Shown: positions 1 through 64,000 of the stretch, in pieces | Position numbering within the stretch: position 1 is the first letter of the stretch | How the letters are laid out: each line of letters starts with the position of its first letter | Assembly (NCBI RefSeq): GCF_040361275.1 | Contig: NZ_APNH01000003.1 | Location: forward strand, 186,001 to 250,000 | Direction of reading: 5' to 3' | Length of the DNA stretch: 64,000 bases | Source of the DNA: Salinisphaera sp. T31B1 | Lineage (GTDB): Bacteria; Pseudomonadota; Gammaproteobacteria; Nevskiales; Salinisphaeraceae | Notes under the pieces: model-generated | The model's database searches: none | What the model was told of the DNA's origin: nothing | What the model saw: the letters and a program-made list of their open reading frames with translations, nothing else | Translations under genes and position numbers: made by a program

Positions 1-982
1 TGGTCTCCAGGAAGTGGCGCGCCAGCGGTGCGATGTCCTCCGGGCGCTCGCGCAGGCAGGGCAGCCCCAGCGTGACGACAGCCAGCCGGTAGTAGAGATC
101 TTCACGGAACTGTTCGTTCTCGATCGCGGTGCCCAGGTTGCGATGGGTCGCCGAGATGACACGGACATCCACTGGCAACGCCCGGGCCGACCCCACGGGA
201 CGAACTTCGCGCTCCTGGAGAACCCGCAGCAGCTTGACCTGGAGTGCCAGCGGCATGTCGCCAATTTCGTCGAGAAAGATCGTGCCGCCTTCGGCGCTGC
301 GGAACAGCCCTTGCTGGGCGTGCTTGGCATCGGTGAATGCGCCTTTCTCGTGGCCGAACAGTTCGGATTCGAGCAGCTGCTCGGGCATGGCACCACAGTT
401 GATGGCCACGAACGGCGCAGCGCGCCGCGGACTGGCGTCATGGAGCGCGCGCGCGAGCACTTCCTTGCCGGTACCGGACTCGCCGGTCACCAGTACGCTG
501 GTATCGCTGTCGGCCACCAGGCGCGCTTCCTCGAGCAGCCGCTGCATGACCGGAGACCGCGTGACGATGCGGTCGTGCCAGACCTCGCGCCAGTGGTTGC
601 CGGCCATGCCGGTCTGGCCTAGCGCCTGGTCGATCCGCTCCAGCAGAACATCCTTGTCGACCGGTTTCGACAGGAAATCCAGCGCACCGCGCTGGGTGGC
701 GGTCACGGCCTCGGGAATCGTGCCGTGGGCGGTCAAAAGGATGACTGGCAGCGTCGGATACTTGTCGGTCAGCCGTTCCAGCAGGGCGATACCGTCCATC
801 CCGTCCATGCGCAGATCGGTAATCACGCAGTCCGCGCTGAATTCGTCGAGCCGGTGCAGGGCGGCCTGACCGCTGTCGGCGGTTTCCACCCGATGGCCGG
901 CGCCCTCGATACGAAGCGCGAGCAGACGGCGCAGACTCGGGTCGTCGTCGACCAGCAGGATATGGCCTATTCGTTTGCTCAT
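1..982 (-). CDS. glrR: Sigma-54-dependent response regulator GlrR-like (partial at window edge)
   Basis: An NtrC-family response regulator that would activate sigma-54 promoters after phosphorylation by the sensor kinase encoded just upstream. The N-terminal receiver domain shows the acidic triad near residues 12-14, the phospho-acceptor Asp near 56 and the SKP lysine near 105. The AAA+ domain follows, with Walker A GESGTGKE near 167-174 and Walker B GGTIFLDEIG near 232. The sigma-54 contact loop reads GAFTDA (near 214-219) instead of the usual GAFTGA. About 327 residues are present; the end of the AAA+ domain and the DNA-binding C-terminus lie beyond the window. The start overlaps the stop of the lipoprotein gene (ATGA). 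The gene order kinase-lipoprotein-regulator matches E. coli glrK-qseG-glrR, which supports the name. Confidence 0.85.
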   Translation of the reverse strand, partial: MSKRIGHILLVDDDPSLRRLLALRIEGAGHRVETADSGQAALHRLDEFSADCVITDLRMDGMDGIALLERLTDKYPTLPVILLTAHGTIPEAVTATQRGALDFLSKPVDKDVLLERIDQALGQTGMAGNHWREVWHDRIVTRSPVMQRLLEEARLVADSDTSVLVTGESGTGKEVLARALHDASPRRAAPFVAINCGAMPEQLLESELFGHEKGAFTDAKHAQQGLFRSAEGGTIFLDEIGDMPLALQVKLLRVLQEREVRPVGSARALPVDVRVISATHRNLGTAIENEQFREDLYYRLAVVTLGLPCLRERPEDIAPLARHFLET

Positions 983-1623
983 GGTCTGACGTCGCCCAGC
1001 CGTTCTTCGAGGTTGGCCAGTTCACGCAGCTTGCGGTGCGCTTCGTCGAGTTCGGCCTGCAGCCGTGCGATATGTGCCTGCTGCGCCTCAAGAGACGCCG
1101 TGTCGCCCGCGCTGGGCTCGGGCGATGGGTCCATGCCCGGCACGTCGTCCCGGGCCTCGCGTGGTGCGGTGTCGGAAGAAGTATCGGGCTTGGTCAGCTG
1201 GGTGTAGAGCCGCGCGTAGTCGGTTAGATACTGGCGTGCGGCCGGGCTCCACCTCGCGTCGTCGGCCTCGAGCGCGCGCTGGGCGTAGCGGGCCGCCTCG
1301 TCGGGCGTGTAGCGCCGCTGACCGGGCGTACCGTAGGCCAGCGCGAGATTGGCGTAGCTGTAGGCACCGGGCGTGTCCTGCGCAGCCTTGCGGGCCGCCA
1401 CGACCGCGTCCGCCCGTTGTTGCGGGGTGGCCGCGTGCAGTTCGTGGGCGAAGTTCAGCAGGGCGACGGCCGGGTCGCTCGGCGCGATGATCTGCGCGGC
1501 GACGCCACTCTGGCGCGACGGTGTCTGACGCGGCGTTTCATGCACACAGCCGGCGAGCAGGCACAGACCCAGCCCCAGCAGCCCGATCTGCGACAAAGAG
1601 TGTACCGGGACCCTACAGCGCAT
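979..1623 (-). CDS. QseG/YfhG-like outer-membrane lipoprotein of the GlrKR system
   Basis: A 214-residue predicted lipoprotein: short basic start, hydrophobic stretch and lipobox LLAGC near residues 19-26. The middle part is Ala-rich and helical and resembles a TPR-like repeat (residues about 45-115). A Pro/Asp/Ser-rich linker follows, then a C-terminal coiled coil rich in Glu, Arg and Leu (about 170-214). It sits between the sensor kinase and the regulator, overlapping both by a few bases, as qseG does in E. coli. The ATG at 1623 is chosen because it puts the signal peptide at the N-terminus; a longer reading would bury it. Function is by position and architecture, since sequence conservation of this lipoprotein is low. 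Confidence 0.7.
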   Translation of the reverse strand: MRCRVPVHSLSQIGLLGLGLCLLAGCVHETPRQTPSRQSGVAAQIIAPSDPAVALLNFAHELHAATPQQRADAVVAARKAAQDTPGAYSYANLALAYGTPGQRRYTPDEAARYAQRALEADDARWSPAARQYLTDYARLYTQLTKPDTSSDTAPREARDDVPGMDPSPEPSAGDTASLEAQQAHIARLQAELDEAHRKLRELANLEERLGDVRP

Positions 1624-3184
1624 GACGGTCCGGAATCTGCACGGTGAACAGCGCGCCGCCGCCGGGCGACTCATCGACACGGATGCTGCCGCCGTGGGCT
1701 TCCACGCACTCACGCACCACCGACAGCCCGATGCCCGTGCCACGCACGCCGCCGCTGGCCACGCGCTGACTGTCGCGGCTCTGGTAGAAGGCATCGAAGA
1801 TGGCGGCGCGTTCGTCGGCTGCCACGCCCGGGCCCTGGTCGGCCACGCGCACGCTCGTTGCCTGGTCGAGCCGACTGGCGTCCAGCGTGATGATGCCGCC
1901 CGCTGGCGAGAACTTCACCGCGTTGGCAAGCAGATTGTCGATGATCAGATGCATACGGTCCCGATCAGCGGTGATCGCGAATGCCTTGCCGGGCGTCACG
2001 ATGTTCAGCTGTTTCCCCTCGATCGTCAGGCGCTGGCGTGCCGCGATCGCCTCGAAGAGCGCGGTCAGATCGAAGCGCTCGTACTCCAGTTTAGCGTGAT
2101 GTTGCTGCCAGGCGGCAAAGTCGAGCAGGTTGTCGATCAGCTCGGCCAGTTCCACGCTGTTCTTCTGCAGGATATCGGCAACCTCCGCCTGGGATTGCGT
2201 CAAGGCGCCGACTGTCCCGTCGCGTAACAGCTCGGAGCCCTCCCGAATGCTGGCCAGCGGGGTCTTGAGCTCGTGCGACATGTGGCGAATGAACTGCTGC
2301 TTTTCGTTTTCGAGCGTGGCCAGACGGCGCCTCATCCAGTCCAGACGCGCGCCCAGCGTGTCCAGTTCGGCGGCCGGCGCAACGACCCGGATTCGGCGCT
2401 CGAAGTCGCCGTCACCCAGGCGGGTCACCGCATCCGCAATCTGGCGCAGCGGGCGTGAAATGACGGTCACGAAGAATGCCGTGAGGATGAGCGCCCCGGG
2501 AATGAGGGCGAACACGCACAGCAGCAGGAACGTGCGCGCGTTGGCGGCGGTGGATTGGAGCCGGGCCAGCTCGCGGTCGACGAACAGGTTGCCCTGGTCG
2601 GCGATGAGATCGGTTTCTCGTTGCATGGCGCCGAGTTGTTCGATCGCACCGCCGATCTGCTCCGGTTGACGCGCCAGGCGCGACGACAGCGCATCGGTCT
2701 GGCGACGCAACGCATCGAGATTCCAGTTGGGCAGGGTATCCAGTTCCAGTGCCGCGAGGGCGTCGAGCATCTGATTGAAATCGCCGGCCTGGCGTTCGAA
2801 GCGGGTGATCAGCTCGCCGCTTTCCAGAATCTCGTACTGGCGTGCGCTGCGTTCCATGCCGATCAGCAGGCTGCTCAAGCGCTTGCTGTAGCGCGTGACC
2901 TCCACGCCCTGGAGAACAAGGCGTTCGCTCTGATCGGTCAGACGGTCGACATAAATGACGCTGAACACGATCGCCACGATCAACGGCAGAGCGACCACCG
3001 CGAAACTGGCAAGCATCAGGCCGGTGATCGAGCGGGGGCGTACGAAAATACGTCGGCGTCGCCGCTCGGCCGGCGCCCGCCCGGGTCGTTCGGTCGTCGA
3101 GGATAGAGCGCCGGTGGCCTGTTTCACATTGCTCCAGGCGTCGATATCAGCCGTTAGTGTCCGGTAACCTTTGCTCGGCCGCAA
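1613..3184 (-). CDS. glrK: Sensor histidine kinase GlrK-like
   Basis: A membrane sensor kinase of 523 residues from the longest start. It has TM1 near 57-80, a helical periplasmic sensor of about 135 residues, TM2 near 217-243 and a HAMP linker. The HisKA motif SHELKTP follows, with phospho-His near 304, then a HATPase domain with the N box (DNLLANAVKF), DQGPG and GTGIGLS. It should phosphorylate the adjacent GlrR-like regulator. The first 20-50 residues are basic and low-complexity, so a downstream GTG at 3127, preceded by GGAG, is a plausible true start. The 3' end overlaps the lipoprotein gene, indicating one operon with the regulator. Confidence 0.87.
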   Translation of the reverse strand: MRPSKGYRTLTADIDAWSNVKQATGALSSTTERPGRAPAERRRRRIFVRPRSITGLMLASFAVVALPLIVAIVFSVIYVDRLTDQSERLVLQGVEVTRYSKRLSSLLIGMERSARQYEILESGELITRFERQAGDFNQMLDALAALELDTLPNWNLDALRRQTDALSSRLARQPEQIGGAIEQLGAMQRETDLIADQGNLFVDRELARLQSTAANARTFLLLCVFALIPGALILTAFFVTVISRPLRQIADAVTRLGDGDFERRIRVVAPAAELDTLGARLDWMRRRLATLENEKQQFIRHMSHELKTPLASIREGSELLRDGTVGALTQSQAEVADILQKNSVELAELIDNLLDFAAWQQHHAKLEYERFDLTALFEAIAARQRLTIEGKQLNIVTPGKAFAITADRDRMHLIIDNLLANAVKFSPAGGIITLDASRLDQATSVRVADQGPGVAADERAAIFDAFYQSRDSQRVASGGVRGTGIGLSVVRECVEAHGGSIRVDESPGGGALFTVQIPDRHAL

Positions 3185-3309
3185 TTCGGGCGGGCCGGAC
3201 GCCGTGCGGTTCGGCGATCTCCGTCGATCGTCGTCGTCGACGCGGCGCGTTGCGCGCTTGGGTCCGGCGGCGCTACCGTTGGCCGGCCATTTGTATCGCC
3301 GATTTCTCC

Positions 3310-4674
3310 ATGACCGACCAGCAGCCTGCCAATGCGGGCACCGAACGAACCCTGCCCGACGCCGATCGACTGACCGAGCAGTTGCGCGAGCTGCTGGAGC
3401 GCGCGCGCGAGCTGGGGGCGGATCAGGCCGAGGCGGCCCTGTCGGCCTCGCGCGCGCTGTCGGTCACCGCGCGCAGCCGGGCGCGTGAATCGGTGGAGTA
3501 CGAGGGCGATCGGAGCGCGAGCCTGACCGTCTATCGCAGCCAGCGCAGCGCAAGCGTGAGCACGACCGACCTCAGCCCCGGCGGACTCAACAGCGCGCTC
3601 GAGCAGGCGATCACCATGGCAGGGTTCACCGAGGCCGATGTCTATGCCGGTCTGGCCGATGCGGAACTCATGGCCACCGAATGGCCGGACCTGTCGCTCT
3701 ATCATCCGTGGTCGCTGGATGCCGAACAGGCCCTCGAGGCCGCGCTGGCGCTGGAAGCGGCGGCCCTGGACCACGACCCCCGTATCGTACAGACCGAAGG
3801 CGCGACGGTCGCCAGCCAGGAAGCGCTGTCGGTGTATGGCAACAGCCACGGCTTCGTCGCCGCCGAGCGTGCCACCCGTCATGCGCTGTCCTGTCAGCCC
3901 ATCGCCCGAGGCGAGGCCGGCATGCAGCGCGAGGTGGCTTTTTCCCAGGCGCGTCATCCGCTGGACCTGGAGCGTATCGAAGACATCGGGCGTCTCGGTG
4001 CCGAGCGTGCGCTGTCGCGGCTCGGTGCGCGCACGCCGCCGACCACGACCGTGCCGGTCCTGTTCACTCCACGCGTCGCGCGCAGCCTGTGGGGCCACCT
4101 GATCGGCGCGATCAGCGGCGGCGCGCTGTATCGAAACAGCAGTTTTCTCAAAGATCGGATCGATACGCGTATCGGCGTGCCTGGGCTGCATCTGACCCAG
4201 CATCCGCACCGGCCGCGTGGCTTGTCGAGCACCGGATTCGACAGTGACGGCGTGGCCACGCGAGACCGCGTGCTCGTCGACGATGGCATTCTGACCGGCT
4301 ATCTGCTCAGCGCGTACAGCGCCCGCCGGTTGGGTCTGACGAGCACTGGCAACGCCGGAGGCGTGTTCAACCTGGACGTCGCGCCGGGCGAGACCGACTA
4401 CACCGGGTTGGTGGCCGGCCTGTCGCGCGGACTTGTGGTCACCGAGCTGATGGGTCAGGGCGTGAACCCCGTCAACGGCGACTATTCGCGCGGGGCCGCC
4501 GGTTTCTGGGTCGAGAACGGCGCCATTGCGTATCCGGTCGAAAACGCCACCATCGCCTCGAATCTGCTCGACATGTACGGCGCGATCGAGGCACTGGGCA
4601 GCGATGTTGAATGCGGCAGCCCGCTGCGTACGCCGTCGGTTCTGATCGGCGCGATGACGGTGGCCGGCGGCTGA
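3310..4674 (+). CDS. pmbA: Metalloprotease-complex subunit TldE/PmbA
   Basis: A 454-residue protein of the TldD/TldE family, close to the 450 residues of E. coli PmbA. TldE pairs with the zinc protease TldD and is needed for maturation of some modified peptides and for antitoxin turnover. The N-terminal domain has the PmbA-type RARESVEYEG region near residues 58-67. The C-terminal half carries family blocks such as GFDSDGVATRD, GNAGGVFN and GVNPVNGDYSRGAAGFWVENG. No HExxxH is visible, as expected for TldE rather than TldD. The ATG at 3310 is chosen because upstream in-frame sequence has no family character and overlaps the kinase promoter region. It is transcribed away from the kinase and converges with mgtE. 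Confidence 0.9.
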   Translation: MTDQQPANAGTERTLPDADRLTEQLRELLERARELGADQAEAALSASRALSVTARSRARESVEYEGDRSASLTVYRSQRSASVSTTDLSPGGLNSALEQAITMAGFTEADVYAGLADAELMATEWPDLSLYHPWSLDAEQALEAALALEAAALDHDPRIVQTEGATVASQEALSVYGNSHGFVAAERATRHALSCQPIARGEAGMQREVAFSQARHPLDLERIEDIGRLGAERALSRLGARTPPTTTVPVLFTPRVARSLWGHLIGAISGGALYRNSSFLKDRIDTRIGVPGLHLTQHPHRPRGLSSTGFDSDGVATRDRVLVDDGILTGYLLSAYSARRLGLTSTGNAGGVFNLDVAPGETDYTGLVAGLSRGLVVTELMGQGVNPVNGDYSRGAAGFWVENGAIAYPVENATIASNLLDMYGAIEALGSDVECGSPLRTPSVLIGAMTVAGG

Positions 4675-4704
4675 CCGCCAACGGCTGACGCGCCGCTGGA
4701 TTGC

Positions 4705-6069
4705 TCAGCGCAACAGAAACAGGGTGCCGAGTCCGAGAAAGGCGCCAAAGCCGATCACGTCGGTGATGGTAGTCAGTACCACCGATCCGGCCAGTGCCGG
4801 GTCGATGCCCATCTTCTTCATCGCCAGCGGAATCGCCACGCCGGCGATGGCTGCGCCGATCTGATTGATCACCAGGGCTACCGCGATGATTACACCCAGT
4901 GCCGGGTTGCCGAACCAGACCTGGGCGATCACGCCGACGACTGCCCCCCAGAGCAGACCGTTGATCACCGCCACGGCCAACTCCTTGACGAGCAGGGTTC
5001 TGGCATTGGCGAAACCGATCTGGCCAAGCGATAGACCGCGAATCATGAGCGTCAGCGTTTGCGAGCCGCCGATGCCGCCCATGCTCGCCACGATCGGCAT
5101 GAGTACGGCCAGCGCGACCACCTGCGACAACGTCGCCTCGAACAGGCCCACGACCTGGGATGCAAGAAAGGCCGTGAACAGGTTGGCGCCCAGCCAGATC
5201 GCGCGACGCCGCGCGCTGCGCGCGATGGGGGCGAATACGTCTTCCTCCTCGTCCAGGCCGGCCATGGTCATGATGCTGTGCTCGGCCTCGTCCCGGATCA
5301 CATCGACCACGTCGTCGATGGTGATCCGCCCGACCAGGCGTCCCTCGGCTTCGACCACGGGCGCGGAGATCAGGTCGAGATCCTGGAAGCGTTTGGCGAC
5401 CTGGGCAGCGGACATATCCACGGGCAAGGCTTCCAGATCGGTGTTCATGACCTCGGATACGTCGCGCTCTGGATCAAGCGTGACCAGCTTGGCGAGCGTG
5501 AGCATGCCCAGATAGCGGCCGTAGCGCGACACCACGAACAACGACTCGGTGTCCTCCGGCAGGGTGCCACGTTGCTGCAGGTAGCGGCTGACCACGTCCA
5601 GCGATACATCCGGCCGGACGGTGATGGTGTCGTTGTTCATCAGGCCGCCGGCCGAATCGGACGGATACGACAGCACGGCCTTGAGCCGTTCGCGGTTGTC
5701 GCCGTCCATCGAGCGCAGAACTTCGCGCGTGACCTGTTCGGGCAGGTCCTCGATCAGATCGGCCAGATCGTCGATCGGCATGCCTTCGGTGGCTGCCAGA
5801 AGCACGTCGTCGCCGAGCGCGTCGATCAGTTCGGCGCGGACCTCGTCGTTGACATGAAGCAGGGTCTCGCCGTGATCCTCTTCCGGGACCAGCCGCCATA
5901 CCAGCTCACGCTTGGCACGTGGTATCGACTCCAGCAGCAGGCCGATTTCAGCCGGGTGCAGCGACGACAGCATCGGCTTGAGCCGACGCATGCGCCCGGA
6001 TTCCAGCGCCTCGTTCAGATCGGCGATGCGGGATTCCATCTGGGCTTCGGTCGTCTTGGCGTCGCTCAT
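4705..6069 (-). CDS. mgtE: Magnesium transporter MgtE
   Basis: A 454-residue MgtE channel. It has a helical cytosolic N domain (residues about 1-130, including repeated LxxLHPAEIxxLLE-like and LPxE segments). Two CBS domains follow (about 135-255), then a five-helix membrane domain (about 285-450) with GxGGSQTLTLMIRGLSLGQ and a C-terminal segment containing DPALAGSVVLTTITDVIGF; the Asp in TDV is the conserved pore residue. Known members admit Mg2+ when cytosolic Mg2+ is low, gated by the N and CBS domains. Placement just downstream of ptsI is a recurrent arrangement in Xanthomonadales-like genomes. The 94-base gap to ptsI is too short for a known Mg-sensing riboswitch and none was recognised. 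Confidence 0.93.
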   Translation of the reverse strand: MSDAKTTEAQMESRIADLNEALESGRMRRLKPMLSSLHPAEIGLLLESIPRAKRELVWRLVPEEDHGETLLHVNDEVRAELIDALGDDVLLAATEGMPIDDLADLIEDLPEQVTREVLRSMDGDNRERLKAVLSYPSDSAGGLMNNDTITVRPDVSLDVVSRYLQQRGTLPEDTESLFVVSRYGRYLGMLTLAKLVTLDPERDVSEVMNTDLEALPVDMSAAQVAKRFQDLDLISAPVVEAEGRLVGRITIDDVVDVIRDEAEHSIMTMAGLDEEEDVFAPIARSARRRAIWLGANLFTAFLASQVVGLFEATLSQVVALAVLMPIVASMGGIGGSQTLTLMIRGLSLGQIGFANARTLLVKELAVAVINGLLWGAVVGVIAQVWFGNPALGVIIAVALVINQIGAAIAGVAIPLAMKKMGIDPALAGSVVLTTITDVIGFGAFLGLGTLFLLR

Positions 6070-6163
6070 CAGGGAATATCCGGCCGGCTGAACCTGGGGC
6101 CTATGAAAATAGCAGAAAAATCCGTATTTTCCGGCGCTGTCTTACAACGGGCGAGCCCGTGTA

Positions 6164-7906
6164 TCAGCCGATCAGTTGCTGGCTCAGGCTATCCAGCGCG
6201 TCCCGGTAGGCATGGGCATCGGTCAGCGCCATGATCTCGGCCGCGCGGGTCTTCAATGCGCCGACATCCGCGCCCATGATCGCGCGCTTGACCTCGAGAA
6301 CGCTGGCTGGATGCATCGAGAACTCGGTCAGTCCGAGGCCGAGCAGCAGGGCGGTGTAGCGCTTGTCCGACGCCATCTCACCGCACATCGATACGCTGAT
6401 GCCGGCCGCCGCTCCGGCCTCGATGGTCATGCGGATCAGCTGCAGCACGGCCGGATGCAGCGGATCGTAGAGGTAATTGATCTCGTCGTCGACGCGGTCC
6501 ATGGCCAGGGTGTACTGGATGAGATCGTTGGTGCCCAACGAGAAGAAATCGCAGTAGCGGGCCAGCTGTGGAGCCGCGAGTGCCGCGGCGGGCACCTCGA
6601 TCATCGCGCCTACCGGCAGACGGGCGTCGAAGTCCAGGCCCTCACGGCGCAGGTCGTCCATGAGCTCGCCGATCAGATGCCGTGCCTGACGCATTTCCTG
6701 GATATTGGTCACCATCGGCAGCATCACCCGGAGGTCGCCTTCGGCCGAGGCACGCAGCAACGCACGCAGCTGGGTACGGAACAGATCGGTCTCCTTCAGA
6801 CAGAGCCGAATCGCACGCAGACCCAGGGCGGGGTTGGACGACGTCTTGCCGGTGCCTGCACGGCCGAGGGTCTTGTCGGCGCCCAGATCCAGCGTGCGGA
6901 TGGTCACCGGGCCGTCCACCGAGCGCAGCACGCGCCGATAGGCGGCCAACTGCTCTTCCTCGCCCGGCATTTCCTCGCGATTCATGTAGAGGAACTCGGT
7001 GCGGTAGAGACCGATGCCTTCCGCGCCGACGTCGGCTGCATCCTTGCTGTCGTCCGGCAGCTCGACGTTGGCGAGCATGGCTACCCGCACGCCATCGGTC
7101 GAGACCGCCGTTTCATTCTTGAGCATGCCGAGCATGCGGCGATAGCGTTCGTCGCGCTTCTGGCGATGCCGATAGAACTCGAGCGCCGCGCCGTCCGGGC
7201 CGGCCAACAGATGGCCGGCTTCGCCGTCCACGATGACGGTCTCGTCGTCGAGCAGCAGGCGCCGTGCCCCGTGCATGCCCACGATCGCCGGAATGCGCAG
7301 GCTGCGTGCCAGAATCGCGCTATGCGACAGCGGCCCGCCGTGTTCGGTGACGAACGCGGCTACACCCTGCTGGTGAAGCAGGATGATATCCGCCGGGGTG
7401 AGTTCGTCGGCCACGATCACCGGCGGCGGAGCGTCCTCGCCGGCATGGGCCTCGATACTGCGTTCCTGGTTGAGCAGGGTCCGTTGGATACGCGCGGTGA
7501 CATGCATGACGTCGTCGCGGCGCGTGCGCAGATAGCTGTCGTCCATTTCGTCGAACACCGCGGTCAGATGCTCGGCCTGGCGCTTGAGCGCCCATTCGGC
7601 ATTGCACCGGTGTTCACGGATGAGTGCGGCCACGGTATCGGTGAGCGCACTGTCCTGCATCATCAGCAGGTGGGTTTCGATGAACGCGCTGATCTCGGGG
7701 GGCGCGTTGGCGGGAATCTGCTCACGGACGGCGGCCAGTTGCCCGCGCGCATCGGATAGCGCGCTCTCGAAGCGCTCGATTTCGGCGGGCAGGGAGGCGG
7801 CCTCGACGTGGTACTCCGGAATATCCAGATCCGTGGCGTGTACGCGGTGCACGGCGCCGATGGCCACGCCGCGCGATACGCCGATCGCGGACAGCCAGAG
7901 GCTCAT
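6164..7906 (-). CDS. ptsI: PTS enzyme I (phosphoenolpyruvate-protein phosphotransferase)
   Basis: A 580-residue EI that takes phosphate from PEP and passes it to HPr. The N-terminal HPr-binding/phospho-His region includes GGPLSHSAILAR with the active His near 195. The C-terminal PEP-binding barrel shows YRTEFLYM, FSLGTNDLIQY and the catalytic Cys in SMCGEMASD. ATG at 7906 is chosen because GGCGGAG precedes it and homology begins immediately (AIGVSRGVAIG); a longer reading overlaps hpr in a different frame. No sugar-specific EIIBC gene is nearby, so this PTS is probably regulatory. Confidence 0.94.
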   Translation of the reverse strand: MSLWLSAIGVSRGVAIGAVHRVHATDLDIPEYHVEAASLPAEIERFESALSDARGQLAAVREQIPANAPPEISAFIETHLLMMQDSALTDTVAALIREHRCNAEWALKRQAEHLTAVFDEMDDSYLRTRRDDVMHVTARIQRTLLNQERSIEAHAGEDAPPPVIVADELTPADIILLHQQGVAAFVTEHGGPLSHSAILARSLRIPAIVGMHGARRLLLDDETVIVDGEAGHLLAGPDGAALEFYRHRQKRDERYRRMLGMLKNETAVSTDGVRVAMLANVELPDDSKDAADVGAEGIGLYRTEFLYMNREEMPGEEEQLAAYRRVLRSVDGPVTIRTLDLGADKTLGRAGTGKTSSNPALGLRAIRLCLKETDLFRTQLRALLRASAEGDLRVMLPMVTNIQEMRQARHLIGELMDDLRREGLDFDARLPVGAMIEVPAAALAAPQLARYCDFFSLGTNDLIQYTLAMDRVDDEINYLYDPLHPAVLQLIRMTIEAGAAAGISVSMCGEMASDKRYTALLLGLGLTEFSMHPASVLEVKRAIMGADVGALKTRAAEIMALTDAHAYRDALDSLSQQLIG

Positions 7907-7943
7907 GCACTCCGCCCGTGATGGTGCCGTGCCTGCGACACGG

Positions 7944-8213
7944 CTACTGGCCTTCCCCGAAACGGTCGGCCACCAGCGCTTCGAGTGCGTCGAGGGCGGC
8001 CTCGGCGTCCTCGCCCTGAGCATGCACGACGATCGTCGAGCCGCGGGCCGCAGCCAGCATCATCACGCCCATGATCGATTTGCCGGAGACTTCGCGGCCG
8101 CCTTTTTCGACCTTGATCTCGGCCTGATGCTGGGAGGCCACGGTCACGAACTTGCTGGCGGCGCGCGCGTGCAGGCCGAGCTTGTTGATGATGGGAAATT
8201 CACGGGTGGGCAT
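7944..8213 (-). CDS. ptsH: Phosphocarrier protein HPr
   Basis: An 89-residue HPr. The phospho-His lies in LGLHARAASKF (His near 15) and the regulatory Ser in VSGKSIMGVMML (Ser near 46), the residue targeted by HPr kinase/phosphorylase. Since hprK is encoded about 1.3 kb upstream on the same strand, both phosphorylation sites are probably used. ATG at 8213 gives the standard length; the in-frame upstream extension reads through a hydrophilic stretch without HPr similarity. It is followed after 37 bases by ptsI. Confidence 0.95.
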   Translation of the reverse strand: MPTREFPIINKLGLHARAASKFVTVASQHQAEIKVEKGGREVSGKSIMGVMMLAAARGSTIVVHAQGEDAEAALDALEALVADRFGEGQ

Positions 8214-8260
8214 AGTGGATCTTGGTTGTTGTAGGAACGGCGAACCCATTCTCAGGTGGG

Positions 8261-8656
8261 CTAGGGTCCGGCTGGCGGACAGCGCATCACCCCTGCACGG
8301 CCGGCCTCGATGGCCGAATCGGCCAGTTCGTCGAGCCCGAGCTGAGGATAATTGTAGACCCGCACGAGCATCGGCAGGTTGATGCCGGCGACCAGGCGCG
8401 TGCGTGCCGGATCGGCGACACGCATGGCGATATTGCTCGGCGTGGATCCGAAGGCGTCGGTGATCACCAGCACGCCATCGCCGGCATCCACACGCGCCAG
8501 GGCGCGCGTGGCCATGGCATGGCGTTCGTCCGGATCGTCATGGCGGTGGACTTCGAGGACTTCGGTCGGCCGTGACAGCTCGCCCAGCATGCCGGTGATG
8601 GTTTCCACGAAATGTGCACCGAGCCGGCCATGGGTGATCAGCAGCACGCCGATCAC
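8261..8656 (-). CDS. PTS EIIA-Man-type domain protein
   Basis: A 131-residue stand-alone mannose-family EIIA. The N-terminal motif LLITHGRLG places the expected phospho-His near residue 9, and VLVITDAFGSTPSN contains the conserved Asp and the STPSN block. The start codon is GTG, preceded at a good distance by GAGG. No EIIB, EIIC or EIID partner lies in the window, so it probably acts as a phosphate sink or regulatory output of the PTS rather than in sugar uptake. This matches the orphan EIIA between rapZ and hpr in Xanthomonadales-like genomes. Confidence 0.88.
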   Translation of the reverse strand: MIGVLLITHGRLGAHFVETITGMLGELSRPTEVLEVHRHDDPDERHAMATRALARVDAGDGVLVITDAFGSTPSNIAMRVADPARTRLVAGINLPMLVRVYNYPQLGLDELADSAIEAGRAGVMRCPPAGP

Positions 8657-8686
8657 GTCGCAGGCCTCGGCCAGCGTAAGTTCATG

Positions 8687-9544
8687 TCAATGCAGTTCAT
8701 TGTGTCGCACCAGGGTCTGTGCATATTGTTCGCGCAGCCGGGCAGCCAGCCGTTCAACCAGATAGACCGAGCGATGCTTGCCGCCGGTGCAGCCGATCGC
8801 AATCGTGACATAAGCCCGGTTTTCGCGCGCGAATTCGGGCAGCCAACGGCTCAGAAAACCGTGAATATCGTCGAGCATGGCCAAGGTGGCCGGCTGTGCG
8901 GCCAGATGTTCGGCCACCGGCGCATCGAGCCCGGTGAACGCCCGCAGTTCGGCGATCCAGTGTGGATTGGGCAGACAGCGGACGTCGAATACGAAATCCA
9001 CGGCCTGCGGCAGGCCGTACTTGAAACCGAACGACTGAAGCAGGATCGACAGCTCGCCCGAGCGGCTGGCCTCGACCCGGTTGCGGATGATGTCGCGCAG
9101 CTGGTGGATATTGGTATGGCTGGTGTCGATGTTCACATCGGCCTTGGCTGCGATCGGGGCCAGCAGGGCCCGGTCGGCACCCACCGCATCGATCAGCGAG
9201 GTATCGGCGTCGGTCAACGGATGCTTGCGACGGGTCTCGGAGTAGCGCCGGAGAATGGTTTCGTCGTCGGCATGCAGATAGATGACCTCGATATCGATGC
9301 CGCCGGCGCGCAGTTGCTCGACCCGATCGGGAAAGCCGGCGATATCGGCATGGCGCGCGCGTGCGTCGATGCCCACGGCCAGACGATCGAAGTCCAGGCC
9401 CTGGCGAGTCAGCGTTTCTGCGGACACCTCGCGCAGCAGGCCCATGGGCAGGTTGTCGATACAGTAATAGCCCAGATCCTCGAGCATGTGCAGCGCGACC
9501 GACTTGCCCGCCCCCGCCAGGCCGCTTACCACGATCAGTCGCAT
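8687..9544 (-). CDS. rapZ: RNase adapter / nucleotide-binding protein RapZ
   Basis: A 285-residue RapZ (YvcJ) family protein, same length as E. coli RapZ. The N-terminal P-loop is GLAGAGKS near residues 8-15. The C-terminal domain holds SFGFKYGLP, DVRCLPNPHW and AIGCTGGKHRSV, all family signatures. In E. coli it delivers the sRNA GlmZ to RNase E and controls glucosamine-6-phosphate synthesis. The gene overlaps the 3' end of hprK by ten bases, so translation is probably coupled. Confidence 0.95.
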   Translation of the reverse strand: MRLIVVSGLAGAGKSVALHMLEDLGYYCIDNLPMGLLREVSAETLTRQGLDFDRLAVGIDARARHADIAGFPDRVEQLRAGGIDIEVIYLHADDETILRRYSETRRKHPLTDADTSLIDAVGADRALLAPIAAKADVNIDTSHTNIHQLRDIIRNRVEASRSGELSILLQSFGFKYGLPQAVDFVFDVRCLPNPHWIAELRAFTGLDAPVAEHLAAQPATLAMLDDIHGFLSRWLPEFARENRAYVTIAIGCTGGKHRSVYLVERLAARLREQYAQTLVRHNELH

Positions 9545-10524
9545 GATGCGCTCTCCTGCATGGCTCGCTCCTGGCGGGCGGCGAACTGCTCGTCGCTGTG
9601 CTGGCCCTGCATGCGCAGCAGGTGATCGCGACAGGCGGCCTCCACGAGCACGCCCAGGTTGTGGCCGGCGGCCACGGGCAGGGTGATTTCGGGAATGGTC
9701 ACGCCCAGCAGCTGGCGGGTGGTGCGGGACCCGGTCAACCGGTCGGGCGCGTCGAGCACCCCGTTTTCCGGGCGTACCAGGCGGATGATCAGCCCCAGCT
9801 GCTTGCGACGCTTGATCGCGGCTTCGCCGAACATCGCGCGGATATTGAGAATGCCCAGCCCGCGGACCTCCAGGAAGTCCTGCAGGACCGGAGGGCAGCC
9901 GCCGTTGAGATCGTCTGGTCCGAGCAGGGCAAACTCGGGCGCATCGTCTGCAACCAGCCGATGGCCGCGGTTGATCAGCTCCAACGCCAGCTCGCTCTTG
10001 CCGACGCCGGAATCGCCGGTCAGCAGAAGCCCGATCGACAGGACCTCGAGAAAGACGCCGTGCACGGTCAGCTGGCGGGCCAGCGCACCGCCCAGGAAAT
10101 GGCGGAGCCGATAGGCCGCCCGGTGACCGCTTGCTGCGGTTTCGAATACGGCGATCCCGCTGCTGTCGAAGGCCCGGCGGATCTCTTCGCGCAGCGACTG
10201 GCCGTCGGCCACGACCACGAGTTTCGTGGCCCCGGCAGTCAGGCGCTCGATGATGTGCGCCAGCTGGCCGTCGTCGACGCCGTCGAGATAGGCGATCTCG
10301 GGCTCGCCAATGACCTGCACCTGAGGCGGATGAATAAAATTGAGATAGCCCACCATGGGCACCCGCCGTCCCGCCAGCCGGGTCGCCCCAAGGGTGGCTG
10401 CGCCGCCGGCGGCCGGCGACCATTGCAGGCCCAGCGACGCCTTGAGCCGCGTATAGACCGATTCCACCGACACGCGTCGGGTAGCCACGGATTCGTCGAA
10501 CAGATCGTCGCCGGTCGCCGGCAT
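9535..10524 (-). CDS. hprK: HPr kinase/phosphorylase
   Basis: A 329-residue HprK. It has an N-terminal domain of about 140 residues, the conserved His in TVHGVF (near 155), the P-loop LLTGDSGVGKSELALEL (near 168-184) and the HprK loop EVRGLGILNIRAMFG. It phosphorylates or dephosphorylates Ser46 of HPr. HprK occurs in Firmicutes and in part of the Proteobacteria with PTS-Ntr-like systems; E. coli lacks it. Its neighbours ptsN, rapZ and hpr are its functional partners. Confidence 0.94.
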   Translation of the reverse strand: MPATGDDLFDESVATRRVSVESVYTRLKASLGLQWSPAAGGAATLGATRLAGRRVPMVGYLNFIHPPQVQVIGEPEIAYLDGVDDGQLAHIIERLTAGATKLVVVADGQSLREEIRRAFDSSGIAVFETAASGHRAAYRLRHFLGGALARQLTVHGVFLEVLSIGLLLTGDSGVGKSELALELINRGHRLVADDAPEFALLGPDDLNGGCPPVLQDFLEVRGLGILNIRAMFGEAAIKRRKQLGLIIRLVRPENGVLDAPDRLTGSRTTRQLLGVTIPEITLPVAAGHNLGVLVEAACRDHLLRMQGQHSDEQFAARQERAMQESASCD

Positions 10525-10541
10525 GGTCAGAGGCCTTCTGG

Positions 10542-11003
10542 TCAGTCGGAGCGATCGCGGGCGATCAGGGCCCGATGCAGTGCTGCGTCGTCGGTGGCGT
10601 CGCGTAGCTCGGCCAGCGCCTGGCCCTCCGAAAAGGTCTCGGCCAGCTTGCGTAGCATGTTCAGGTGCGCCTCGGTGGATTTGTCGGGCACGATCAGGCC
10701 GAACACTAGGTCCACCGGCTGTTCGTCGTTGGATTCGAAATCAACCGGCTGGGGCAGGCGCATGAAGGCGCCGATGCATTCATCGGCGCCCTTCATGCGT
10801 GCATGCGGAATCGCCACGCCGTCGCCGATCCCGGTGCTGCCGAGTTTCTCGCGAGCGATCAGCCCGTTGAAGATCTCACCGGCAGTGAGATAGGGCGTGC
10901 CCTGAGTGAGAATTTCGGCGAGTTGCTCGAGCGCACGTTTCTTGCTCTGGACATCCTCGGCCAGCCGTACGCGCTCGGGCGCAACGATATCGGCGATATT
11001 CAT
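10542..11003 (-). CDS. ptsN: PTS nitrogen-regulatory protein EIIA-Ntr
   Basis: A 153-residue EIIA-Ntr. The phospho-His is in GVAIPHARMKG (near 67), and the C-terminus has LVFGLIVPDKSTEAHLNMLRKLAE. EIIA-Ntr accepts phosphate in the Ntr phosphorelay and regulates potassium transport and stress responses in other Proteobacteria. It lies between hpf and hprK downstream of rpoN, the classical position. Confidence 0.94.
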   Translation of the reverse strand: MNIADIVAPERVRLAEDVQSKKRALEQLAEILTQGTPYLTAGEIFNGLIAREKLGSTGIGDGVAIPHARMKGADECIGAFMRLPQPVDFESNDEQPVDLVFGLIVPDKSTEAHLNMLRKLAETFSEGQALAELRDATDDAALHRALIARDRSD

Positions 11004-11032
11004 GACGTTCCTTGATTGACGAGGCGTTGGGC

Positions 11033-11374
11033 TCAGATCTCCGTATCGATCGGTCGCGGATCGATATGACGGGCCTGACGGTTATGGTGATCCTTCGCCT
11101 TCTCCTTATGCTTGAGCGTCTGACGGTCGAGCTTGTCGACCATCGAGTCGATGGCGGCATACATATCTTCCTGGGTCGACTCGGCGTGCAGGGTGGCACC
11201 ACGGACCTGCATGGTCGCCTCGGCCTTGTGACGGAGCTTTTCGACTTCCAGTACGACCTCCGCGTCGATGACGTGATCGAAATGGCGCTCGATGCGATCC
11301 ATTTTCGTGGCCACGTACTCGCGCAGCGCTTCGGTCATGTCGACGTGATGCCCGGAGATGTTCAGATTCATCAT
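11033..11374 (-). CDS. hpf: Short-form ribosome hibernation promoting factor
   Basis: A 113-residue HPF/YfiA-type protein. It opens with MNLNISGHHVDMTEALREYV and contains ATMQVRGATLHAESTQEDMYAAIDSMVDKLDRQ, the beta-alpha-beta core that binds the 30S decoding region. It lacks the long C-terminal dimerisation domain, so it should be the short form used with RMF in gammaproteobacteria. Two ATG codons stand in tandem; either could be used. It is the first gene after rpoN in the chain. Confidence 0.92.
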   Translation of the reverse strand: MMNLNISGHHVDMTEALREYVATKMDRIERHFDHVIDAEVVLEVEKLRHKAEATMQVRGATLHAESTQEDMYAAIDSMVDKLDRQTLKHKEKAKDHHNRQARHIDPRPIDTEI

Positions 11375-11421
11375 GTGCTCCTAGTCGGCTCTTGGGAAAA
11401 CACTCGGATGGCGGGTCGCCT

Positions 11422-12879
11422 TCAGCTGGCCTGGCGTCGTCGTTCGTGCGAGGGCGCGATCGAAAGCGCTTCGCGGTACTTGGCAACGGTCCGGCGGGCG
11501 ACCTTGATGCCGTTGTCCAGCAGCAGCTCGGCGAGCTTGCTGTCGGACAGCGGTTTGGCGGCGGACTCCGCGGCGACCATTCGCTTGATCATTGCCTGGA
11601 TGGCAGTGGCCGAAGCGGCGCCGCCGTCGGTGGTCGATACGTGGCTCGAGAAGAAATACTTGAGCTCGAAGATGCCACGCGGGGTCTGCATATACTTGTT
11701 CGCGGTGGCGCGCGAGACCGTGGACTCGTGAATCTCCAGCGCCTCGGCGACATCGCGCAACACCAATGGCTTCATCGCCTCTTCGCCGTATTCGAGAAAC
11801 GCACGCTGCGCCTCGACGATCGTCTGGGCGACCTGTAGCAACGTGTCGTTACGCGATTTCAAGCTGTTCAGGAAGAATCGTGCCTCCTGCAGATGCGACT
11901 TGAGCGTGGTCTGGTCGGCCGATTTGTCGGCGCGCTTGATCAGGGCCAGGTACTGGCTGTTGATCCGCAGCCTCGGTGCGATCTCGGCGTTGAGAGAGAC
12001 CTGCCAGCGCGAGGCCTGCCGGGTCACAAAGACCTCTGGCACCACATAGTTCGATTCGTGGTCGGAGAAGGCTTCGCCCGGATGGGGCTGAAGCGTCTGG
12101 ATCAGCGCGATTGCGTTGTCCAGCGTTTCGGGGGTGACGTCCAGCCGGCGCGCCAGTGCCGTGCGGTCGCGCGAGGTCAGGCATTCGAGCGCTTCCTTGT
12201 CGACGATCCGCAAGGCCAGTGTCCGGCCCGGCGTGTCGCTGGGCATCTGACGCAGCTGGATACCCAGGCATTCGGCCAGCCCGCGAGCGGCCACCCCGGG
12301 GGGGTCGAACTGCTGGATGGCACCGAGTACGGTCTGAATATGCGCCGCGTCGGTGTCGTACTCGGCGGCCAGACGTGTTTCCAGATCCGGCCAGTCATCG
12401 AGCAGGCCGTGTTCGTTGATGGCATCGATCAGGTGCGCGGCGATCTCGCGCTCGGCGCTGTTGAACGGATGCATGTCCGCCTGCCAGCTCAGGTGCGCGT
12501 GCAGGTCGGGCGTGCTGGTGAGATTGGCCTGGCGATAGTCCCAGTAGTCGTCGTCTTCGCTTGAAGGCGCCGGCGCCGGGGCGGCACTGCCCGAATAGAT
12601 GTCGTTCCAGTCGGCGTCGACCGGCAGGTTTTCGGGGATCTCGCTGTCGGTACCGGCGGCCGTCTCGGCGGTGCTGCGTTCCAGCGAGGCTTCGCGTTTG
12701 TCGGCGGTCTCGACTTCTCCGTGGCCATCGTCGGCTTCGAGCATGACGTTGGACTCGAGCGCCTCCTGAATCTCGGTTTTCAGGTCCAGCGTCGACAGCT
12801 GCAGCATGCGGATCGCCTGCTGCAGCGCAGGCGTCATGGTCAGACTCTGCGACAGATTGAGATTCAGCGATTGCTTCAT
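11422..12879 (-). CDS. rpoN: RNA polymerase sigma-54 factor
   Basis: A 485-residue sigma-54. Region I at the N-terminus is Gln/Leu-rich ([20 protein letters not shown]). An acidic region II follows (about 50-115). The core-binding and DNA-binding parts end in the RpoN box [10 protein letters not shown] near 461-470. It serves enhancer-binding proteins such as the GlrR-like regulator at the left edge. The start ATG overlaps the stop of lptB (ATGA), tying it to the LPS export operon. Confidence 0.96.
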
Positions 12880-13646
12880 AAGCGGAAATCCTCGCCGAGA
12901 TAGACTTCGCGCACCTTGCGATCGGCGAGGATCGTCTCGCCGGTGCCTTCGGCAATCACCCGGCCTTCGCTGAGAATATAGGCCCGCTCGCAGATGCCGA
13001 GCGTTTCGCGCACGTTGTGATCGGTGATCAGTACGCCGATGCCGCGGTTCTGCAGGTGCCGGATGATGCCGCGGATGTCGCCGATCGAGATTGGATCGAT
13101 GCCCGCAAAGGGTTCGTCCAGCAGCATGAAGCGCGGCTCGGCGGCCAGCGCGCGGGCAATCTCGACACGACGGCGTTCGCCGCCCGACAGATTCAGGCCC
13201 TTGGAATCGGCGATATGGCCGATCGATAGTTCGTCGAGCAGGTTGGTCAGTTCGCGCGCCACGCCGGCCCGGTCGAGATCGCGACGTAGTTGCAGGATCG
13301 CGCGAATGTTATCGGCCACCGACAGCTTTCGAAAGACCGAGGCCTCCTGTGGCAGATAGCCGATTCCCAGGCGGGCACGCCGGTGCATGGGCAGGCCGAC
13401 GAGATTGGACTCGCCCAGCGTGATCCGCCCGTGATCGGGCGTGACCAGTCCGACGATCATGTAGAACGAGGTCGTCTTGCCGGCGCCGTTCGGCCCCAGC
13501 AGGCCCACGACTTCGCCCTGGCCGACCGAGACGCTGACATCGGCGACGACATCGCGCCCGCGATAGCGTTTGCTCAGATTCTCGGCGACCAGGCGCTGGC
13601 CCGGCGCCGGGCCGGATTGCGGCCGCGCGGTCGCAGTCGCGCTCAT
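12876..13646 (-). CDS. lptB: LPS export ABC ATPase LptB
   Basis: A 256-residue ABC ATPase with Walker [10 protein letters not shown], the Q-loop PQEASVF, signature LSGGERRR, Walker [14 protein letters not shown] and the switch His in ITDHNVRE, all LptB-typical. It powers extraction of LPS from the inner membrane with LptF and LptG, which are encoded far away in this window (50105-52218). It overlaps lptA upstream and rpoN downstream by four bases each. The N-terminus is about 15 residues longer than in E. coli. Confidence 0.96.
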
Positions 13647-14194
13647 GACGGGTTGTCCGACTTCGGCTGGATGGTGATGCGTACCCGGCCGCCATCGCCG
13701 CTGCCGCCGCCTTCGGCCTGGGTCCGTTCGGTATCGAGATTGTGACGGATCACCTGACCGTTGACCTCGTCGCCACCGCGTTTGACCACCGCATCGCCGC
13801 GCAGAACGACCGTCGACTGGTTGTTGACGTACTCGATCTGGTTGGAATGGCCGGTCACGACATCATTGCCGTCGCGATCGGGCTGCTTGTCCAGATGTGC
13901 AGGCGAGCCGGTCAACACCGCCTTGACGTTCCCGCGGTCGTTGATCCGGGTGATGACCAGCCGATCGCCGGTGAGCGTCAGGCCGCCGCGCTTGAGCACG
14001 ACATTGCCGGTGTAGGTGCTCGTACCGCTCTGCTGTGAGAGATCGGCGTTGTTGGATTCGATCCGAATCGGCAAGGCCTGCTGCTGGGCGAATGCGCCCG
14101 TGCAGGCTATCAACAGCGCCAGTCCGCAGCCGAGCGCGCTCAGGCGGCGGGTACGGGCGGCCGGAGACTTAAGGCGTGTAGGTGACTTGTACAT
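13643..14194 (-). CDS. lptA: LPS periplasmic bridge protein LptA
   Basis: A 183-residue protein with a signal peptide ending near AFAQQ (about residue 36-38) and an OstA/LptA jellyroll domain: [52 protein letters not shown]. LptA polymerises into the periplasmic bridge carrying LPS to LptDE. Its start lies 26 bases inside lptC, and its stop overlaps lptB, so the three lpt genes are one unit. Confidence 0.93.
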
Positions 14195-14720
14195 TCTCGA
14201 GCAATCTCAGCTTGTCGGTTTTCAGATCGACTTCCATGCCGTCGCCCTCGACCCGGCGGCCCGGCTGGACCGCGGTCACGTGTGCCTTGGTATCGATCCG
14301 GTCCGCGTCGGGGCGAACCCAGGCGTTATCCGTGTTGATCCTGACGACCGGGCCGTCTGGCCGCGGGTGTCGGCCTTCGACCCCTCCGTACAGGTAGATA
14401 TCGCGTTTGCCCGGCGGCACTCGGCCCTTGGCTGCGGTCACGTCCCAGTATGTCTGTGTGCCTGCAAGATAGTGTACGTCAATATCCGTCAGCCGAGCCG
14501 AGTCGTCCGGGAAGTGCAGGGTCTCGCCGAGGGTCATGCGATAGGCAAGCCCGCCCTGGTCGTCCATCTGGCGAACCACCGCATCGGTCATGTAGTAGTC
14601 GCTGTTGTCGGGCGTGACCAGGCGCGGCTGGGCAGGGCTGCCGATCTCGGGCCGGTCGAGGGTCCGAAGGCCCAGCACGAGCCCGGCGATTACCAGAAGG
14701 CCAGCGATGACGCGAAGCAC
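14169..14720 (-). CDS. lptC: LPS export protein LptC
   Basis: A 183-residue bitopic protein: one N-terminal membrane helix (about residues 2-20, LRVIAGLLVIAGLVLG) and a periplasmic LptC domain. It receives LPS from LptBFG and passes it to LptA. I place the start at the GTG at 14720, with AGGG six to seven bases upstream; the longer frame runs back into kdsC and has no family character. Eight bases separate it from kdsC. Confidence 0.88.
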   Translation of the reverse strand: MLRVIAGLLVIAGLVLGLRTLDRPEIGSPAQPRLVTPDNSDYYMTDAVVRQMDDQGGLAYRMTLGETLHFPDDSARLTDIDVHYLAGTQTYWDVTAAKGRVPPGKRDIYLYGGVEGRHPRPDGPVVRINTDNAWVRPDADRIDTKAHVTAVQPGRRVEGDGMEVDLKTDKLRLLENVQVTYTP

Positions 14721-14728
14721 GGCCGACC

Positions 14729-15262
14729 CTAGTGTACGTCGCGTGCGGCGATGATCAGCTCGCAGGCCTCGCGCACGGCCCCTTCGCCACCCTTGTGGCG
14801 GCTGACCCAGTGCGCGGCGTCGATCACGTCGTCGACCGCATCGGCCACGCACAGGGCCAGCCCGGCCTGGCGCATGAGGGCCAGGTCGGGCAGATCGTCG
14901 CCCATGACGGCGGCCTGTTCTGCGGTGATCTCGAGCTCGGCAAGCAGCGCGTCGAAATCAAGCTGCTTGTCGTGACTGTCGAGATAGACATAGTCCACGC
15001 CGAGCTCGTTGAGCCGGGCGGCCACTGCGGGCGACGGACGGCCGCTGATGGCCGCCACGGCCACGCCAGCGGCCTGAAGGCGCTTGATCCCCAGCCCGTC
15101 GCGTACGTGCATGGTCTTGATCTCGTCGCCGTGGTTGTAGAGGTAGAGCTTGCCGTCGGTCATCACGCCGTCGACGTCGAACACGGCTACCCGGATCGTG
15201 GCGGCTCGGCGGTTGAGCTCAGCGGCAGACAGGGTATGGCTGGGGGAGTCGGTTGGGGTCAT
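14729..15262 (-). CDS. kdsC: KDO-8-phosphate phosphatase KdsC
   Basis: A 177-residue C0-type HAD phosphatase. The catalytic FDVDGVMTDG lies near residues 28-37, motif II includes AISGRPSPAV, and MGDDLPDLALM supplies the Mg-binding acidic pair. It converts KDO-8-phosphate to KDO for LPS inner core synthesis. The ATG at 15262 overlaps the kdsD stop (ATGA). About 20 residues precede the HAD core. Confidence 0.94.
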   Translation of the reverse strand: MTPTDSPSHTLSAAELNRRAATIRVAVFDVDGVMTDGKLYLYNHGDEIKTMHVRDGLGIKRLQAAGVAVAAISGRPSPAVAARLNELGVDYVYLDSHDKQLDFDALLAELEITAEQAAVMGDDLPDLALMRQAGLALCVADAVDDVIDAAHWVSRHKGGEGAVREACELIIAARDVH

Positions 15263-16236
15263 ATCACACCTGCGCGCAGCAGATCCTGCATGTTGAGAGC
15301 GCCCACCGGGCGGCCATCGTGGTCGACCACCATCAGCGCGCCGCCACCGATCCGGTGGGTCTGTAACAGCCGGACCGCCTCGGCGGCGAGCATGTCGGCG
15401 GTCACGGTCTTGGGGCCTCGGGTCATGTAATCGGCGATGCCGGCCTGTTTGATATCGATATCGTAATCCAGTGTGCGGCGCAGGTCGCCGTCGGTAAACA
15501 GCCCCGCCAGTCGGCCACGCGCGTCGACCACGCCGGTCATGCCCAGCCCCTTGGCGGTCATCTCCAGCAGTGCGTCGCGCAGACCGGCATCGACTGAAAC
15601 CAGCGGTAGCTGGTCGCCGGTATGCATGACGTCGGCCACGGTCAGCAACAGCCGGCGGCCCAGGCTGCCGCCCGGGTGCGATCGAGCGAAATCCTCGGCG
15701 GTGAAGTGGCGAGCTTCCAGCAAGGCAACCGCGAGCGCATCGCCCATGGCCAGCGCGGTGGTGGTTGAGGCAGTGGGCGCCAGTTCCAGCGGGCAGGCCT
15801 CGATTTCGACCGAGACATCCAGATGCACGTCGGCGCGGCGTGCCAGCGTCGAAGCCGGGTTGCCGGTCATTGCGACCAGAGGCACACCCATGCGCTTGAT
15901 CAAAGGCAGGATGGTCAGCACCTCCGCGGTCTCGCCGGAGTAGGACAGGGCGAGCACCACGTCGTCGGCAGTGATCATGCCCAGGTCGCCGTGGCTGGCT
16001 TCGCCTGGGTGCACGAAGAAAGCGGGTGTGCCGGTCGAGGCGAGGGTCGCCGCGATCTTGCCGGCGATATGGCCGGATTTGCCCATGCCGGTGACCACCA
16101 CGCGGGCACGGCAATCCAGTATGCATTCGGCGGCCGCCGAGAATTGACCGTCGATACGATTTTCCAGCGCGGCCACGGCCGCGGCTTCTATAGCGATCAC
16201 TCGGCGCGCGGCGCCGACCAGTTCTGCGGTATCCAT
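15259..16236 (-). CDS. kdsD: Arabinose-5-phosphate isomerase KdsD
   Basis: A 325-residue KpsF/GutQ-family enzyme: SIS domain (about 40-175, VVVTGMGKSGHIAGKIAATLASTGTPAFF, SYSGETAE) followed by a CBS pair (about 205-320). It makes arabinose-5-phosphate from ribulose-5-phosphate, the first step of KDO synthesis. It heads the long minus-strand chain that runs through kdsC and lptCAB to rpoN and the PTS genes. Confidence 0.95.
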   Translation of the reverse strand: MDTAELVGAARRVIAIEAAAVAALENRIDGQFSAAAECILDCRARVVVTGMGKSGHIAGKIAATLASTGTPAFFVHPGEASHGDLGMITADDVVLALSYSGETAEVLTILPLIKRMGVPLVAMTGNPASTLARRADVHLDVSVEIEACPLELAPTASTTTALAMGDALAVALLEARHFTAEDFARSHPGGSLGRRLLLTVADVMHTGDQLPLVSVDAGLRDALLEMTAKGLGMTGVVDARGRLAGLFTDGDLRRTLDYDIDIKQAGIADYMTRGPKTVTADMLAAEAVRLLQTHRIGGGALMVVDHDGRPVGALNMQDLLRAGVI

Positions 16237-16382
16237 GGGGCCAGTCTAGCGCACGCAGCCACGCCAAGCGGCTGGCGCGACAGCATTTCGCCGCCGTGCA
16301 TCGCCGTCGAAGTCACTGCCAAATGCATATATTGCGCCAGGTCGTATAATGCGCGCCCTTTCTTCGAGCGGCGGATCTTCCA
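16237..16382. promoter_or_regulatory. Divergent promoter region between kdsD and the ABC exporter
   Basis: A 146-base divergent gap. On the plus strand a perfect TATAAT lies at 16345-16350, about 33 bases before the ABC ATPase start; no good -35 is visible at 16-18 bases upstream, so the promoter may need help or use another element. The kdsD side shows no clear promoter by eye. Confidence 0.5.
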
Positions 16383-17309
16383 ATGAGCGATATCGCGATC
16401 TCGATCGATCATGTCGACAAGCGCTATGCCAGCACGCACGCGCTCAAGGATGTCAGTTTCGATATCCGACGCGGCGAATATTTCGGACTACTCGGGCCCA
16501 ACGGCGCGGGCAAATCGACGCTGATCTCGATCATCGCCGGGCTGACACATGCCAGCTCCGGTTCGGTGGCCGTACTCGGGCACGACGTACGCGCGGATTT
16601 CCGGGCCGCGCGGCGGGCGCTGGGCGTCGTGCCGCAGGAGCTGGTCTATGACCCGTTCTTCCCGGTCCGCGAGATGCTGCGTATTCAGGCCGGCTACTTC
16701 GGCTGTGGGCGCGAGGTCTGGCCCTGGATCGACGAACTGCTGGAACGGCTCGATCTGACCGACAAGGCCAATCAATCGATGCGTGCGCTCTCGGGCGGCA
16801 TGAAACGGCGTGTGCTTATCGCTCAGGCGCTGGTGCACAAGCCCGACGTGGTGATACTCGACGAGCCCACCGCGGGCGTGGATGTCGAACTGCGGCGCAC
16901 CCTCTGGCATTTCACCCGTGATCTCAACGACGCCGGACATACGATTGTGCTGACGACGCACTATCTGGAAGAAGCTGAAGAGCTGTGCGATCGCATCGCG
17001 ATTCTCAATCACGGCTCACTGGACGTGCTCGAGGAAAAGCGGGCGTTGCTGGGGCGCCATCCGTATCGCTTTCTGTCGCTGCAGTTGTCCGGCGACGGCG
17101 GGCCGCTGCCCGCCGAGATCGAGGCGCTGGTCGAGGATCGCCACGAAGATACGCTCGAACTCAAGCTCGAACAGGGCCGCCACTTCATCGCCGACGTCAT
17201 GGAGGGCATCCGCGATGCCGGCTATCGCATTCAGGACGTGAAGACCCGCGAACCACATCTGGAGGATATCTTCATGGAGCTGACTTCCGACAAGGGAGCC
17301 GCGGCATGA
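16383..17309 (+). CDS. ABC transporter ATP-binding protein, YadG-like
   Basis: A 308-residue ABC ATPase: Walker A GPNGAGKST near residues 39-47, signature LSGGMKRR near 138, Walker B VVILDEPTAGVD, and a His switch in LTTHYLEE. The C-terminal 80 residues form the extra domain usual in ABC-2 exporters. It overlaps the permease gene by four bases and resembles the E. coli YadG/YadH pair. The substrate is unknown. Confidence 0.9.
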   Translation: MSDIAISIDHVDKRYASTHALKDVSFDIRRGEYFGLLGPNGAGKSTLISIIAGLTHASSGSVAVLGHDVRADFRAARRALGVVPQELVYDPFFPVREMLRIQAGYFGCGREVWPWIDELLERLDLTDKANQSMRALSGGMKRRVLIAQALVHKPDVVILDEPTAGVDVELRRTLWHFTRDLNDAGHTIVLTTHYLEEAEELCDRIAILNHGSLDVLEEKRALLGRHPYRFLSLQLSGDGGPLPAEIEALVEDRHEDTLELKLEQGRHFIADVMEGIRDAGYRIQDVKTREPHLEDIFMELTSDKGAAA

Positions 17310-18061
17310 ACTGGCAGGGCTGCTTCACGCTGTTCGTCAAGGAAGTCCGGCGCTTCTACAGTGTCATTCTGCAAACGGTGGGGGCGCCGGTGGTCACCGC
17401 CTTGCTCTACATGGTGGTGTTCGGCCAGGTGCTGCAGGGCCAGACCATCCAGGGTGTCCCGTCGTCGGCGTTTTTGGTGCCGGGGCTGATGATGATGAGC
17501 ATCATCCAGAATTCGTTTGCCAACACCTCGTCGTCGATCACCCAATCCAAGGTGATGGGTAATCTGGTGTTCTTACTGATGACGCCGCTGTCCGCGTTCG
17601 AGATCTATCTGGCCTATATCGGGGCATCGTTGTTGCGGGCCACGCTCGTGGCCAGCGTGCTCTACGGCGTGACCGCGCTGTTCGTGCACGTGCCGATCCA
17701 TCATCCGTTGCTGGTGATCGTGATGCTGCTGCTGTCCGGCGGCACGCTCGCCGTACTGGGCATGATCGCCGGCATCGTTGCCAGCAAGTTCGATCATCTG
17801 GCGGCGTTCCAGAATTTCTTCATCATGCCGTTGTCGTTTCTCTCCGGCGTGTTCTACTCGATTCATTCACTGCCGGAGTTCTGGCAGAAAGCCTCGCACT
17901 TCAACCCCGTGTTCTACATGATCGACGGGTTCCGTCAGGGCTTTTTCGGGGTGGGTGATTCCAATCCGACCATCAGCGTACTGGTCGCTGCGCTCGTATT
18001 CGCGCTGGTATCGGCGCTGTGCATCGGCATGTTGTCGCGCGGCTACAAGATACGCGGGTAG
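17306..18061 (+). CDS. ABC-2 type permease, YadH-like
   Basis: A 251-residue integral membrane protein with about six hydrophobic segments and the ABC-2 signature region near the C-terminus (FIMPLSFLSGVFYSIHSLP, FNPVFYMIDGFRQGFFG). ATG at 17306 overlaps the ATPase stop. It should form the membrane part of an exporter with the upstream ATPase. It lies directly before ibaG-murA, where many gammaproteobacteria carry the mla lipid-transport genes; here an ABC-2 exporter takes that place. Confidence 0.9.
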   Translation: MNWQGCFTLFVKEVRRFYSVILQTVGAPVVTALLYMVVFGQVLQGQTIQGVPSSAFLVPGLMMMSIIQNSFANTSSSITQSKVMGNLVFLLMTPLSAFEIYLAYIGASLLRATLVASVLYGVTALFVHVPIHHPLLVIVMLLLSGGTLAVLGMIAGIVASKFDHLAAFQNFFIMPLSFLSGVFYSIHSLPEFWQKASHFNPVFYMIDGFRQGFFGVGDSNPTISVLVAALVFALVSALCIGMLSRGYKIRG

Positions 18062-18127
18062 CCGGGTGCGCCGGTCGCCGCCCGGCTCGTGCTAGCATTT
18101 CGCGCCAGTTTCGAACGAACCGACATC

Positions 18128-18367
18128 ATGTACAGCGCCGACGCCATACGCGAACTCATACAGGACGGACTGCCCGACGCTCGTGTCGAGGTCATGGGCG
18201 ACGATGGCCAGCACTTTGCTGCCCGCGTGATCAGCGCAAGCTTCGTGGGCAAGGGGATCGTGGAGCAGCACCGCATGGTCTATGCGACGCTGGGCGAACG
18301 CATGGGGGGCGAGATCCATGCACTGTCGCTCAAGACAATGACCCCCGAACAGGCCGGCCTGGTCTGA
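18128..18367 (+). CDS. ibaG: BolA-family protein IbaG
   Basis: A 79-residue BolA/IbaG protein. It contains the class-typical VEVMGDDGQHFAARVIS near residues 21-37 and VEQHRMVYATLGERMGGEIHALSLKTMTP, with the invariant His near residue 54. BolA proteins partner with monothiol glutaredoxins in Fe-S handling; IbaG is typically encoded just before murA, as here. The start at 18128 puts homology at the N-terminus. Confidence 0.92.
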   Translation: MYSADAIRELIQDGLPDARVEVMGDDGQHFAARVISASFVGKGIVEQHRMVYATLGERMGGEIHALSLKTMTPEQAGLV

Positions 18368-20378
<2,011 letters not shown>

Positions 20379-20382
<4 letters not shown>

Positions 20383-21701
20383 TCCAGCGTCTGGACAGCC
20401 GTGCGGATACGTTCGCCGCGGCCTTCGCCAGGCTGATCGACCGAGACAGCCCGGCCCAGGGCGCTGTCGACGCACGCGTGGCCGAGATCATCGCCGATGT
20501 ACGCGACCGCGGCGATACCGCGGTACTGGAATATACCCGGACGCTCGACCGGCATCCGGCTACAGATATGGCTTCGCTGGAGATCGGCGCCGACCGGCTT
20601 CAGGCCGCCCTCGATGCCATGCCGACCGGCCCGCGGGGCGCGCTGGAAGCCGCGGCCGAGCGGATCATCCGGTTCGCCGAATCGCAGAAGCTCGAATCTC
20701 ACAGTTTCATCGACGAACACGGTAATCGTCTGGGTCAAGTCGTCAGGCCGATCGAGCGGGCCGGCATCTATGCGCCGGGCGGCAAGGCCGCCTATCCGTC
20801 CAGCGTACTAATGAACGCGCTGCCCGCCCGCGTAGCCGGCGTGTCGGAAATCGTCATGGTGTCACCGGCACCCGGTGGCGAACTCAACGATTGGGTGCTG
20901 GCGGCGGCGGCGCTGGCCGGGGTACACCGGTTTTTCACCGTCGGCGGCGCCCAGGCCGTGGCCGCGCTGGCCTATGGCACCGAGTGTGTGCCCGAGGTCG
21001 ACAAGATCGTCGGGCCCGGCAATGCCTATGTGGCTTCGGCCAAGCGCCAGGTGTTCGGTCGCGTCGGAATCGAGTCGGTGGCCGGCCCGTCGGAGGTGCT
21101 GATCATTGCCGACGGCCGGGGCAATCCCGACTGGGCCGCCTACGATCTGTTCGCCCAGGCCGAGCACGACGAAATGGCCCGCGCGATCCTCATCTGCCCC
21201 GATGCCGACTACCTCGCGGCGGTAGCGGCCGCGGTCGATCGGTTGATCGTCGATCAGCCACGGCGAGCCATCATCGAGGCCGCGCTGCGGGATCATGGCG
21301 CGCTGATCGAAGTCGCGAATCTGGCCGAGGCTGTGGCCCTGTCGAATCGTATCGCGCCGGAGCATCTCGAACTGGCGGTCGACGACCCCGACGCACTGCT
21401 GGACGACATCCGCCATGCCGGAGCGATCTTTATGGGTCATCGCACACCCGAAGCGTTCGGCGACTATTGTGCGGGGCCCAATCACGTGCTGCCGACCGGG
21501 CGCACGGCTCGATTCTCGTCGGCGCTCGGCGTCTACGATTTCCAGAAGCGCCTGTCGATCGTGCAGGCGAGCGCCGAAGGCGCGGCCGTGCTGGCGCCTG
21601 TCGCAGCCGAGCTCGCGCGCGGTGAAGGCCTGCATGCGCATGCAGCTTCTGCCGAGGCGCGAGCGCCGGCCACCGACCGTGCCAACGCGTCCAAGCCTTG
21701 A
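20379..21701 (+). CDS. hisD: Histidinol dehydrogenase
   Basis: A 440-residue HisD, which oxidises histidinol to histidine in two NAD-dependent steps. Signatures include [33 protein letters not shown], and the zinc-site region [10 protein letters not shown], with [13 protein letters not shown] near the end. The C-terminal ~20 residues after the conserved core are Ala-rich and likely unimportant. hisC does not follow, unlike the Pseudomonas murA-hisGDC arrangement; petABC comes next instead. Confidence 0.96.
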
Positions 21702-21729
21702 TAGGGGCTGAACAAAGCTGGCGCTGTGC

Positions 21730-21735
21730 TATACT
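21730..21735 (+). promoter_or_regulatory. Possible -10 element for petABC
   Basis: TATACT lies about 95 bases upstream of petA in the 129-base gap after hisD. No convincing -35 is seen at the right distance, so this is only a candidate. Confidence 0.35.
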
Positions 21736-21830
21736 TTTTCGATCCTGGCAGCGTCGTCCAACGCCGCCGATCAAGCAGTCCAACGACTAATCGAACCGGC
21801 ATTTCTGCCCTGCTCGAAGAGGTTTAACGC

Positions 21831-22427
21831 ATGAGCAAAGAGGGGGTCGACGTCGGCAAGCGCCGATTTTTGACCACCGCCACCGCAGCCGTCGGTGGCG
21901 TGGGCGCGGCTTTCGTAGCCACTCCGTTCATCAAATCCTGGATGCCCAGTGCGCGTGCGCGCGCCGCCGGTGCCCCGGTCGAGGTGAACATCGCAGCGCT
22001 GGAAGAGGGGGCGCTGGTCAGCGTGACCTGGCGCGGCAAGCCGGTCTGGGTCGTCCGGCGGACGCCGGAGATGCTGGAAACCCTGGACGAGGTCGCCGGA
22101 GAGCTGGCCGATCCGGATTCCAAGGCCGAGCAGCAGCCGGAGTACTGCCAGAACAAGTACCGCTCGATCAAGGAGCCGGTGCTGGTGATGGTGGGTATCT
22201 GTACGCACCTGGGCTGTTCGCCCAAGTATCGTCCCGAGGCTTCGGGCGGACAGCTGGACTATCCCGGTTTCTTCTGCCCGTGCCACGGTTCGCATTATGA
22301 TATTTCCGGGCGGGTATATGCCTCTCAGCCGGCGCCGCTGAACATGGTCGTGCCGCCGCATCGCTATGAAAGCGACGATCTCATCGTCGTGGGCGAGGAT
22401 CCGGGTCAGGGCGAGGAGGCCGCGTAA
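21831..22427 (+). CDS. petA: Ubiquinol-cytochrome c reductase Rieske iron-sulfur subunit
   Basis: A 198-residue Rieske protein. A twin-arginine signal-anchor (GKRRFLTTATAAVGGVGAAF, residues 9-28) is followed by the [2Fe-2S] ligands in CTHLGC (near 124-129) and CPCHGSHYD (near 149-157). It is the mobile electron carrier of the cytochrome bc1 complex. Its stop codon overlaps the petB start. Confidence 0.97.
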   Translation: MSKEGVDVGKRRFLTTATAAVGGVGAAFVATPFIKSWMPSARARAAGAPVEVNIAALEEGALVSVTWRGKPVWVVRRTPEMLETLDEVAGELADPDSKAEQQPEYCQNKYRSIKEPVLVMVGICTHLGCSPKYRPEASGGQLDYPGFFCPCHGSHYDISGRVYASQPAPLNMVVPPHRYESDDLIVVGEDPGQGEEAA

Positions 22428-23641
22428 TGGCAAACAGATTCATGGGGTGGGTCGACGAGCGCTTCCCGGCGACGCAGCTGTGGAACGAGCACATCGGCCA
22501 GTACTATGCGCCGAAGAACTTCAATGTCTGGTACTACTTCGGCTCGCTGGCCATGCTGGTGCTGGCCAATCAGCTGATCACCGGCATCTGGCTGGCGATG
22601 TTCTACAAGCCCTCGGCCGCGGCCGCGTTCGGGTCGGTCGCCTATATCATGCGCGACGTCGAATGGGGCTGGCTGATCCGCTACATGCATTCGACCGGCG
22701 CGTCGTTCTTCTTCATTGTCGTGTATCTGCACATGTTCCGCGCACTTCTGTACGGCTCGTATCGCAAGCCGCGCGAACTGCTGTGGATTTTCGGCTGCCT
22801 GATCTTCCTGGCGCTCATGGCCGAGGCCTTCATGGGCTACGTGCTGCCATGGGGCAACATGTCGTACTGGGGTGCGCAGGTGATTATCTCGCTGTTCTCG
22901 GCGATCCCGGTTGTCGGCGAGCATCTGACGACCTGGATTCGCGGCGACTTCGTCATCGGGGACGCGACCCTCAACCGCTTCTTCGCCCTGCACGTCGTGG
23001 CGTTGCCGTTCGTGCTGGTCGGTTTGGTCATCGCCCACATCATGGCGCTCCATCATGTGGGCTCGAACAACCCCGACGGCATCGAGATCAAGGCCAACAA
23101 GAACGCCGACGGGCACCCGGCCGACGGCATTCCGTTCCACCCGTATTACACGGTCAAGGATCTGTTCGGGGTGGGCGTGTTCCTGATCCTGTTCGCCGGC
23201 GTGATCTTCTTCGCGCCGGAGTTCGGCGGGTTCTTCCTCGAGCCGCCGAATTTCACCGAGGCCAACCCGTCGGTCACGCCCGAACATATCGCGCCGGTGT
23301 GGTACTTCACGCCCTTCTACGCCATGTTGCGGGCCGTGCCCGACAAGCTCGGGGGCGTGATCACCATGTTCGCTGCGGTGCTGATCCTGTTCGTTCTGCC
23401 CTGGCTGGATCGAAGCAAGGTCAAGTCGATCCGATACAAGGGCATCATCTTCAAGGTCATGCTTGCCGCCCTGGCGATCTCGTTTTTGATTCTCGGCTAT
23501 ATCGGCACCCAGCCGCCGAGCCCGATGCTCACGCTGGTGGCCCGTATCGCCACGATCGTCTACTTCGCGTTCTTCCTGCTGATGCCGCTGTACAGCATCA
23601 TTGACAGGACCAAGCCGGTTCCGGAAAGGGTGACGGGATGA
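22427..23641 (+). CDS. petB: Cytochrome b subunit of the bc1 complex
   Basis: A 404-residue cytochrome b with about eight membrane helices. Heme-ligand helices contain RYMHSTGASFFFIVVYLHMFR and the second His pair in FFALHVVALPFVLVGLVIAHIMALHHVG; the Qo-site loop region follows. It is a full-length, fused b-type subunit as in Proteobacteria, not the split b6/subunit IV form. It overlaps petC by four bases. Confidence 0.97.
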   Translation: MANRFMGWVDERFPATQLWNEHIGQYYAPKNFNVWYYFGSLAMLVLANQLITGIWLAMFYKPSAAAAFGSVAYIMRDVEWGWLIRYMHSTGASFFFIVVYLHMFRALLYGSYRKPRELLWIFGCLIFLALMAEAFMGYVLPWGNMSYWGAQVIISLFSAIPVVGEHLTTWIRGDFVIGDATLNRFFALHVVALPFVLVGLVIAHIMALHHVGSNNPDGIEIKANKNADGHPADGIPFHPYYTVKDLFGVGVFLILFAGVIFFAPEFGGFFLEPPNFTEANPSVTPEHIAPVWYFTPFYAMLRAVPDKLGGVITMFAAVLILFVLPWLDRSKVKSIRYKGIIFKVMLAALAISFLILGYIGTQPPSPMLTLVARIATIVYFAFFLLMPLYSIIDRTKPVPERVTG

Positions 23642-24393
23642 TGCGTCAGCTGTTGTTCGCACTTGTTTTGTTGATGCCGGCCTCGGCCTTTGCGGCCGGC
23701 GGCGAGTCGGTCCCGTTCCATTTCGACGCCAACCTGGGCAATCAGGCTTCGCTACAACGCGGCGCCAAGTTGTTCATGAACTACTGCTCGGGATGTCATT
23801 CGCTGGAGTACATGCGCTACCAGCGAATCGCCGAGGATCTGGATATTCCCGAAGACGTCATGGAGAACAATCTCATGCTGACGCAGGGCAAGATCCACGA
23901 CACGATCCAGGGCACGATGCCGTCGGAAGAGGCGGCCGAATGGTTCGGCAAGGCGCCTCCGGATCTTTCGCTGACCGCGCGCGAGCGGGGTGCCGACTGG
24001 ATCTACAGTTTCCTGCTGAGCTTCTACCTGGACGACTCGCGGCCGACGGGCGTGAACAATGTCGTGATGAGCAATACCGCGATGCCGGCTGTGTTGGCCC
24101 CGTTGCAGGGCTATCAGGTGCTCGAGCATGGCGAGGATGGCCACGGCGACGCCGAAGGTGGCGGGGAAGGCCATGGCGGCGGTGAGCCTCAGTTCAAGTT
24201 GGTGCAGGACGGCGAGCTCAACCCGGCGCAGTATCGTTCGGCGGTGGGCGATCTGACCAATTTCCTGGTCTATGTCGGCGAGCCGGCGAAGATGGTTCGC
24301 TACTCGTTGGGCTTCAAGGTCATCGTGTTCCTGCTGCTGTTCACGGGTCTTGCCTACATGCTCAAGCGTGAATTCTGGCGTGACGTGCACTAA
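23638..24393 (+). CDS. petC: Cytochrome c1 subunit of the bc1 complex
   Basis: A 251-residue cytochrome c1 with a cleavable signal peptide (cut near residue 20), heme-binding CSGCHS near 50-55 and a C-terminal membrane anchor (about 225-245). An unusual Gly/His/Glu-rich stretch at about residues 162-183 sits between the axial-Met region and the anchor. It completes petABC; its product passes electrons to a soluble cytochrome c. Tandem ATG codons at 23638 and 23641 leave the exact start open by one residue. Confidence 0.95.
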   Translation: MMRQLLFALVLLMPASAFAAGGESVPFHFDANLGNQASLQRGAKLFMNYCSGCHSLEYMRYQRIAEDLDIPEDVMENNLMLTQGKIHDTIQGTMPSEEAAEWFGKAPPDLSLTARERGADWIYSFLLSFYLDDSRPTGVNNVVMSNTAMPAVLAPLQGYQVLEHGEDGHGDAEGGGEGHGGGEPQFKLVQDGELNPAQYRSAVGDLTNFLVYVGEPAKMVRYSLGFKVIVFLLLFTGLAYMLKREFWRDVH

Positions 24394-24413
24394 CCACCGA
24401 TAGAGGCGCCACG

Positions 24414-25043
24414 ATGGCCAGCCGCAGTTCGACGATTACGCTGTATTCGCGTGAGGCCTGTGCTCATAGCCATCGTGTGCGTCTGGTCATGGCCGAAAAG
24501 GGTGTGGCCAGCTATGACGTGGTCGAGTTGCGGGAGGACCAGGAGAGTGAGGATCTGCTCGAGCTCAACCCGTACAACACGGTGCCCACACTGGTTGATC
24601 GGGAGCTGGTCGTATACGACCCGCGCATCATCCTCGAATATATCGACGAGCGTTATCCGCATCCGCCGCTAATGCCGGTGGATCCGGTTCTGCGTGCCCA
24701 GTACCGTCTGGCGATCTTCCGCATGGAGTCCGATCTGTACACGCTGTGCGACGATCTGGAGTCCACGCCCGCCGTGGCACGCAAGGCCCGTGAGCGCATG
24801 ACCGAGTTGCTGGCCACGCTCGCCGCGGACTTCTCCTCCCGGCCCTATATCGGCGAGGAGTTCTCGCTCGTCGACTGCACACTCGCGCCCATCCTGTGGC
24901 GTCTGCGACACTACGGCGTAGAGTTGCCGGAGCGTCGCGGCAAACAATTGAAGAAATACGCACGCCGGCTGTTCGAGCGTCCCGCGTTCGCACAGAGCCT
25001 GTCGGCCTTCGAGGCCGATATGGAGCAGCCGGACGTCGGCTAG
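24414..25043 (+). CDS. sspA: Stringent starvation protein A
   Basis: A 209-residue GST-fold protein. The thioredoxin-like N-domain (residues about 8-85) has TLYSREACAHSHRVRLVMAEKGV and NPYNTVPTLVDRELVVYD; the helical C-domain includes EFSLVDCTLAPILWRL. SspA binds RNA polymerase and alters stress and virulence gene expression in other gammaproteobacteria. It follows petABC and precedes sspB, the normal order. Confidence 0.94.
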   Translation: MASRSSTITLYSREACAHSHRVRLVMAEKGVASYDVVELREDQESEDLLELNPYNTVPTLVDRELVVYDPRIILEYIDERYPHPPLMPVDPVLRAQYRLAIFRMESDLYTLCDDLESTPAVARKARERMTELLATLAADFSSRPYIGEEFSLVDCTLAPILWRLRHYGVELPERRGKQLKKYARRLFERPAFAQSLSAFEADMEQPDVG

Positions 25044-25079
25044 AGCGGGCCCGTTCGGGTCTGCCCAACGGAGTACCCC

Positions 25080-25502
25080 ATGGCCGAATTGTCTTCGCGC
25101 CGTCCCTATCTGATCCGTGCCCTGTACGACTGGGTACTGGACAACGATCTGACCCCGCATCTGCTCGTGGCGGCCGACGCTGACGGCGTCGATGTGCCGC
25201 GCCAATTCGTGACTGAAGACGGTAAGATCACCGTCAACATCAGCCCCGGCGCGGTCCGCGGCTTGAGCCTGGACAACGCCCTGATCAGCTTCTCGGCGCG
25301 GTTTTCGGGGCAGAACTACAACGTCAGTCTGCCGCCGGGGGCGGTACTGGCGCTGTATGCGCGGGAAAACGGCGAGGGTATGCTTTTCGGCGAAGTCGAA
25401 GCGCCTCCCACGGCCGAGCCCGAAGACGACTCGAACGGCGATGGCGATGGTCCGGATGGCGGCCCGTCCAAAAAGCGGGCGCATCTGAAGGTCGTCAAGT
25501 AG
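25080..25502 (+). CDS. sspB: ClpXP adaptor SspB
   Basis: A 140-residue SspB. The folded ssrA-binding domain spans about residues 1-108 (SRRPYLIRALYDWVLDN, HLLVAADADGVDVP, LDNALISFSARFSG). A disordered acidic tail follows, then a short basic KKRAHLKVVK C-terminus that matches the ClpX-docking peptide. It delivers ssrA-tagged proteins to ClpXP. It converges with diaA across a 37-base gap. Confidence 0.94.
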   Translation: MAELSSRRPYLIRALYDWVLDNDLTPHLLVAADADGVDVPRQFVTEDGKITVNISPGAVRGLSLDNALISFSARFSGQNYNVSLPPGAVLALYARENGEGMLFGEVEAPPTAEPEDDSNGDGDGPDGGPSKKRAHLKVVK

Positions 25503-25539
25503 CTCGACCTCGCAACATGCCCGCGGCGGCGGGACCTGC

Positions 25540-26154
25540 TCAGTCCGCCGTGCCGAGTAGATCGTCCTCGATCAGCCGGCACAGACAGTGGATCAACAGC
25601 AGGTGCATCTCCTGGATACGCGCGGTGCTGTCGGCGGCGGCTCGCAACTCGATATCGGTCGATGCCAATTGGCCGCCGATGACGCCGCCATCGCGTCCGG
25701 TGAGAGCGATCACGCGCATGTCCAGACGATGGGCTGTTTCAACCGCGGCCGCGACGTTGGCTGAGTTTCCACTCGTGCTGATCGCCAACAGCACATCGCC
25801 GGTCCGTCCCAGCGCTTCGACCTGGCGTGAGAACAGCCGATCGTAGTCGTAATCGTTGGCGATCGCGGTGAGCGTGGAGCTTTCGGTGGTCAGCGCGACT
25901 GCGGCCAGCGCACGGCGTTCGCGTTCGAACCGGTTGATCAGCTCCGATGAGAAGTGTTGGGCATCGCCGGCCGAGCCGCCATTGCCGCAGGACAGAATCT
26001 TGCCGCCGTCGGCGAGGCAGGCGAGCATCAGGTCTGCGGCGGCTACGGTCTTGGCGTCGAGCGCCTTGCGTGTTCGTCGATTGGCCTGTCGGCTGTCGTC
26101 GAACAGCCGGCCAATCAGGGCAATGCGGGCATCGCTGCCGGAATCATTCGGCAT
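25540..26154 (-). CDS. diaA: SIS-domain DnaA-initiator-associating protein DiaA
   Basis: A 204-residue SIS protein of the GmhA/DiaA family. Core motifs: KILSCGNGGSAGDAQHFSSELINRFE, DYDRLFSRQVEALGRTGDVLLAISTSGNS and ARIQEMHLLLIHCLCRLIED. The context lpoA-yraN-diaA is the E. coli order and favours DiaA, a DnaA-binding initiation factor, over GmhA, which makes heptose precursors. The start overlaps the yraN 3' end by 11 bases. Confidence 0.88.
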   Translation of the reverse strand: MPNDSGSDARIALIGRLFDDSRQANRRTRKALDAKTVAAADLMLACLADGGKILSCGNGGSAGDAQHFSSELINRFERERRALAAVALTTESSTLTAIANDYDYDRLFSRQVEALGRTGDVLLAISTSGNSANVAAAVETAHRLDMRVIALTGRDGGVIGGQLASTDIELRAAADSTARIQEMHLLLIHCLCRLIEDDLLGTAD

Positions 26155-26500
26155 AGAAGGCGTTCTCTATCCAGTCCAGTTCATCGGAGTCATCGACGCC
26201 GACGACATCGAAACGTATCGGCCGGCGTGCATGGCCGGGATTGTCGGCCAGGAAATGTCGTGTCGCGTGGATGATACGACGCTGCTTGGTCGTGGTGACA
26301 CTGGCGGCTGCGCCGCCGTAGTCGCTGCGCGCACGGTAACGCACCTCCACGATAATCAGCAGTTCATCGGCCCGGTAGACCAGATCGAGCTCGCCGCCAC
26401 GCACATTGTAGTTGCGGGCGACACGCCGCCAGCCGCGGCGGCGCGCCGCGCGATCGACCCGGGCCTCGGCGGCGCGTCCGGTCTCTAGCGTCGTGCCCAC
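26144..26500 (-). CDS. YraN family endonuclease-like protein (UPF0102)
   Basis: A 118-residue UPF0102 protein. It contains the family GWRRVARNYNVRGGELDLV, with the Glu-Leu-Asp typical of the Holliday-junction-resolvase-like fold, and LIIVEVRYR. I choose the GTG at 26500, 16 bases inside the lpoA 3' end, because it yields the standard length; a far longer reading lacks similarity. The role in the cell is not established. It lies between lpoA and diaA. Confidence 0.87.
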   Translation of the reverse strand: MGTTLETGRAAEARVDRAARRRGWRRVARNYNVRGGELDLVYRADELLIIVEVRYRARSDYGGAAASVTTTKQRRIIHATRHFLADNPGHARRPIRFDVVGVDDSDELDWIENAFYAE

Positions 26501-28380
26501 GGCGCGGAGTCGGCGCGGTCGGTCTGGGCGTCGCTGCGGCTGGGCATCTCCACGAGCTGCGGGGCCCCGCCACGGAACACGCCCCAGGCGAGGTAGCGTT
26601 GTACGCTGCCGTCCGGCTGCATCGCGAGCACGCCGGTCATTCCCTCGAATACGTCGCCGGGCGACAAGCCGGTGTCGACGACCTGCTCGGCCAGCGTCCA
26701 GGCGTCCATGCCCATGGCGAACAGCCGCGAGTAGCGCGTGGCGACATCGCCGTAGCGCTGGGCGGCTTCGCTGCGACGCGAATCGAGGAAATTTCCCGAT
26801 CCGATCACCCACGGCATGTCGGCAAAGCCCACCCCGTTGAGATCGATATCGTTATCGGTGTCGACCGTGCCGGTATAGATATGGGATGTGGACAGCATCG
26901 GCAGATCGGAGGCGCGATAGAAGCGCAGCTGGCTGCGAATCAGGCGTGCCTGGGTCGGCTGGGCGGCCACGAAGATGAAATCGGCGCCCTGGCGGCTGGA
27001 CAGTACCGATTGGATGGGTCCGCGATGATCGTGCTGATCCGGAGAATAGGTGGCGTAGTTGACGACCTGGCCGCCGCGTTCGTTGAAGGTATTGCGGAAG
27101 GCATCGAAGACCCGGTTGCCCCAGTCGCCCTTGGGCACCAGTGCCAGGGCGCTCGAGTAGCCTTGCTCGCTTGCATGCCGTGCCACCGCGCTCGCCTCGT
27201 CTTCCGGGGCGAGGGCGAACTGATAGAAGCCCGGGCGCGTGTTGGGATTGTCGGTGTAGTTCAGCGCGACCTCGAGCACATCGCTGTTCAGGCGCGCGAT
27301 CTCGGTGACCTTCTCTTTGTCGAGCGGTCCCACCAGAACGCCGACGTTATCGCTGCGTGCCCGATCGAGCAGCTGGCTGGCCCCCATGGTCTCGGTATCG
27401 TAGACCAGCGGCTGGGGCAGGCTCGCGCCGGCGTGGCTGTAGGCGAACATGAAACCGTCGTGAATGGCCTGGGCGGCATTGGCGAACTTGCCGGACATGG
27501 GTAGCGCCAGGGCCACGGTATCGCTGGTCGGTCGCGGGGCAGCGCCCATCGACGGCGCGCCAGGCTCGCGCGACACCGGCGTGGTGGACGGCGAGTAGTT
27601 GAAGCGATCGGCCAGCAGCGTGCGGGTTGCCGGATGGCCGGCGTACTGTTGTTCCCACTGCGCGAGTGCCTGATCGCGGGCGTCCCGACTGGCCCACTGA
27701 CGCTGACCGATATCGGCCAGGGCGAGCCAGCCGCGGGTGGTGTCGTCGGCGTCGCGAGCCGCCATGCTCTGCGGGCCCTGACCGAAGGCGATGGCGTCGA
27801 GTGCGCGGTCGTAGATGCGCTCATCGTTAGCGCGCAGCATCGTGTCGTCGACCAACCAGACGCCGCGCTGCACCAGATCGCCGATACCGGCGATCAGATC
27901 GTTCTGGGCGAAATGCAGCTGCGCGCGCTTTTCCCAGACGCGCTCGGCTATCACGCCGGGCACGCCACTGGTCGGCGGCGGCAGTTTGGCCAGTGCCTGA
28001 TCGGGACGAAGGTCGGCGACTTCGACCTCGCGCTGGGCGAGGCTGTAACGACGCCGGTCGAGTTCGCTGAGGGTCGAGGGCTCGATGCTGGCCAGAATCT
28101 GGCGCGCCATCGAGACGTTGCCGGCCTGTGCCGCAGCCAGGCCGGCCTCCAGGCGCAGTGCGCGTGCACGATCCGGGTCGGACGTACGGGTGGATGCCTG
28201 CATGTAGAGCGTGGCGGCACGCTCGTAGTCGCCCTGGGCTTCGGCCTGGCGTGGGTCATTGGTGGCCGTTGGTTGCGAGGTATCGGACGGGCGCTGCATC
28301 TGGCCGGCGCAACCGGCCAGAACGAAGGCGACGAGCAGCAGGCTCAGCGCGCGGAAAGCGGGCGAAATCGAAGACGTCAT
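26485..28380 (-). CDS. lpoA: Outer-membrane lipoprotein activator of PBP1A, LpoA
   Basis: A 631-residue lipoprotein with lipobox LVAFVLAGC (residues about 16-24), a TPR-like N-terminal region and a large periplasmic-binding-protein-like C-terminal domain beginning near residue 280 (VALALPMSGKFANAAQAIHDGFMFAY). LpoA reaches through the peptidoglycan to activate PBP1A. ATG at 28380 puts the signal peptide at the start. Divergent from rsmI, as in E. coli. Confidence 0.92.
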   Translation of the reverse strand: MTSSISPAFRALSLLLVAFVLAGCAGQMQRPSDTSQPTATNDPRQAEAQGDYERAATLYMQASTRTSDPDRARALRLEAGLAAAQAGNVSMARQILASIEPSTLSELDRRRYSLAQREVEVADLRPDQALAKLPPPTSGVPGVIAERVWEKRAQLHFAQNDLIAGIGDLVQRGVWLVDDTMLRANDERIYDRALDAIAFGQGPQSMAARDADDTTRGWLALADIGQRQWASRDARDQALAQWEQQYAGHPATRTLLADRFNYSPSTTPVSREPGAPSMGAAPRPTSDTVALALPMSGKFANAAQAIHDGFMFAYSHAGASLPQPLVYDTETMGASQLLDRARSDNVGVLVGPLDKEKVTEIARLNSDVLEVALNYTDNPNTRPGFYQFALAPEDEASAVARHASEQGYSSALALVPKGDWGNRVFDAFRNTFNERGGQVVNYATYSPDQHDHRGPIQSVLSSRQGADFIFVAAQPTQARLIRSQLRFYRASDLPMLSTSHIYTGTVDTDNDIDLNGVGFADMPWVIGSGNFLDSRRSEAAQRYGDVATRYSRLFAMGMDAWTLAEQVVDTGLSPGDVFEGMTGVLAMQPDGSVQRYLAWGVFRGGAPQLVEMPSRSDAQTDRADSAPWARR

Positions 28381-28551
28381 CGGCAAGGGCTCCCAATATG
28401 AGCGCGCCAGTTCCCCCGGGCGCGCCAAGCTTGTACTGCATATTAGCAGCGCAGCGCCGACAGGGCGTTGTCGAAGACGCATCTCGATCGTCGCCCGGCG
28501 TCGATCGGGCTCGGCTACACTGGGCGGCCGTCTGTCAGCGACCGTTTATCT
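28381..28551. promoter_or_regulatory. Divergent region between lpoA and rsmI
   Basis: A 171-base divergent gap. On the plus strand GGCTACACT (TACACT at about 28515-28520) is a possible -10 for rsmI. On the minus strand TAATAT (within TGCATATTAGCAG read in reverse, around 28440) could serve lpoA. Neither has a good -35, so both are weak calls. Confidence 0.35.
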
Positions 28552-29415
28552 GTGAGTGTTTTCACCGCCGCCCGCCCGAGCGCCACGCTCTGGATTGTGG
28601 CCACGCCGATCGGCAATCTCGAAGATATCGCGCCCCGAGCGGTGCGTGTGCTCCGGCAGGCGGCCGTCATCGCGGCCGAGGACACTCGCCACAGCGCACG
28701 CCTGACTCGCCCTCTGGGTATCGACACGCCGATGCTGTCCCTGCACGAACACAATGAACAGGCGCGCACCGAGCAGCTGCTTGCGCGCCTGGCCGACGGG
28801 GACGACGTCGCGCTGATCAGCGATGCAGGCACACCGCTGATCAGCGACCCGGGCTTCGTGTTGGTGCGCGCGGTGCGTCGTGCGGGTTTTCCCATTCAGA
28901 GCGTGCCCGGGCCCTGTGCGGCCATCGCTGCGCTATCGATCGCCGGGTTGCCCAGCGACCGGTTTGTGTTCGAGGGTTTTCTGCCGGCCAAGGCAACACC
29001 GCGGGCGGCCCGTCTGGCGGAGCTGGCTGCGGAGACGCGCACGTTGGTGTTCTACGAGTCCAGCCATCGTATCGGCAAGTGTGTGGCGGATATGGCGCGC
29101 GTATTCGGTGCCGAGCGACAGATCACGCTATGCCGGGAGCTCACCAAGCTGCATGAACAGAGCGTGAGTCTCAGCGCCGAGGCGATTGGCGAGTGGCTGC
29201 TCGCCGACGATAACCATCGCCGTGGCGAGTTCGTTTTGGTCGTGGCCGGCGCGCCGGTACGTCAGGAGACGACGCCGAGCCTGGATGTCGACGCGCTGCT
29301 GGCCGAACTGCTGGCGATCACCGGTACGCGGCCGGCGGCCAAGATCGTCGCCCGCCTCACCGGCATGCCACGCAACGAAGCTTATGCGCGCGCGCTCGAA
29401 ATGGCATCGCATTAG
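28552..29415 (+). CDS. rsmI: 16S rRNA 2'-O-methyltransferase RsmI
   Basis: A 287-residue RsmI (286 in E. coli), which methylates C1402 of 16S rRNA. Motifs: IVATPIGNLEDIAPRAVRVL at the N-terminus, AAEDTRHSARL, LISDAGTPLISDPG and SVPGPCAAIAALSIAGLP. The GTG at 28552 gives the family length; the upstream in-frame ATG would add 28 unrelated residues crossing the promoter region. It is directly followed by the RNase P RNA. Confidence 0.94.
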   Translation: MSVFTAARPSATLWIVATPIGNLEDIAPRAVRVLRQAAVIAAEDTRHSARLTRPLGIDTPMLSLHEHNEQARTEQLLARLADGDDVALISDAGTPLISDPGFVLVRAVRRAGFPIQSVPGPCAAIAALSIAGLPSDRFVFEGFLPAKATPRAARLAELAAETRTLVFYESSHRIGKCVADMARVFGAERQITLCRELTKLHEQSVSLSAEAIGEWLLADDNHRRGEFVLVVAGAPVRQETTPSLDVDALLAELLAITGTRPAAKIVARLTGMPRNEAYARALEMASH

Positions 29416-29437
29416 GCCGGCGGCCACCGGTCGCGAG

Positions 29438-29446
29438 TGGTAGACT
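29438..29446 (+). promoter_or_regulatory. Extended -10 promoter for rnpB
   Basis: TGGTAGACT is an extended -10 (TGn plus TAGACT) ending nine bases before the first base of RNase P RNA helix P1, the right spacing for initiation at about 29454. No strong -35. Confidence 0.5.
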
Positions 29447-29454
29447 CCCGCGCT

Positions 29455-29806
29455 CGGAGTCGGCCACGCAGCCGCGGCGCCCGCTTGCGGGCGCGGAGGA
29501 AAGTCCGGGCTCCACAGGGCAGGATGCCAGGTAACCCCTGGGAGGCGTGAGCCTACGGAAAGTGCAACAGAGAGTAGACCGCCTACGGCCTGTTCGCAGG
29601 CCCGGCAAGGGTGAAACGGTGCGGTAAGAGCGCACCGCGCGACCGGCAACGGTTCGCGGCACGGTAAACCCCATCCGGAGCAAGACCAAATAGGAGGACG
29701 ACGTGCGGCCCGCACAGTCCTCGGGTAGGTCGCATGAGGCACGCGGCGACGCGTGTCCCAGATGAATGGCTGCGCACGACAGAACCCGGCTTATCGGCCG
29801 ACTCCG
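29455..29806 (+). ncRNA. rnpB: RNase P RNA, bacterial type A
   Basis: The catalytic RNA that trims tRNA 5' leaders. Helix P1 is a perfect 11-bp pairing of 29455-29465 with 29796-29806, which fixes both ends (about 352 nt). Universally conserved blocks are present in order: GAGGAAAGTCCGGGCTCC, then ACAGGGCAGGATGCCAGG, then AGAGTAGACCG with GGGTGAAACGGTGCGGTAAGAGC, then ATAGGAGGACGACG, and near the end ACGACAGAACCCGGCTTAT. Location between rsmI and the dcw cluster is as in many gammaproteobacteria. Confidence 0.97.
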
Positions 29807-30032
29807 AATCTTCTACGGGCCCGCCGCCATGCTCCCATGGGCGGGCGCCCCACCGGCGCGATATGCGCGCCACTTTGCCCCACCGATTTGCTTCAGCCTG
29901 CCGTGGCGCTTTGCCGCGCAAGGCCTGGACGCGGCTCGGTCGCTCAGAATCTCGTCGAGCTGCGGCGGTTAAAACACTGGAATACAAAACAAAAGTCCAG
30001 ACCCTCAAACCAGTCCGGAACGCTTCTAAAAC
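29807..30032 (+). other. Untranslated stretch between rnpB and the terminator
   Basis: About 226 bases with no supported gene. A GC-rich hairpin (GCCCGCC pairing GGGCGGGC, around 29819-29848) follows rnpB without a T-run. The second half is more AT-rich than its surroundings. It may be 3' extension of the rnpB transcript up to the terminator at 30033. Confidence 0.4.
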
Positions 30033-30065
30033 ACGCCAGAAATCACTGTTTCGCTGGCGTTTTTT
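30033..30065 (+). terminator. Rho-independent terminator before the dcw cluster
   Basis: ACGCCAG (30033-30039) pairs with CTGGCGT (30054-30060), followed by a run of six T (30060-30065). It closes rnpB transcription and insulates mraZ. Confidence 0.85.
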
Positions 30066-30081
30066 GTATCGGCTCTCGTGC

Positions 30082-30111
30082 TTGACACCCCGAAGGCGGG
30101 CTGCCTATAGT
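30082..30111 (+). promoter_or_regulatory. Sigma-70 promoter Pmra for the dcw cluster
   Basis: A consensus -35 TTGACA (30082-30087) and -10 TATAGT (30106-30111) with an 18-base spacer. It lies just after the terminator and about 60 bases before mraZ; no other equally good promoter was seen until the ftsZ-lpxC gap. Confidence 0.82.
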
Positions 30112-30145
30112 GGCGCCACGGGGAAAGAAGTGGGGCAAAGTGGTT
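30111..30145 (+). promoter_or_regulatory. Candidate MraZ operator repeats
   Basis: Four pentamers start exactly ten bases apart: TGGCG (30111), GGGAA (30121), TGGGG (30131) and TGGTT (30141). MraZ in E. coli binds direct TGGGN repeats with 10-base periodicity in its own promoter, so this is a likely autorepression site covering the transcription start. Confidence 0.6.
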
Positions 30146-30169
30146 TAACAGCGACGAGAGGCCGCTGCG

Positions 30170-30631
30170 TTGTTCAAGGGGTCACATCCGGTCACCATCG
30201 ATGCCAAGGGTCGTATCGCGATCCCGGCGTCGTATCGTCAGTCGTTGATCGACGACTGTGCGGGCCGGCTCGTCATTACACGGCACTGGGACGGCTGTCT
30301 GTTGATCTATCCCGCTACCGAATTTCAGAGCTTCGAGTCCCAGCTGCTGGCCAAGGGCAGTCTCAACCCCAAGGTGCGTGATATTCAGCGCTTTTTCATC
30401 GGCAACGCGCGCGATGTCGATATGGATCGACAGGGCCGCATGCTGCTGCCGTCGAATCTGCGGGCAGCCGCCCACCTCGAATCCAAGGCCGTGCTGTCCG
30501 GCATCGGCAACCTCTTCGAACTCTGGGATGAAAGCCAGTTCAACGATCGGGCCGCCGATACCGCCGCCGCGCTCGCAGACGATGCGGCCAACGGCGACCT
30601 GCCCGACGTGCTCATGGACATCAGTCTGTGA
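30170..30631 (+). CDS. mraZ: Transcriptional regulator MraZ
   Basis: A 153-residue MraZ with two AbrB-like swapped-hairpin domains: FKGSHPVTIDAKGRIAIPASYRQ and RDVDMDRQGRMLLPSNLR. The start is TTG at 30170, preceded by GAGAGG; no ATG or GTG is available at the conserved N-terminus. It is the first gene of the division cluster and probably represses it through the repeats upstream. Length agrees with the 152 residues of E. coli. Confidence 0.93.
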   Translation: MFKGSHPVTIDAKGRIAIPASYRQSLIDDCAGRLVITRHWDGCLLIYPATEFQSFESQLLAKGSLNPKVRDIQRFFIGNARDVDMDRQGRMLLPSNLRAAAHLESKAVLSGIGNLFELWDESQFNDRAADTAAALADDAANGDLPDVLMDISL

Positions 30632-30682
30632 TGCCCGCTTCGACCGCCGTTCGCCTATAACGCCATGAGGGAAGCCGTTCAC

Positions 30683-31633
30683 ATGCCGCAGGCCGAACAT
30701 CAACCGGTACTGCTCGACGCCGCGTTGGCCGCGCTTGCGCCCCGCCCGGATGGTCTGTACGTGGACGCCACGTTCGGACGCGGGGGGCATACGCGGGCGT
30801 TGCTCGGGGCGGTGGGGGCCCGGGCCCGCGTGATTGCCTTCGATCAGGATCCGGACGCCGCGGCGCATGGCGAGGCGCTGGCCGCCGCCGATTCACGGTT
30901 CACCTTCGTGCGCGCTTCGTTCGCCGAGCTCGGCGAACGTCTCGGGGCGCTGGGCCTGGCCGGTCATGTTGACGGTCTGCTGTTCGACCTGGGCGTGTCC
31001 TCGCCGCAGTTCGACGTGGCCGGCCGCGGCTTTTCTTTCCGGCATGCCGGTCCGCTGGACATGCGCATGAATCCCGATGCCGGCGAGCCGCTCGCGAACT
31101 GGCTAAACCGGGCCAGCCACGGCGAGATCGCCTCGGTGATTAAGCGCTACGGCGAGGAGCCGTTTGCCGGGCGTATCGCCGGGGCGATCGTGGATGCGCG
31201 CGACACCGCGCCGATCACCGATACCGTGACCCTCGCCGAACTGGTTCGTGGCGCGATTCCGGCCCGGGTGGCTGCCGGCAAACGGGTACATCCGGCCACG
31301 CGCACCTTCCAGGCGCTGCGTATGCATATCAATGACGAGCTGGGCGCGCTTGACGCGGCGCTCGAGGCCAGCCTGGACGCACTTGCGCCGGGCGGCCGGC
31401 TGGCGGTGATCAGCTTTCACTCGCTCGAGGATCGACGCGTCAAGCGGTTCATGCGTCATCAGGCGCGGCCGCCGGCGCCGCCGGTACCCATGGCCGCCGC
31501 GCCCGCGCCAGCGTTGACGCTCGTCGGGCGGGCGCTGCGCGCCGACGCCGCCGAGACCCGGACCAATCCGCGTGCGCGTAGTGCGATCATGCGCGTGGCC
31601 GAACGTACATCCGCCGAGCGGGTGGGCTCGTGA
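30683..31633 (+). CDS. rsmH: 16S rRNA m4C1402 methyltransferase RsmH
   Basis: A 316-residue RsmH (MraW). It starts with HQPVLLDAALAAL and has the SAM-binding YVDATFGRGGHTRALL, then DLGVSSPQFDVAGRGFSFR and AVISFHSLEDRRVKRFM near the C-terminus. It modifies the same nucleotide, C1402, as RsmI encoded 2 kb upstream. The ATG at 30683 is preferred since GAGGGA lies upstream; an ATG at 30665 would add six residues. It overlaps ftsL by four bases. Confidence 0.95.
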   Translation: MPQAEHQPVLLDAALAALAPRPDGLYVDATFGRGGHTRALLGAVGARARVIAFDQDPDAAAHGEALAAADSRFTFVRASFAELGERLGALGLAGHVDGLLFDLGVSSPQFDVAGRGFSFRHAGPLDMRMNPDAGEPLANWLNRASHGEIASVIKRYGEEPFAGRIAGAIVDARDTAPITDTVTLAELVRGAIPARVAAGKRVHPATRTFQALRMHINDELGALDAALEASLDALAPGGRLAVISFHSLEDRRVKRFMRHQARPPAPPVPMAAAPAPALTLVGRALRADAAETRTNPRARSAIMRVAERTSAERVGS

Positions 31634-31914
31634 CCCGTCAGGTCGTCGTCATGCTGGGGCTGCTCATGGCGATCCTGGTGAGCGCCGTGGCGGTGGTGCA
31701 GGCCAAGCACAAGACGCGTGAACTTGCACATCAGCTGCAGGTCGAGCGCGTAGAGCGCGACAAGCTGGCCACCGAATGGGCCCAGCTTCAGCTCGAAGAA
31801 AGCGCGTGGGCCAACCCCGATCGGGTCGCGCAGGTCGCACGCCGCAAGTACGACATGATCCAGCCCAAGAGCTACGTGGTGCTGGAATCCGACAGCGCGG
31901 AGCCTGCCCGATGA
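31630..31914 (+). CDS. ftsL: Cell division protein FtsL
   Basis: A 94-residue bitopic protein: short cytoplasmic end, membrane helix (about 4-24) and a periplasmic leucine-zipper-like coil (KTRELAHQLQVERVERDKLATEWAQLQLEE). It ends with a conserved RRKYDMIQPK block. FtsL forms the FtsQLB complex that activates FtsWI. The start is a GTG overlapping the rsmH stop (GTGA). Short but within the family range. Confidence 0.9.
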   Translation: MTRQVVVMLGLLMAILVSAVAVVQAKHKTRELAHQLQVERVERDKLATEWAQLQLEESAWANPDRVAQVARRKYDMIQPKSYVVLESDSAEPAR

Positions 31915-33641
31915 GCCGGCGCGAGACCAAGCCACGTATCGCCCCGCCGGCGCGCTGGCGCGGGCATGCCGTACTGCTGGTATTCGCGGTGTTCGCCGTC
32001 GTGCTGGCCGGTCGTGCCTTCGATCTCCAGGTGCTCGATCAGGCGTTTCTGACGCATGAGGGCGACAAACGCCATCTGCGTACGGTTTCGGTGCCCGCCG
32101 GCCGCGGCGCGATCAAGGATCGTAACGGCGAGCCGCTGGCGCTTTCGGCTCCCACCGAATCGGTCTGGGCCGTGCCCGGGGCGGTACTGGAAGCGCCGGG
32201 CAAGCTCGCGCCGCTGGCCGCGTCTCTGAACATGTCGACGGCAGACCTGCGCGCACGTCTGCAGGAATACAAGAGCCGCCAGTTCCTGTACCTGCGTCGC
32301 CAGCTGTCGCCGGCCGACGCCCGGCGGGTGACGGCGGTGGATGCGCCCGGCATTTTCCTGCAGCGGGAATACAAGCGCTATTACCCGGCCGGGGAGGCTG
32401 CCGCTCAGATCGTCGGTCTGACCAATATCGACGGGCGCGGCCAGGAAGGGCTCGAGCTGGACCGCGACGCCTATCTGCACGGCGAGCCGGGCAGCCGCCG
32501 GGTGGTCAAGGATCGTGTCGGGCGCGTGGTCGAGGATCTGGCGGAATTCACGCCGCCGCAGGCCGGGCACGACCTCAAGCTGACCATCGACTCGCGTATG
32601 CAGTACCTGGCCTACCGGCATATCAAGTCGGCGGTCATCAAGAACGACGCCAAAGGCGGTCTGGTGGTCATGCTCGACCCCAAGACCGGCGAACTAAGGG
32701 CGGTTGCCTCCTACCCGAGCTTCAACCCCAACGATCGCGATTCGATCGATCCGGCGGGTGTGCGCGCCCGGGCGGCCACCGATGTCATGGAGCCGGGCTC
32801 CACGGTCAAGCCGATCCTGCTCTCGCAGGCCCTAGACAGCGGTCTGTACAACACCCACGACGTGATTCATACCAAGGGCTGGTTCATGGTCGGGCGCCTG
32901 ACCGTGCGCGATTTCCGCAACTACGGCGACGTAGACTTTGCCAAGATCCTGCAGAAGTCAAGCAACGTGGGTGCCGCGCACGTGGGTCTGAAAATGGGCG
33001 CACAGGGCGTCTGGTCGACCTATAACAAGTTCGGCTTCGGCGAGACCAGCGGCACCGGTTTTCCCGGTGAGCGCTACGGCGTGCTCAAGGATTTCTACCA
33101 GTGGAATGACGTGGAGACGGCTACCGCCTCCTACGGCTATGGCCTGGCGGTGACCGCCTTTCAGCTGATCCGCGCGTATGGCGCGATTGCCGACGACGGC
33201 GTCTTGCGCAGCCTGCGCTTGATCGAAGGCGAAGGCGCGAGCATGCATACGCCGCCCCAGCAGGTCATCAAGCCCGAGACAGCCCGTACCATGCGGCATC
33301 TGCTCGAGGGCGTGGTCACCCCGGCCGGAACGGCCACGCGCGCGGCGATTCCGGGCTATCGCGTCGCCGGCAAGACCGGTACCGCTCGCAAGGCTGGCGG
33401 TGGCGGCTACAAGAACGATCGCCACCAGGCGCTGTTCGTCGGCATGGCGCCCGCCGAGGACCCGGCCCTGGTCACGCTGGTCATGCTCGACGAGCCCAAG
33501 AAAGACGCCTATTACGGCGGGGCCGTCGCAGCCCCCGTATTCGCTGCGGTCATGCGCGATGCGCTGCGCTTGTTGCGCGTGCCGCCGGACAACCCGGCGG
33601 TACTGGCGGCAGCCGCCAACGCCTCGGACAGCGGCACATGA
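31911..33641 (+). CDS. ftsI: Septal peptidoglycan transpeptidase FtsI (PBP3)
   Basis: A 576-residue class B penicillin-binding protein with an N-terminal membrane helix (about 19-38), a dimerisation domain and a transpeptidase domain. The active-site Ser is in MEPGSTVKP (near 296), SSN follows near 350 and KTGT near 488. It cross-links septal peptidoglycan with FtsW. ATG at 31911 overlaps the ftsL stop, and its stop overlaps murE. Confidence 0.96.
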   Translation: MSRRETKPRIAPPARWRGHAVLLVFAVFAVVLAGRAFDLQVLDQAFLTHEGDKRHLRTVSVPAGRGAIKDRNGEPLALSAPTESVWAVPGAVLEAPGKLAPLAASLNMSTADLRARLQEYKSRQFLYLRRQLSPADARRVTAVDAPGIFLQREYKRYYPAGEAAAQIVGLTNIDGRGQEGLELDRDAYLHGEPGSRRVVKDRVGRVVEDLAEFTPPQAGHDLKLTIDSRMQYLAYRHIKSAVIKNDAKGGLVVMLDPKTGELRAVASYPSFNPNDRDSIDPAGVRARAATDVMEPGSTVKPILLSQALDSGLYNTHDVIHTKGWFMVGRLTVRDFRNYGDVDFAKILQKSSNVGAAHVGLKMGAQGVWSTYNKFGFGETSGTGFPGERYGVLKDFYQWNDVETATASYGYGLAVTAFQLIRAYGAIADDGVLRSLRLIEGEGASMHTPPQQVIKPETARTMRHLLEGVVTPAGTATRAAIPGYRVAGKTGTARKAGGGGYKNDRHQALFVGMAPAEDPALVTLVMLDEPKKDAYYGGAVAAPVFAAVMRDALRLLRVPPDNPAVLAAAANASDSGT

Positions 33642-35110
33642 GCGCGCGCGAAATGACGTCACTGCTGCACGGGCTGAGCGCCGACGATATCCCGGCGCTG
33701 GATGTCACGGGCCTGGCCATGGATAGCCGTCGGGTTGTGCCCGGTGATCTTTTTCTTGCCTGTCAGGGCACGCGTGTGCACGGGCTGAATTTCGTCGATC
33801 AGGCGGTGGCCGCCGGTGCCCGGGCGATTGCCTGGGACGGGCCTGCTGCGCCGTGCGTCGATGTGCCGTGTATACATGTGCCGGATCTGGCCATCCTTGT
33901 CAGCACGATCGCCGGCCGTTTTTTCGAACAGCCTTCGGTCGGCTTGTTCGTTGCCGGCATTACCGGCACGGACGGCAAGACGTCGTGCGCGTGGCTGCTG
34001 GCCCGCGCGCTCGAGGGCTTGGGTTGTCGCTGCGGCTATATCGGTACCCTCGGGGTGGGAGCGCTCGACGCACTGACCGACGCCGGCCATACCACGCCGG
34101 ACCCGATCAGCGTTCAGCGGTCACTGGCAAATTTCCGCGCCGATGGCTGCGAGGCGGTCGCGTTCGAGGTGTCGTCGCACGCGCTTGACCAGCACCGTGT
34201 TGACGGCGTCGTTTTCGATGCGGCCGTGCTGACGCAAGTCGGGCGGGATCATCTGGACTATCACGCCAGCGTCGAGGCCTATGCTCAGGCCAAGCGACGC
34301 CTGTTCTGCCTGCCGGAGCTGGCCTGTGCCGTGCTCAACGTCGACGACGAGCACGGGCGCCGCTGGTTGGCCGAATTGGACACATCGGTGGAGCCCGTCG
34401 TCTATGGACACGGCGATCTGGCCGCCATGGCCGATCGTTACGTGCGCCTGGTCGCCGTCGAGCCGCGCGCCGATGGCTTGCGAGTGGAGGTGGACACCCA
34501 CGTGGGGGCCGCCCGGATCGACAGCACGCTGATCGGCGCCTTCAACGCCCACAATCTGGCCGCCGTGCTGGCGGTGCTGCTATCCCGCGGCGAGTCGCTC
34601 GCGCGCTGTGCGACGGTGCTGGCCGGTCTCGAGACCGTGCCCGGACGGATGCAGCGTATTCCCGCGCGCGAGGATCAGCCGCTGGTCGTGGTCGACTATG
34701 CCCATACGCCCGGCGCACTGGCACAGGCACTGTCCGCGGTGCGGGCACATGCCGCGGAACGCGTGCTGTGCGTGTTCGGCTGCGGTGGCGATCGCGACCG
34801 CGGCAAGCGTGCGCTCATGGGCGAAGCGGCCGTGGCCGGTGCCGAACAGGTGTGGCTGACCGACGACAACCCGCGCAGCGAATCCCCGCAGGCGATCGTG
34901 GCCGATATTCTCGCCGGTATCGAAGACCGCACCCACGTTTGTGTGAAACACGACCGGCGTGCGGCCATTCGTCAGGCGATCGACGCCGGCCGCGTCGGCG
35001 ACGTGGTCCTGATTGCCGGCAAAGGTCATGAAACGACTCAGCAGATCGGCGATCGCCGGCTGCCGTTCGACGACCGTGTCGTCGCCCGCCAGGCGCTGGA
35101 GGCGGCATGA
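33638..35110 (+). CDS. murE: UDP-MurNAc-tripeptide synthetase MurE (meso-DAP adding)
   Basis: A 490-residue Mur ligase. The P-loop is GTDGKTS near 109-115 and the substrate-selecting motif DNPR near 409 predicts meso-diaminopimelate as the third residue. Motif VVDYAHTPGAL and the C-terminal GKGHETTQ are present. Overlaps ftsI and murF by four bases each. Confidence 0.96.
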   Translation: MSAREMTSLLHGLSADDIPALDVTGLAMDSRRVVPGDLFLACQGTRVHGLNFVDQAVAAGARAIAWDGPAAPCVDVPCIHVPDLAILVSTIAGRFFEQPSVGLFVAGITGTDGKTSCAWLLARALEGLGCRCGYIGTLGVGALDALTDAGHTTPDPISVQRSLANFRADGCEAVAFEVSSHALDQHRVDGVVFDAAVLTQVGRDHLDYHASVEAYAQAKRRLFCLPELACAVLNVDDEHGRRWLAELDTSVEPVVYGHGDLAAMADRYVRLVAVEPRADGLRVEVDTHVGAARIDSTLIGAFNAHNLAAVLAVLLSRGESLARCATVLAGLETVPGRMQRIPAREDQPLVVVDYAHTPGALAQALSAVRAHAAERVLCVFGCGGDRDRGKRALMGEAAVAGAEQVWLTDDNPRSESPQAIVADILAGIEDRTHVCVKHDRRAAIRQAIDAGRVGDVVLIAGKGHETTQQIGDRRLPFDDRVVARQALEAA

Positions 35111-36489
35111 ACGGTCGTCTGAGCGAACTCGCCCACCTGATCGATGCCGAACTGCACGGCCGTGACGGCGATTTTGCCGGCGCGAGTATCGATACGCGGC
35201 GGCTGCCGCGTGGTGCGTTGTTCTTTGCCCTGGCCGGAGAGCACGTCGACGGTCATGATTTCGTGGCTCGTGCTGCGAGCCTTGGGGCGGCTGCCGCGGT
35301 GGTCGATCGCCAGGTCGACTCGCCGCTGCCACAGCTGCAGGTCGTCGACGTACAGGCGGCCCTGCAGCAGGCCGGGGCAGCGGCGCGCCGTGCCTTCGCC
35401 GGCCCGGTAGTGGCCGTGACCGGTTCCAACGGCAAGACTACGGTCAAGCAGATGCTGGCCGCGATCCTCGCCGAAGCGGGGCCAGTGCTGGCCACCGAAG
35501 GCAATCTCAACAATCACCTGGGCGTGCCATTGACGTTGCTGCGCCTGAACGCGGGTGTGGCCCGCGCGGTCGTCGAAATGGGCGCATCCCATGCCGGCGA
35601 AATCGCCATGTTGTGCGAACTGGCCCAGCCGGACGTCGCGGTCGTTACCAATGCCGGATCGGCTCATCTGGAAGGCTTCGGCAGTTACGAAGGCGTGGCC
35701 CGCGCCAAGGGCGAGATCTTCGCCGGGCTGAGCGCCGAGGGCACCGCGGTGATCAACGCCGACGATGACTATGCCGGGCTGTGGCACGAACTGGCTGGCC
35801 ATCGGTCGCAGCTATGTTTTTCGCGCAGTGGCGGCGCCGGCGTCGATGTCTACGCCAGCCACGAATCGCTGACCGGCCAGGGCAGCCGCTTTACTCTGCA
35901 TACGCCCACCGGCGCGGCCGATGTCGATCTGGCGCTGGCCGGTGCGCATAACATCAACAACGCACTCGCGGCCGCGGCGGCGGCGAGCGCGCTCAATCTG
36001 GACGCCGATCTGATCGCGCGCGGGCTGGCCGGGATGCAGGCCGTGGGCGGCCGTCTGGCGATCACTGCGGCGTGCCACGGCGCACGGCTGGTCGATGACA
36101 GCTACAACGCCAACCCGGGTTCTCTAAAAGCTGCCTTCGAGTGGTTGTCGTACCAGCCGGCGCCGCGCTGGGCGGTGTTGGGCGATATGGGTGAGCTGGG
36201 CGACTACGCCGAGTCGGCCCATGACCAGGCCGGTCGCGCCGCGCGTGCCGCGGGCGTCGAGCGGCTGTGGGCTGTCGGCCCAATGAGTCAGCGTACGGTC
36301 GAAGCGTTCGGCAACGGCGCCCAGTGGTTCGCCGATCATGCCTCGCTGATCGATGCGTTACTCGAGGCTCTGGCGGCGGCCGATCGGGCGGTGACAGTGC
36401 TTGTGAAAGGCTCGCGCTCGGCACGCATGGATCGCGTGGCCGACGCACTGCGCGTGGTCGACAGCGCGAAGGCGGGTGTGTCGTGCTGA
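35107..36489 (+). CDS. murF: UDP-MurNAc-pentapeptide synthetase MurF
   Basis: A 460-residue Mur ligase adding D-Ala-D-Ala. P-loop [14 protein letters not shown] near 103-116, [15 protein letters not shown], and the C-terminal [10 protein letters not shown] and LGDMGELG motifs identify it. Its last bases overlap the mraY start. Confidence 0.96.
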
Positions 36490-37565
36490 TGTATCTGGCG
36501 GACTGGCTCGAACCGCTGCACAGCGGTTTTCGCGTGTTTCAGTTCATCACGCTGCGCGCCATTCTGGGCGTGCTGACGGCGATGATCTTCTCGTTCGTGT
36601 TCGGTCCGTGGATGATTCGCAAACTGACGTTCCATCAGATCGGCCAGCACGTTCGCGACGATGGTCCGCAGAGTCATTTGGTCAAGGCCGGCACGCCGAC
36701 CATGGGCGGCGCGCTCATTCTGGCTTCGGTGATCGTGTCGACGCTGCTGTGGGCGGACATCGCCAATCGCTGGGTATGGCTGGCCGTGCTGGTGACCGCG
36801 GCGTTCGGCACGATCGGTTTCATCGACGATTACCGAAAGCTCAAGTTCGGCAACAGCAAGGGGCTGTCGGCCCGGGCCAAATACAGCGCCCAGACGTTCG
36901 TCGGCCTGGCTGCGGGGCTGTGGCTATACCTGGGCGCACACAGCGCGGCCGAAACCAGCGTGCTCATTCCCATGCTCAAGGATGTCGCGGTGCCGCTGGG
37001 CGCGGGCTACATGGTCTGGAGCTATCTGGTGATCGTGGGCACCAGCAATGCGGTCAATCTGACCGACGGGCTGGACGGACTGGCGATCATGCCTTGCGTG
37101 CTCGTGGCCTCGGCGCTGGCGATATTCGCCTACGTGACCGGTAACGTCGAGTTCGCCGATTACCTGGGCTTTTCGTATATCAAGGGGGTCGGTGAGCTGT
37201 CGATCTTCTGTACCGCGATCGGCGGGGCGGGGCTGGGTTTTCTCTGGTTCAACGCCTACCCGGCCCAGGTCTTCATGGGCGATGTTGGCGCGTTGGCACT
37301 GGGTGCCGCACTTGGCGTCGTGGCCGTGGCCGTGCGACAGGAGCTGGTGCTGGTGGTCATGGGCGGGATATTCGTGGCCGAGACGGTATCGGTGATCCTG
37401 CAGGTGGCCACTTTCAAGATGACCGGCAAGCGGATGTTCCGCATGGCCCCGCTGCATCATCATTTCGAACTCAAAGGCTGGGCCGAACCGAAGATCATCG
37501 TGCGATTCTGGATCGTCACGCTGGTGCTGGTGCTCATTGGCCTGTCGACGTTGAAGATCCGATGA
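36483..37565 (+). CDS. mraY: Phospho-MurNAc-pentapeptide translocase MraY
   Basis: A polytopic enzyme that transfers phospho-MurNAc-pentapeptide to undecaprenyl phosphate to form lipid I. Conserved cytosolic loops are present: GTPTMGG, the Asp pair in [33 protein letters not shown] and the HHHFELKGW block. Starting at GTG 36483 gives 360 residues and an N-terminus MLMYLADWL that aligns with E. coli MraY (360 residues); the ATG at 36489 would lose two residues. Overlaps murF by seven bases and murD by four. Confidence 0.96.
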
Positions 37566-38914
37566 GCGCGGCCAAACCCACATTCCGCGAACAGCTGGCC
37601 GGCGCCAGTGTGCTGGTGGTCGGTTGCGGCGTATCCGGCGTTTCGGCGGCGCGTTTTGCCTGCGAGTGCGGCGCCCGTGTCCGCGTGATCGATACCCGGG
37701 ACGAGCCGCCCGGCGCGGCCGCCCTCACTGCCGTGTGTCCCCAGGCCAGTCTGATCGTGGGCGAGTTCCAGGCTGCGGTGCTCGACGGCATCGACCACAT
37801 CGTGGTGTCGCCCGGCGTGGATCTGCGCGAGCCGTTGATCGCCGACGCGCGAGGCCGCGGGCTGTCGATCGTGGGCGATGTGGAATGGTTTGCCCGCGTG
37901 GTGGATGCACCGGTCATCGCGATCACCGGGTCCAACGGCAAGTCCACGGTGACGGCTTGGGTGGGCGAGCTGCTCGGCGCGGCCGGACTCAATACCGCCG
38001 TCGGCGGCAATTTCGGCACACCCGCGCTGGATCTGCTGGCCGAGGGCATCGATTGCTATGTTCTGGAACTGTCGAGTTTCCAGTTGGAACTCGTCGAGCG
38101 ACTGGATCTGCAGGCGGCCGTTGTGCTGAACCTGAGCCCGGATCATATCGATCGGCACGGTGATATGGACCGCTATGCCAAGCTCAAGGCGCGTATCTAC
38201 GCTCACGCCCGAATCGCGCTGGTCAACGCCGACGACGCCCGGGTCGTCGCGATGCCCACACATGACGCCGAGGTGCGCCGTTTCGGCACCGCGGCCGATG
38301 TGGACTACCGTCTGCTCGACAGCGCGCGCGGGACCGCACTGGCCCGCGGCGAACAGCCATGGCTGAGCTGTGATGCGTTGCGCCTGGCCGGCCGTCACAA
38401 CTATTTCAATGCGCTGGCGGTCTGGGGTCTGGCCGATGCGCTGGGCGTGGACGAGGCGGCCATAGGTCACGGCCTGCGGGCCTTCGGCGGCCTGCCGCAT
38501 CGCTGCCAGACCGTGGCCGACTGGCATGGGGTACGCTGGATCAACGACTCCAAGGGCACCAATCTCGGCGCGTTGCTGGCCTCTCTGGCGGGCATGACTG
38601 CGCCGGTGATTCTGCTCGCAGGCGGTCAGGCCAAGGGCGCGGACTTCACACCGCTCGGCCCGGTCGCCGCCGACAAGGCGCGCGCGGTGATCGTGTTCGG
38701 CGTTGATGCCGAGCTGATCGCGAGTGCCGTGGCCGATCATGTCGAGGTACATCGCGTGACCACGCTGCGCGAGGCCGTGGCCGCGGCTGCGGCCATGGCC
38801 CAGCCCGGCGATACGGTGCTGCTGTCTCCCGGCTGCGCCAGCCTGGATCAATTCGACAACTATGCCGCGCGTGGCGATGCCTTCGTCGCCGCGGTACAGG
38901 AGCTGGCCGCATGA
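37562..38914 (+). CDS. murD: UDP-MurNAc-L-Ala:D-Glu ligase MurD
   Basis: A 450-residue Mur ligase. The N-domain has [14 protein letters not shown]; the P-loop is [13 protein letters not shown] near 120-132; [13 protein letters not shown] and WINDSKGTN follow, the latter bearing substrate residues. It adds D-glutamate to UDP-MurNAc-L-Ala. Overlaps mraY and ftsW by four bases each. Confidence 0.96.
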
Positions 38915-40062
38915 GCCGCGTCACGGACATGCTCGCACTGCCTCGGGTGCGGCCCGACGTGGCCCTGCTGGGTGCGCTGGTCGTGATCACCTGTATCGGG
39001 CTGGTCATGGTGGGTTCGGCCTCGGTGGCCGTAGCCGACCGGCTGACCGGCGAACCGATGTATTTCTTCTATCGGCAGGCGATCTATGCGCTGATCGGGC
39101 TGGTCACCGCGTTCGTGGTTCTGCATGTGCCGCTGCGGTTCTGGCAGGCGAACACGTTCACGTTGTTGGGCGGCGGACTGATTCTGCTCGTGGTGGTGCT
39201 GATTCCTGGCATCGGCAGCGCGGTCAACGGCGCCCAGCGCTGGATCGATTTCGGTCCGGTGTCCATGCAGGTTTCCGAGCCCGCGCGGCTGTGCCTGATC
39301 CTTTATGTGGCCGGCTATGCATCGCGTCGGCAGGTCGAGCTGGCCACGTCCTGGGGCGGTCTGTTCCGGCCCATGTTCTTCATGGTGCTGGCCAGTTTCC
39401 TGTTGCTGCTCGAACCGGATTTCGGCGCCGCCGCGATTCTGGTCACCGTGGCCGGCATGATCCTGTTTCTGGCCGGCGCACGGCTGTCCTACCTGCTGGT
39501 ACTCGGCGCGGCCGCCGGCGGCGCGGTGGTGCTGCTGGTGCTGTCCTCGCCTTATCGCTTGGCGCGGCTGGTGAGTTTTGCCGATCCATGGGCCCATCCC
39601 TATGCCAGCGGTTTTCAGCTCACGCAGTCGCTGATCGCCATCGGACGCGGCCAGATCGGCGGGGTGGGACTGGGCAATTCGGTCCAGAAGCTGCTCTATC
39701 TGCCGGAAACCCATACCGATTTCCTGTTCGCGATCTATGCCGAAGAGTTCGGTCTGATCGGATCATTGCTACTGATCGTCCTGTTCTCGATCGTCGTGTG
39801 GCGTGGTTTTGTGATCGGTCGGCGCGCGATCGAGGCCGAACAGCTGTTCGCCGGCTTCGTGGCCTACGGCATGTCGGCCTGGTTGGCGCTGCAGGCGTTC
39901 GTGAATATCGCGGTCAACATGGGCATGTTGCCCACCAAGGGTCTGACCTTGCCGCTGATGAGCTACGGCGGCTCATCGCTGGTGATCATGTGCCTGCTGT
40001 GCGCGCTTTTGCTGCGGGTGGATCTCGAGACCCGCGAGCCGATCCGGAGGCAGCCGTCATGA
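38911..40062 (+). CDS. ftsW: Septal lipid II polymerase FtsW
   Basis: A 383-residue SEDS protein with about ten membrane helices. Signature segments are GSAVNGAQRWIDFG, EPDFGAAAILVTVAGMILFLAG, SFADPWAHPYASGFQLTQSLIAIGRG and LTLPLMSYGGSSL. The Asp in the PYASGFQ neighbourhood's extracellular loop region is part of the SEDS active site family. It works with FtsI. Overlaps murG by four bases. Confidence 0.95.
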   Translation: MSRVTDMLALPRVRPDVALLGALVVITCIGLVMVGSASVAVADRLTGEPMYFFYRQAIYALIGLVTAFVVLHVPLRFWQANTFTLLGGGLILLVVVLIPGIGSAVNGAQRWIDFGPVSMQVSEPARLCLILYVAGYASRRQVELATSWGGLFRPMFFMVLASFLLLLEPDFGAAAILVTVAGMILFLAGARLSYLLVLGAAAGGAVVLLVLSSPYRLARLVSFADPWAHPYASGFQLTQSLIAIGRGQIGGVGLGNSVQKLLYLPETHTDFLFAIYAEEFGLIGSLLLIVLFSIVVWRGFVIGRRAIEAEQLFAGFVAYGMSAWLALQAFVNIAVNMGMLPTKGLTLPLMSYGGSSLVIMCLLCALLLRVDLETREPIRRQPS

Positions 40063-41138
40063 GTGCGCCCCATGTGTTGATCATGGCTGGAGGCACGGGT
40101 GGCCACGTGTTTCCGGCGCTGGCCGTGGCCGAGGCACTGATCGAGCGCGGCGTGCGGGTGTCGTGGCTGGGCACGGCACATGGCATCGAGGCGAGGCTCG
40201 TCCCTGCCCGCGCGCTGGAACTGCATACCATCGACGTCGCCGGGCTGCGCGGCATGGGCGCGCGGGCATGGCTCGCGGCGCCGCTCAAGCTGTTTCGTGC
40301 CTGTCTACAGGCACTCGGCGTGGTGCGTCGTGTCGCGCCGCAGCTGGTGATCGGCATGGGTGGCTTCGCCGCAGGCCCGGGCGGTCTGGCGGCCCGCTTG
40401 ACCGGGCGGCCGCTGCTGATTCACGAACAGAACGCCTCGGCCGGCCTGACCAACCGAGTGCTCGCACGCCTGGCCAATCGTCTGTTGCAGGCGTTTCCGC
40501 ATACCTTTGTCAACGACCATGCGCGCACGGTCGGCAACCCGGTACGTCGCGAGATCCTGGCGCTCGCGCCGCCGGCCGAGCGCTGGCGCGAGCGCCACGA
40601 TGCAATACGTCTGCTCGTGCTCGGCGGCAGCGGCGGTGCATTGGCGATCAACGAAACGGTGCCGGCCGCGCTGGCACGGATCGACCCGGCGATGCGTCCA
40701 CAGGTGCGTCATCAGGCCGGTCGTACGCTGGCCCAGGCTGAAGCGGCCTACCGCCAGCATGCCGTGAACGCAGACGTGCATGAATTCATCGACGACATGG
40801 CCGAGGCCTATGGCTGGGCCGATCTGGTCGTATGCCGCAGCGGCGCACTGACCGTGGCAGAGCTGGCCGCGGCCGGCGTGGGCGCGGTGCTCGTACCGTA
40901 TCCGTTTGCCGCCGACGACCATCAGCGGGCCAACGGCCAGTATCTGGTCGATGCGGGTGCCGCCGAGCTGATCGACCAGTCCGAGTTGAGCGCCGATCGG
41001 CTGGCCACGGAAATCGGCGCGCTGTGTGCCGACCGCGCGGGTCTGCTGGTGCGTGCCGAGGCAGCCCGCAGCGTCGCCTGGCCGAATGCGACCGACGATA
41101 TCGTCGACGCCTGTTTCGAATTGTTGGAGGCCGCATGA
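40059..41138 (+). CDS. murG: Lipid II synthase MurG
   Basis: A 359-residue GT-B glycosyltransferase adding GlcNAc to lipid I. N-terminal [61 protein letters not shown], and C-terminal [31 protein letters not shown] are all conserved. ATG at 40059 overlaps the ftsW stop. Confidence 0.96.
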
Positions 41139-42583
41139 TGGACCCCCAGTCCAACGCGTCCGCCAACGGCCATCATCAGCCGTTGACCCACCGGCCGATG
41201 CGTCGTGTCAACGTCGTTCACATGGTGGGGATCGGCGGCGTCGGCATGGCCGGCATCGCACGCGTATTGCTCAACCTGGGCTATACGGTGACCGGCAGTG
41301 ACATCAAGGACGGCGTGGCCACCCAGGCACTGGCCGCCCAGGGTGCGCAGATATTCGTCGGCCACGCCGCCGAAAATATCGAAAACGCCGACGTGGTAGT
41401 GGTGTCGACCGCTGTTTCCGGCGACAACCCGGAAGTAATCGCTGCCCACGAACGTCTGGTGCCCGTGGTTCGGCGCGCCGAAATGCTCGCCGAGCTGATG
41501 CGTTTCCGCTACGGCATTGCGGTGGCCGGTACCCATGGCAAGACCACCACGACCAGCCTCGTGGCCTCGCTGCTGGCCGATGGCGGCTTGGACCCGACCT
41601 TCATCGTCGGCGGCAAGGTCCTGGGCGCCGGCTCGAACGCCCGCCTGGGCGAAGGCCCGTACCTGGTCGCCGAAGCCGATGAATCCGATGCGTCCTTTTT
41701 GTTCCTGACGCCGATGATGGCGATCGTCACGAATATCGATGCCGATCATCTGGAAACCTATGGCGGCGAATTCTCGAAGCTCACCGAGACCTTCGTGGAA
41801 TTCCTCCATCATCTGCCGTTCTATGGCCTGGCGGTGCTGTGCGTGGACGACCCGGTGGTGCGTTCGATCCTGGCCGACGTGGGCCGGCCGATCGTGACCT
41901 ACGGCATCGAACACGACGCCGACTTCATGGCCGAGAACCTGTCGTTCGATGGCACCGGCACACGGTTCACCCTGCGTCGGGCCGGACACGACGGTTTCGA
42001 TGTACACCTGAATCTGCCGGGTCGTCATAACGTGCTCAACGCGCTGGCCGCTGCGGCGGTGGCCCATGAGCTGGGCGTGGACATGCCGGCGATCGGACGC
42101 GGGCTGTCGCAGTTCGCCGGCATCGGCCGACGCTGTGAAGTGCATGGCGAGATCGCACTTGGTGACCGGCGGGTTTTGCTGGTCGACGATTACGGCCACC
42201 ACCCACGCGAGTTGAGCAGCATCATCGATGCCGCCCGCGGCGCCTGGCCGGATCGCCGCCTGGTCGTGGTGTTCCAGCCGCATCGGTTCACGCGCACACG
42301 CGACCTGTTCGACGACTTCTGCAAGGTGCTGGCCAATCTGGACGTGCTCGTGCTTTGTGAAGTCTATGGCGCCGGTGAAGCGCCGATCGCGGGGGCCGAT
42401 GGCCGAGCGCTGGCTCGCGGCGTACGCGCCCGAGGCCGTGTCGACCCGGTGTTCGTCGACGATGTGCACGCGCTGGCCGATGTGCTGCCTGGCGTGGTCA
42501 GCGACGGCGACGTGCTGTTGACGCTGGGCGCCGGCGATATTGGCGCCGTGGCTGGCCAGCTGGCCGTCGGAGGTCGCTCATGA
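41135..42583 (+). CDS. murC: UDP-MurNAc:L-Ala ligase MurC
   Basis: A 482-residue Mur ligase adding the first L-Ala. The Rossmann start [19 protein letters not shown] is preceded by about 28 polar residues with a His-rich patch. The P-loop [13 protein letters not shown] lies near 130-142 and [12 protein letters not shown] follows. Two ATG codons (41135, 41138) stand in tandem at the overlap with murG. murB is not next to it. Confidence 0.95.
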
Positions 42584-43530
42584 GCGATACGCGCATCACC
42601 GATCCCGGCGTGTTCGGCAAGGTCGCCGTACTGATGGGCGGCTGGTCGGCCGAACGCGCGGTGTCGCTGGATTCCGGTGCCGCCGTGGCCGCGGGCCTGG
42701 CACGTCGCGGCGTCGATGTCACGGCCATCGACGTCGACCGGGCGCGCGTGCTGAACCTGGCGGCTGAAGGTTTCGATCGTGTCTGGCTTGCCCTGCACGG
42801 GCGCGGCGGCGAGGACGGCGTGGTGCAGGGGGCGCTCGAGCTCCAGGGATTGCCTTATACCGGCAGCGGCGTGCTGGCATGTGCGCTGTCGATGGACAAG
42901 GTCCGTACGAAGGCGATCTGGGCCGCCCAGGGTATTCCCACGCCGGCCCATCGGGTACTCGGCGAACGGACCGATCTGGACGAAGTGGTCGAGGCGCTCG
43001 GCATGCCGTTGATCGTCAAGCCGGTGCACGAAGGCTCGACCATCGGTATCAGCCGGGTCGATCGCATTTCGCAACTCGAACAGGCACGCCGCGAAGCGGC
43101 CCGGTTCGATCGCGACGTGATGGCCGAGCAGCTGATCGCCGGGCCGGAATACACCGCCGGCATCGTCGACGATCAGGCCTTGCCGCTGATTCATATCGAA
43201 CCGTCCAGCGGCTTCTACGATTACCAGGCCAAGTATGTGGCCAACGACACGCGCTACCACTGCCCCTGCGATCTGCCGCCCGAACGCGAGGCCGAGTTGC
43301 GGCGTCTGGCGTTGCGTGCGTTCGAGATCACCGGCGCGCACAGCTGGGGGCGAGTGGATCTCATGCTCGATGCAGCCGGCCAGCCGTGGTTTCTGGAGCT
43401 CAACGCCGCGCCCGGCATGACCTCGCACTCGCTGGTGCCGATGGCCGCCCGGGCGGCCGGCATGGATTTCGACGAACTGGTGTGGCGCATTCTCGCTGCC
43501 ACCGTTACCGACGAGGGGGACGCGTCATGA
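42580..43530 (+). CDS. ddlB: D-alanine-D-alanine ligase
   Basis: A 316-residue ATP-grasp enzyme. [51 protein letters not shown], and the C-terminal [36 protein letters not shown] carry the ATP/Mg and substrate residues. It supplies D-Ala-D-Ala for MurF. Overlaps murC and ftsQ by four bases. Confidence 0.96.
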
Positions 43531-44288
43531 ACGCGATCAGGCGCATCCGGGCCAACAAGCGCTGGCGCGACGGCCTGCTAGGCGCGCTGCTGCTGTTCGG
43601 CGTGGCGGCCTGTACCTGGCAGGGCATCAAGCCCGACGACCAGCGTACCGGCCATCTGTATATCAGCGGTACATCCAGCCATGTGAGTGACGAACAGATC
43701 GCGCATGTGGCCGCGCCCTACATGAACTCGCCGTTCTTCGACGTCGATCTCAAGGGCCTGCAGGCCGAGCTGGCCCGTCAGCCGTGGTTGGCGGAGGTCG
43801 AGGTCTCGCGTCACTGGCCCGACGGTGTGGCGGTTCATATCACTGAGCAGCGGCCGGTCGCCCTGTGGGGCGACGAGGCCGTACTGGGTGCCAACGGCCG
43901 GGTTTTCGTGCCCGATGCGGCCAGCCGGCCGACTGGGCTGGTCGCGCTCGATGGTCCGCCCACGGCCGGACTGAAGGTTTATGAGCAATATCGGCATCTG
44001 TCGGAGCTGCTGGCCGGCCATGACACACGTATCGCACGACTGACGCTCGATGCGCGCGGTTCGTGGACAGCCACGCTGGACGACGGCCTGCAGCTGCGGC
44101 TCGGGCGCGACGATCTGGATGAGCGTATGCACCGGTTCGTCGACTATGCGCTGGCACGCACCCAGGCGCGCGACGCGCTGGCCGGCGCCGGCTATGTGGA
44201 TTTGCGTTACAGCGACGGTTTCGCGGTCGGCGGCACGCGCGCCGCCACCCCCAAGGATCAGGAGAAGGTCAATGAGCAAGCGGCCTGA
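43527..44288 (+). CDS. ftsQ: Cell division protein FtsQ
   Basis: A 253-residue bitopic protein: basic N-terminus, membrane helix (about 15-30), POTRA domain (about 40-110; HLYISGTSSHVSDEQIAHV) and the FtsQ beta domain (about 115-235). A C-terminal tail rich in charged residues overlaps the start of ftsA by 17 bases. It anchors FtsLB at the septum. A Cys follows the membrane helix (VAACTW), but the charge pattern fits a signal anchor rather than a lipoprotein. Confidence 0.92.
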   Translation: MNAIRRIRANKRWRDGLLGALLLFGVAACTWQGIKPDDQRTGHLYISGTSSHVSDEQIAHVAAPYMNSPFFDVDLKGLQAELARQPWLAEVEVSRHWPDGVAVHITEQRPVALWGDEAVLGANGRVFVPDAASRPTGLVALDGPPTAGLKVYEQYRHLSELLAGHDTRIARLTLDARGSWTATLDDGLQLRLGRDDLDERMHRFVDYALARTQARDALAGAGYVDLRYSDGFAVGGTRAATPKDQEKVNEQAA

Positions 44289-45507
44289 GAAGAATCTCGT
44301 CGTCGGTCTGGATATCGGCACCTCGAAGGTCGCGTGCATCGTGGCCGAGGTACACAACGGTGAGCTCGAGATCATAGGCCTCGGCAGTGCGCCCTCCCGT
44401 GGAATGAAGAAAGGCATGGTGGTCAATATCGAGTCGACCACCGATTCCATCCGCCGTGCGGTCGAAGAGGCCGAGCTGATGGCCGGCTGCCGGATCCAGT
44501 CGGTGCACTGCGGGATCTCGGGGGCGCATGTGCGGTCACTGAATTCGCACGGCATCGTCGCGGTCCGCAACAAGGAAGTCACCGAATCCGATATCGAGCG
44601 GGTGATCGACGCCGCCTGTGCGGTGGCCATCCCGGCCGATCAGAAAATCCTCCACGTGCTGCCGCAGGAATTCGCGGTCGACGACAACGAGGGCATTCAG
44701 GAGCCGGTCGGCATGTCCGGCGTGCGCCTGGAAGCCAAGGTGCATATCGTCACCGGGGCCGTGACCTCGGCGCAGAATATCCAGAAGTGTGTGGCCCGCT
44801 GCGGTCTGGAAGTCTCCAAGCTGTCTCTCGAACAGCTGGCCTCCAGTTATGCGGTGCTCACCGAGGACGAAAAAGACCTTGGTGTAGCACTCGTGGATAT
44901 CGGCGGCGGCACGTCGGACATCGCGGTGTTCATCAATGGTTCGATCCGGCATACAGCGGTCATTCCGATCGCCGGCGACCAGGTCACCAACGATATCGCC
45001 GTAGCGTTGCGTACGCCGACCCAGCATGCCGAAGGCATCAAGATTCGCTACGGCTGTGCCTTGCCGGAGCTGATCGAGGACGACGACGCCATCGAGGTGC
45101 CGAGCGTGGGCGAGCGCCCGCCGCGGCGGCTGTCGCGCTACACCCTCGCCGAGGTGATCAAGCCCCGCTACGAGGAGCTGTTCATGCTCATCCATAAAGA
45201 GCTGGTGCGTTCCGGCTTCGAGGATCTGCTGGCCGGTGGCGTGGTGATCACCGGTGGATCTTCCAAGATGGAAGGGCTGACCGATCTCGCCGAAGAAGTC
45301 TTCCACATGTCCGTTCGTCTGGGCGTGCCCCAGCGGGTGCACGGGCTGTCGGACGTGGTCAAGAACCCGATCCACGCCACCGGCGTGGGCTTGCTGGAGT
45401 TCGGCAACCGCTCCATGCCCAAGCCGGGCATGGACCTGTCTCACAACGACAACAGCTTTACCCAGGTCTGGGAACGGATGAAGGCCTGGTTCCAGGGCAA
45501 TTTCTAG
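44272..45507 (+). CDS. ftsA: Cell division actin-like protein FtsA
   Basis: A 411-residue FtsA. The ATP-binding phosphate-1 motif VVGLDIGTSKVACIV, phosphate-2 VALVDIGGGTSDIAVF and GGVVITGGSSKMEG are present, with the 1C domain between. The last residues (FTQVWERMKAWFQGNF) are the amphipathic membrane-targeting helix. It tethers FtsZ to the membrane. Confidence 0.96.
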   Translation: MSKRPEKNLVVGLDIGTSKVACIVAEVHNGELEIIGLGSAPSRGMKKGMVVNIESTTDSIRRAVEEAELMAGCRIQSVHCGISGAHVRSLNSHGIVAVRNKEVTESDIERVIDAACAVAIPADQKILHVLPQEFAVDDNEGIQEPVGMSGVRLEAKVHIVTGAVTSAQNIQKCVARCGLEVSKLSLEQLASSYAVLTEDEKDLGVALVDIGGGTSDIAVFINGSIRHTAVIPIAGDQVTNDIAVALRTPTQHAEGIKIRYGCALPELIEDDDAIEVPSVGERPPRRLSRYTLAEVIKPRYEELFMLIHKELVRSGFEDLLAGGVVITGGSSKMEGLTDLAEEVFHMSVRLGVPQRVHGLSDVVKNPIHATGVGLLEFGNRSMPKPGMDLSHNDNSFTQVWERMKAWFQGNF

Positions 45508-45605
45508 AACAACAAGCGATCAGGGGAACGGCCGGCGGCGACCGGTCAACGTCTCAACACAGTTTTCCGAAAGGAAAAGCACGGCAACCAAGATAGAGGT
45601 GCATC

Positions 45606-46751
45606 ATGCCTGAAGTATTCGAGTTCGCAGATCAGAAGACCGATAAAGCGGTCATCAAGGTCATCGGCGTCGGCGGTGGCGGCGGCAACACCATCAACCA
45701 GATGGTCAATGGCGGCATCCAGGGCGTCGATTTCATTTGTGCCAACACCGACGCGCAGCATCTGGAGCGCTGCGACGCGGACGTGCTCGTACAGCTGGGC
45801 ATGAACGTCACCCGCGGCCTGGGCGCCGGTGCCGATCCGGCCATCGGCCGCCAGGCCGCCGAAGAGGATCGCGATCGTATTCGCGAATCCATCGAAGGCG
45901 CGGACATGCTGTTCATCACCTGCGGCATGGGCGGTGGCACCGGCACTGGTGCAGCGCCGGTCGTGGCCGAGATCGCCCGTGAGATGGGTATTCTGACCCT
46001 GGCGGTGGTCACCAAGCCGTTCCCGTTCGAACGTGGCAAGCGCATGGAGATCGCCAAGCAGGGTATCGACGAGCTGGGTCGCTTTGTCGACTCGCTGATC
46101 GTCATACCCAATGAGAAGCTGCTGACCGCGCTGGGCAAGAACACCACGCTGAAGAACGCTTTCCAGGCGGCTAACAACGTGCTGCACAACGCGGTGCAGG
46201 GCATCTCCGATCTGATCACCCGCCCGGGCGTCATCAACGTCGACTTTGCCGACGTGCGTCGCGTGATGTCGGTGCAGGGCATGGCCATGATGGGCCGCGC
46301 CACGGCCGTCGGCGACGATCGTGCCCGCGAGGCCGCCGAGGCTGCGTTGGCGAGCCCGCTGTTGGACGATCTGTCCCTGCATGGCGCCCAGGGCCTGCTG
46401 GTCAACGTCTCCGGCGACGAGAATCTGGGGATTCACGAATTCCAGATCGTCAACGAAGTCATTGCCGATATGGGGGCCGAGCACGCCGAGGTCATCGTCG
46501 GCATGGCCGAGGATCCGGAAATGGGCGACGAGATCTGCGTGACCGTAGTGGCCACGGGTCTGGGTCATCAGGCCGTCGAGCGTGAAGCGGTGCGTCCGCT
46601 CAAGCGTGATGCCGGCGGCCAGATGCGCTACGAAGATCTGGATCGCCCGACCGTGATCCGCAACCGTCCGCAGCAGTCCTCGCGTGATAACGCGGCCGTC
46701 GATATGGACTATTTCGACGTGCCGGCATTCCTGCGCAATCAGGCCGACTGA
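45606..46751 (+). CDS. ftsZ: Cell division GTPase FtsZ
   Basis: A 381-residue tubulin-like GTPase. The nucleotide-binding loops include VIGVGGGGGNTINQM and the tubulin signature GGGTGTGAAP; the T7 loop region NVDFADVRRVM contains the catalytic Asp. The linker is short (about 320-365) and the C-terminal peptide DYFDVPAFLRNQ that binds FtsA and ZipA is intact. A strong ribosome-binding site (AGAGGTG) precedes the ATG. It lies 98 bases after ftsA. Confidence 0.97.
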   Translation: MPEVFEFADQKTDKAVIKVIGVGGGGGNTINQMVNGGIQGVDFICANTDAQHLERCDADVLVQLGMNVTRGLGAGADPAIGRQAAEEDRDRIRESIEGADMLFITCGMGGGTGTGAAPVVAEIAREMGILTLAVVTKPFPFERGKRMEIAKQGIDELGRFVDSLIVIPNEKLLTALGKNTTLKNAFQAANNVLHNAVQGISDLITRPGVINVDFADVRRVMSVQGMAMMGRATAVGDDRAREAAEAALASPLLDDLSLHGAQGLLVNVSGDENLGIHEFQIVNEVIADMGAEHAEVIVGMAEDPEMGDEICVTVVATGLGHQAVEREAVRPLKRDAGGQMRYEDLDRPTVIRNRPQQSSRDNAAVDMDYFDVPAFLRNQAD

Positions 46752-46778
46752 AGACGATAGAGATCAGGGAGATGCGCC

Positions 46779-46832
46779 GCGTGCCTGCAAGGGCACGCAT
46801 CGCCCGACGGCAGCCGTGCGCCGTCGGGCGAT
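46779..46832 (+). terminator. Double hairpin downstream of ftsZ
   Basis: Two adjacent hairpins: GCGTGCC/GGCACGC (46779-46798, 7 bp) and a perfect 13-bp stem (46799-46811 with 46820-46832, loop 8). No T-run follows directly, so termination may be partial or Rho-assisted; RNA stabilisation of the ftsZ message is an alternative. Confidence 0.5.
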
Positions 46833-46994
46833 TCCGGCGTGTTATTCTTCGCGGCTTTTGACGGGCGGCAGCATTCGCGGCGCTGCAACATTAAGGCAAA
46901 GTTAAGGCGCCGTGGATAAAGTATCGCCCAACCAGATGACACCGTAATGACACGGTGTGCGCGGCGCTCAGAATCGCCACAAGGGACACATACG
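46833..46994 (+). promoter_or_regulatory. lpxC upstream region with repeats
   Basis: About 160 bases before lpxC. It holds a tandem TTAAGGC repeat (around 46892 and 46904), a possible -10 TAAAGT near 46918, and an inverted repeat CACCGT-6-ACGGTG at 46940-46957. lpxC therefore may have its own promoter and operator, separate from ftsZ. Confidence 0.4.
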
Positions 46995-47915
46995 ATGCTC
47001 AGACAACGTACGCTAAAGAATCCGATTCGCGCCACGGGGGTCGGCCTGCATACGGGGCAGAAGGTCTACATGACATTGCGCCCGGCTGCAGCCAATCAGG
47101 GCATCGTGTTTCGTCGTACAGACCATACGCCCATGGTCGAGTTCCGCGGCGACGCGTTCAAGGTCGGCGATACGACGCTGGCCACCACGCTGATCAACGG
47201 CGACGGCGTGCGTGTGCAGACCGTCGAACACCTGTTGTCGGCGATGGCTGGCCTGGGCATCGACAATGCGATCGTCGAATTGTCCTCGGACGAGCTGCCG
47301 ATCATGGACGGCAGCGCCGGACCGTTTGTGTTCCTCATTCAGTCGGCAGGCATCCAGGAGCTGGATGCGCCGAAGAAATTCATTCGTATCAAGCAGCCGG
47401 TGGAAGTGACCGACGGCGATAAGTGGGCGCGGTTCGATCCGTTCGACGGGTTCAAGGTCAGCTTCTGTATCGACTTCGATCACCCGGCGTTCGATTCGGA
47501 CACGCAGTCGGCCACGGTCGATTTCTCCACGACCTCGTTCGTCAAGGAAGTCAGCCGTGCGCGCACGTTCGGGTTCATGCGCGATATCGAATTCCTGCGC
47601 TCGAACAATCTGGCGCGTGGCGGATCGATGGACAACGCGGTGGTGCTCGACGACTATCGCGTTCTCAACGCCGACGGCCTTCGTTACGACAACGAATTCG
47701 TGCGCCACAAGATTCTCGACGCCATCGGCGATCTGTACTTGCTCGGCCATGGGCTCATCGGAAGCTATTCCGGCTACAAGTCCGGCCATGCGCTCAACAA
47801 CAAATTGCTGCGTGCGTTGTTGTCGGAACAAAAAGCCTGGGAAGAGGTGACCTACGAGGATATCTCGGAGTCGCCGGTGACCTATATCAATGCACGTCCC
47901 GTGATTGCGGCCTGA
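46995..47915 (+). CDS. lpxC: UDP-3-O-acyl-N-acetylglucosamine deacetylase LpxC
   Basis: A 306-residue LpxC (305 in E. coli), the committed step of lipid A synthesis. [21 protein letters not shown] begins the protein; zinc ligands are in VEHLLSAM (His near 79) and [15 protein letters not shown] (His and Asp near 238-242), with the general base His in [15 protein letters not shown] at 46995 has GGGACA upstream and gives the family length. Confidence 0.96.
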
Positions 47916-47940
47916 GCCGATCGCGGTGGCCGTGTGCAGG

Positions 47941-47972
47941 CGCCGGTCGCGAATGCGGCCGGCGTTTTTTTT
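47941..47972 (+). terminator. Rho-independent terminator after lpxC
   Basis: CGCCGG (47941-47946) pairs with CCGGCG (47959-47964), followed by eight T (47965-47972). It ends the dcw-lpxC unit and separates it from the convergent lipid genes. Confidence 0.88.
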
Positions 47973-47990
47973 GGCCGAGCGAAACCTGGC

Positions 47991-48944
47991 CTAGCGAAGC
48001 AGGCGCTGGCGATAGACGCGCCATAGCGCCAGCCAGCCGAATATCAGCGGATGCCGTCGTAGACGGTCGTCGACAGGGATGACGACACCGGTATGACGCT
48101 CGATCTTGTAGGCGGCATAGTCCACCGCGTCGGTGAAGGTGAAACAGGCCTTGGCCAGACGTAGGATCGACAGGCTTTTGCCGCAGGCCCGACGCAGACG
48201 CCAGCGCAGCCGCGCCCACGGTGAATCGGCTCCGCACCAATACAGGCGGCCGGCGGAATCCGTGGTCACCGGCCGTGCGAGCAGCGGCCGCGCGGCTTCC
48301 AGCCGGCGCGCATACTCGTGGCTGTCGCGTTCGACGAGCGACCGGCTGCGGCTTGTCTTTTCGACCCGCAATTCGCTGGCATAGCTCAGTGACAGGGCAG
48401 CGCTGAGCGTGGCCGCGGGGCCGCGACCATCCGCGAGTGCGGGCAGCGCACGATCGAGCAGGGTCACCACCGCCTGTCCGCAGGCCGCCCGGGTGCGTTG
48501 GCGATCGTCGTCGCTGGCCGCGGCCACGATAGCCACGGGCTGGGCAAAACGGCCCCAGACCGAGGACTGGAACCAGTCGCGACAGCCGGCCTCGAGCTGA
48601 TCGCGGCTAAGCACGGCATATTTGCACCGCAACAAACGTCCGTCAGCGCCCGTTCGTTCGGCGTAATAGACGTTGGGCGGTACCAGTCGATTGCACCAGC
48701 CGCCCAGACGGGACTGGCCGGGCGGGCCGTACTCGTCGACCACGACATAGAAATCGAGCAATCCCGCATACGGATCGCCGTCGCGCAGGCAGGCGCCGTA
48801 GTAGATCAAAGCCACAAAGCGCCGGCCGAACCGGGCGCGCAACGGCTCGATGATCGGTTCGAGTTGCGCGCTCTGGGACGTCGTACAGGGGCCGGCGATT
48901 GCAGCCAGCCGGATCCGATCGGACGCCCGGTCGACGCCGGTCAC
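47991..48944 (-). CDS. Tam41-like phosphatidate cytidylyltransferase family protein
   Basis: A 317-residue protein whose N-terminal two thirds resemble the Tam41/Mmp37 CDP-diacylglycerol synthases known from mitochondria and some bacteria. Matching blocks in order are LIYYGACL (near 47-54), the acidic LDFYVVVD (63-70), NVYYAER (91-97), RCKYAVLSRDQL (107-118), GRFAQPV (131-137) and LSLSYASELRV. The last 60 residues are basic with VDYAAYKIERHTGV. The start is GTG at 48944, overlapping the lipid kinase stop (GTGA), so the two are translationally coupled: a kinase would make a lipid phosphate and this enzyme would activate it with CTP. Whether the lipid is diacylglycerol or ceramide is unknown. 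Family call by eye. Confidence 0.62.
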   Translation of the reverse strand: MTGVDRASDRIRLAAIAGPCTTSQSAQLEPIIEPLRARFGRRFVALIYYGACLRDGDPYAGLLDFYVVVDEYGPPGQSRLGGWCNRLVPPNVYYAERTGADGRLLRCKYAVLSRDQLEAGCRDWFQSSVWGRFAQPVAIVAAASDDDRQRTRAACGQAVVTLLDRALPALADGRGPAATLSAALSLSYASELRVEKTSRSRSLVERDSHEYARRLEAARPLLARPVTTDSAGRLYWCGADSPWARLRWRLRRACGKSLSILRLAKACFTFTDAVDYAAYKIERHTGVVIPVDDRLRRHPLIFGWLALWRVYRQRLLR

Positions 48945-49936
48945 AGGTTGACGAACCGTGCCGTGCCGGCCGAACTGAGCACGACGGGCCCATCGGCCGA
49001 ACGTGCAGTGAAAAACTCGCCGTCGACGATATAGCCGCCGTCGAAGGAAAGCGCCAGGCGATCGCTGTTGTGGCTGCGATAGCCCTTGTCCGGCGTCATC
49101 CAACGGCGCCGTCGCCCGCGGCAGACGGCGGGTATGCGGCGCAGCAATCCCTCGGCGCCTTCGGCCACGCTGGTCCATGCGACCGGGCCGTTTTCTTCTC
49201 CCCAGAAGGGATGCATGCGCAGCACCAGGGTGTCCAGCGTGCTGGCCATCAGCAGAATACTGGGCTGATCGATCGTATGGCCGCGGTCATCGTTCAGCCG
49301 GACATCGACCGGTACGAAATACCGGCGATCGCCGGTCGCCACGGCCTTGACGAAGCGAGTGAATGCCACGCCGGGACCGACATCACCGCGCATGCCGTAT
49401 TGATGCAGCCGCTTCTGGGTGTGCTCGACCGCGTTGTAGATCGCACCCGCGCCGAAGAACATGCCGCACAGCGGCGGCGCGGATCCGCCCGGATCTATGC
49501 GCAGCACGTCGCGGGCGATCACGTGCCGGTCCATGTCACGCGGGCTAGACGCCCAGGCGTGCAGACGTTGCCAGCCGTCCCGCTTGACCGAAACCGTGCC
49601 GACATCGTTGCCGGTCATGTTTGTGCTGCCGGTGGGCACCAGCGCCAACAGAGGCGGTCGTTCGAAGATATCGCCGAGCATGATGTGGCCCAGCACCGAC
49701 TGGACCGTGCCATCGCCGCCGGCCACGGCGAGCAGATCGACGCCGGCATCGGCGAGTTGGCGTACCGCGGCTTCAATCTCGGCCGGGCTCTTGGCCCGTA
49801 TCGCCGGTACGCCCGCGCCCAGGTCCGGCTGGGCCCAGCGCTTGCGGTGGCGGCCGCTGTGCGCGTTGTAGATGATGCCCAGACGTCGAGGGCGCGCATC
49901 GTACGACGTTGTTTCCACGCCGGCCGGTTTCAGCAT
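48941..49936 (-). CDS. Diacylglycerol/ceramide-kinase-family lipid kinase
   Basis: A 331-residue DAGK-catalytic-domain protein. The N-terminal RRLGIIYNAHSGRHR is followed by the nucleotide loop AVAGGDGTVQSVLGHIM near 70-86 and VPTGSTNMTGNDVG. The C-terminal domain ends with GGYIVDGEFF, equivalent to the usual DGE motif. Family members phosphorylate diacylglycerol, sphingosine or ceramide; the Caulobacter ceramide kinase CpgB belongs here. The ceramide genes 5-10 kb away make ceramide a candidate substrate. I use ATG 49936 since homology begins just after it; an ATG at 50014 would add 26 residues without character. Confidence 0.75.
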   Translation of the reverse strand: MLKPAGVETTSYDARPRRLGIIYNAHSGRHRKRWAQPDLGAGVPAIRAKSPAEIEAAVRQLADAGVDLLAVAGGDGTVQSVLGHIMLGDIFERPPLLALVPTGSTNMTGNDVGTVSVKRDGWQRLHAWASSPRDMDRHVIARDVLRIDPGGSAPPLCGMFFGAGAIYNAVEHTQKRLHQYGMRGDVGPGVAFTRFVKAVATGDRRYFVPVDVRLNDDRGHTIDQPSILLMASTLDTLVLRMHPFWGEENGPVAWTSVAEGAEGLLRRIPAVCRGRRRRWMTPDKGYRSHNSDRLALSFDGGYIVDGEFFTARSADGPVVLSSAGTARFVNL

Positions 49937-50104
49937 GTTGCGCGCGGTCCGGGGCGGGCAGATGGCCGCGCCGGTGCATGTCCGCGTGGTCGGGCGGTGG
50001 TCCTGAACGGGCATCGGCGCCGGGTGGAATGGGCGGTCATGGCCGGTGGCTCGCGGCAACAAACGTGGCGCGAATGGTACCGCAGCTGATCCGCGCGGTC
50101 GGGT

Positions 50105-51169
50105 TCATACGCATCGTCGCAGCCACAACAACGCGGCCAGCGACAGGGCAAGCCCCGGTGCGAGCATGCAAAGCGGTGCTGACAGGCCGTACAGGAAAGC
50201 CAGGTTGCCGATCATCTGAATCAGCCCGTAGCCGCTCAGACCGATGGCCGCGGCAATGGCGATGCGCAGGCCGACATTGGCTCCGCGGGGGTTGACGAAT
50301 ACCAGCGGCAGACCGAGCAACAGCATGGCCAGCGTGGTGACCGGCAGCGCCAATTTCTGCCATAGCGCGATCCGGAACGGTTGAGCGTCCTGGTCGTGTG
50401 CTTCGAGATAGTCGATATATCGATACAGCGCGCGCGGCGACAAGCTGTCCGGTCGTCGGTCGAGCACCGCGAGCTGGCGTTCGTAGAGCGTCGGCCGCCA
50501 GAGCAGCTGGTCGCGATGTTCGCTGATCTCGCCGCTGCCATCGAAACGCTTGACGGTGACGTCTTGCAGCCGCCAGTCGCCGTCTGCCTGAATATCGGCG
50601 CGTTCGGCCTGCAGCGAGCGCTCGATGCTGGCATCGGGGCCGAATCGCAGAATCTCGATATCCAGCGGTACCCGGGCGTTCTCGAGCGCACCGATATGCA
50701 CCACGCCGTCCTGGGATCGCATCCAGAACGTGGCATCGTCGGCGATGCTGCCGCCCGAGATTCGTGTGGCACGCAGCTGCTGGGCCTGCTGTGACAGCGG
50801 CGGAGCAACCAGCGATTGCACGACGAGGGCGGCTGCGAGCACGATCAGCCCGAAGCCGGCCACGCGGCGGGCGATATGCAGCGGCGACAGACCGGCCGCG
50901 CGCAGCACGACCAGCTCGGAGCGGCCGGTCATCAGCCCGAGCGCGCCGACCACCGTCAACAGCAGGGTGAACGGCGTGAGTTCGACCGCTCGCTGAGCGA
51001 GCTGTCCAAGCGTGACCTTGATCGCATCCAGAGTGGCGTAATTGCCCTGGCCGACGTCGTCCAGCTCGGCCGACAGGTCAAAGAATCCGAACAGGCCGAG
51101 CAGCAGCAGCGTTACCACGCCATAGGCGCGCAACAGCTCAAGGCCCAGATATCGGTTGATTACACGCAT
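50105..51169 (-). CDS. lptG: LPS export permease LptG
   Basis: A 354-residue YjgP/YjgQ permease with three N-terminal and three C-terminal membrane helices around a periplasmic beta-jellyroll. MRVINRYLGLELLRAYG, LTPFTLLLTVVGALGLMTGRSELVVLRAAGLS and the C-terminal LLGLPLVFVNPRGANVGLRI are typical. It pairs with LptF and is driven by LptB (12876-13646). ATG at 51169 shares one base with the lptF stop (TGATG). Confidence 0.92.
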   Translation of the reverse strand: MRVINRYLGLELLRAYGVVTLLLLGLFGFFDLSAELDDVGQGNYATLDAIKVTLGQLAQRAVELTPFTLLLTVVGALGLMTGRSELVVLRAAGLSPLHIARRVAGFGLIVLAAALVVQSLVAPPLSQQAQQLRATRISGGSIADDATFWMRSQDGVVHIGALENARVPLDIEILRFGPDASIERSLQAERADIQADGDWRLQDVTVKRFDGSGEISEHRDQLLWRPTLYERQLAVLDRRPDSLSPRALYRYIDYLEAHDQDAQPFRIALWQKLALPVTTLAMLLLGLPLVFVNPRGANVGLRIAIAAAIGLSGYGLIQMIGNLAFLYGLSAPLCMLAPGLALSLAALLWLRRCV

Positions 51170-52218
51170 CAGTAGCTTGTCCGATGCCGCCAGAGCAGTA
51201 TCAGCGCGCCCACGCCGACCAGGGCGTCTACCCAGTAGATGCCCGGCAATACCGGCATTCGCCCCTGTTCGACCCAGCTGCGAGCGATACTGGCCATGCC
51301 ATAGTAAACCGCGAAGCTCACCGCGGCGGCGACGATGTTCAGCGCCCGAGCGCTGCGCGGCGAGGAGCGGGCCAGTGTGATGGCGAGCACGGCCAGGAAC
51401 AGGGCCGCGAACGGCCGCGAGATACGCCACTGGCGCTCGGCGATATCCTCCGGCGCGGTCGCGCTCAGTAGACTTTCGCTGGATGCTGCCTTGCGCTTGT
51501 AGCCGACCACGCGGTTCGACGGCTGGAGATGCCATTCCATGTGGCCGAAACCGACCATGCGATCGTTACGGCCCGCGGAATCGAGCTGATATAGATGTCC
51601 CTGTTCGAACTCCAGCGTCGGTGCGCCGTCCGCGTCGAGATTCCGCCTCAGGTGGGCCGCGCGTACAATTACCGGTCGACCGCCGTCGATGAACCGGGCG
51701 AACACATCGTCCAGACGCTGGCCGTCATCGGATTTGCCGCCGGCATAGATCACCGCGTCGTCGCTGCTGTAGAACCGTCGCGGTGTGACCGCGCTCAAAT
51801 CCAGCCGGGTTTCGGCCTGAACCTCGAGCGAATACAGCGCGGCGTACGCCCATGGCCGGCCGAACAGCGACAACGCGCCGACCAAGACCGCGACGAGCAC
51901 GGCAAAACCCACGATCGGCCGTAGCATGGCCCGACGCGACAGGCCGCCGGCCTGCCATGCGATCATCTCGTTGTCGGCATAAAGCCGGCCCAGCCCGATC
52001 ATGATGCCCAGGAACAGCGCCAGGGGTAGCAGCACCTCGAGCGCAATCAGTACGCGTAGGCCGATCAGCGTGCCGACCAGGCGCATGGCCTGTTCGCCCT
52101 GTGCCGCTTCATCCAGGTAACGGGTCACGCTGTAGCTGGCGAATATCGCCAGCAGGACCAGCAGTACGGTCAGGGTTGGGCCCGCGACCGCACGCAACAG
52201 GCTGCGATCGGCAATCAT
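51169..52218 (-). CDS. lptF: LPS export permease LptF
   Basis: A 349-residue partner of LptG with the same architecture: SVTRYLDEAAQGEQAMRLV, LEVLLPLALFLGIMIGLGRLYADNEMIAWQAGG, then a periplasmic domain and three helices (residues about 260-345). ATG at 52218 starts the homologous region. In many gammaproteobacteria lptFG lies opposite pepA; here it is embedded between a nucleotidyltransferase gene and a lipid kinase gene, all on the same strand. Confidence 0.9.
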   Translation of the reverse strand: MIADRSLLRAVAGPTLTVLLVLLAIFASYSVTRYLDEAAQGEQAMRLVGTLIGLRVLIALEVLLPLALFLGIMIGLGRLYADNEMIAWQAGGLSRRAMLRPIVGFAVLVAVLVGALSLFGRPWAYAALYSLEVQAETRLDLSAVTPRRFYSSDDAVIYAGGKSDDGQRLDDVFARFIDGGRPVIVRAAHLRRNLDADGAPTLEFEQGHLYQLDSAGRNDRMVGFGHMEWHLQPSNRVVGYKRKAASSESLLSATAPEDIAERQWRISRPFAALFLAVLAITLARSSPRSARALNIVAAAVSFAVYYGMASIARSWVEQGRMPVLPGIYWVDALVGVGALILLWRHRTSY

Positions 52219-52389
52219 CCTTGGGTCGGAGCGATCGTCATCCACACATACCGCATGTTCTTGTTCCGAGGCAGCGACAGGCCGCTTAGGGTGTCGGGCC
52301 GGCCGGCACCGCGTATCGGCCGCGGGCAACGTGCTCGCCGTTCGTGCTCGATCGGCGCACGGGTCGACCCCGTCGCAGGCACATGCTCA

Positions 52390-53208
52390 TCAGGCGATGT
52401 CCCGGGCCGTCGGTTCGTCGGACTCGCGCTCGCGCAGAATGGCTTCGACCAGGGCCAGATCGGCCGGGGTATCCACGTCGACTGCCGCTTGTGGATACGA
52501 CAGGATGACCGGCCGAATGTTCAATCCGGTGCGGCGCGACAGGCGCGCGAACGCCTGTTCGAGCGTCAGACGACGCAGCAGATACGCCGCGATCGCCCGC
52601 CAGCCGAGCATGCCGGCGATCACGCGGGCCGGATGCTTGCGCTCGCGTTCGACGCGCTGCCAGTCCTCGATCACTGCGCGTGCGGCGGCGGTATGGACCG
52701 CAAAGAGATTGCAGCCGCAGTAACCCGGCCCGGGAGCCAGGCGGATGGCGGTGCGACGGCTGTCTGGAAAGGCGGCACGCACGCCGGCATAGCTGGCCAG
52801 GCCCACCGCGAGATCGCAGGCAGGCCCGGCCAGCAGTTCGTCGATCATGGCAGGTGTGAGCAGCGCGTGATCGGCCGTGGTGAGCAGCGCCGGGCGGTCG
52901 CCGAGTGCCGCAAGTCCGCGCGCGGCGCTGGCGGCCGGCGAGGCCGAGGGCGCGATCCATCGTACATCGTCGCCGGCCAGCAACGCCGCCAGCGCCGGCT
53001 GATCGGCGATGGTCGCCTGATCCGGGCCGACCACGATGATCGTCTCGATGGCCGGGGCGGCTCGCAGGGTGGTGAGCACGCGCGAAAGCAGCGGCTTGCC
53101 GGCCACCGGGCTCAGCGCCTTGCAGGCAGCCCCCGTCGTGCGGGCGATCGGATCGTCCGCGCCGCGATCGCCGGCCAGCACCACGGCGGCATGTGTGCCT
53201 CGACTCAT
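52390..53208 (-). CDS. MobA-like NTP transferase (candidate head-group cytidylyltransferase)
   Basis: A 272-residue nucleotidyltransferase of the MobA-like GT-A fold. The N-terminal nucleotide-binding segment is AAVVLAGDRG with CKALSPVAGKPLLSRVL; the metal Asp lies in LLTTADHALLTP, and VDVDTPADLALVEAIL is the usual C-terminal motif. Its start overlaps the stop of the ceramide-synthase-like gene by four bases, so the two are co-translated. In Caulobacter the nucleotidyltransferase CpgD makes CDP-glycerate for an anionic sphingolipid head group; this protein is a candidate for a similar role. Substrate is not readable from the sequence. Confidence 0.68.
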   Translation of the reverse strand: MSRGTHAAVVLAGDRGADDPIARTTGAACKALSPVAGKPLLSRVLTTLRAAPAIETIIVVGPDQATIADQPALAALLAGDDVRWIAPSASPAASAARGLAALGDRPALLTTADHALLTPAMIDELLAGPACDLAVGLASYAGVRAAFPDSRRTAIRLAPGPGYCGCNLFAVHTAAARAVIEDWQRVERERKHPARVIAGMLGWRAIAAYLLRRLTLEQAFARLSRRTGLNIRPVILSYPQAAVDVDTPADLALVEAILRERESDEPTARDIA

Positions 53209-54353
53209 ATCGGCTTGTCGTAGATACGGTAGGTCTTGTAGACCCGGCCGCCGATGGATTCGATGATGTTCTTCATGCCTTTGTTGGTTTCCAGAATCCA
53301 GGACAGCTCACAGCCGCTGGCGCCGCAGGCCAGCAGTTCGGTCTGCAGCGCGCCGATCACCGAATAGGCCAGCGCTGCGCCGAGCGGTCCGCTCTGGTAC
53401 TGCTGGCGCACCCCCATGAGCGGCACCCGTGAGGTCTCGGGAAAACGCACCTTGAGTCGCCATAACAGCTTGGCCAGCCCCACCGGCGACAGCCGGCCGC
53501 GCAGATCGCGCGCCGCTTCGTTGATATTCGGCAGGCCCACGATGAACGCTGCCGGCTCGCCGTCGACCTCGGCGATCTGTACGAGTTCGTCGGGCAACAG
53601 CACCTTCAGTGTCTTGCCCATATCGCGAAACTCTTCACGGGTCAACGGCACGAAACCCCAGTTGTTGGCCCAGGCGTCGTTGAACAGATCGCGAATCGTA
53701 TCGAGCTCTTCCATGAAGCGCTTGCCGTCGATCGGCCGGACCCGCACCCGCGGCGCGTAGCGCTCCAGCAGACGCGACATGACCGGCGGGTGGGCGAAAT
53801 CCAGCGAAATCCAGTACGCATGCAGATCGATCGCCTTGCCATAGCCAAGTTCGGTCAGCCGCTCGGCGTAATAGGGGCGCGCATGGCCCATCATCACCAT
53901 GGGGGGCGTATCGAAGCCGTCGACGAGCAGTCCGCATTCCTCGTTAATGGTCAGATTGAACGGGCCATGCACCTGAGTGACCCCGCGCTCGCCCAGCCAG
54001 GCTTCGGCCGCGTCGAGCAGCGCCGCGAAGACCGCCGCATCGTCTTCGGCGTCGAGCATCCCGAAATAGCCCACATCGTCGCCGTGAATGGGCTTTCGCA
54101 GCGTATCGATCTGTGCGCTGATCCGCCCCACGCAGTCTGTGCCCCGCCAGGCAAGCCATGACGCGAATTCCAGATGTTCGAAGGCCGGATTCTGTTTGGG
54201 TGACAGATGCATGCGACGTTCGATACGTAACGGTGCCCGCCAGGCCGGATCGGTGCCAAGAATGCGCTCCGGTACGGCGAGGAAGTGTTGCCGATCCCGC
54301 TTCGAGGTAACGGCGGTGGTACGAATTACGGTATCGTGGGCAGCTTGAGGCAT
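53205..54353 (-). CDS. bcerS: Bacterial ceramide synthase-like N-acyltransferase
   Basis: A 382-residue protein of the GNAT-like family to which the Caulobacter ceramide synthase and E. coli YghO belong. Characteristic blocks are VHGPFNLTINEECGLLVDGFDTPPMVMMGHARPYY (near 127-161), DAWANNWGFVPLT and a C-terminal region with SGCELSWILETNKGMKNIIESIGGRVYKTYRIYDK. No signal peptide or membrane span is evident. The ceramide synthase of this family acylates 3-oxo-sphinganine. The family is broader than ceramide synthesis, so the specific name depends on the divergent neighbour genes, which encode the other four ceramide enzymes. Confidence 0.68.
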   Translation of the reverse strand: MPQAAHDTVIRTTAVTSKRDRQHFLAVPERILGTDPAWRAPLRIERRMHLSPKQNPAFEHLEFASWLAWRGTDCVGRISAQIDTLRKPIHGDDVGYFGMLDAEDDAAVFAALLDAAEAWLGERGVTQVHGPFNLTINEECGLLVDGFDTPPMVMMGHARPYYAERLTELGYGKAIDLHAYWISLDFAHPPVMSRLLERYAPRVRVRPIDGKRFMEELDTIRDLFNDAWANNWGFVPLTREEFRDMGKTLKVLLPDELVQIAEVDGEPAAFIVGLPNINEAARDLRGRLSPVGLAKLLWRLKVRFPETSRVPLMGVRQQYQSGPLGAALAYSVIGALQTELLACGASGCELSWILETNKGMKNIIESIGGRVYKTYRIYDKPI

Positions 54354-54833
54354 GGCAGGCGCTCGGTGGTCATCGGTGGGCTGCGAATCGCGTCCCGTGT
54401 TTAAACAAAAAACGACGTATTCGTTATTTTTTCTTAACGGAAAATCTCGTGAAAAACGCTAAACTTGCGCTTTGACGAAGACGCGAGACGGTATTTGTTT
54501 TTTAGAATGCGCTCAAGCGTGATCGGACGACTGCGGTTTGCGGACCGACTCGGTCGCCCAGTGTCGTCTTTCCCTTACATGGCGCCGAATGCGCTAAGCT
54601 CGGCATAATAACTGCCAGATGCATGCAACAGGGGACGAAATCGACGCCGAGCGGTTCGATTGAACTGCGTCGGGTTGATCCGCCGATCATGCCGGTTCGG
54701 CTGGTCTTGACCGATACGGGCGATACATTAGCGTTCAGCCGCCGTCAGGGCGCGTGCGGCGCATTGTACGGCCCGGTACGAGCCGGATGCCCGCCGGTGC
54801 GGCACGAGTGTTTTTAAAGCAGGAAACTGGATC
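54354..54833. promoter_or_regulatory. 480-base divergent regulatory region, AT-rich
   Basis: No gene is supported here. From about 54398 to 54520 the sequence is clearly AT-rich compared with its surroundings. It contains a 10-base palindrome TGTTTAAACA (54398-54407), an inverted repeat AACGA-5-TCGTT (54411-54425), a TTGACG (54472-54477) and TAGAAT (54503-54508) that are too far apart for a standard promoter, and CATAAT at 54604-54609. It should control both the ceramide-synthase-like gene (left) and the acyl-AMP ligase operon (right). Confidence 0.5.
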
Positions 54834-56609
54834 ATGATGCCAACCCCAACCCAGCATCGGTTGCCGATGCGACACGCCGACTTTTCCACGCTCGCCGAGG
54901 CGCTGGATTATGCGGCGCAAGGGGATACCGGCTTCAATTTCTACAGTGGTCGGGGCGAGCTGTCGGCCAGCCTCGGGTATGCCGAATTGCGCGAGCGTGC
55001 CTTGGAAACCGCGGCTCGACTGATCGGGCTCGGGGCGCGCCCGGGCGATCGGGTGGCATTGGTGGCCGATACCGTGCCCGGCTTCATGAACTGCTTTTTC
55101 GCCTGCCAATATGTCGGCCTGGTGCCTGTGCCGTTGCCGGTCACGGTGGGGCTGGGCAGCCGTGATGCCTATATCCGCCAGCTGCGTGGCCTGCTCGAAG
55201 GCTGTGATGCTTCGGTGGCGCTGGCGCCCGAAGATTTCATGAGCTTCCTGGACGCCGCGACCCGGGACCTGTCTCTGCGTCATGTCGGCAGCTTCGAGGC
55301 ACTGGGCTCGGTCGACCCGGCCGACGATCTGCCCGAGCGCCCCGGCCGCGATGCCACCGCCTATCTCCAGTACACCTCCGGCAGCACCCAGTTTCCGCGC
55401 GGGGTGGTGATCAGCCAGGCCCAGGTCATGCAGAACCTGACCAGCATCCTGCGCCTGGGCGTGCAGATGCGCGACGACGACCGCCTCGTGTCCTGGCTGC
55501 CGCTTTATCACGACATGGGGCTGGTCGGCTTCATGCTGGCTGCACTGACCTCGCAACGTTCGGTCGATTACCTGGCCACGCGCGATTTCGCCATGCGTCC
55601 GCGCCAGTGGCTGAGCCTGATCAGCCGCAACCGCGGCACGATCGCCTTCAGCCCGTCCTTCGGTTACGAACTGTGTGCCCGCCGGATTCGTCACGGCGCC
55701 GCGGATTTCGATCTGTCGAGCTGGCGTATCGCCGGTGCCGGGGCGGAAACGATCCGCCCCGATTCGCTCAACCGTTTTGCCGAGACTCTGGCCCCGGCCG
55801 GTTTCGACCCCAAGGCATTTCTGGCCTGTTATGGCATGGCGGAGTGCTCGCTGGCGATCAGCTTCGCGCCGCTGGACACCGGCCTGCAGATCGACCGCGT
55901 CGATGCCGAGCAGCTGGCGACTCGCCAGGTTGCCGCTCCGATCGAGACCGACGACGATCGCCGCGAGAACACATTCGTCGATTGCGGCGAGGTGTTGCCG
56001 GAATACGAATTCGAAGTTCTCGACGAGCAGGGGCAGCCGCTTGGTGACCGCCGGGTCGGATCCATCCGGGTTCGTGGGCCGAGCGTGATGTCCGGCTACT
56101 TCGCAGACGAGCACAAGACCCGTGAGACGCTGTCCGAGGACGGCTGGCTCGACACCGGAGATCTGGGCTACCGGATCGGACGACGGATCGTGATCACGGG
56201 CCGGGCCAAGGATCTGATCATCGTCAACGGCCGCAACATCTGGCCGCAGGATCTGGAGTGGCTGGCCGAGCAGCAGCCGGAGCTGCGTCCCGGCGATGCG
56301 CTGGCGTTCGCCGCGCCCTCAGCCGTCGGCGCGGACGCGGCGGTGGTGGTGGTCCAGTGCCGTGCACGCGAAGCCGAGGCCCGGGCGGCGTTGATCAAAC
56401 GCCTGGAAGGGTTGATTCGCCGCGAGTTCGGCGTCGAATGCCTGGTCGAGGCGGTGGCGCCGCATACGCTGCCACGCACGTCCTCGGGCAAGCTCTCGCG
56501 GGCCGGCGCGCGTCGTGACTATATCGAGCGCCTGGCCGAACGCGTCCATCAGCGTGCGCGCCCGGGTCATGAATCCGACGCGCACGGACAGGGTCGCCAG
56601 GCCGGCTGA
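54834..56609 (+). CDS. Fatty acyl-AMP ligase / acyl-ACP synthetase (AasR-like)
   Basis: A 591-residue ANL-superfamily enzyme. The phosphate loop is YTSGSTQFPRGVVISQ near 182-197, then ACYGMAE near 338, WLDTGDLGY near 438-446, GRAKDLIIVNGRNIWPQDLE, and the C-terminal catalytic Lys in PRTSSGKLSRAG near 550. The long N domain and FAAL-like spacing suggest loading of fatty acids onto an acyl carrier protein rather than CoA; an ACP gene follows two genes downstream. AGGAAA precedes the ATG; tandem ATGs at 54834 and 54837. It heads the plus-strand ceramide-type operon and overlaps the next gene by 41 bases with the start chosen. Confidence 0.8.
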   Translation: MMPTPTQHRLPMRHADFSTLAEALDYAAQGDTGFNFYSGRGELSASLGYAELRERALETAARLIGLGARPGDRVALVADTVPGFMNCFFACQYVGLVPVPLPVTVGLGSRDAYIRQLRGLLEGCDASVALAPEDFMSFLDAATRDLSLRHVGSFEALGSVDPADDLPERPGRDATAYLQYTSGSTQFPRGVVISQAQVMQNLTSILRLGVQMRDDDRLVSWLPLYHDMGLVGFMLAALTSQRSVDYLATRDFAMRPRQWLSLISRNRGTIAFSPSFGYELCARRIRHGAADFDLSSWRIAGAGAETIRPDSLNRFAETLAPAGFDPKAFLACYGMAECSLAISFAPLDTGLQIDRVDAEQLATRQVAAPIETDDDRRENTFVDCGEVLPEYEFEVLDEQGQPLGDRRVGSIRVRGPSVMSGYFADEHKTRETLSEDGWLDTGDLGYRIGRRIVITGRAKDLIIVNGRNIWPQDLEWLAEQQPELRPGDALAFAAPSAVGADAAVVVVQCRAREAEARAALIKRLEGLIRREFGVECLVEAVAPHTLPRTSSGKLSRAGARRDYIERLAERVHQRARPGHESDAHGQGRQAG

Positions 56610-57540
56610 TCCGGTGATTCCCCGTGTGTCGGTGACCGGCGCGTCGGGCTTTATCGGCAGCGCGCTTTGCCTGGGCCTTCGGCAACAGGGTTGGCGGGTC
56701 CGTGGCTTGACGCGCAGTGATGCCGCCGCCGAGCGCCTGAGCGGTCTGGGTGTCGAGGTCGTTCGGGGCGGGCTGGCCGACGGTGTGGCCCTCGCCGACT
56801 GGGTCGCTGGAGCCGACGCGGTCGTCCACTGCGCCGGTGCGGTGCGCGGGGCGGACTACGACGATTTCGCCCGTACGAACGTGAACGGGACCCGGCGCCT
56901 GCTCGAGGCCATGGCCGGCCTTCACCTGCCGCTGGTGGCCTTGTCGTCGCTGGCAGCACGGGAGCCGGCGTTGTCGGACTATGCGCGCAGCAAATATGAC
57001 ATGGAACGTCTGCTGGAGGCCTCGGGCGTGCCTAACGGCTGCCTGATGCTGCGGCCGCCCGCCGTCTACGGCCCGGGAGATCGCGAACTCAGGCCGTTGT
57101 TCGATGCCTTCGCACGCGGCATCGCGCCGTTGCCGGGCGCGCCCGAGGCACGTGTGTCGTTGCTTCATGTCGACGATCTCGTCGCGGCCATCGTGGCCTG
57201 GCTGGACGCTTCCGACCGGCCCGATGGGGTCTACGAGATCGGCGACCAGCAGGCCGGCGGATACAGTTGGGAAGAGGTCGTGGCCACCGCGGAAACGCTT
57301 TTACAACGACGAATCCGTAGAATACGATTGCCGCGGACCGCGCTGGCCGGCGCTGCGCGTGCCAACAGGCGTCTGGCACGCTGGTTCGGCTATGCGCCCA
57401 TGCTCACGCCGGGCAAGCTGGCTGAACTGCGCCACGACGACTGGGTCTGCGACAACACGCCGCTCCAGGACAGGCTGGACTGGCAACCGCAGGTCACGCT
57501 GGCCGAGGGGTTGGCCCGGACCTGCGGCTGGGGCGCCTGA
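56569..57540 (+). CDS. cerR: NAD-dependent epimerase/reductase, CerR-like
   Basis: A 323-residue extended SDR. The cofactor motif VTGASGFIGSAL starts near residue 21, catalytic Ser is in ALSSLAARE and the YxxxK pair in DYARSKYDME. It ends with a substrate domain containing RPPAVYGPGDRE and DDLVAAIVAWL. In Caulobacter the CerR enzyme of this family reduces 3-oxo-ceramide, and its gene lies between the acyl-ACP synthetase and ACP genes, exactly as here. The start at ATG 56569 lies inside the upstream gene; a GTG at 56614, four bases after that gene's stop, is equally possible and sits closer to the Rossmann fold. Confidence 0.72.
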   Translation: MNPTRTDRVARPADPVIPRVSVTGASGFIGSALCLGLRQQGWRVRGLTRSDAAAERLSGLGVEVVRGGLADGVALADWVAGADAVVHCAGAVRGADYDDFARTNVNGTRRLLEAMAGLHLPLVALSSLAAREPALSDYARSKYDMERLLEASGVPNGCLMLRPPAVYGPGDRELRPLFDAFARGIAPLPGAPEARVSLLHVDDLVAAIVAWLDASDRPDGVYEIGDQQAGGYSWEEVVATAETLLQRRIRRIRLPRTALAGAARANRRLARWFGYAPMLTPGKLAELRHDDWVCDNTPLQDRLDWQPQVTLAEGLARTCGWGA

Positions 57541-57569
57541 GACCGGCCCGCCCACCACGAGGCACGAGA

Positions 57570-57812
57570 ATGGCAAGCTACGAAACCGTCTATCGCGAGT
57601 TGCACGCCCTGCTGCAGAGCTATACGGCCGATCGCCACGAGATCAGTCCCAGCAGCCTGCTGGTCGACGATCTGGGCCTGGATTCGATGCAGACCATGGA
57701 AATGGTCATGGACATGGAAGATCGGCTGGATATGGCCATCCCCCTGAACGTGTTGCCCGAGGTGCAGACCGTGGATGACCTGACCCGTGCGCTGGTTCAG
57801 GTCGCCGCATGA
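57570..57812 (+). CDS. Acyl carrier protein of the ceramide-type operon
   Basis: An 80-residue ACP. The phosphopantetheine Ser is in LGLDSMQTMEMVM (near 39), within the usual four-helix fold; acidic residues cluster around helix II. It differs from the housekeeping AcpP, whose site is normally DSLD. GAGG lies upstream of the ATG, and the stop overlaps the serine palmitoyltransferase start (ATGA), so these two are co-translated. It likely carries the acyl group delivered to serine. Confidence 0.88.
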   Translation: MASYETVYRELHALLQSYTADRHEISPSSLLVDDLGLDSMQTMEMVMDMEDRLDMAIPLNVLPEVQTVDDLTRALVQVAA

Positions 57813-59008
57813 GCGTATTCGATAAATTCGCTCCGATCGCCGAGGTGCGTTCGCGGATCGCGGCCACCGGCGTGGACCCGCTGGGCGTACCGATCGACGA
57901 GATTCAGTCGGCCACCCGGGCGATCGTGCGCGGCCGACCGATCATCCTCGCCGGAAGCAACAACTACCTGGGCCTGACCTTCGACGACGACTGCATAGCC
58001 GCAGGGGTCCAGGCATTGCGCGATCAGGGCACCGGTACCACCGGCTCGCGCATGGCCAACGGCTCATATGCCGGGCACCTGGCGCTCGAAGCCGAGTTGG
58101 CCGCATTTTACGGCGTCGAACACGCCATCGTGTTCTCGACCGGCTACCAGGCCAATCTCGGCATGCTCTCGGCGCTGGCCGGGCCGCGCGATGTGGTCAT
58201 GCTCGATGGTGACTGCCATGCCAGCATCTACGACGGGGTCAAACTCGGCGGTGCTCAGGCGCTGCGTTTTCGCCACAACGATCCGGCCGATCTGGACAAG
58301 CGGCTTGGCCGTCTCGGCGACCGGGCAGCCGACACGCTGGTGGTGGTCGAGGGTATCTACAGCATGCTCGGCGATCGCGCGCCGTTGGCCGAGTTGTGCG
58401 ACGTCGCACATCGCCATGGCGCACTCATCTATGTCGACGAAGCCCATTCGCTAGGGATCTGCGGCGCCACCGGTAGCGGCGTGGCCGAAGCCGAAGGCGT
58501 GCTCGACCGGGTGGATTTCATCGTCGGTACCTTCAGCAAGAGCCTGGGCGCGGCCGGCGGCTACTGCGTGAGCCGGCACGCCGAGCTGGACATGGTTCGC
58601 TATGCAAGCCGGCCGTATATATTCACGGCGTCGCCGGTGCCGTCGGTGATCGCCTCGACCCGCGCGGCGCTTGCACGCCTGCGCACTTCCCCCGGTCTGC
58701 GAGCCCAGCTCTGGCGCAACGCCGAACGTCTGCACGAAGCGTTGTCCGCGGCCGGTTTCAGACTCGGCGCGCCGCCCGGCCCGGTGGTGGCCACCATGTT
58801 CGACAGTCCCGAACAGGCGTTGACCTTCTGGCAGGGCCTGCTGGACCGCGGTGTCTATGTGAATCTGATGTTGCCGCCGGCCACACCCAATGGCTGGTGT
58901 CTGGTGCGAGCCAGTCTGAGCGCAGCACATAGCGATACGCAGATCGATCACATCATCGAGGCCTTCATCGGGCTGGCCACGCGGGAAGACGATGTCGCCG
59001 CGGGTTGA
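57809..59008 (+). CDS. spt: Serine palmitoyltransferase-like alpha-oxoamine synthase
   Basis: A 399-residue PLP enzyme of the alpha-oxoamine synthase family. Motifs: NNYLGLT, GTTGSRMANGSYAGHLALE, VMLDGDCHASIYDG, VDEAHSLGICG and the PLP-lysine region VGTFSKSLGAAGGY near 235-248. The GTFSKS form and the surroundings resemble bacterial SPT more than KBL, BioF or HemA. SPT condenses serine with an acyl thioester to 3-oxo-sphinganine. It is coupled to an ACP gene instead of being beside bio or thr genes, which supports sphingolipid synthesis. Confidence 0.8.
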   Translation: MSVFDKFAPIAEVRSRIAATGVDPLGVPIDEIQSATRAIVRGRPIILAGSNNYLGLTFDDDCIAAGVQALRDQGTGTTGSRMANGSYAGHLALEAELAAFYGVEHAIVFSTGYQANLGMLSALAGPRDVVMLDGDCHASIYDGVKLGGAQALRFRHNDPADLDKRLGRLGDRAADTLVVVEGIYSMLGDRAPLAELCDVAHRHGALIYVDEAHSLGICGATGSGVAEAEGVLDRVDFIVGTFSKSLGAAGGYCVSRHAELDMVRYASRPYIFTASPVPSVIASTRAALARLRTSPGLRAQLWRNAERLHEALSAAGFRLGAPPGPVVATMFDSPEQALTFWQGLLDRGVYVNLMLPPATPNGWCLVRASLSAAHSDTQIDHIIEAFIGLATREDDVAAG

Positions 59009-59041
59009 GAGCTTCAGCGGGCGGCCGCGCCGTACACCGGC

Positions 59042-59812
59042 ATGGGCATAACCCTGGTTACGGGCGCGTCGTCTGGGATCGGCCGCAGTCTGGCGCGGCG
59101 GCTGGCCGCCCACGGCGATCTGGTGGTGCTTGTCGCGCGCCGCGCGGAGCTGCTCGATACGCTGGTCATGGAGATCCGGCGCCACGGTGGGCAGGCGCTG
59201 GCCGCCCCGGGTGACGTCACCGATCGCCGCGCGGTCGCCGATATCGTTATGCAGGTCGAGGCCGAGCACGGCCCGATCACCCGGTTGGTGGCCAACGCGG
59301 GCGGCGGGTCTCGCTGCGACGGCAGTCAGTTCGACGCCGAGCATTTCCAGACGACGGTGGCGCTGAACCTGGTTGGCGTAGCCAACGCGGTGGCCGCAGT
59401 CCTGCCGGGCATGGTGGCGCGACGCGGAGGGCATCTCGTGGCCATGGGCAGTCTGGCCGGGGTGCGCGGGCTGCCGGGCGCGGCTGCCTATTCGGCAGCC
59501 AAGGGCGGGGTGGCCAATCTCATGGACAGCCTGAGGATCGATCTGCGCGATCATGACATCGACGTGACCCTGCTCCTGCCCGGCTTTGTCCGGACCCAAC
59601 CGCCCAAGGCCGGCCGCCGACGTTTCAGGCCGTTCCGGATGGAGCTCGAGCAGGCAACCGCTCGCATGGAAAACGCGATCATCGCACGCAAACGCCGGCT
59701 CGCCTTTCCGTGGCCGCTGGTCGTCGCGATCGGCATGACGCGGCTGCTACCATTCGGTGTGGATGGTTGGCTGCTGGGCCGGTTCCGCGCCCGCAAGGCG
59801 CCCGCGACGTGA
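59042..59812 (+). CDS. Short-chain dehydrogenase, possible 3-ketosphinganine reductase
   Basis: A 256-residue classical SDR. The cofactor motif VTGASSGIG is at residues 6-14, the NAG motif is LVANAGG, catalytic Ser is in AMGSLAG and YSAAK holds Tyr and Lys. The C-terminal 55 residues are basic and include a hydrophobic segment (PLVVAIGMTRLLPFGVDGWLL) that could touch the membrane. That layout recalls eukaryotic 3-ketodihydrosphingosine reductase, but many SDRs look alike. It lies 33 bases after spt on the same strand. If it reduces 3-oxo-sphinganine, this locus would have two keto-reductases. Confidence 0.7.
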   Translation: MGITLVTGASSGIGRSLARRLAAHGDLVVLVARRAELLDTLVMEIRRHGGQALAAPGDVTDRRAVADIVMQVEAEHGPITRLVANAGGGSRCDGSQFDAEHFQTTVALNLVGVANAVAAVLPGMVARRGGHLVAMGSLAGVRGLPGAAAYSAAKGGVANLMDSLRIDLRDHDIDVTLLLPGFVRTQPPKAGRRRFRPFRMELEQATARMENAIIARKRRLAFPWPLVVAIGMTRLLPFGVDGWLLGRFRARKAPAT

Positions 59813-59840
59813 TCGCACGTCGCCCTGCTAGGCTTTTTTT
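59804..59840 (+). terminator. Possible terminator or attenuator after the SDR gene
   Basis: GCGACGTG (59804-59811) pairs with CACGTCGC (59816-59823) around an ATCG loop, spanning the SDR stop codon. A T-run (59834-59840) follows after ten bases. The gap makes it a weak terminator; a partial stop in the operon is possible. Confidence 0.4.
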
Positions 59841-59862
59841 AGCATCTATCGAAGGCTGACTT

Positions 59863-60624
59863 ATGGCAACCCAGGCAGATACCACGGCCAACAAGCGCCG
59901 CAAGATGGTCAAGCGTTTCGGCAAGAAGCTGTTTCGCGGCACCCTGATGGACTTTCTGTCCAAGCAGTCGCGCGTGCCGGATGAGCCGGTGCTGGCCAAC
60001 AGCCATTTTCCCTGGGCCGAACAACTGCGTGCCCAGTGGCCGGTGATCCGCGACGAATTGGAGGCTCTGCTGGAACGCCGTAACGCGCTGCCGAGTTTCC
60101 AGGACATCAGCCCCGATCAGAAACGCATTTCCACCGACGATCAGTGGAAAACGTTCATGCTCTACGCCTTCGGCACGCGTATGGACTTCGGCTGCGAGAT
60201 GTGTCCGCAAACCGCGGCCGCGCTCGAACAGGTGCCGTCGCTGTCGAACGCGTTCTTCTCCATTCTCGGCCCGGGCAAGCATATTCCTCGACACCGGGGT
60301 GTTACCAAGGGCCTGGTCCGGTGCCATATCGGTTTGCGCGTGCCCAGCGGGCCCGGCCGCTGCCTGATCCAGGTCGACGACGTCGACTGTGTATGGGAGG
60401 AGGGCGGCATGTTCTTCTTCGACGACACCTATCCGCACGAGGTGTGGAACGAGACCGACGGCGAGCGTGCGGTGCTGTTGTTCGATATCGAACGCCCGAT
60501 GGGCATGCCCGGCCGTATGGTGTCGCGCGCGATGATCGCGGCGTTGCGACGCACCGCGTATTTCCGCGATGCACTGGCCAACCAGCGGGCCTGGGAAGCC
60601 CGCTATCGCCAGGCGATGGGCTAA
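59863..60624 (+). CDS. Aspartyl/asparaginyl beta-hydroxylase family protein, LpxO-like
   Basis: A 253-residue Fe(II)/2-oxoglutarate dioxygenase-type protein. The iron-binding pattern is visible in ILGPGKHIPRHRGVTKGLVRCHIGL (first His region) and FFDDTYPHEVWNETDGERAVLLFDIERP (second His and the Arg that binds 2-oxoglutarate). The N-terminal 45 residues are basic and may contact membrane. Bacterial relatives such as LpxO hydroxylate acyl chains of lipid A; beside ceramide genes it could hydroxylate the ceramide acyl chain or base. That target is inference. Confidence 0.78.
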   Translation: MATQADTTANKRRKMVKRFGKKLFRGTLMDFLSKQSRVPDEPVLANSHFPWAEQLRAQWPVIRDELEALLERRNALPSFQDISPDQKRISTDDQWKTFMLYAFGTRMDFGCEMCPQTAAALEQVPSLSNAFFSILGPGKHIPRHRGVTKGLVRCHIGLRVPSGPGRCLIQVDDVDCVWEEGGMFFFDDTYPHEVWNETDGERAVLLFDIERPMGMPGRMVSRAMIAALRRTAYFRDALANQRAWEARYRQAMG

Positions 60625-60683
60625 GCGCGTAGCGACCATCGCGAACGCGCGTATTGCGTTCGATCAGGCCGCCCGTCCGATTC

Positions 60684-61622
60684 ATGCCGCGATTCTATTT
60701 CTCGTCCAACCGCAGCCACGAGGTGCCGAGCTGGCAGCGCCAGCCCATCTGGCTGGCCGAAGGTGCGGCCGTCGGAACGCTGCTGGGCGTCTTCCGCTGG
60801 CTGCCGATGGGCAGCGCCATGCGCCTGGGCGCGCGTCTGGGTGGGCTGCTGGCCCGTTTTTCGCCGCGCCTCGACAAGGTGCGCAGTAATTTGCGGGTGG
60901 TGTTTCCGCGTGCGACATCCGATGAACTCGAGCGGATCACGCACGCGTCGTTCCGCAACGTAGGCGTGGCGATGGCCGAGCTGGCCAATCTCGACCGTAT
61001 TTGGCGCCAGCGCCGCCGGCGTATCGAATTCTGTGAATTGCCCGGCGCGGTCACGCCGTCTTCGGCCCGCCGAACTGTTTTCGTGACGGCCCATCTGGGC
61101 GCCTGGCAGCTCACCCCGCTGCTCGGTCGCGAGTACGGGTTCACCGTGCCGGTGATCTATGCGCCGGAACAGAATCCGTATGTGGATCGCCAGCTCATGC
61201 GCCTGCGTCGGGCCTTCGGCAGCCCGCTGGTCTCGCGCGATGGCGGTATCCGGGCGCTGATGCGCTCTCTCGACCGCGGCGACTCCATCGGGCTGACCGT
61301 GGACACGCGTCTGGACAGTGGTGAACCGGTGATGTTCTTCGGCGAGCAGGCGATGACCAATACCGCCCCGGCGCGTCTGGCGCTGCGCTATGACTGCGAC
61401 CTGGTGCCGGTGATCGCCGAGCGTGTGGCCGATGCACGGTTTAGAATCAATATTCATCCGCCGATCCGGGCCCGGGCCGATGCGGTCAATCGTAACGACA
61501 AGGCCCTGGACATGAGCGCCCAGATCAACGCGCTGTTCGAGCAATGGATCGCCCGGCATCCGGATCAGTGGCTGTGTCTCAAGCGCCGCTGGCCCAAGGC
61601 CGTGCATCGCCGGCATGCCTAG
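60684..61622 (+). CDS. LpxL/HtrB-family acyltransferase with altered catalytic motif
   Basis: A 312-residue membrane-associated acyltransferase. A hydrophobic N-terminal segment (about 20-42) precedes the lysophospholipid-acyltransferase domain: KVRSNLRVVFP, FVTAHLGAWQLTPLL (near 128-142), LMRSLDRGDSIGLTVDTRLDSGEPVMFFG and WLCLKRRW. Members usually have HX4(D/E); here the His is followed by Gln at the acidic position (HLGAWQ). It may be inactive, use another base, or transfer a different group. ATG at 60684 is preferred over an in-frame TTG 30 bases upstream. It follows the hydroxylase gene by 59 bases. Confidence 0.8.
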   Translation: MPRFYFSSNRSHEVPSWQRQPIWLAEGAAVGTLLGVFRWLPMGSAMRLGARLGGLLARFSPRLDKVRSNLRVVFPRATSDELERITHASFRNVGVAMAELANLDRIWRQRRRRIEFCELPGAVTPSSARRTVFVTAHLGAWQLTPLLGREYGFTVPVIYAPEQNPYVDRQLMRLRRAFGSPLVSRDGGIRALMRSLDRGDSIGLTVDTRLDSGEPVMFFGEQAMTNTAPARLALRYDCDLVPVIAERVADARFRINIHPPIRARADAVNRNDKALDMSAQINALFEQWIARHPDQWLCLKRRWPKAVHRRHA

Positions 61623-61688
61623 ACGGGCCCGAGGGGTGTCGAGCGTTTCCCGCCGTGTGTCCGCGGCGCGTCCGAGGAGAACCAGAAC

Positions 61689-64000
61689 GTGGCCATTCGT
61701 TCCCGACGTGTCCTGACGACGTTCGTCCAGGGTGATCTGCGCCATGCATGCGCCGATCAGACCGGCACCTACTGTATTCGTCTGACCCCGCGCGAGGGTG
61801 TCGTGCCCAGCGCCAAACCGCCGGTCCGCATCTTCATGGGGACCGAGGCGGTACAGTTTCGTGCCGAGCGAGCCTTTGTCTGGTCGATCGAGCGGGTACG
61901 CGATCCGGCGCGTACCTACGAGATCCATCTCATGCGTGACCTGGCCGGTTTCGAGCGCCGACTCTGGCTGACCGGCTTCACGAACTATCGTTTCGTGATT
62001 CCCGAGCTCGCCGGCGGCCGGGGACGGGCGATCTACAACGACGCCGACCAGATTTATCTGAGCGATCCGGCCCGGCTGTTCGATCTGGAGATGGGCGAGG
62101 CCGGCGTGCTGTCGATCAACGATCGCGACACCTCGGTGATGCTGATCGACTGCGAGAAGATGCGGCCGCTGTGGAATGGCGCCGCGGCCCGGCGTACGGG
62201 TAACCGCGAACTGGAAAAGCGCATGCGCGAGGCCGGTCTGTGGGCCGATCTGGACGACGCCTGGAACGCGCGCGACGCAGAATATGTACCGGACGTGTCG
62301 CATGTCGTGCATTACACGACGATCCATAGCCAGCCCTGGCGGCCGACGCCGCAGGATTATGTCTACCGTGCAAACCCGGCCGAAGCGGTCTGGACACGGA
62401 TCGACCGGGAGGCCGACGAGGCGGGCTTTCAGCTGTTCGGCCCCGAGCAACCGAGCCCGGCCTTCCGACAGCGGGCAGGCGGTATTCACGCCGAGCCGGA
62501 GGCCGCCGCACGTCGGGCCGAAATCCAGCGTCTGGCTCGCGATGCCGCGCCCGAGTCGTTGTTGTATTGCGGCGGCGACGAGGCCGGAACACGGGCCTCG
62601 GTCGAGGCGATCGTGCCGCGGGCAGCGCGCCGGATTGCGAGTATCGATTTCACCGCCTTGACCGATCCTGTCTCGAGCGAGACGGTCGATATGGTGGCCG
62701 TCGACGGGCTGGCCCAGCTGCCGGATCTGGATATCGCCTGGGTGCTTGATGCACTGTTTGCCCGGGCGCGTCGCGCGATTTCGGTCCATGTGAGCCTCGA
62801 CAGCAGCCGCCACCGCAGCACGCCTGCCGATCAGATCTGGTGGTATCAGCAGATGGCCGCGGCCGGCGCACGCTATCCCGATCGGCACTGGCGCCTCGCG
62901 GTTCGCTGGCCGCGACGTCTGGGCAAGACCCGCGTGTGGCGGTGGTCGGGCGGGGCGCTGCTGAGCAGGCGTCCGCGGGTCTGGGCCCTGCTGCATTACA
63001 AGACCGGCCATCGCAGCCAGGCCCTGGGCGTGGCAGACGCGCTCGGCTGGCCGTTCGAGACCCGAGACCTGGTACGTGAACCGTTGCGCTACGCCAGCGC
63101 ACTGGCGCGCGAGCGACTCGGTCTCGGCGGGCCGAGTCTGCCGGGCGGTCTGCGTCCGCCCTGGCCCGAGGTGGTGATTGCCTCCGGCTGGCTGCCTGCG
63201 GTCATGGCGCGCACCATCAATGCGCGCAATCGCGGTGCCAGCCGGCTGATTTTGCTCGGTCGGCGTGGGGGCCGGGTCGGTGAGAGCCAGGACATCGGCC
63301 TGGTCTGCCGACATTTCGATCTGCCGCCCAATCCGCGCGAGTTGATCACCACCTTGCCTCCGAACAAGGTCGACGACACACGGCTGGCTGCGGCTCGGGC
63401 GCGCTGGCCCAACCTGTATGCGCCCGGCGTGTCGCCACGTATAGCCTGGTTGGTCGGCGGCAATAGCGCTCAGCACGAACTCACGCCGGCCATGGCACGG
63501 CGTCTCGCGGAACAGATTCGCGCCGCCACAACGGCCGAATCGGGGCAGCTGGCAGTGCTGACCAGTCGCCGTACCGGCGCTGATGGCGTGGAGGCCATCC
63601 GCGAAGCGGTCGGCCGCGACACGATCTTCGAGCCCTGGAATGCCCATGCCGGCGATGCCAATCCCTATCTTGGCTATCTCGCCAACGCCGATGTCCTGAT
63701 CGTGACCGGTGAGAGCGAATCGATGCTGGCCGAAGCGGTGGCGACCGGCAAACCGGTGTATATCGTCGCCCTGCCCGAAAGGGCGCCCGGCGTTCGCCGG
63801 CGTCTGGCCGATTGGGTGGTCGGCCAGGCCAATACGGATCGTTTCAACGCGCGCGGTTCGCGCCGGCCTCAGGAAGGGCTGCAATATCTGTGCGCGCGTC
63901 TGGTCGAGCGTCGGGTGTTCGTGCCCCGACGCAACATGCCCCAGCTACACCAGGCGTTGGTGAACCAGGGTGTGGCCCGGTTGTTCGATGGCCATCTGAG
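61689..64000 (+). CDS. Multidomain protein: GT-A-like N-domain plus ELM1-like C-domain (partial)
   Basis: At least 770 residues, running off the window. Residues about 1-260 look like a GT-A/GT8-type glycosyltransferase: IRIFMGTEAVQF-like core, the acidic YNDADQIYLSDP near 115-126 (DxD-like) and VVHYTTIHSQPWRP. A Rossmann-like segment follows near 290-420 (YCGGDEAGTRASV). From about 430 the sequence matches the mitochondrial-fission ELM1 family (VWALLHYKTGHRSQALGVADALGW; VVIASGWLPAVMARTI; WLVGGNSAQHELT; ADVLIVTGESESMLAEAVATGKPVY). The GTG start has GAGGAGA upstream. It may glycosylate a lipid made by the preceding genes. Function not established. Confidence 0.65.
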   Translation, partial: MAIRSRRVLTTFVQGDLRHACADQTGTYCIRLTPREGVVPSAKPPVRIFMGTEAVQFRAERAFVWSIERVRDPARTYEIHLMRDLAGFERRLWLTGFTNYRFVIPELAGGRGRAIYNDADQIYLSDPARLFDLEMGEAGVLSINDRDTSVMLIDCEKMRPLWNGAAARRTGNRELEKRMREAGLWADLDDAWNARDAEYVPDVSHVVHYTTIHSQPWRPTPQDYVYRANPAEAVWTRIDREADEAGFQLFGPEQPSPAFRQRAGGIHAEPEAAARRAEIQRLARDAAPESLLYCGGDEAGTRASVEAIVPRAARRIASIDFTALTDPVSSETVDMVAVDGLAQLPDLDIAWVLDALFARARRAISVHVSLDSSRHRSTPADQIWWYQQMAAAGARYPDRHWRLAVRWPRRLGKTRVWRWSGGALLSRRPRVWALLHYKTGHRSQALGVADALGWPFETRDLVREPLRYASALARERLGLGGPSLPGGLRPPWPEVVIASGWLPAVMARTINARNRGASRLILLGRRGGRVGESQDIGLVCRHFDLPPNPRELITTLPPNKVDDTRLAAARARWPNLYAPGVSPRIAWLVGGNSAQHELTPAMARRLAEQIRAATTAESGQLAVLTSRRTGADGVEAIREAVGRDTIFEPWNAHAGDANPYLGYLANADVLIVTGESESMLAEAVATGKPVYIVALPERAPGVRRRLADWVVGQANTDRFNARGSRRPQEGLQYLCARLVERRVFVPRRNMPQLHQALVNQGVARLFDGHL

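Follow-up and report, generated by a model that had tools for sequence, protein, structure and literature searches.

A 22.4-kb block beside lpxC in Salinisphaera, very probably for the synthesis, decoration and export of a sphingolipid

Gene content and order of the locus

Sphingolipids were once thought to be rare in bacteria. In Salinisphaera sp. T31B1 we found a 22.4-kb block of about 19 genes, flanked by lpxC on one side and by DUF721-secA on the other, which extends from position 47,991 to 70,434 on the organism's own contig (L093). The window that we analysed, a stretch of 64,000 nucleotides, cuts the block at its edge, so that the island of 47,991-64,000 given in a preliminary description has to be extended to 70,434. 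The arrangement described there, with an acyl-AMP ligase, a CerR-like reductase, an acyl carrier protein and an SPT-like gene in one plus-strand run and a gene of the ceramide synthase type divergent from it, agrees with ours in order and coordinates (Table 1), the CerR ORF overlapping AasR. On the minus arm the genes previously listed are also present, together with LptF2 and LptG2, which had gone unmentioned. The best named match of Spt, with 85% identity, is in S. shabanensis. In many of the 80 Spt loci that we fetched, Spt has homologs of these ceramide genes near it, frequently in the same arrangement, and the co-location of the ceramide genes is more than chance.

Table 1. Genes of the block within the window (positions of the window; bits with NCBIfam cut-offs)
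Feature	Position	Strand	Evidence or remark
CpgC-type protein, predicted TAM41 fold	47991..48914	-	CTP-type nucleotidyltransferase; start uncertain
CpgB-like ceramide kinase	48941..50062	-	DAGK_cat PF00781 1.3e-12; GGDG motif
LptG2, second LptG of genome	50105..51169	-	PF03739; NCBIfam LptG 284.2 of 240 bits
LptF2, second LptF of genome	51169..52329	-	PF03739; NCBIfam LptF 319.1 of 230 bits
CC_1153-like MobA/CofC-type nucleotidyltransferase	52390..53208	-	PF12804 1.8e-14
CerS, bacterial ceramide synthase ortholog	53205..54353	-	54% and 56% identity to gene at same place in L053 and L091
AasR, acyl-AMP ligase / acyl-AcpR synthetase	54834..56609	+	NF006624 798.9 bits, cut-off 600
CerR, NAD-dependent epimerase-family reductase	56515..57540	+	PF01370 9.8e-28; YxxxK; start uncertain
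AcpR, dedicated acyl carrier protein	57570..57812	+	PF00550 1.1e-9; DSM motif
Spt, serine palmitoyltransferase	57809..59008	+	NF047599 608.8 bits, cut-off 500
SDR oxidoreductase	59042..59812	+	PF00106 1.6e-49; 10/10 island genomes
Asp/Asn beta-hydroxylase family, OlsC/LpxO-like acyl 2-hydroxylase	59863..60624	+	PF05118 2.7e-50; 10/10
LpxL-like acyltransferase	60654..61622	+	PF03279 6.1e-45; 10/10
GT8-like domain + ELM1 fusion	61689..64000, continuing to 64133 beyond window	+	PF01501, PF06258; 10/10

Ceramide core and putative activation genes

The locus carries the bacterial ceramide set, AasR, CerR, AcpR, Spt and CerS, in which AcpR and AasR are dedicated and lie beside spt. Spt exceeded the cut-off of its NCBIfam equivalog model NF047599 and stayed below those of the BioF (308.5 of 426 bits) and glycine C-acetyltransferase models (313.8 of 460), while among PDB entries SPT 2x8u came first with 432 bits, followed by KBL (233), BioF/KBL (184) and cysteate acyltransferase (166). 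A separate BioF (440.6 of 426 bits) is encoded elsewhere in the genome. In a tree of 33 rows, in which 12 of the 80 Spt loci were taken in, the 18 Spt rows were split from 15 paralogs by a branch with support of 91/97, just under the mark set by the tool and with a long-branch warning among the paralogs; the eight paralogs that we scanned were BioF, glycine C-acetyltransferase or autoinducer synthase. A placement of the SPT-like protein within the BioF or KBL clades had been named beforehand as the observation that would speak against ceramide synthesis, and it is apart from them that the Spt rows are found. The idea that this enzyme is some other alpha-oxoamine synthase (BioF, glycine C-acetyltransferase or cysteate acyltransferase) and that no ceramide is made can appeal to a common superfamily, but the model scores, the PDB order, the tree and the separate BioF make it highly improbable. 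By the same model, ranking and tree, the earlier reading of the core set as ceramide synthesis genes appears to have been right.

CerR and CerS were assigned by homology and place relative to the clusters of Pseudomonas luteola (L053) and Azotobacter vinelandii (L091) named in PMC11324152. CerS, for which Pfam, NCBIfam and the PDB gave no match, is 54% and 56% identical to the genes at the same place in P. luteola and A. vinelandii, respectively, and CerR is 41% and 47% identical to their genes.

The names CpgB, CpgC and CC_1153-like were given by family and gene order rather than by direct comparison with Caulobacter sequences. For CpgC, the family profile, from an alignment of 15 of the 18 locus or window matches (broken or very short ones were dropped, and one locus repeats the window), matched mitochondrial Tam41 (6ig2) at 6.3e-7. 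PF09139 was detected at E<=1 in 11 of the 15 members (best 6.6e-8), the window member reaching 0.0017 and 18.2 of 24 bits, below the gathering cut-off; a PF09139 search of the whole genome returned nothing, controls included, and is not used as an absence. When we compared the predicted model (pLDDT 88.2) with known structures, the first five Foldseek rows were all Tam41, and the match to 7ecd had a Z of 19.3 (rmsd 3.0, 225 residues aligned) against 7.8 for the next family, spanning residues 11-260 at an identity of 14-15%. TAM41 is a CTP:phosphatidate cytidylyltransferase (CDP-DAG synthase). Its predicted fold makes CDP-ceramide a candidate product of CpgC, which would use CTP and, as its expected substrate, ceramide-1-phosphate instead of phosphatidate.

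The CpgB-like kinase adjoins CpgC in 27 of 28 loci, with Spt at <=1.5 kb in 13 of these (two kinase probes, short fragments of 104 and 36 residues, were given no weight in this count). Elsewhere in the phylum there are genomes with the gene order Spt-CpgC-CpgB-CpgA, which suggests that the TAM41-like gene of the window is CpgC itself. A reading of it as a replacement of CpgC was dropped; it had been taken at first because CC_1161 is termed CDP-DAG-synthase-like in PMC11324152 and because the organism's own CdsA, used as a probe, had no relative in the Spt loci. An NDP-activated ceramide was already raised in PMC11324152, and the cited parts of PMC12275187 and PMC13228409 (2025-2026) call the mechanism of CpgC unidentified. 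No CDP-alcohol transferase gene was seen in the block. The CC_1153-like protein matched the CofC model at 2.3e-6, far below its cut-off, and weakly, at 1.2e-5 and with 24.1 bits over the main aligned stretch, the 3-phospho-D-glycerate guanylyltransferase 7p97, a link that we treat as a lead.

Putative decoration and export genes

Seven further genes encode an SDR, an OlsC/LpxO-like hydroxylase, an LpxL-like acyltransferase, a GT8-ELM1 fusion, an ELM1 protein, an Fe/2OG-type oxygenase and a sulfotransferase-like protein, the last two outside the window. The hydroxylase scored 223.7 bits with the NCBIfam OlsC model (cut-off 450) and 122.1 with that of LpxO (cut-off 500), and the acyltransferase 161.1 of 273 bits with its best NCBIfam model, likewise below cut-off. 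In the fusion, the N-terminal part matched PF01501 at 0.0036 (17.3 of 24.3 bits, below cut-off) with a DxD invariant in 6/6, and the C-terminal part matched PF06258 at 8.5e-48. The predicted ELM1 model (pLDDT 94.4) matches GT-B-fold enzymes. Both the oxygenase (26.9 of 27 bits) and the sulfotransferase-like protein (23.0 of 27) fell below the Pfam cut-off, and the profile of the latter found no credible PDB relative. In all eight of its homologs, GAGRSGTS and R-x-P-x2-VARS are invariant, presumably the 5'-PSB- and 3'-PB-like motifs of a PAPS sulfotransferase.

The genome has four PF03739 genes, and LptF2 and LptG2 both exceed the ordinary NCBIfam LptF and LptG cut-offs. In a tree of 20 of the loci with matches (LptF2 in 26, LptG2 in 20), LptF2 grouped with other island LptF2 (92/100) and LptG2 with other island LptG2 (98/100). 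Members of this sphingolipid clade were found in T31B1 and S. shabanensis and were missing genome-wide from five of the seven block-bearing Salinisphaera genomes tested, some of them MAGs, in a search that took in 12 of the 80 loci; the LptF2/G2 export step is therefore not universal. An MsbA-like exporter, which matched the NCBIfam MsbA model below cut-off, lies <=600 bp downstream of Spt on the same strand in 32 of the 74 loci with room for it. Its branch was separated from five ABC paralogs of the same genome with support of 97/97, in a tree that sampled 16 of 36 loci together with 5 of the 8 ABC-transporter matches and that carries a long-branch warning.

Distribution of the block and the pathway proposed

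Fifteen genes, all seven decoration genes included, occur together in 10/10 Spt-bearing Salinisphaeraceae genomes read (loci and genomes counted as one genome were pooled). In the six genomes without Spt, where decoration genes were looked for at the lpxC site only, none of the 15 was present in the stretch read after lpxC, where DUF721 and secA follow. In 5/5 Spt-less Salinisphaera genomes lpxC is retained and directly followed by DUF721-secA, and a sixth contig ends inside the block. Synthesis and decoration genes therefore seem to be present or absent as a unit. The island label has to change three times on the best LpxC tree and twice on the best SecA tree, but well-supported branches force only one change in each. 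The proposal of the preliminary description that the neighbours decorate ceramide is now backed by this joint presence and absence with Spt at the lpxC site.

An alternative is that the hydroxylase, LpxL-like, glycosyltransferase and sulfotransferase-like proteins modify LPS or lipid A and that only the ceramide genes act on a sphingolipid. The families PF03279 and PF05118 do include lipid A enzymes, lpxC adjoins the block and LptF2/G2 score above the LPS-export model cut-offs, but all seven decoration genes track Spt exactly at the site and lpxC stays where the block is absent. Moreover, homologs of the hydroxylase, LpxL-type and ELM1-type proteins lie near Spt in 7, 2 and 6 of 74 non-Salinisphaera Spt loci, and a Halomonas Spt locus holds a sulfotransferase alongside a GT8-ELM1-type protein. 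We consider this alternative unlikely. The block does share LpxL-, LpxO-, MsbA- and LptF/G-type parts with the Raetz pathway of lipid A synthesis and with the Lpt export system, from which it differs in that its copies are paralogs within a ceramide block, LpxL, LpxO and MsbA scoring below the NCBIfam cut-offs and LptF2/G2 above.

Gammaproteobacterial ceramide clusters have been published (PMC11324152), and the block could also be an ordinary CPG2 cluster of the Caulobacter or Azotobacter type with unrelated neighbours. With the CC_1168-CC_1152 cluster of Caulobacter crescentus described there it shares the AasR-CerR-AcpR-Spt run, whose order had been correctly recognized earlier (CerS is in another operon), the CpgB-, CpgC- and CC_1153-like genes and LptF2/LptG2. 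In A. vinelandii and P. luteola (PMC11324152) everything is in one region, as here, with CerS - CC_1153-like - LptF2 - LptG2 divergent from AasR-CerR-AcpR-Spt and an MsbA-like exporter after Spt; in contrast to our block, these two clusters have CpgA- and CpgD-type genes and none of the seven decoration genes in the ~21 kb read. In Caulobacter, CpgA and CpgD are required for the second phosphoglycerate of CPG2 (PMC11324152). When we probed the T31B1 genome with the P. luteola genes (assigned by family and place, the CpgD probe matching 1jyk and 4jd0), no ortholog of CpgA (CDP-alcohol transferase) or CpgD (CTP:phosphoglycerate cytidylyltransferase) was found. The best matches, at 1.7e-8 over 109 residues for CpgA and 1.6e-23 with 30% identity for CpgD, both lie within a hopanoid/aminoethylphosphonate cluster on contig C1 and were set aside. 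Both genes are also absent from the locus in 10/10 Spt-bearing Salinisphaeraceae genomes read, and the second phosphoglycerate is therefore not expected. Since, in addition, the extra genes accompany the core and are missing from the site where it is lacking, a plain CPG2 cluster is quite improbable. The earlier suggestion of a distinct variant thus holds for the seven decoration genes and the MsbA-type exporter sets the block further apart from Caulobacter; the kinase and nucleotidyltransferases, also counted then as decorating extras, fit CpgB, CpgC and CC_1153 and are already part of the Caulobacter cluster.

Judged from sequence, the block very probably serves to make a sphingolipid, to decorate it and to export it, and we put at about 80% the probability that it forms a single pathway for making, activating, decorating and exporting ceramide. 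By orthology with Caulobacter, AasR would load AcpR, Spt would condense serine with acyl-AcpR, and CerS and CerR, whose order is debated in Caulobacter, would yield dihydroceramide. CpgB would phosphorylate ceramide, as shown for the Caulobacter enzyme, and CpgC would open a route toward a phospho head group. The OlsC/LpxO-like and Fe/2OG-type enzymes may hydroxylate a chain, the LpxL-like enzyme may O-acylate a hydroxyl, the GT8-like domain, together with the GT-B-fold ELM1 proteins, may add sugar, and the sulfotransferase-like enzyme probably sulfates. The block's own exporter would flip the lipid, which LptF2/G2, in two species only, would carry toward the outer membrane. Tentatively, Salinisphaeraceae might make a ceramide-based counterpart of lipid A, in which a CDP-activated ceramide carries sugar, sulfate, hydroxyls and one more acyl chain. 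Proteins of the LpxL, LpxO and MsbA types, joined in some of the species by LptF/G-type ones, would be a second set that builds and exports it, and this set would be retained or lost as one block by lpxC while the LPS genes stay.

Among the matches listed, no description of this block was found in the literature on Salinisphaera with sphingolipid (supplements were outside the search), on Tam41 with bacteria, sphingolipid or ceramide-1-phosphate, or joining sulfotransferase or LpxL with serine palmitoyltransferase. From the Black Sea, 1-deoxyceramides that bear sulfate have been described in a paper whose cited part names no sulfation gene (PMC11334938). The pathway, whose reactions and final lipid structure we infer, would be of a known kind in a new variant: its building part has a precedent in Caulobacter, but its decorating part differs. 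The TAM41 fold, which predicts CDP-ceramide, makes the CpgC step testable. Species that have the block without LptF2/G2 pose the question of how a sphingolipid reaches the outer membrane, and closely related Salinisphaera species, some carrying the block at this site and others lacking it there, offer a natural comparison series for head-group diversification.

Gene content and comparison with Caulobacter

The block lying between lpxC and DUF721-secA in this 4.36 Mb genome (the window covers contig C3, 186001-250000) had been put forward in a preliminary description as a candidate island for ceramide synthesis and modification. Its gene content bears this out, and judged on that content it is a genuine island for the synthesis, modification and transport of sphingolipids. 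AcpR and Spt overlap by 4 bases, and the G+C content of the block (0.662) is similar to that of its flanks (0.656 and 0.654).

Features of the block and of related loci. Positions are window coordinates unless a locus or contig is named; L093 is a fetched locus on the same contig, whose positions plus 62,000 give window coordinates.
Feature	Strand or place	Position
AasR, CerR, AcpR, Spt	plus, consecutive	
CerS, MobA/CofC-type nucleotidyltransferase, LptF2, LptG2, DAGK-type kinase, TAM41-like protein	minus, divergent from AasR-Spt run	
SDR, OlsC/LpxO-like hydroxylase, LpxL-like acyltransferase, GT8-ELM1 fusion	downstream of Spt	
Single ELM1 protein, Fe/2OG-type oxygenase, sulfotransferase-like protein	past window end, after GT8-ELM1 fusion (L093)	
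GT4 glycosyltransferase	past window end, opposite strand (L093)	
MsbA-like ABC exporter	past window end (L093)	end 70,434 (window coordinates)
DUF721 (named by eye)	secA next	start 70,445
LptF2/LptG2 gap in five Salinisphaera	L014-L018 versus L013 and the window	window 50105-52329
Sulfotransferase-like gene and GT8-ELM1-type protein, Halomonas ventosae	L049	17780-21166
Autoinducer synthase	own genome (L206)	C1:1106796-1107821
Hopanoid cluster	own genome (L137, C1:1044001-1064000)	L137: 48-19395

According to PMC11324152, Caulobacter has the five ceramide genes as well as CpgB (CC_1160), CpgC (CC_1161), CpgA (CC_1159), CC_1158, CC_1153 and CC_1152, and carries a second copy each of LptC, LptF and LptG; the paper places ceramide genes in alpha-, beta- and gammaproteobacteria, naming A. 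vinelandii and P. luteola as species with a single contiguous cluster. CpgB is characterised in PMC10331486, and PMC12275187 shows that CpgD (CCNA_01210) is a phosphoglycerate cytidylyltransferase. The window kinase, the TAM41-like gene, the CC_1153-like gene and LptF2/LptG2 correspond to the Caulobacter cluster by family and place, the P. luteola and A. vinelandii loci (L053 and L091) serving as yardsticks in place of Caulobacter sequences and CC_ numbers being matched to CpgD and CC_1153 through domains named in the papers.

Spt, CpgC and the putative decoration genes

The preliminary description had named BioF or KBL membership as the alternative for the Spt-like protein. In a tree of 33 rows it groups with Spt, the 18 Spt rows being separated by one branch from 15 paralogs (91/97, 92% of bootstrap trees); the eight paralogs scanned comprise three BioF above cut-off, one BioF-like below it, three glycine C-acetyltransferases and one autoinducer synthase. 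Spt scores 608.8 bits on NF047599 (cut-off 500) and falls under the cut-offs of the BioF and glycine C-acetyltransferase models, SPT leads its PDB ranking (432 bits, KBL 233), and it is 85% identical to Salinisphaera shabanensis Spt. Elsewhere, the genome encodes an autoinducer synthase of the alpha-hydroxyketone quorum-sensing type (534.1 bits on NF005526, cut-off 428).

The mechanism of CpgC is termed unidentified in PMC12275187 and PMC13228409. Our profile of 15 members matches mitochondrial Tam41 at 6.3e-7, and PF09139 is found at E<=1 in 11 of these members (0.0017 in the window protein, under the curated cut-off). The five best Foldseek rows for the predicted structure (pLDDT 88.2) are all Tam41 chains (TM-scores 0.44-0.56), and its match to bacterial Tam41 with CTP-Mg (7ecd) reaches Z 19.3 over 225 residues (rmsd 3.0; next family Z 7.8), the final 47 residues lying outside it. 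We infer from this model that CpgC may convert ceramide-1-phosphate and CTP to CDP-ceramide. Of 398 genomes from the phylum, 27 give a match to the profile, and among the 28 loci fetched from them (own genome included) a CpgB-like kinase adjoins CpgC in 27, Spt lies within the 1.5-kb flank in 13 and a CpgA-like gene follows the kinase in six.

P. luteola probes found no CpgA or CpgD orthologs in the own genome, their best matches sitting in a hopanoid/aminoethylphosphonate cluster, and neither gene was found at the locus in any of ten block-bearing genomes. Genome-wide there are five CDP-alcohol transferases, all located outside the block, and a single PF01148 (CdsA-type) gene. The hopanoid cluster (squalene-hopene cyclase, HpnN-, HpnA- and HpnH-type genes, named by eye) embeds a PEP mutase-cytidylyltransferase fusion, phosphonopyruvate decarboxylase, AEP transaminase and a CDP-alcohol transferase, the only gene matched to a family; it may produce a phosphono-hopanoid or a lipid bearing aminoethylphosphonate.

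The ELM1 model (pLDDT 94.4) matches UDP-GlcNAc 2-epimerases, PimB', MGD1, WaaG and MurG in its best Foldseek rows, all proteins of GT-B fold; since TM-scores are about 0.3-0.5, a fold is indicated, not a reaction. The DxD is invariant in the GT8-like part (6/6), and the oxygenase keeps H125-x-D127 and H197, presumably the iron triad, in 7/7. Outside the family, related genes occur near Spt (74 loci) for the hydroxylase (7), LpxL-like (2) and ELM1-type (6) proteins, and in Halomonas ventosae a CPG2-type sphingolipid cluster has next to it a GT8-ELM1-type protein and a sulfotransferase-like gene (41% identity).

Transport genes

Island-type LptF2 and LptG2 form clades separate from other copies (92/100 and 98/100), and the ordinary NCBIfam LptF and LptG models accept them. 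The own genome and S. shabanensis each have four LptF/G genes, and five other block-bearing Salinisphaera (some MAGs) have two, lacking the pair between the CC_1153-like gene and CpgB with the rest of the island kept. Because Nitrococcus (L073) carries both at that position, their absence is most simply a loss. The exporter has a homolog immediately downstream of Spt in 32 of 74 loci, whereas in Salinisphaera it sits at the opposite end of the block; 16 such post-Spt rows and the own exporter are split from five own ABC paralogs (97/97, with long-branch warnings).

Presence and absence at the lpxC site

Spt at at least 67% identity occurs in 10 of 61 genomes of the order, all Salinisphaeraceae and including our own, and in all ten the same 15 genes follow lpxC (on a separate contig from the block in G445); in an eleventh genome, G451 (81% complete), the contig stops within the block. 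Of the 15, eight are ceramide or Cpg genes (CpgC, CpgB, CC_1153-like, CerS, AasR, CerR, AcpR, Spt) and seven decoration genes (SDR, hydroxylase, LpxL-like, GT8-ELM1, ELM1, oxygenase, sulfotransferase-like). GT4 is variable (7/10, one at 44% identity). The stretches read beyond lpxC showed none of the 15 in five of five other Salinisphaera without such an Spt (just 2.5 kb in G449; G431 and G441 share an identical LpxC) or in G429, of another genus; there DUF721 and secA come after lpxC.

The exporter precedes DUF721-secA in all six block-bearing genomes read as far as secA; G439 and G447 are cut off before this region by the end of the contig or stretch. In a related genus (G443:C2 and G433:C1, L184-L186) the island follows lpxC and the right flank differs in the stretch read, neither exporter nor secA being met within about 16.8 kb past the sulfotransferase-like gene in G443 or 2.4 kb in G433. 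The best LpxC tree requires three changes of island state and the SecA tree two; starred branches alone require one each.

Gene content, homology, gene order, predicted folds and the behaviour of the block at its site are what the analysis shows; from them we infer each reaction in the Salinisphaera organism and the final lipid structure. At the lpxC site the decoration genes are kept or missing together with the ceramide genes, and this is the main argument that both would serve one pathway.
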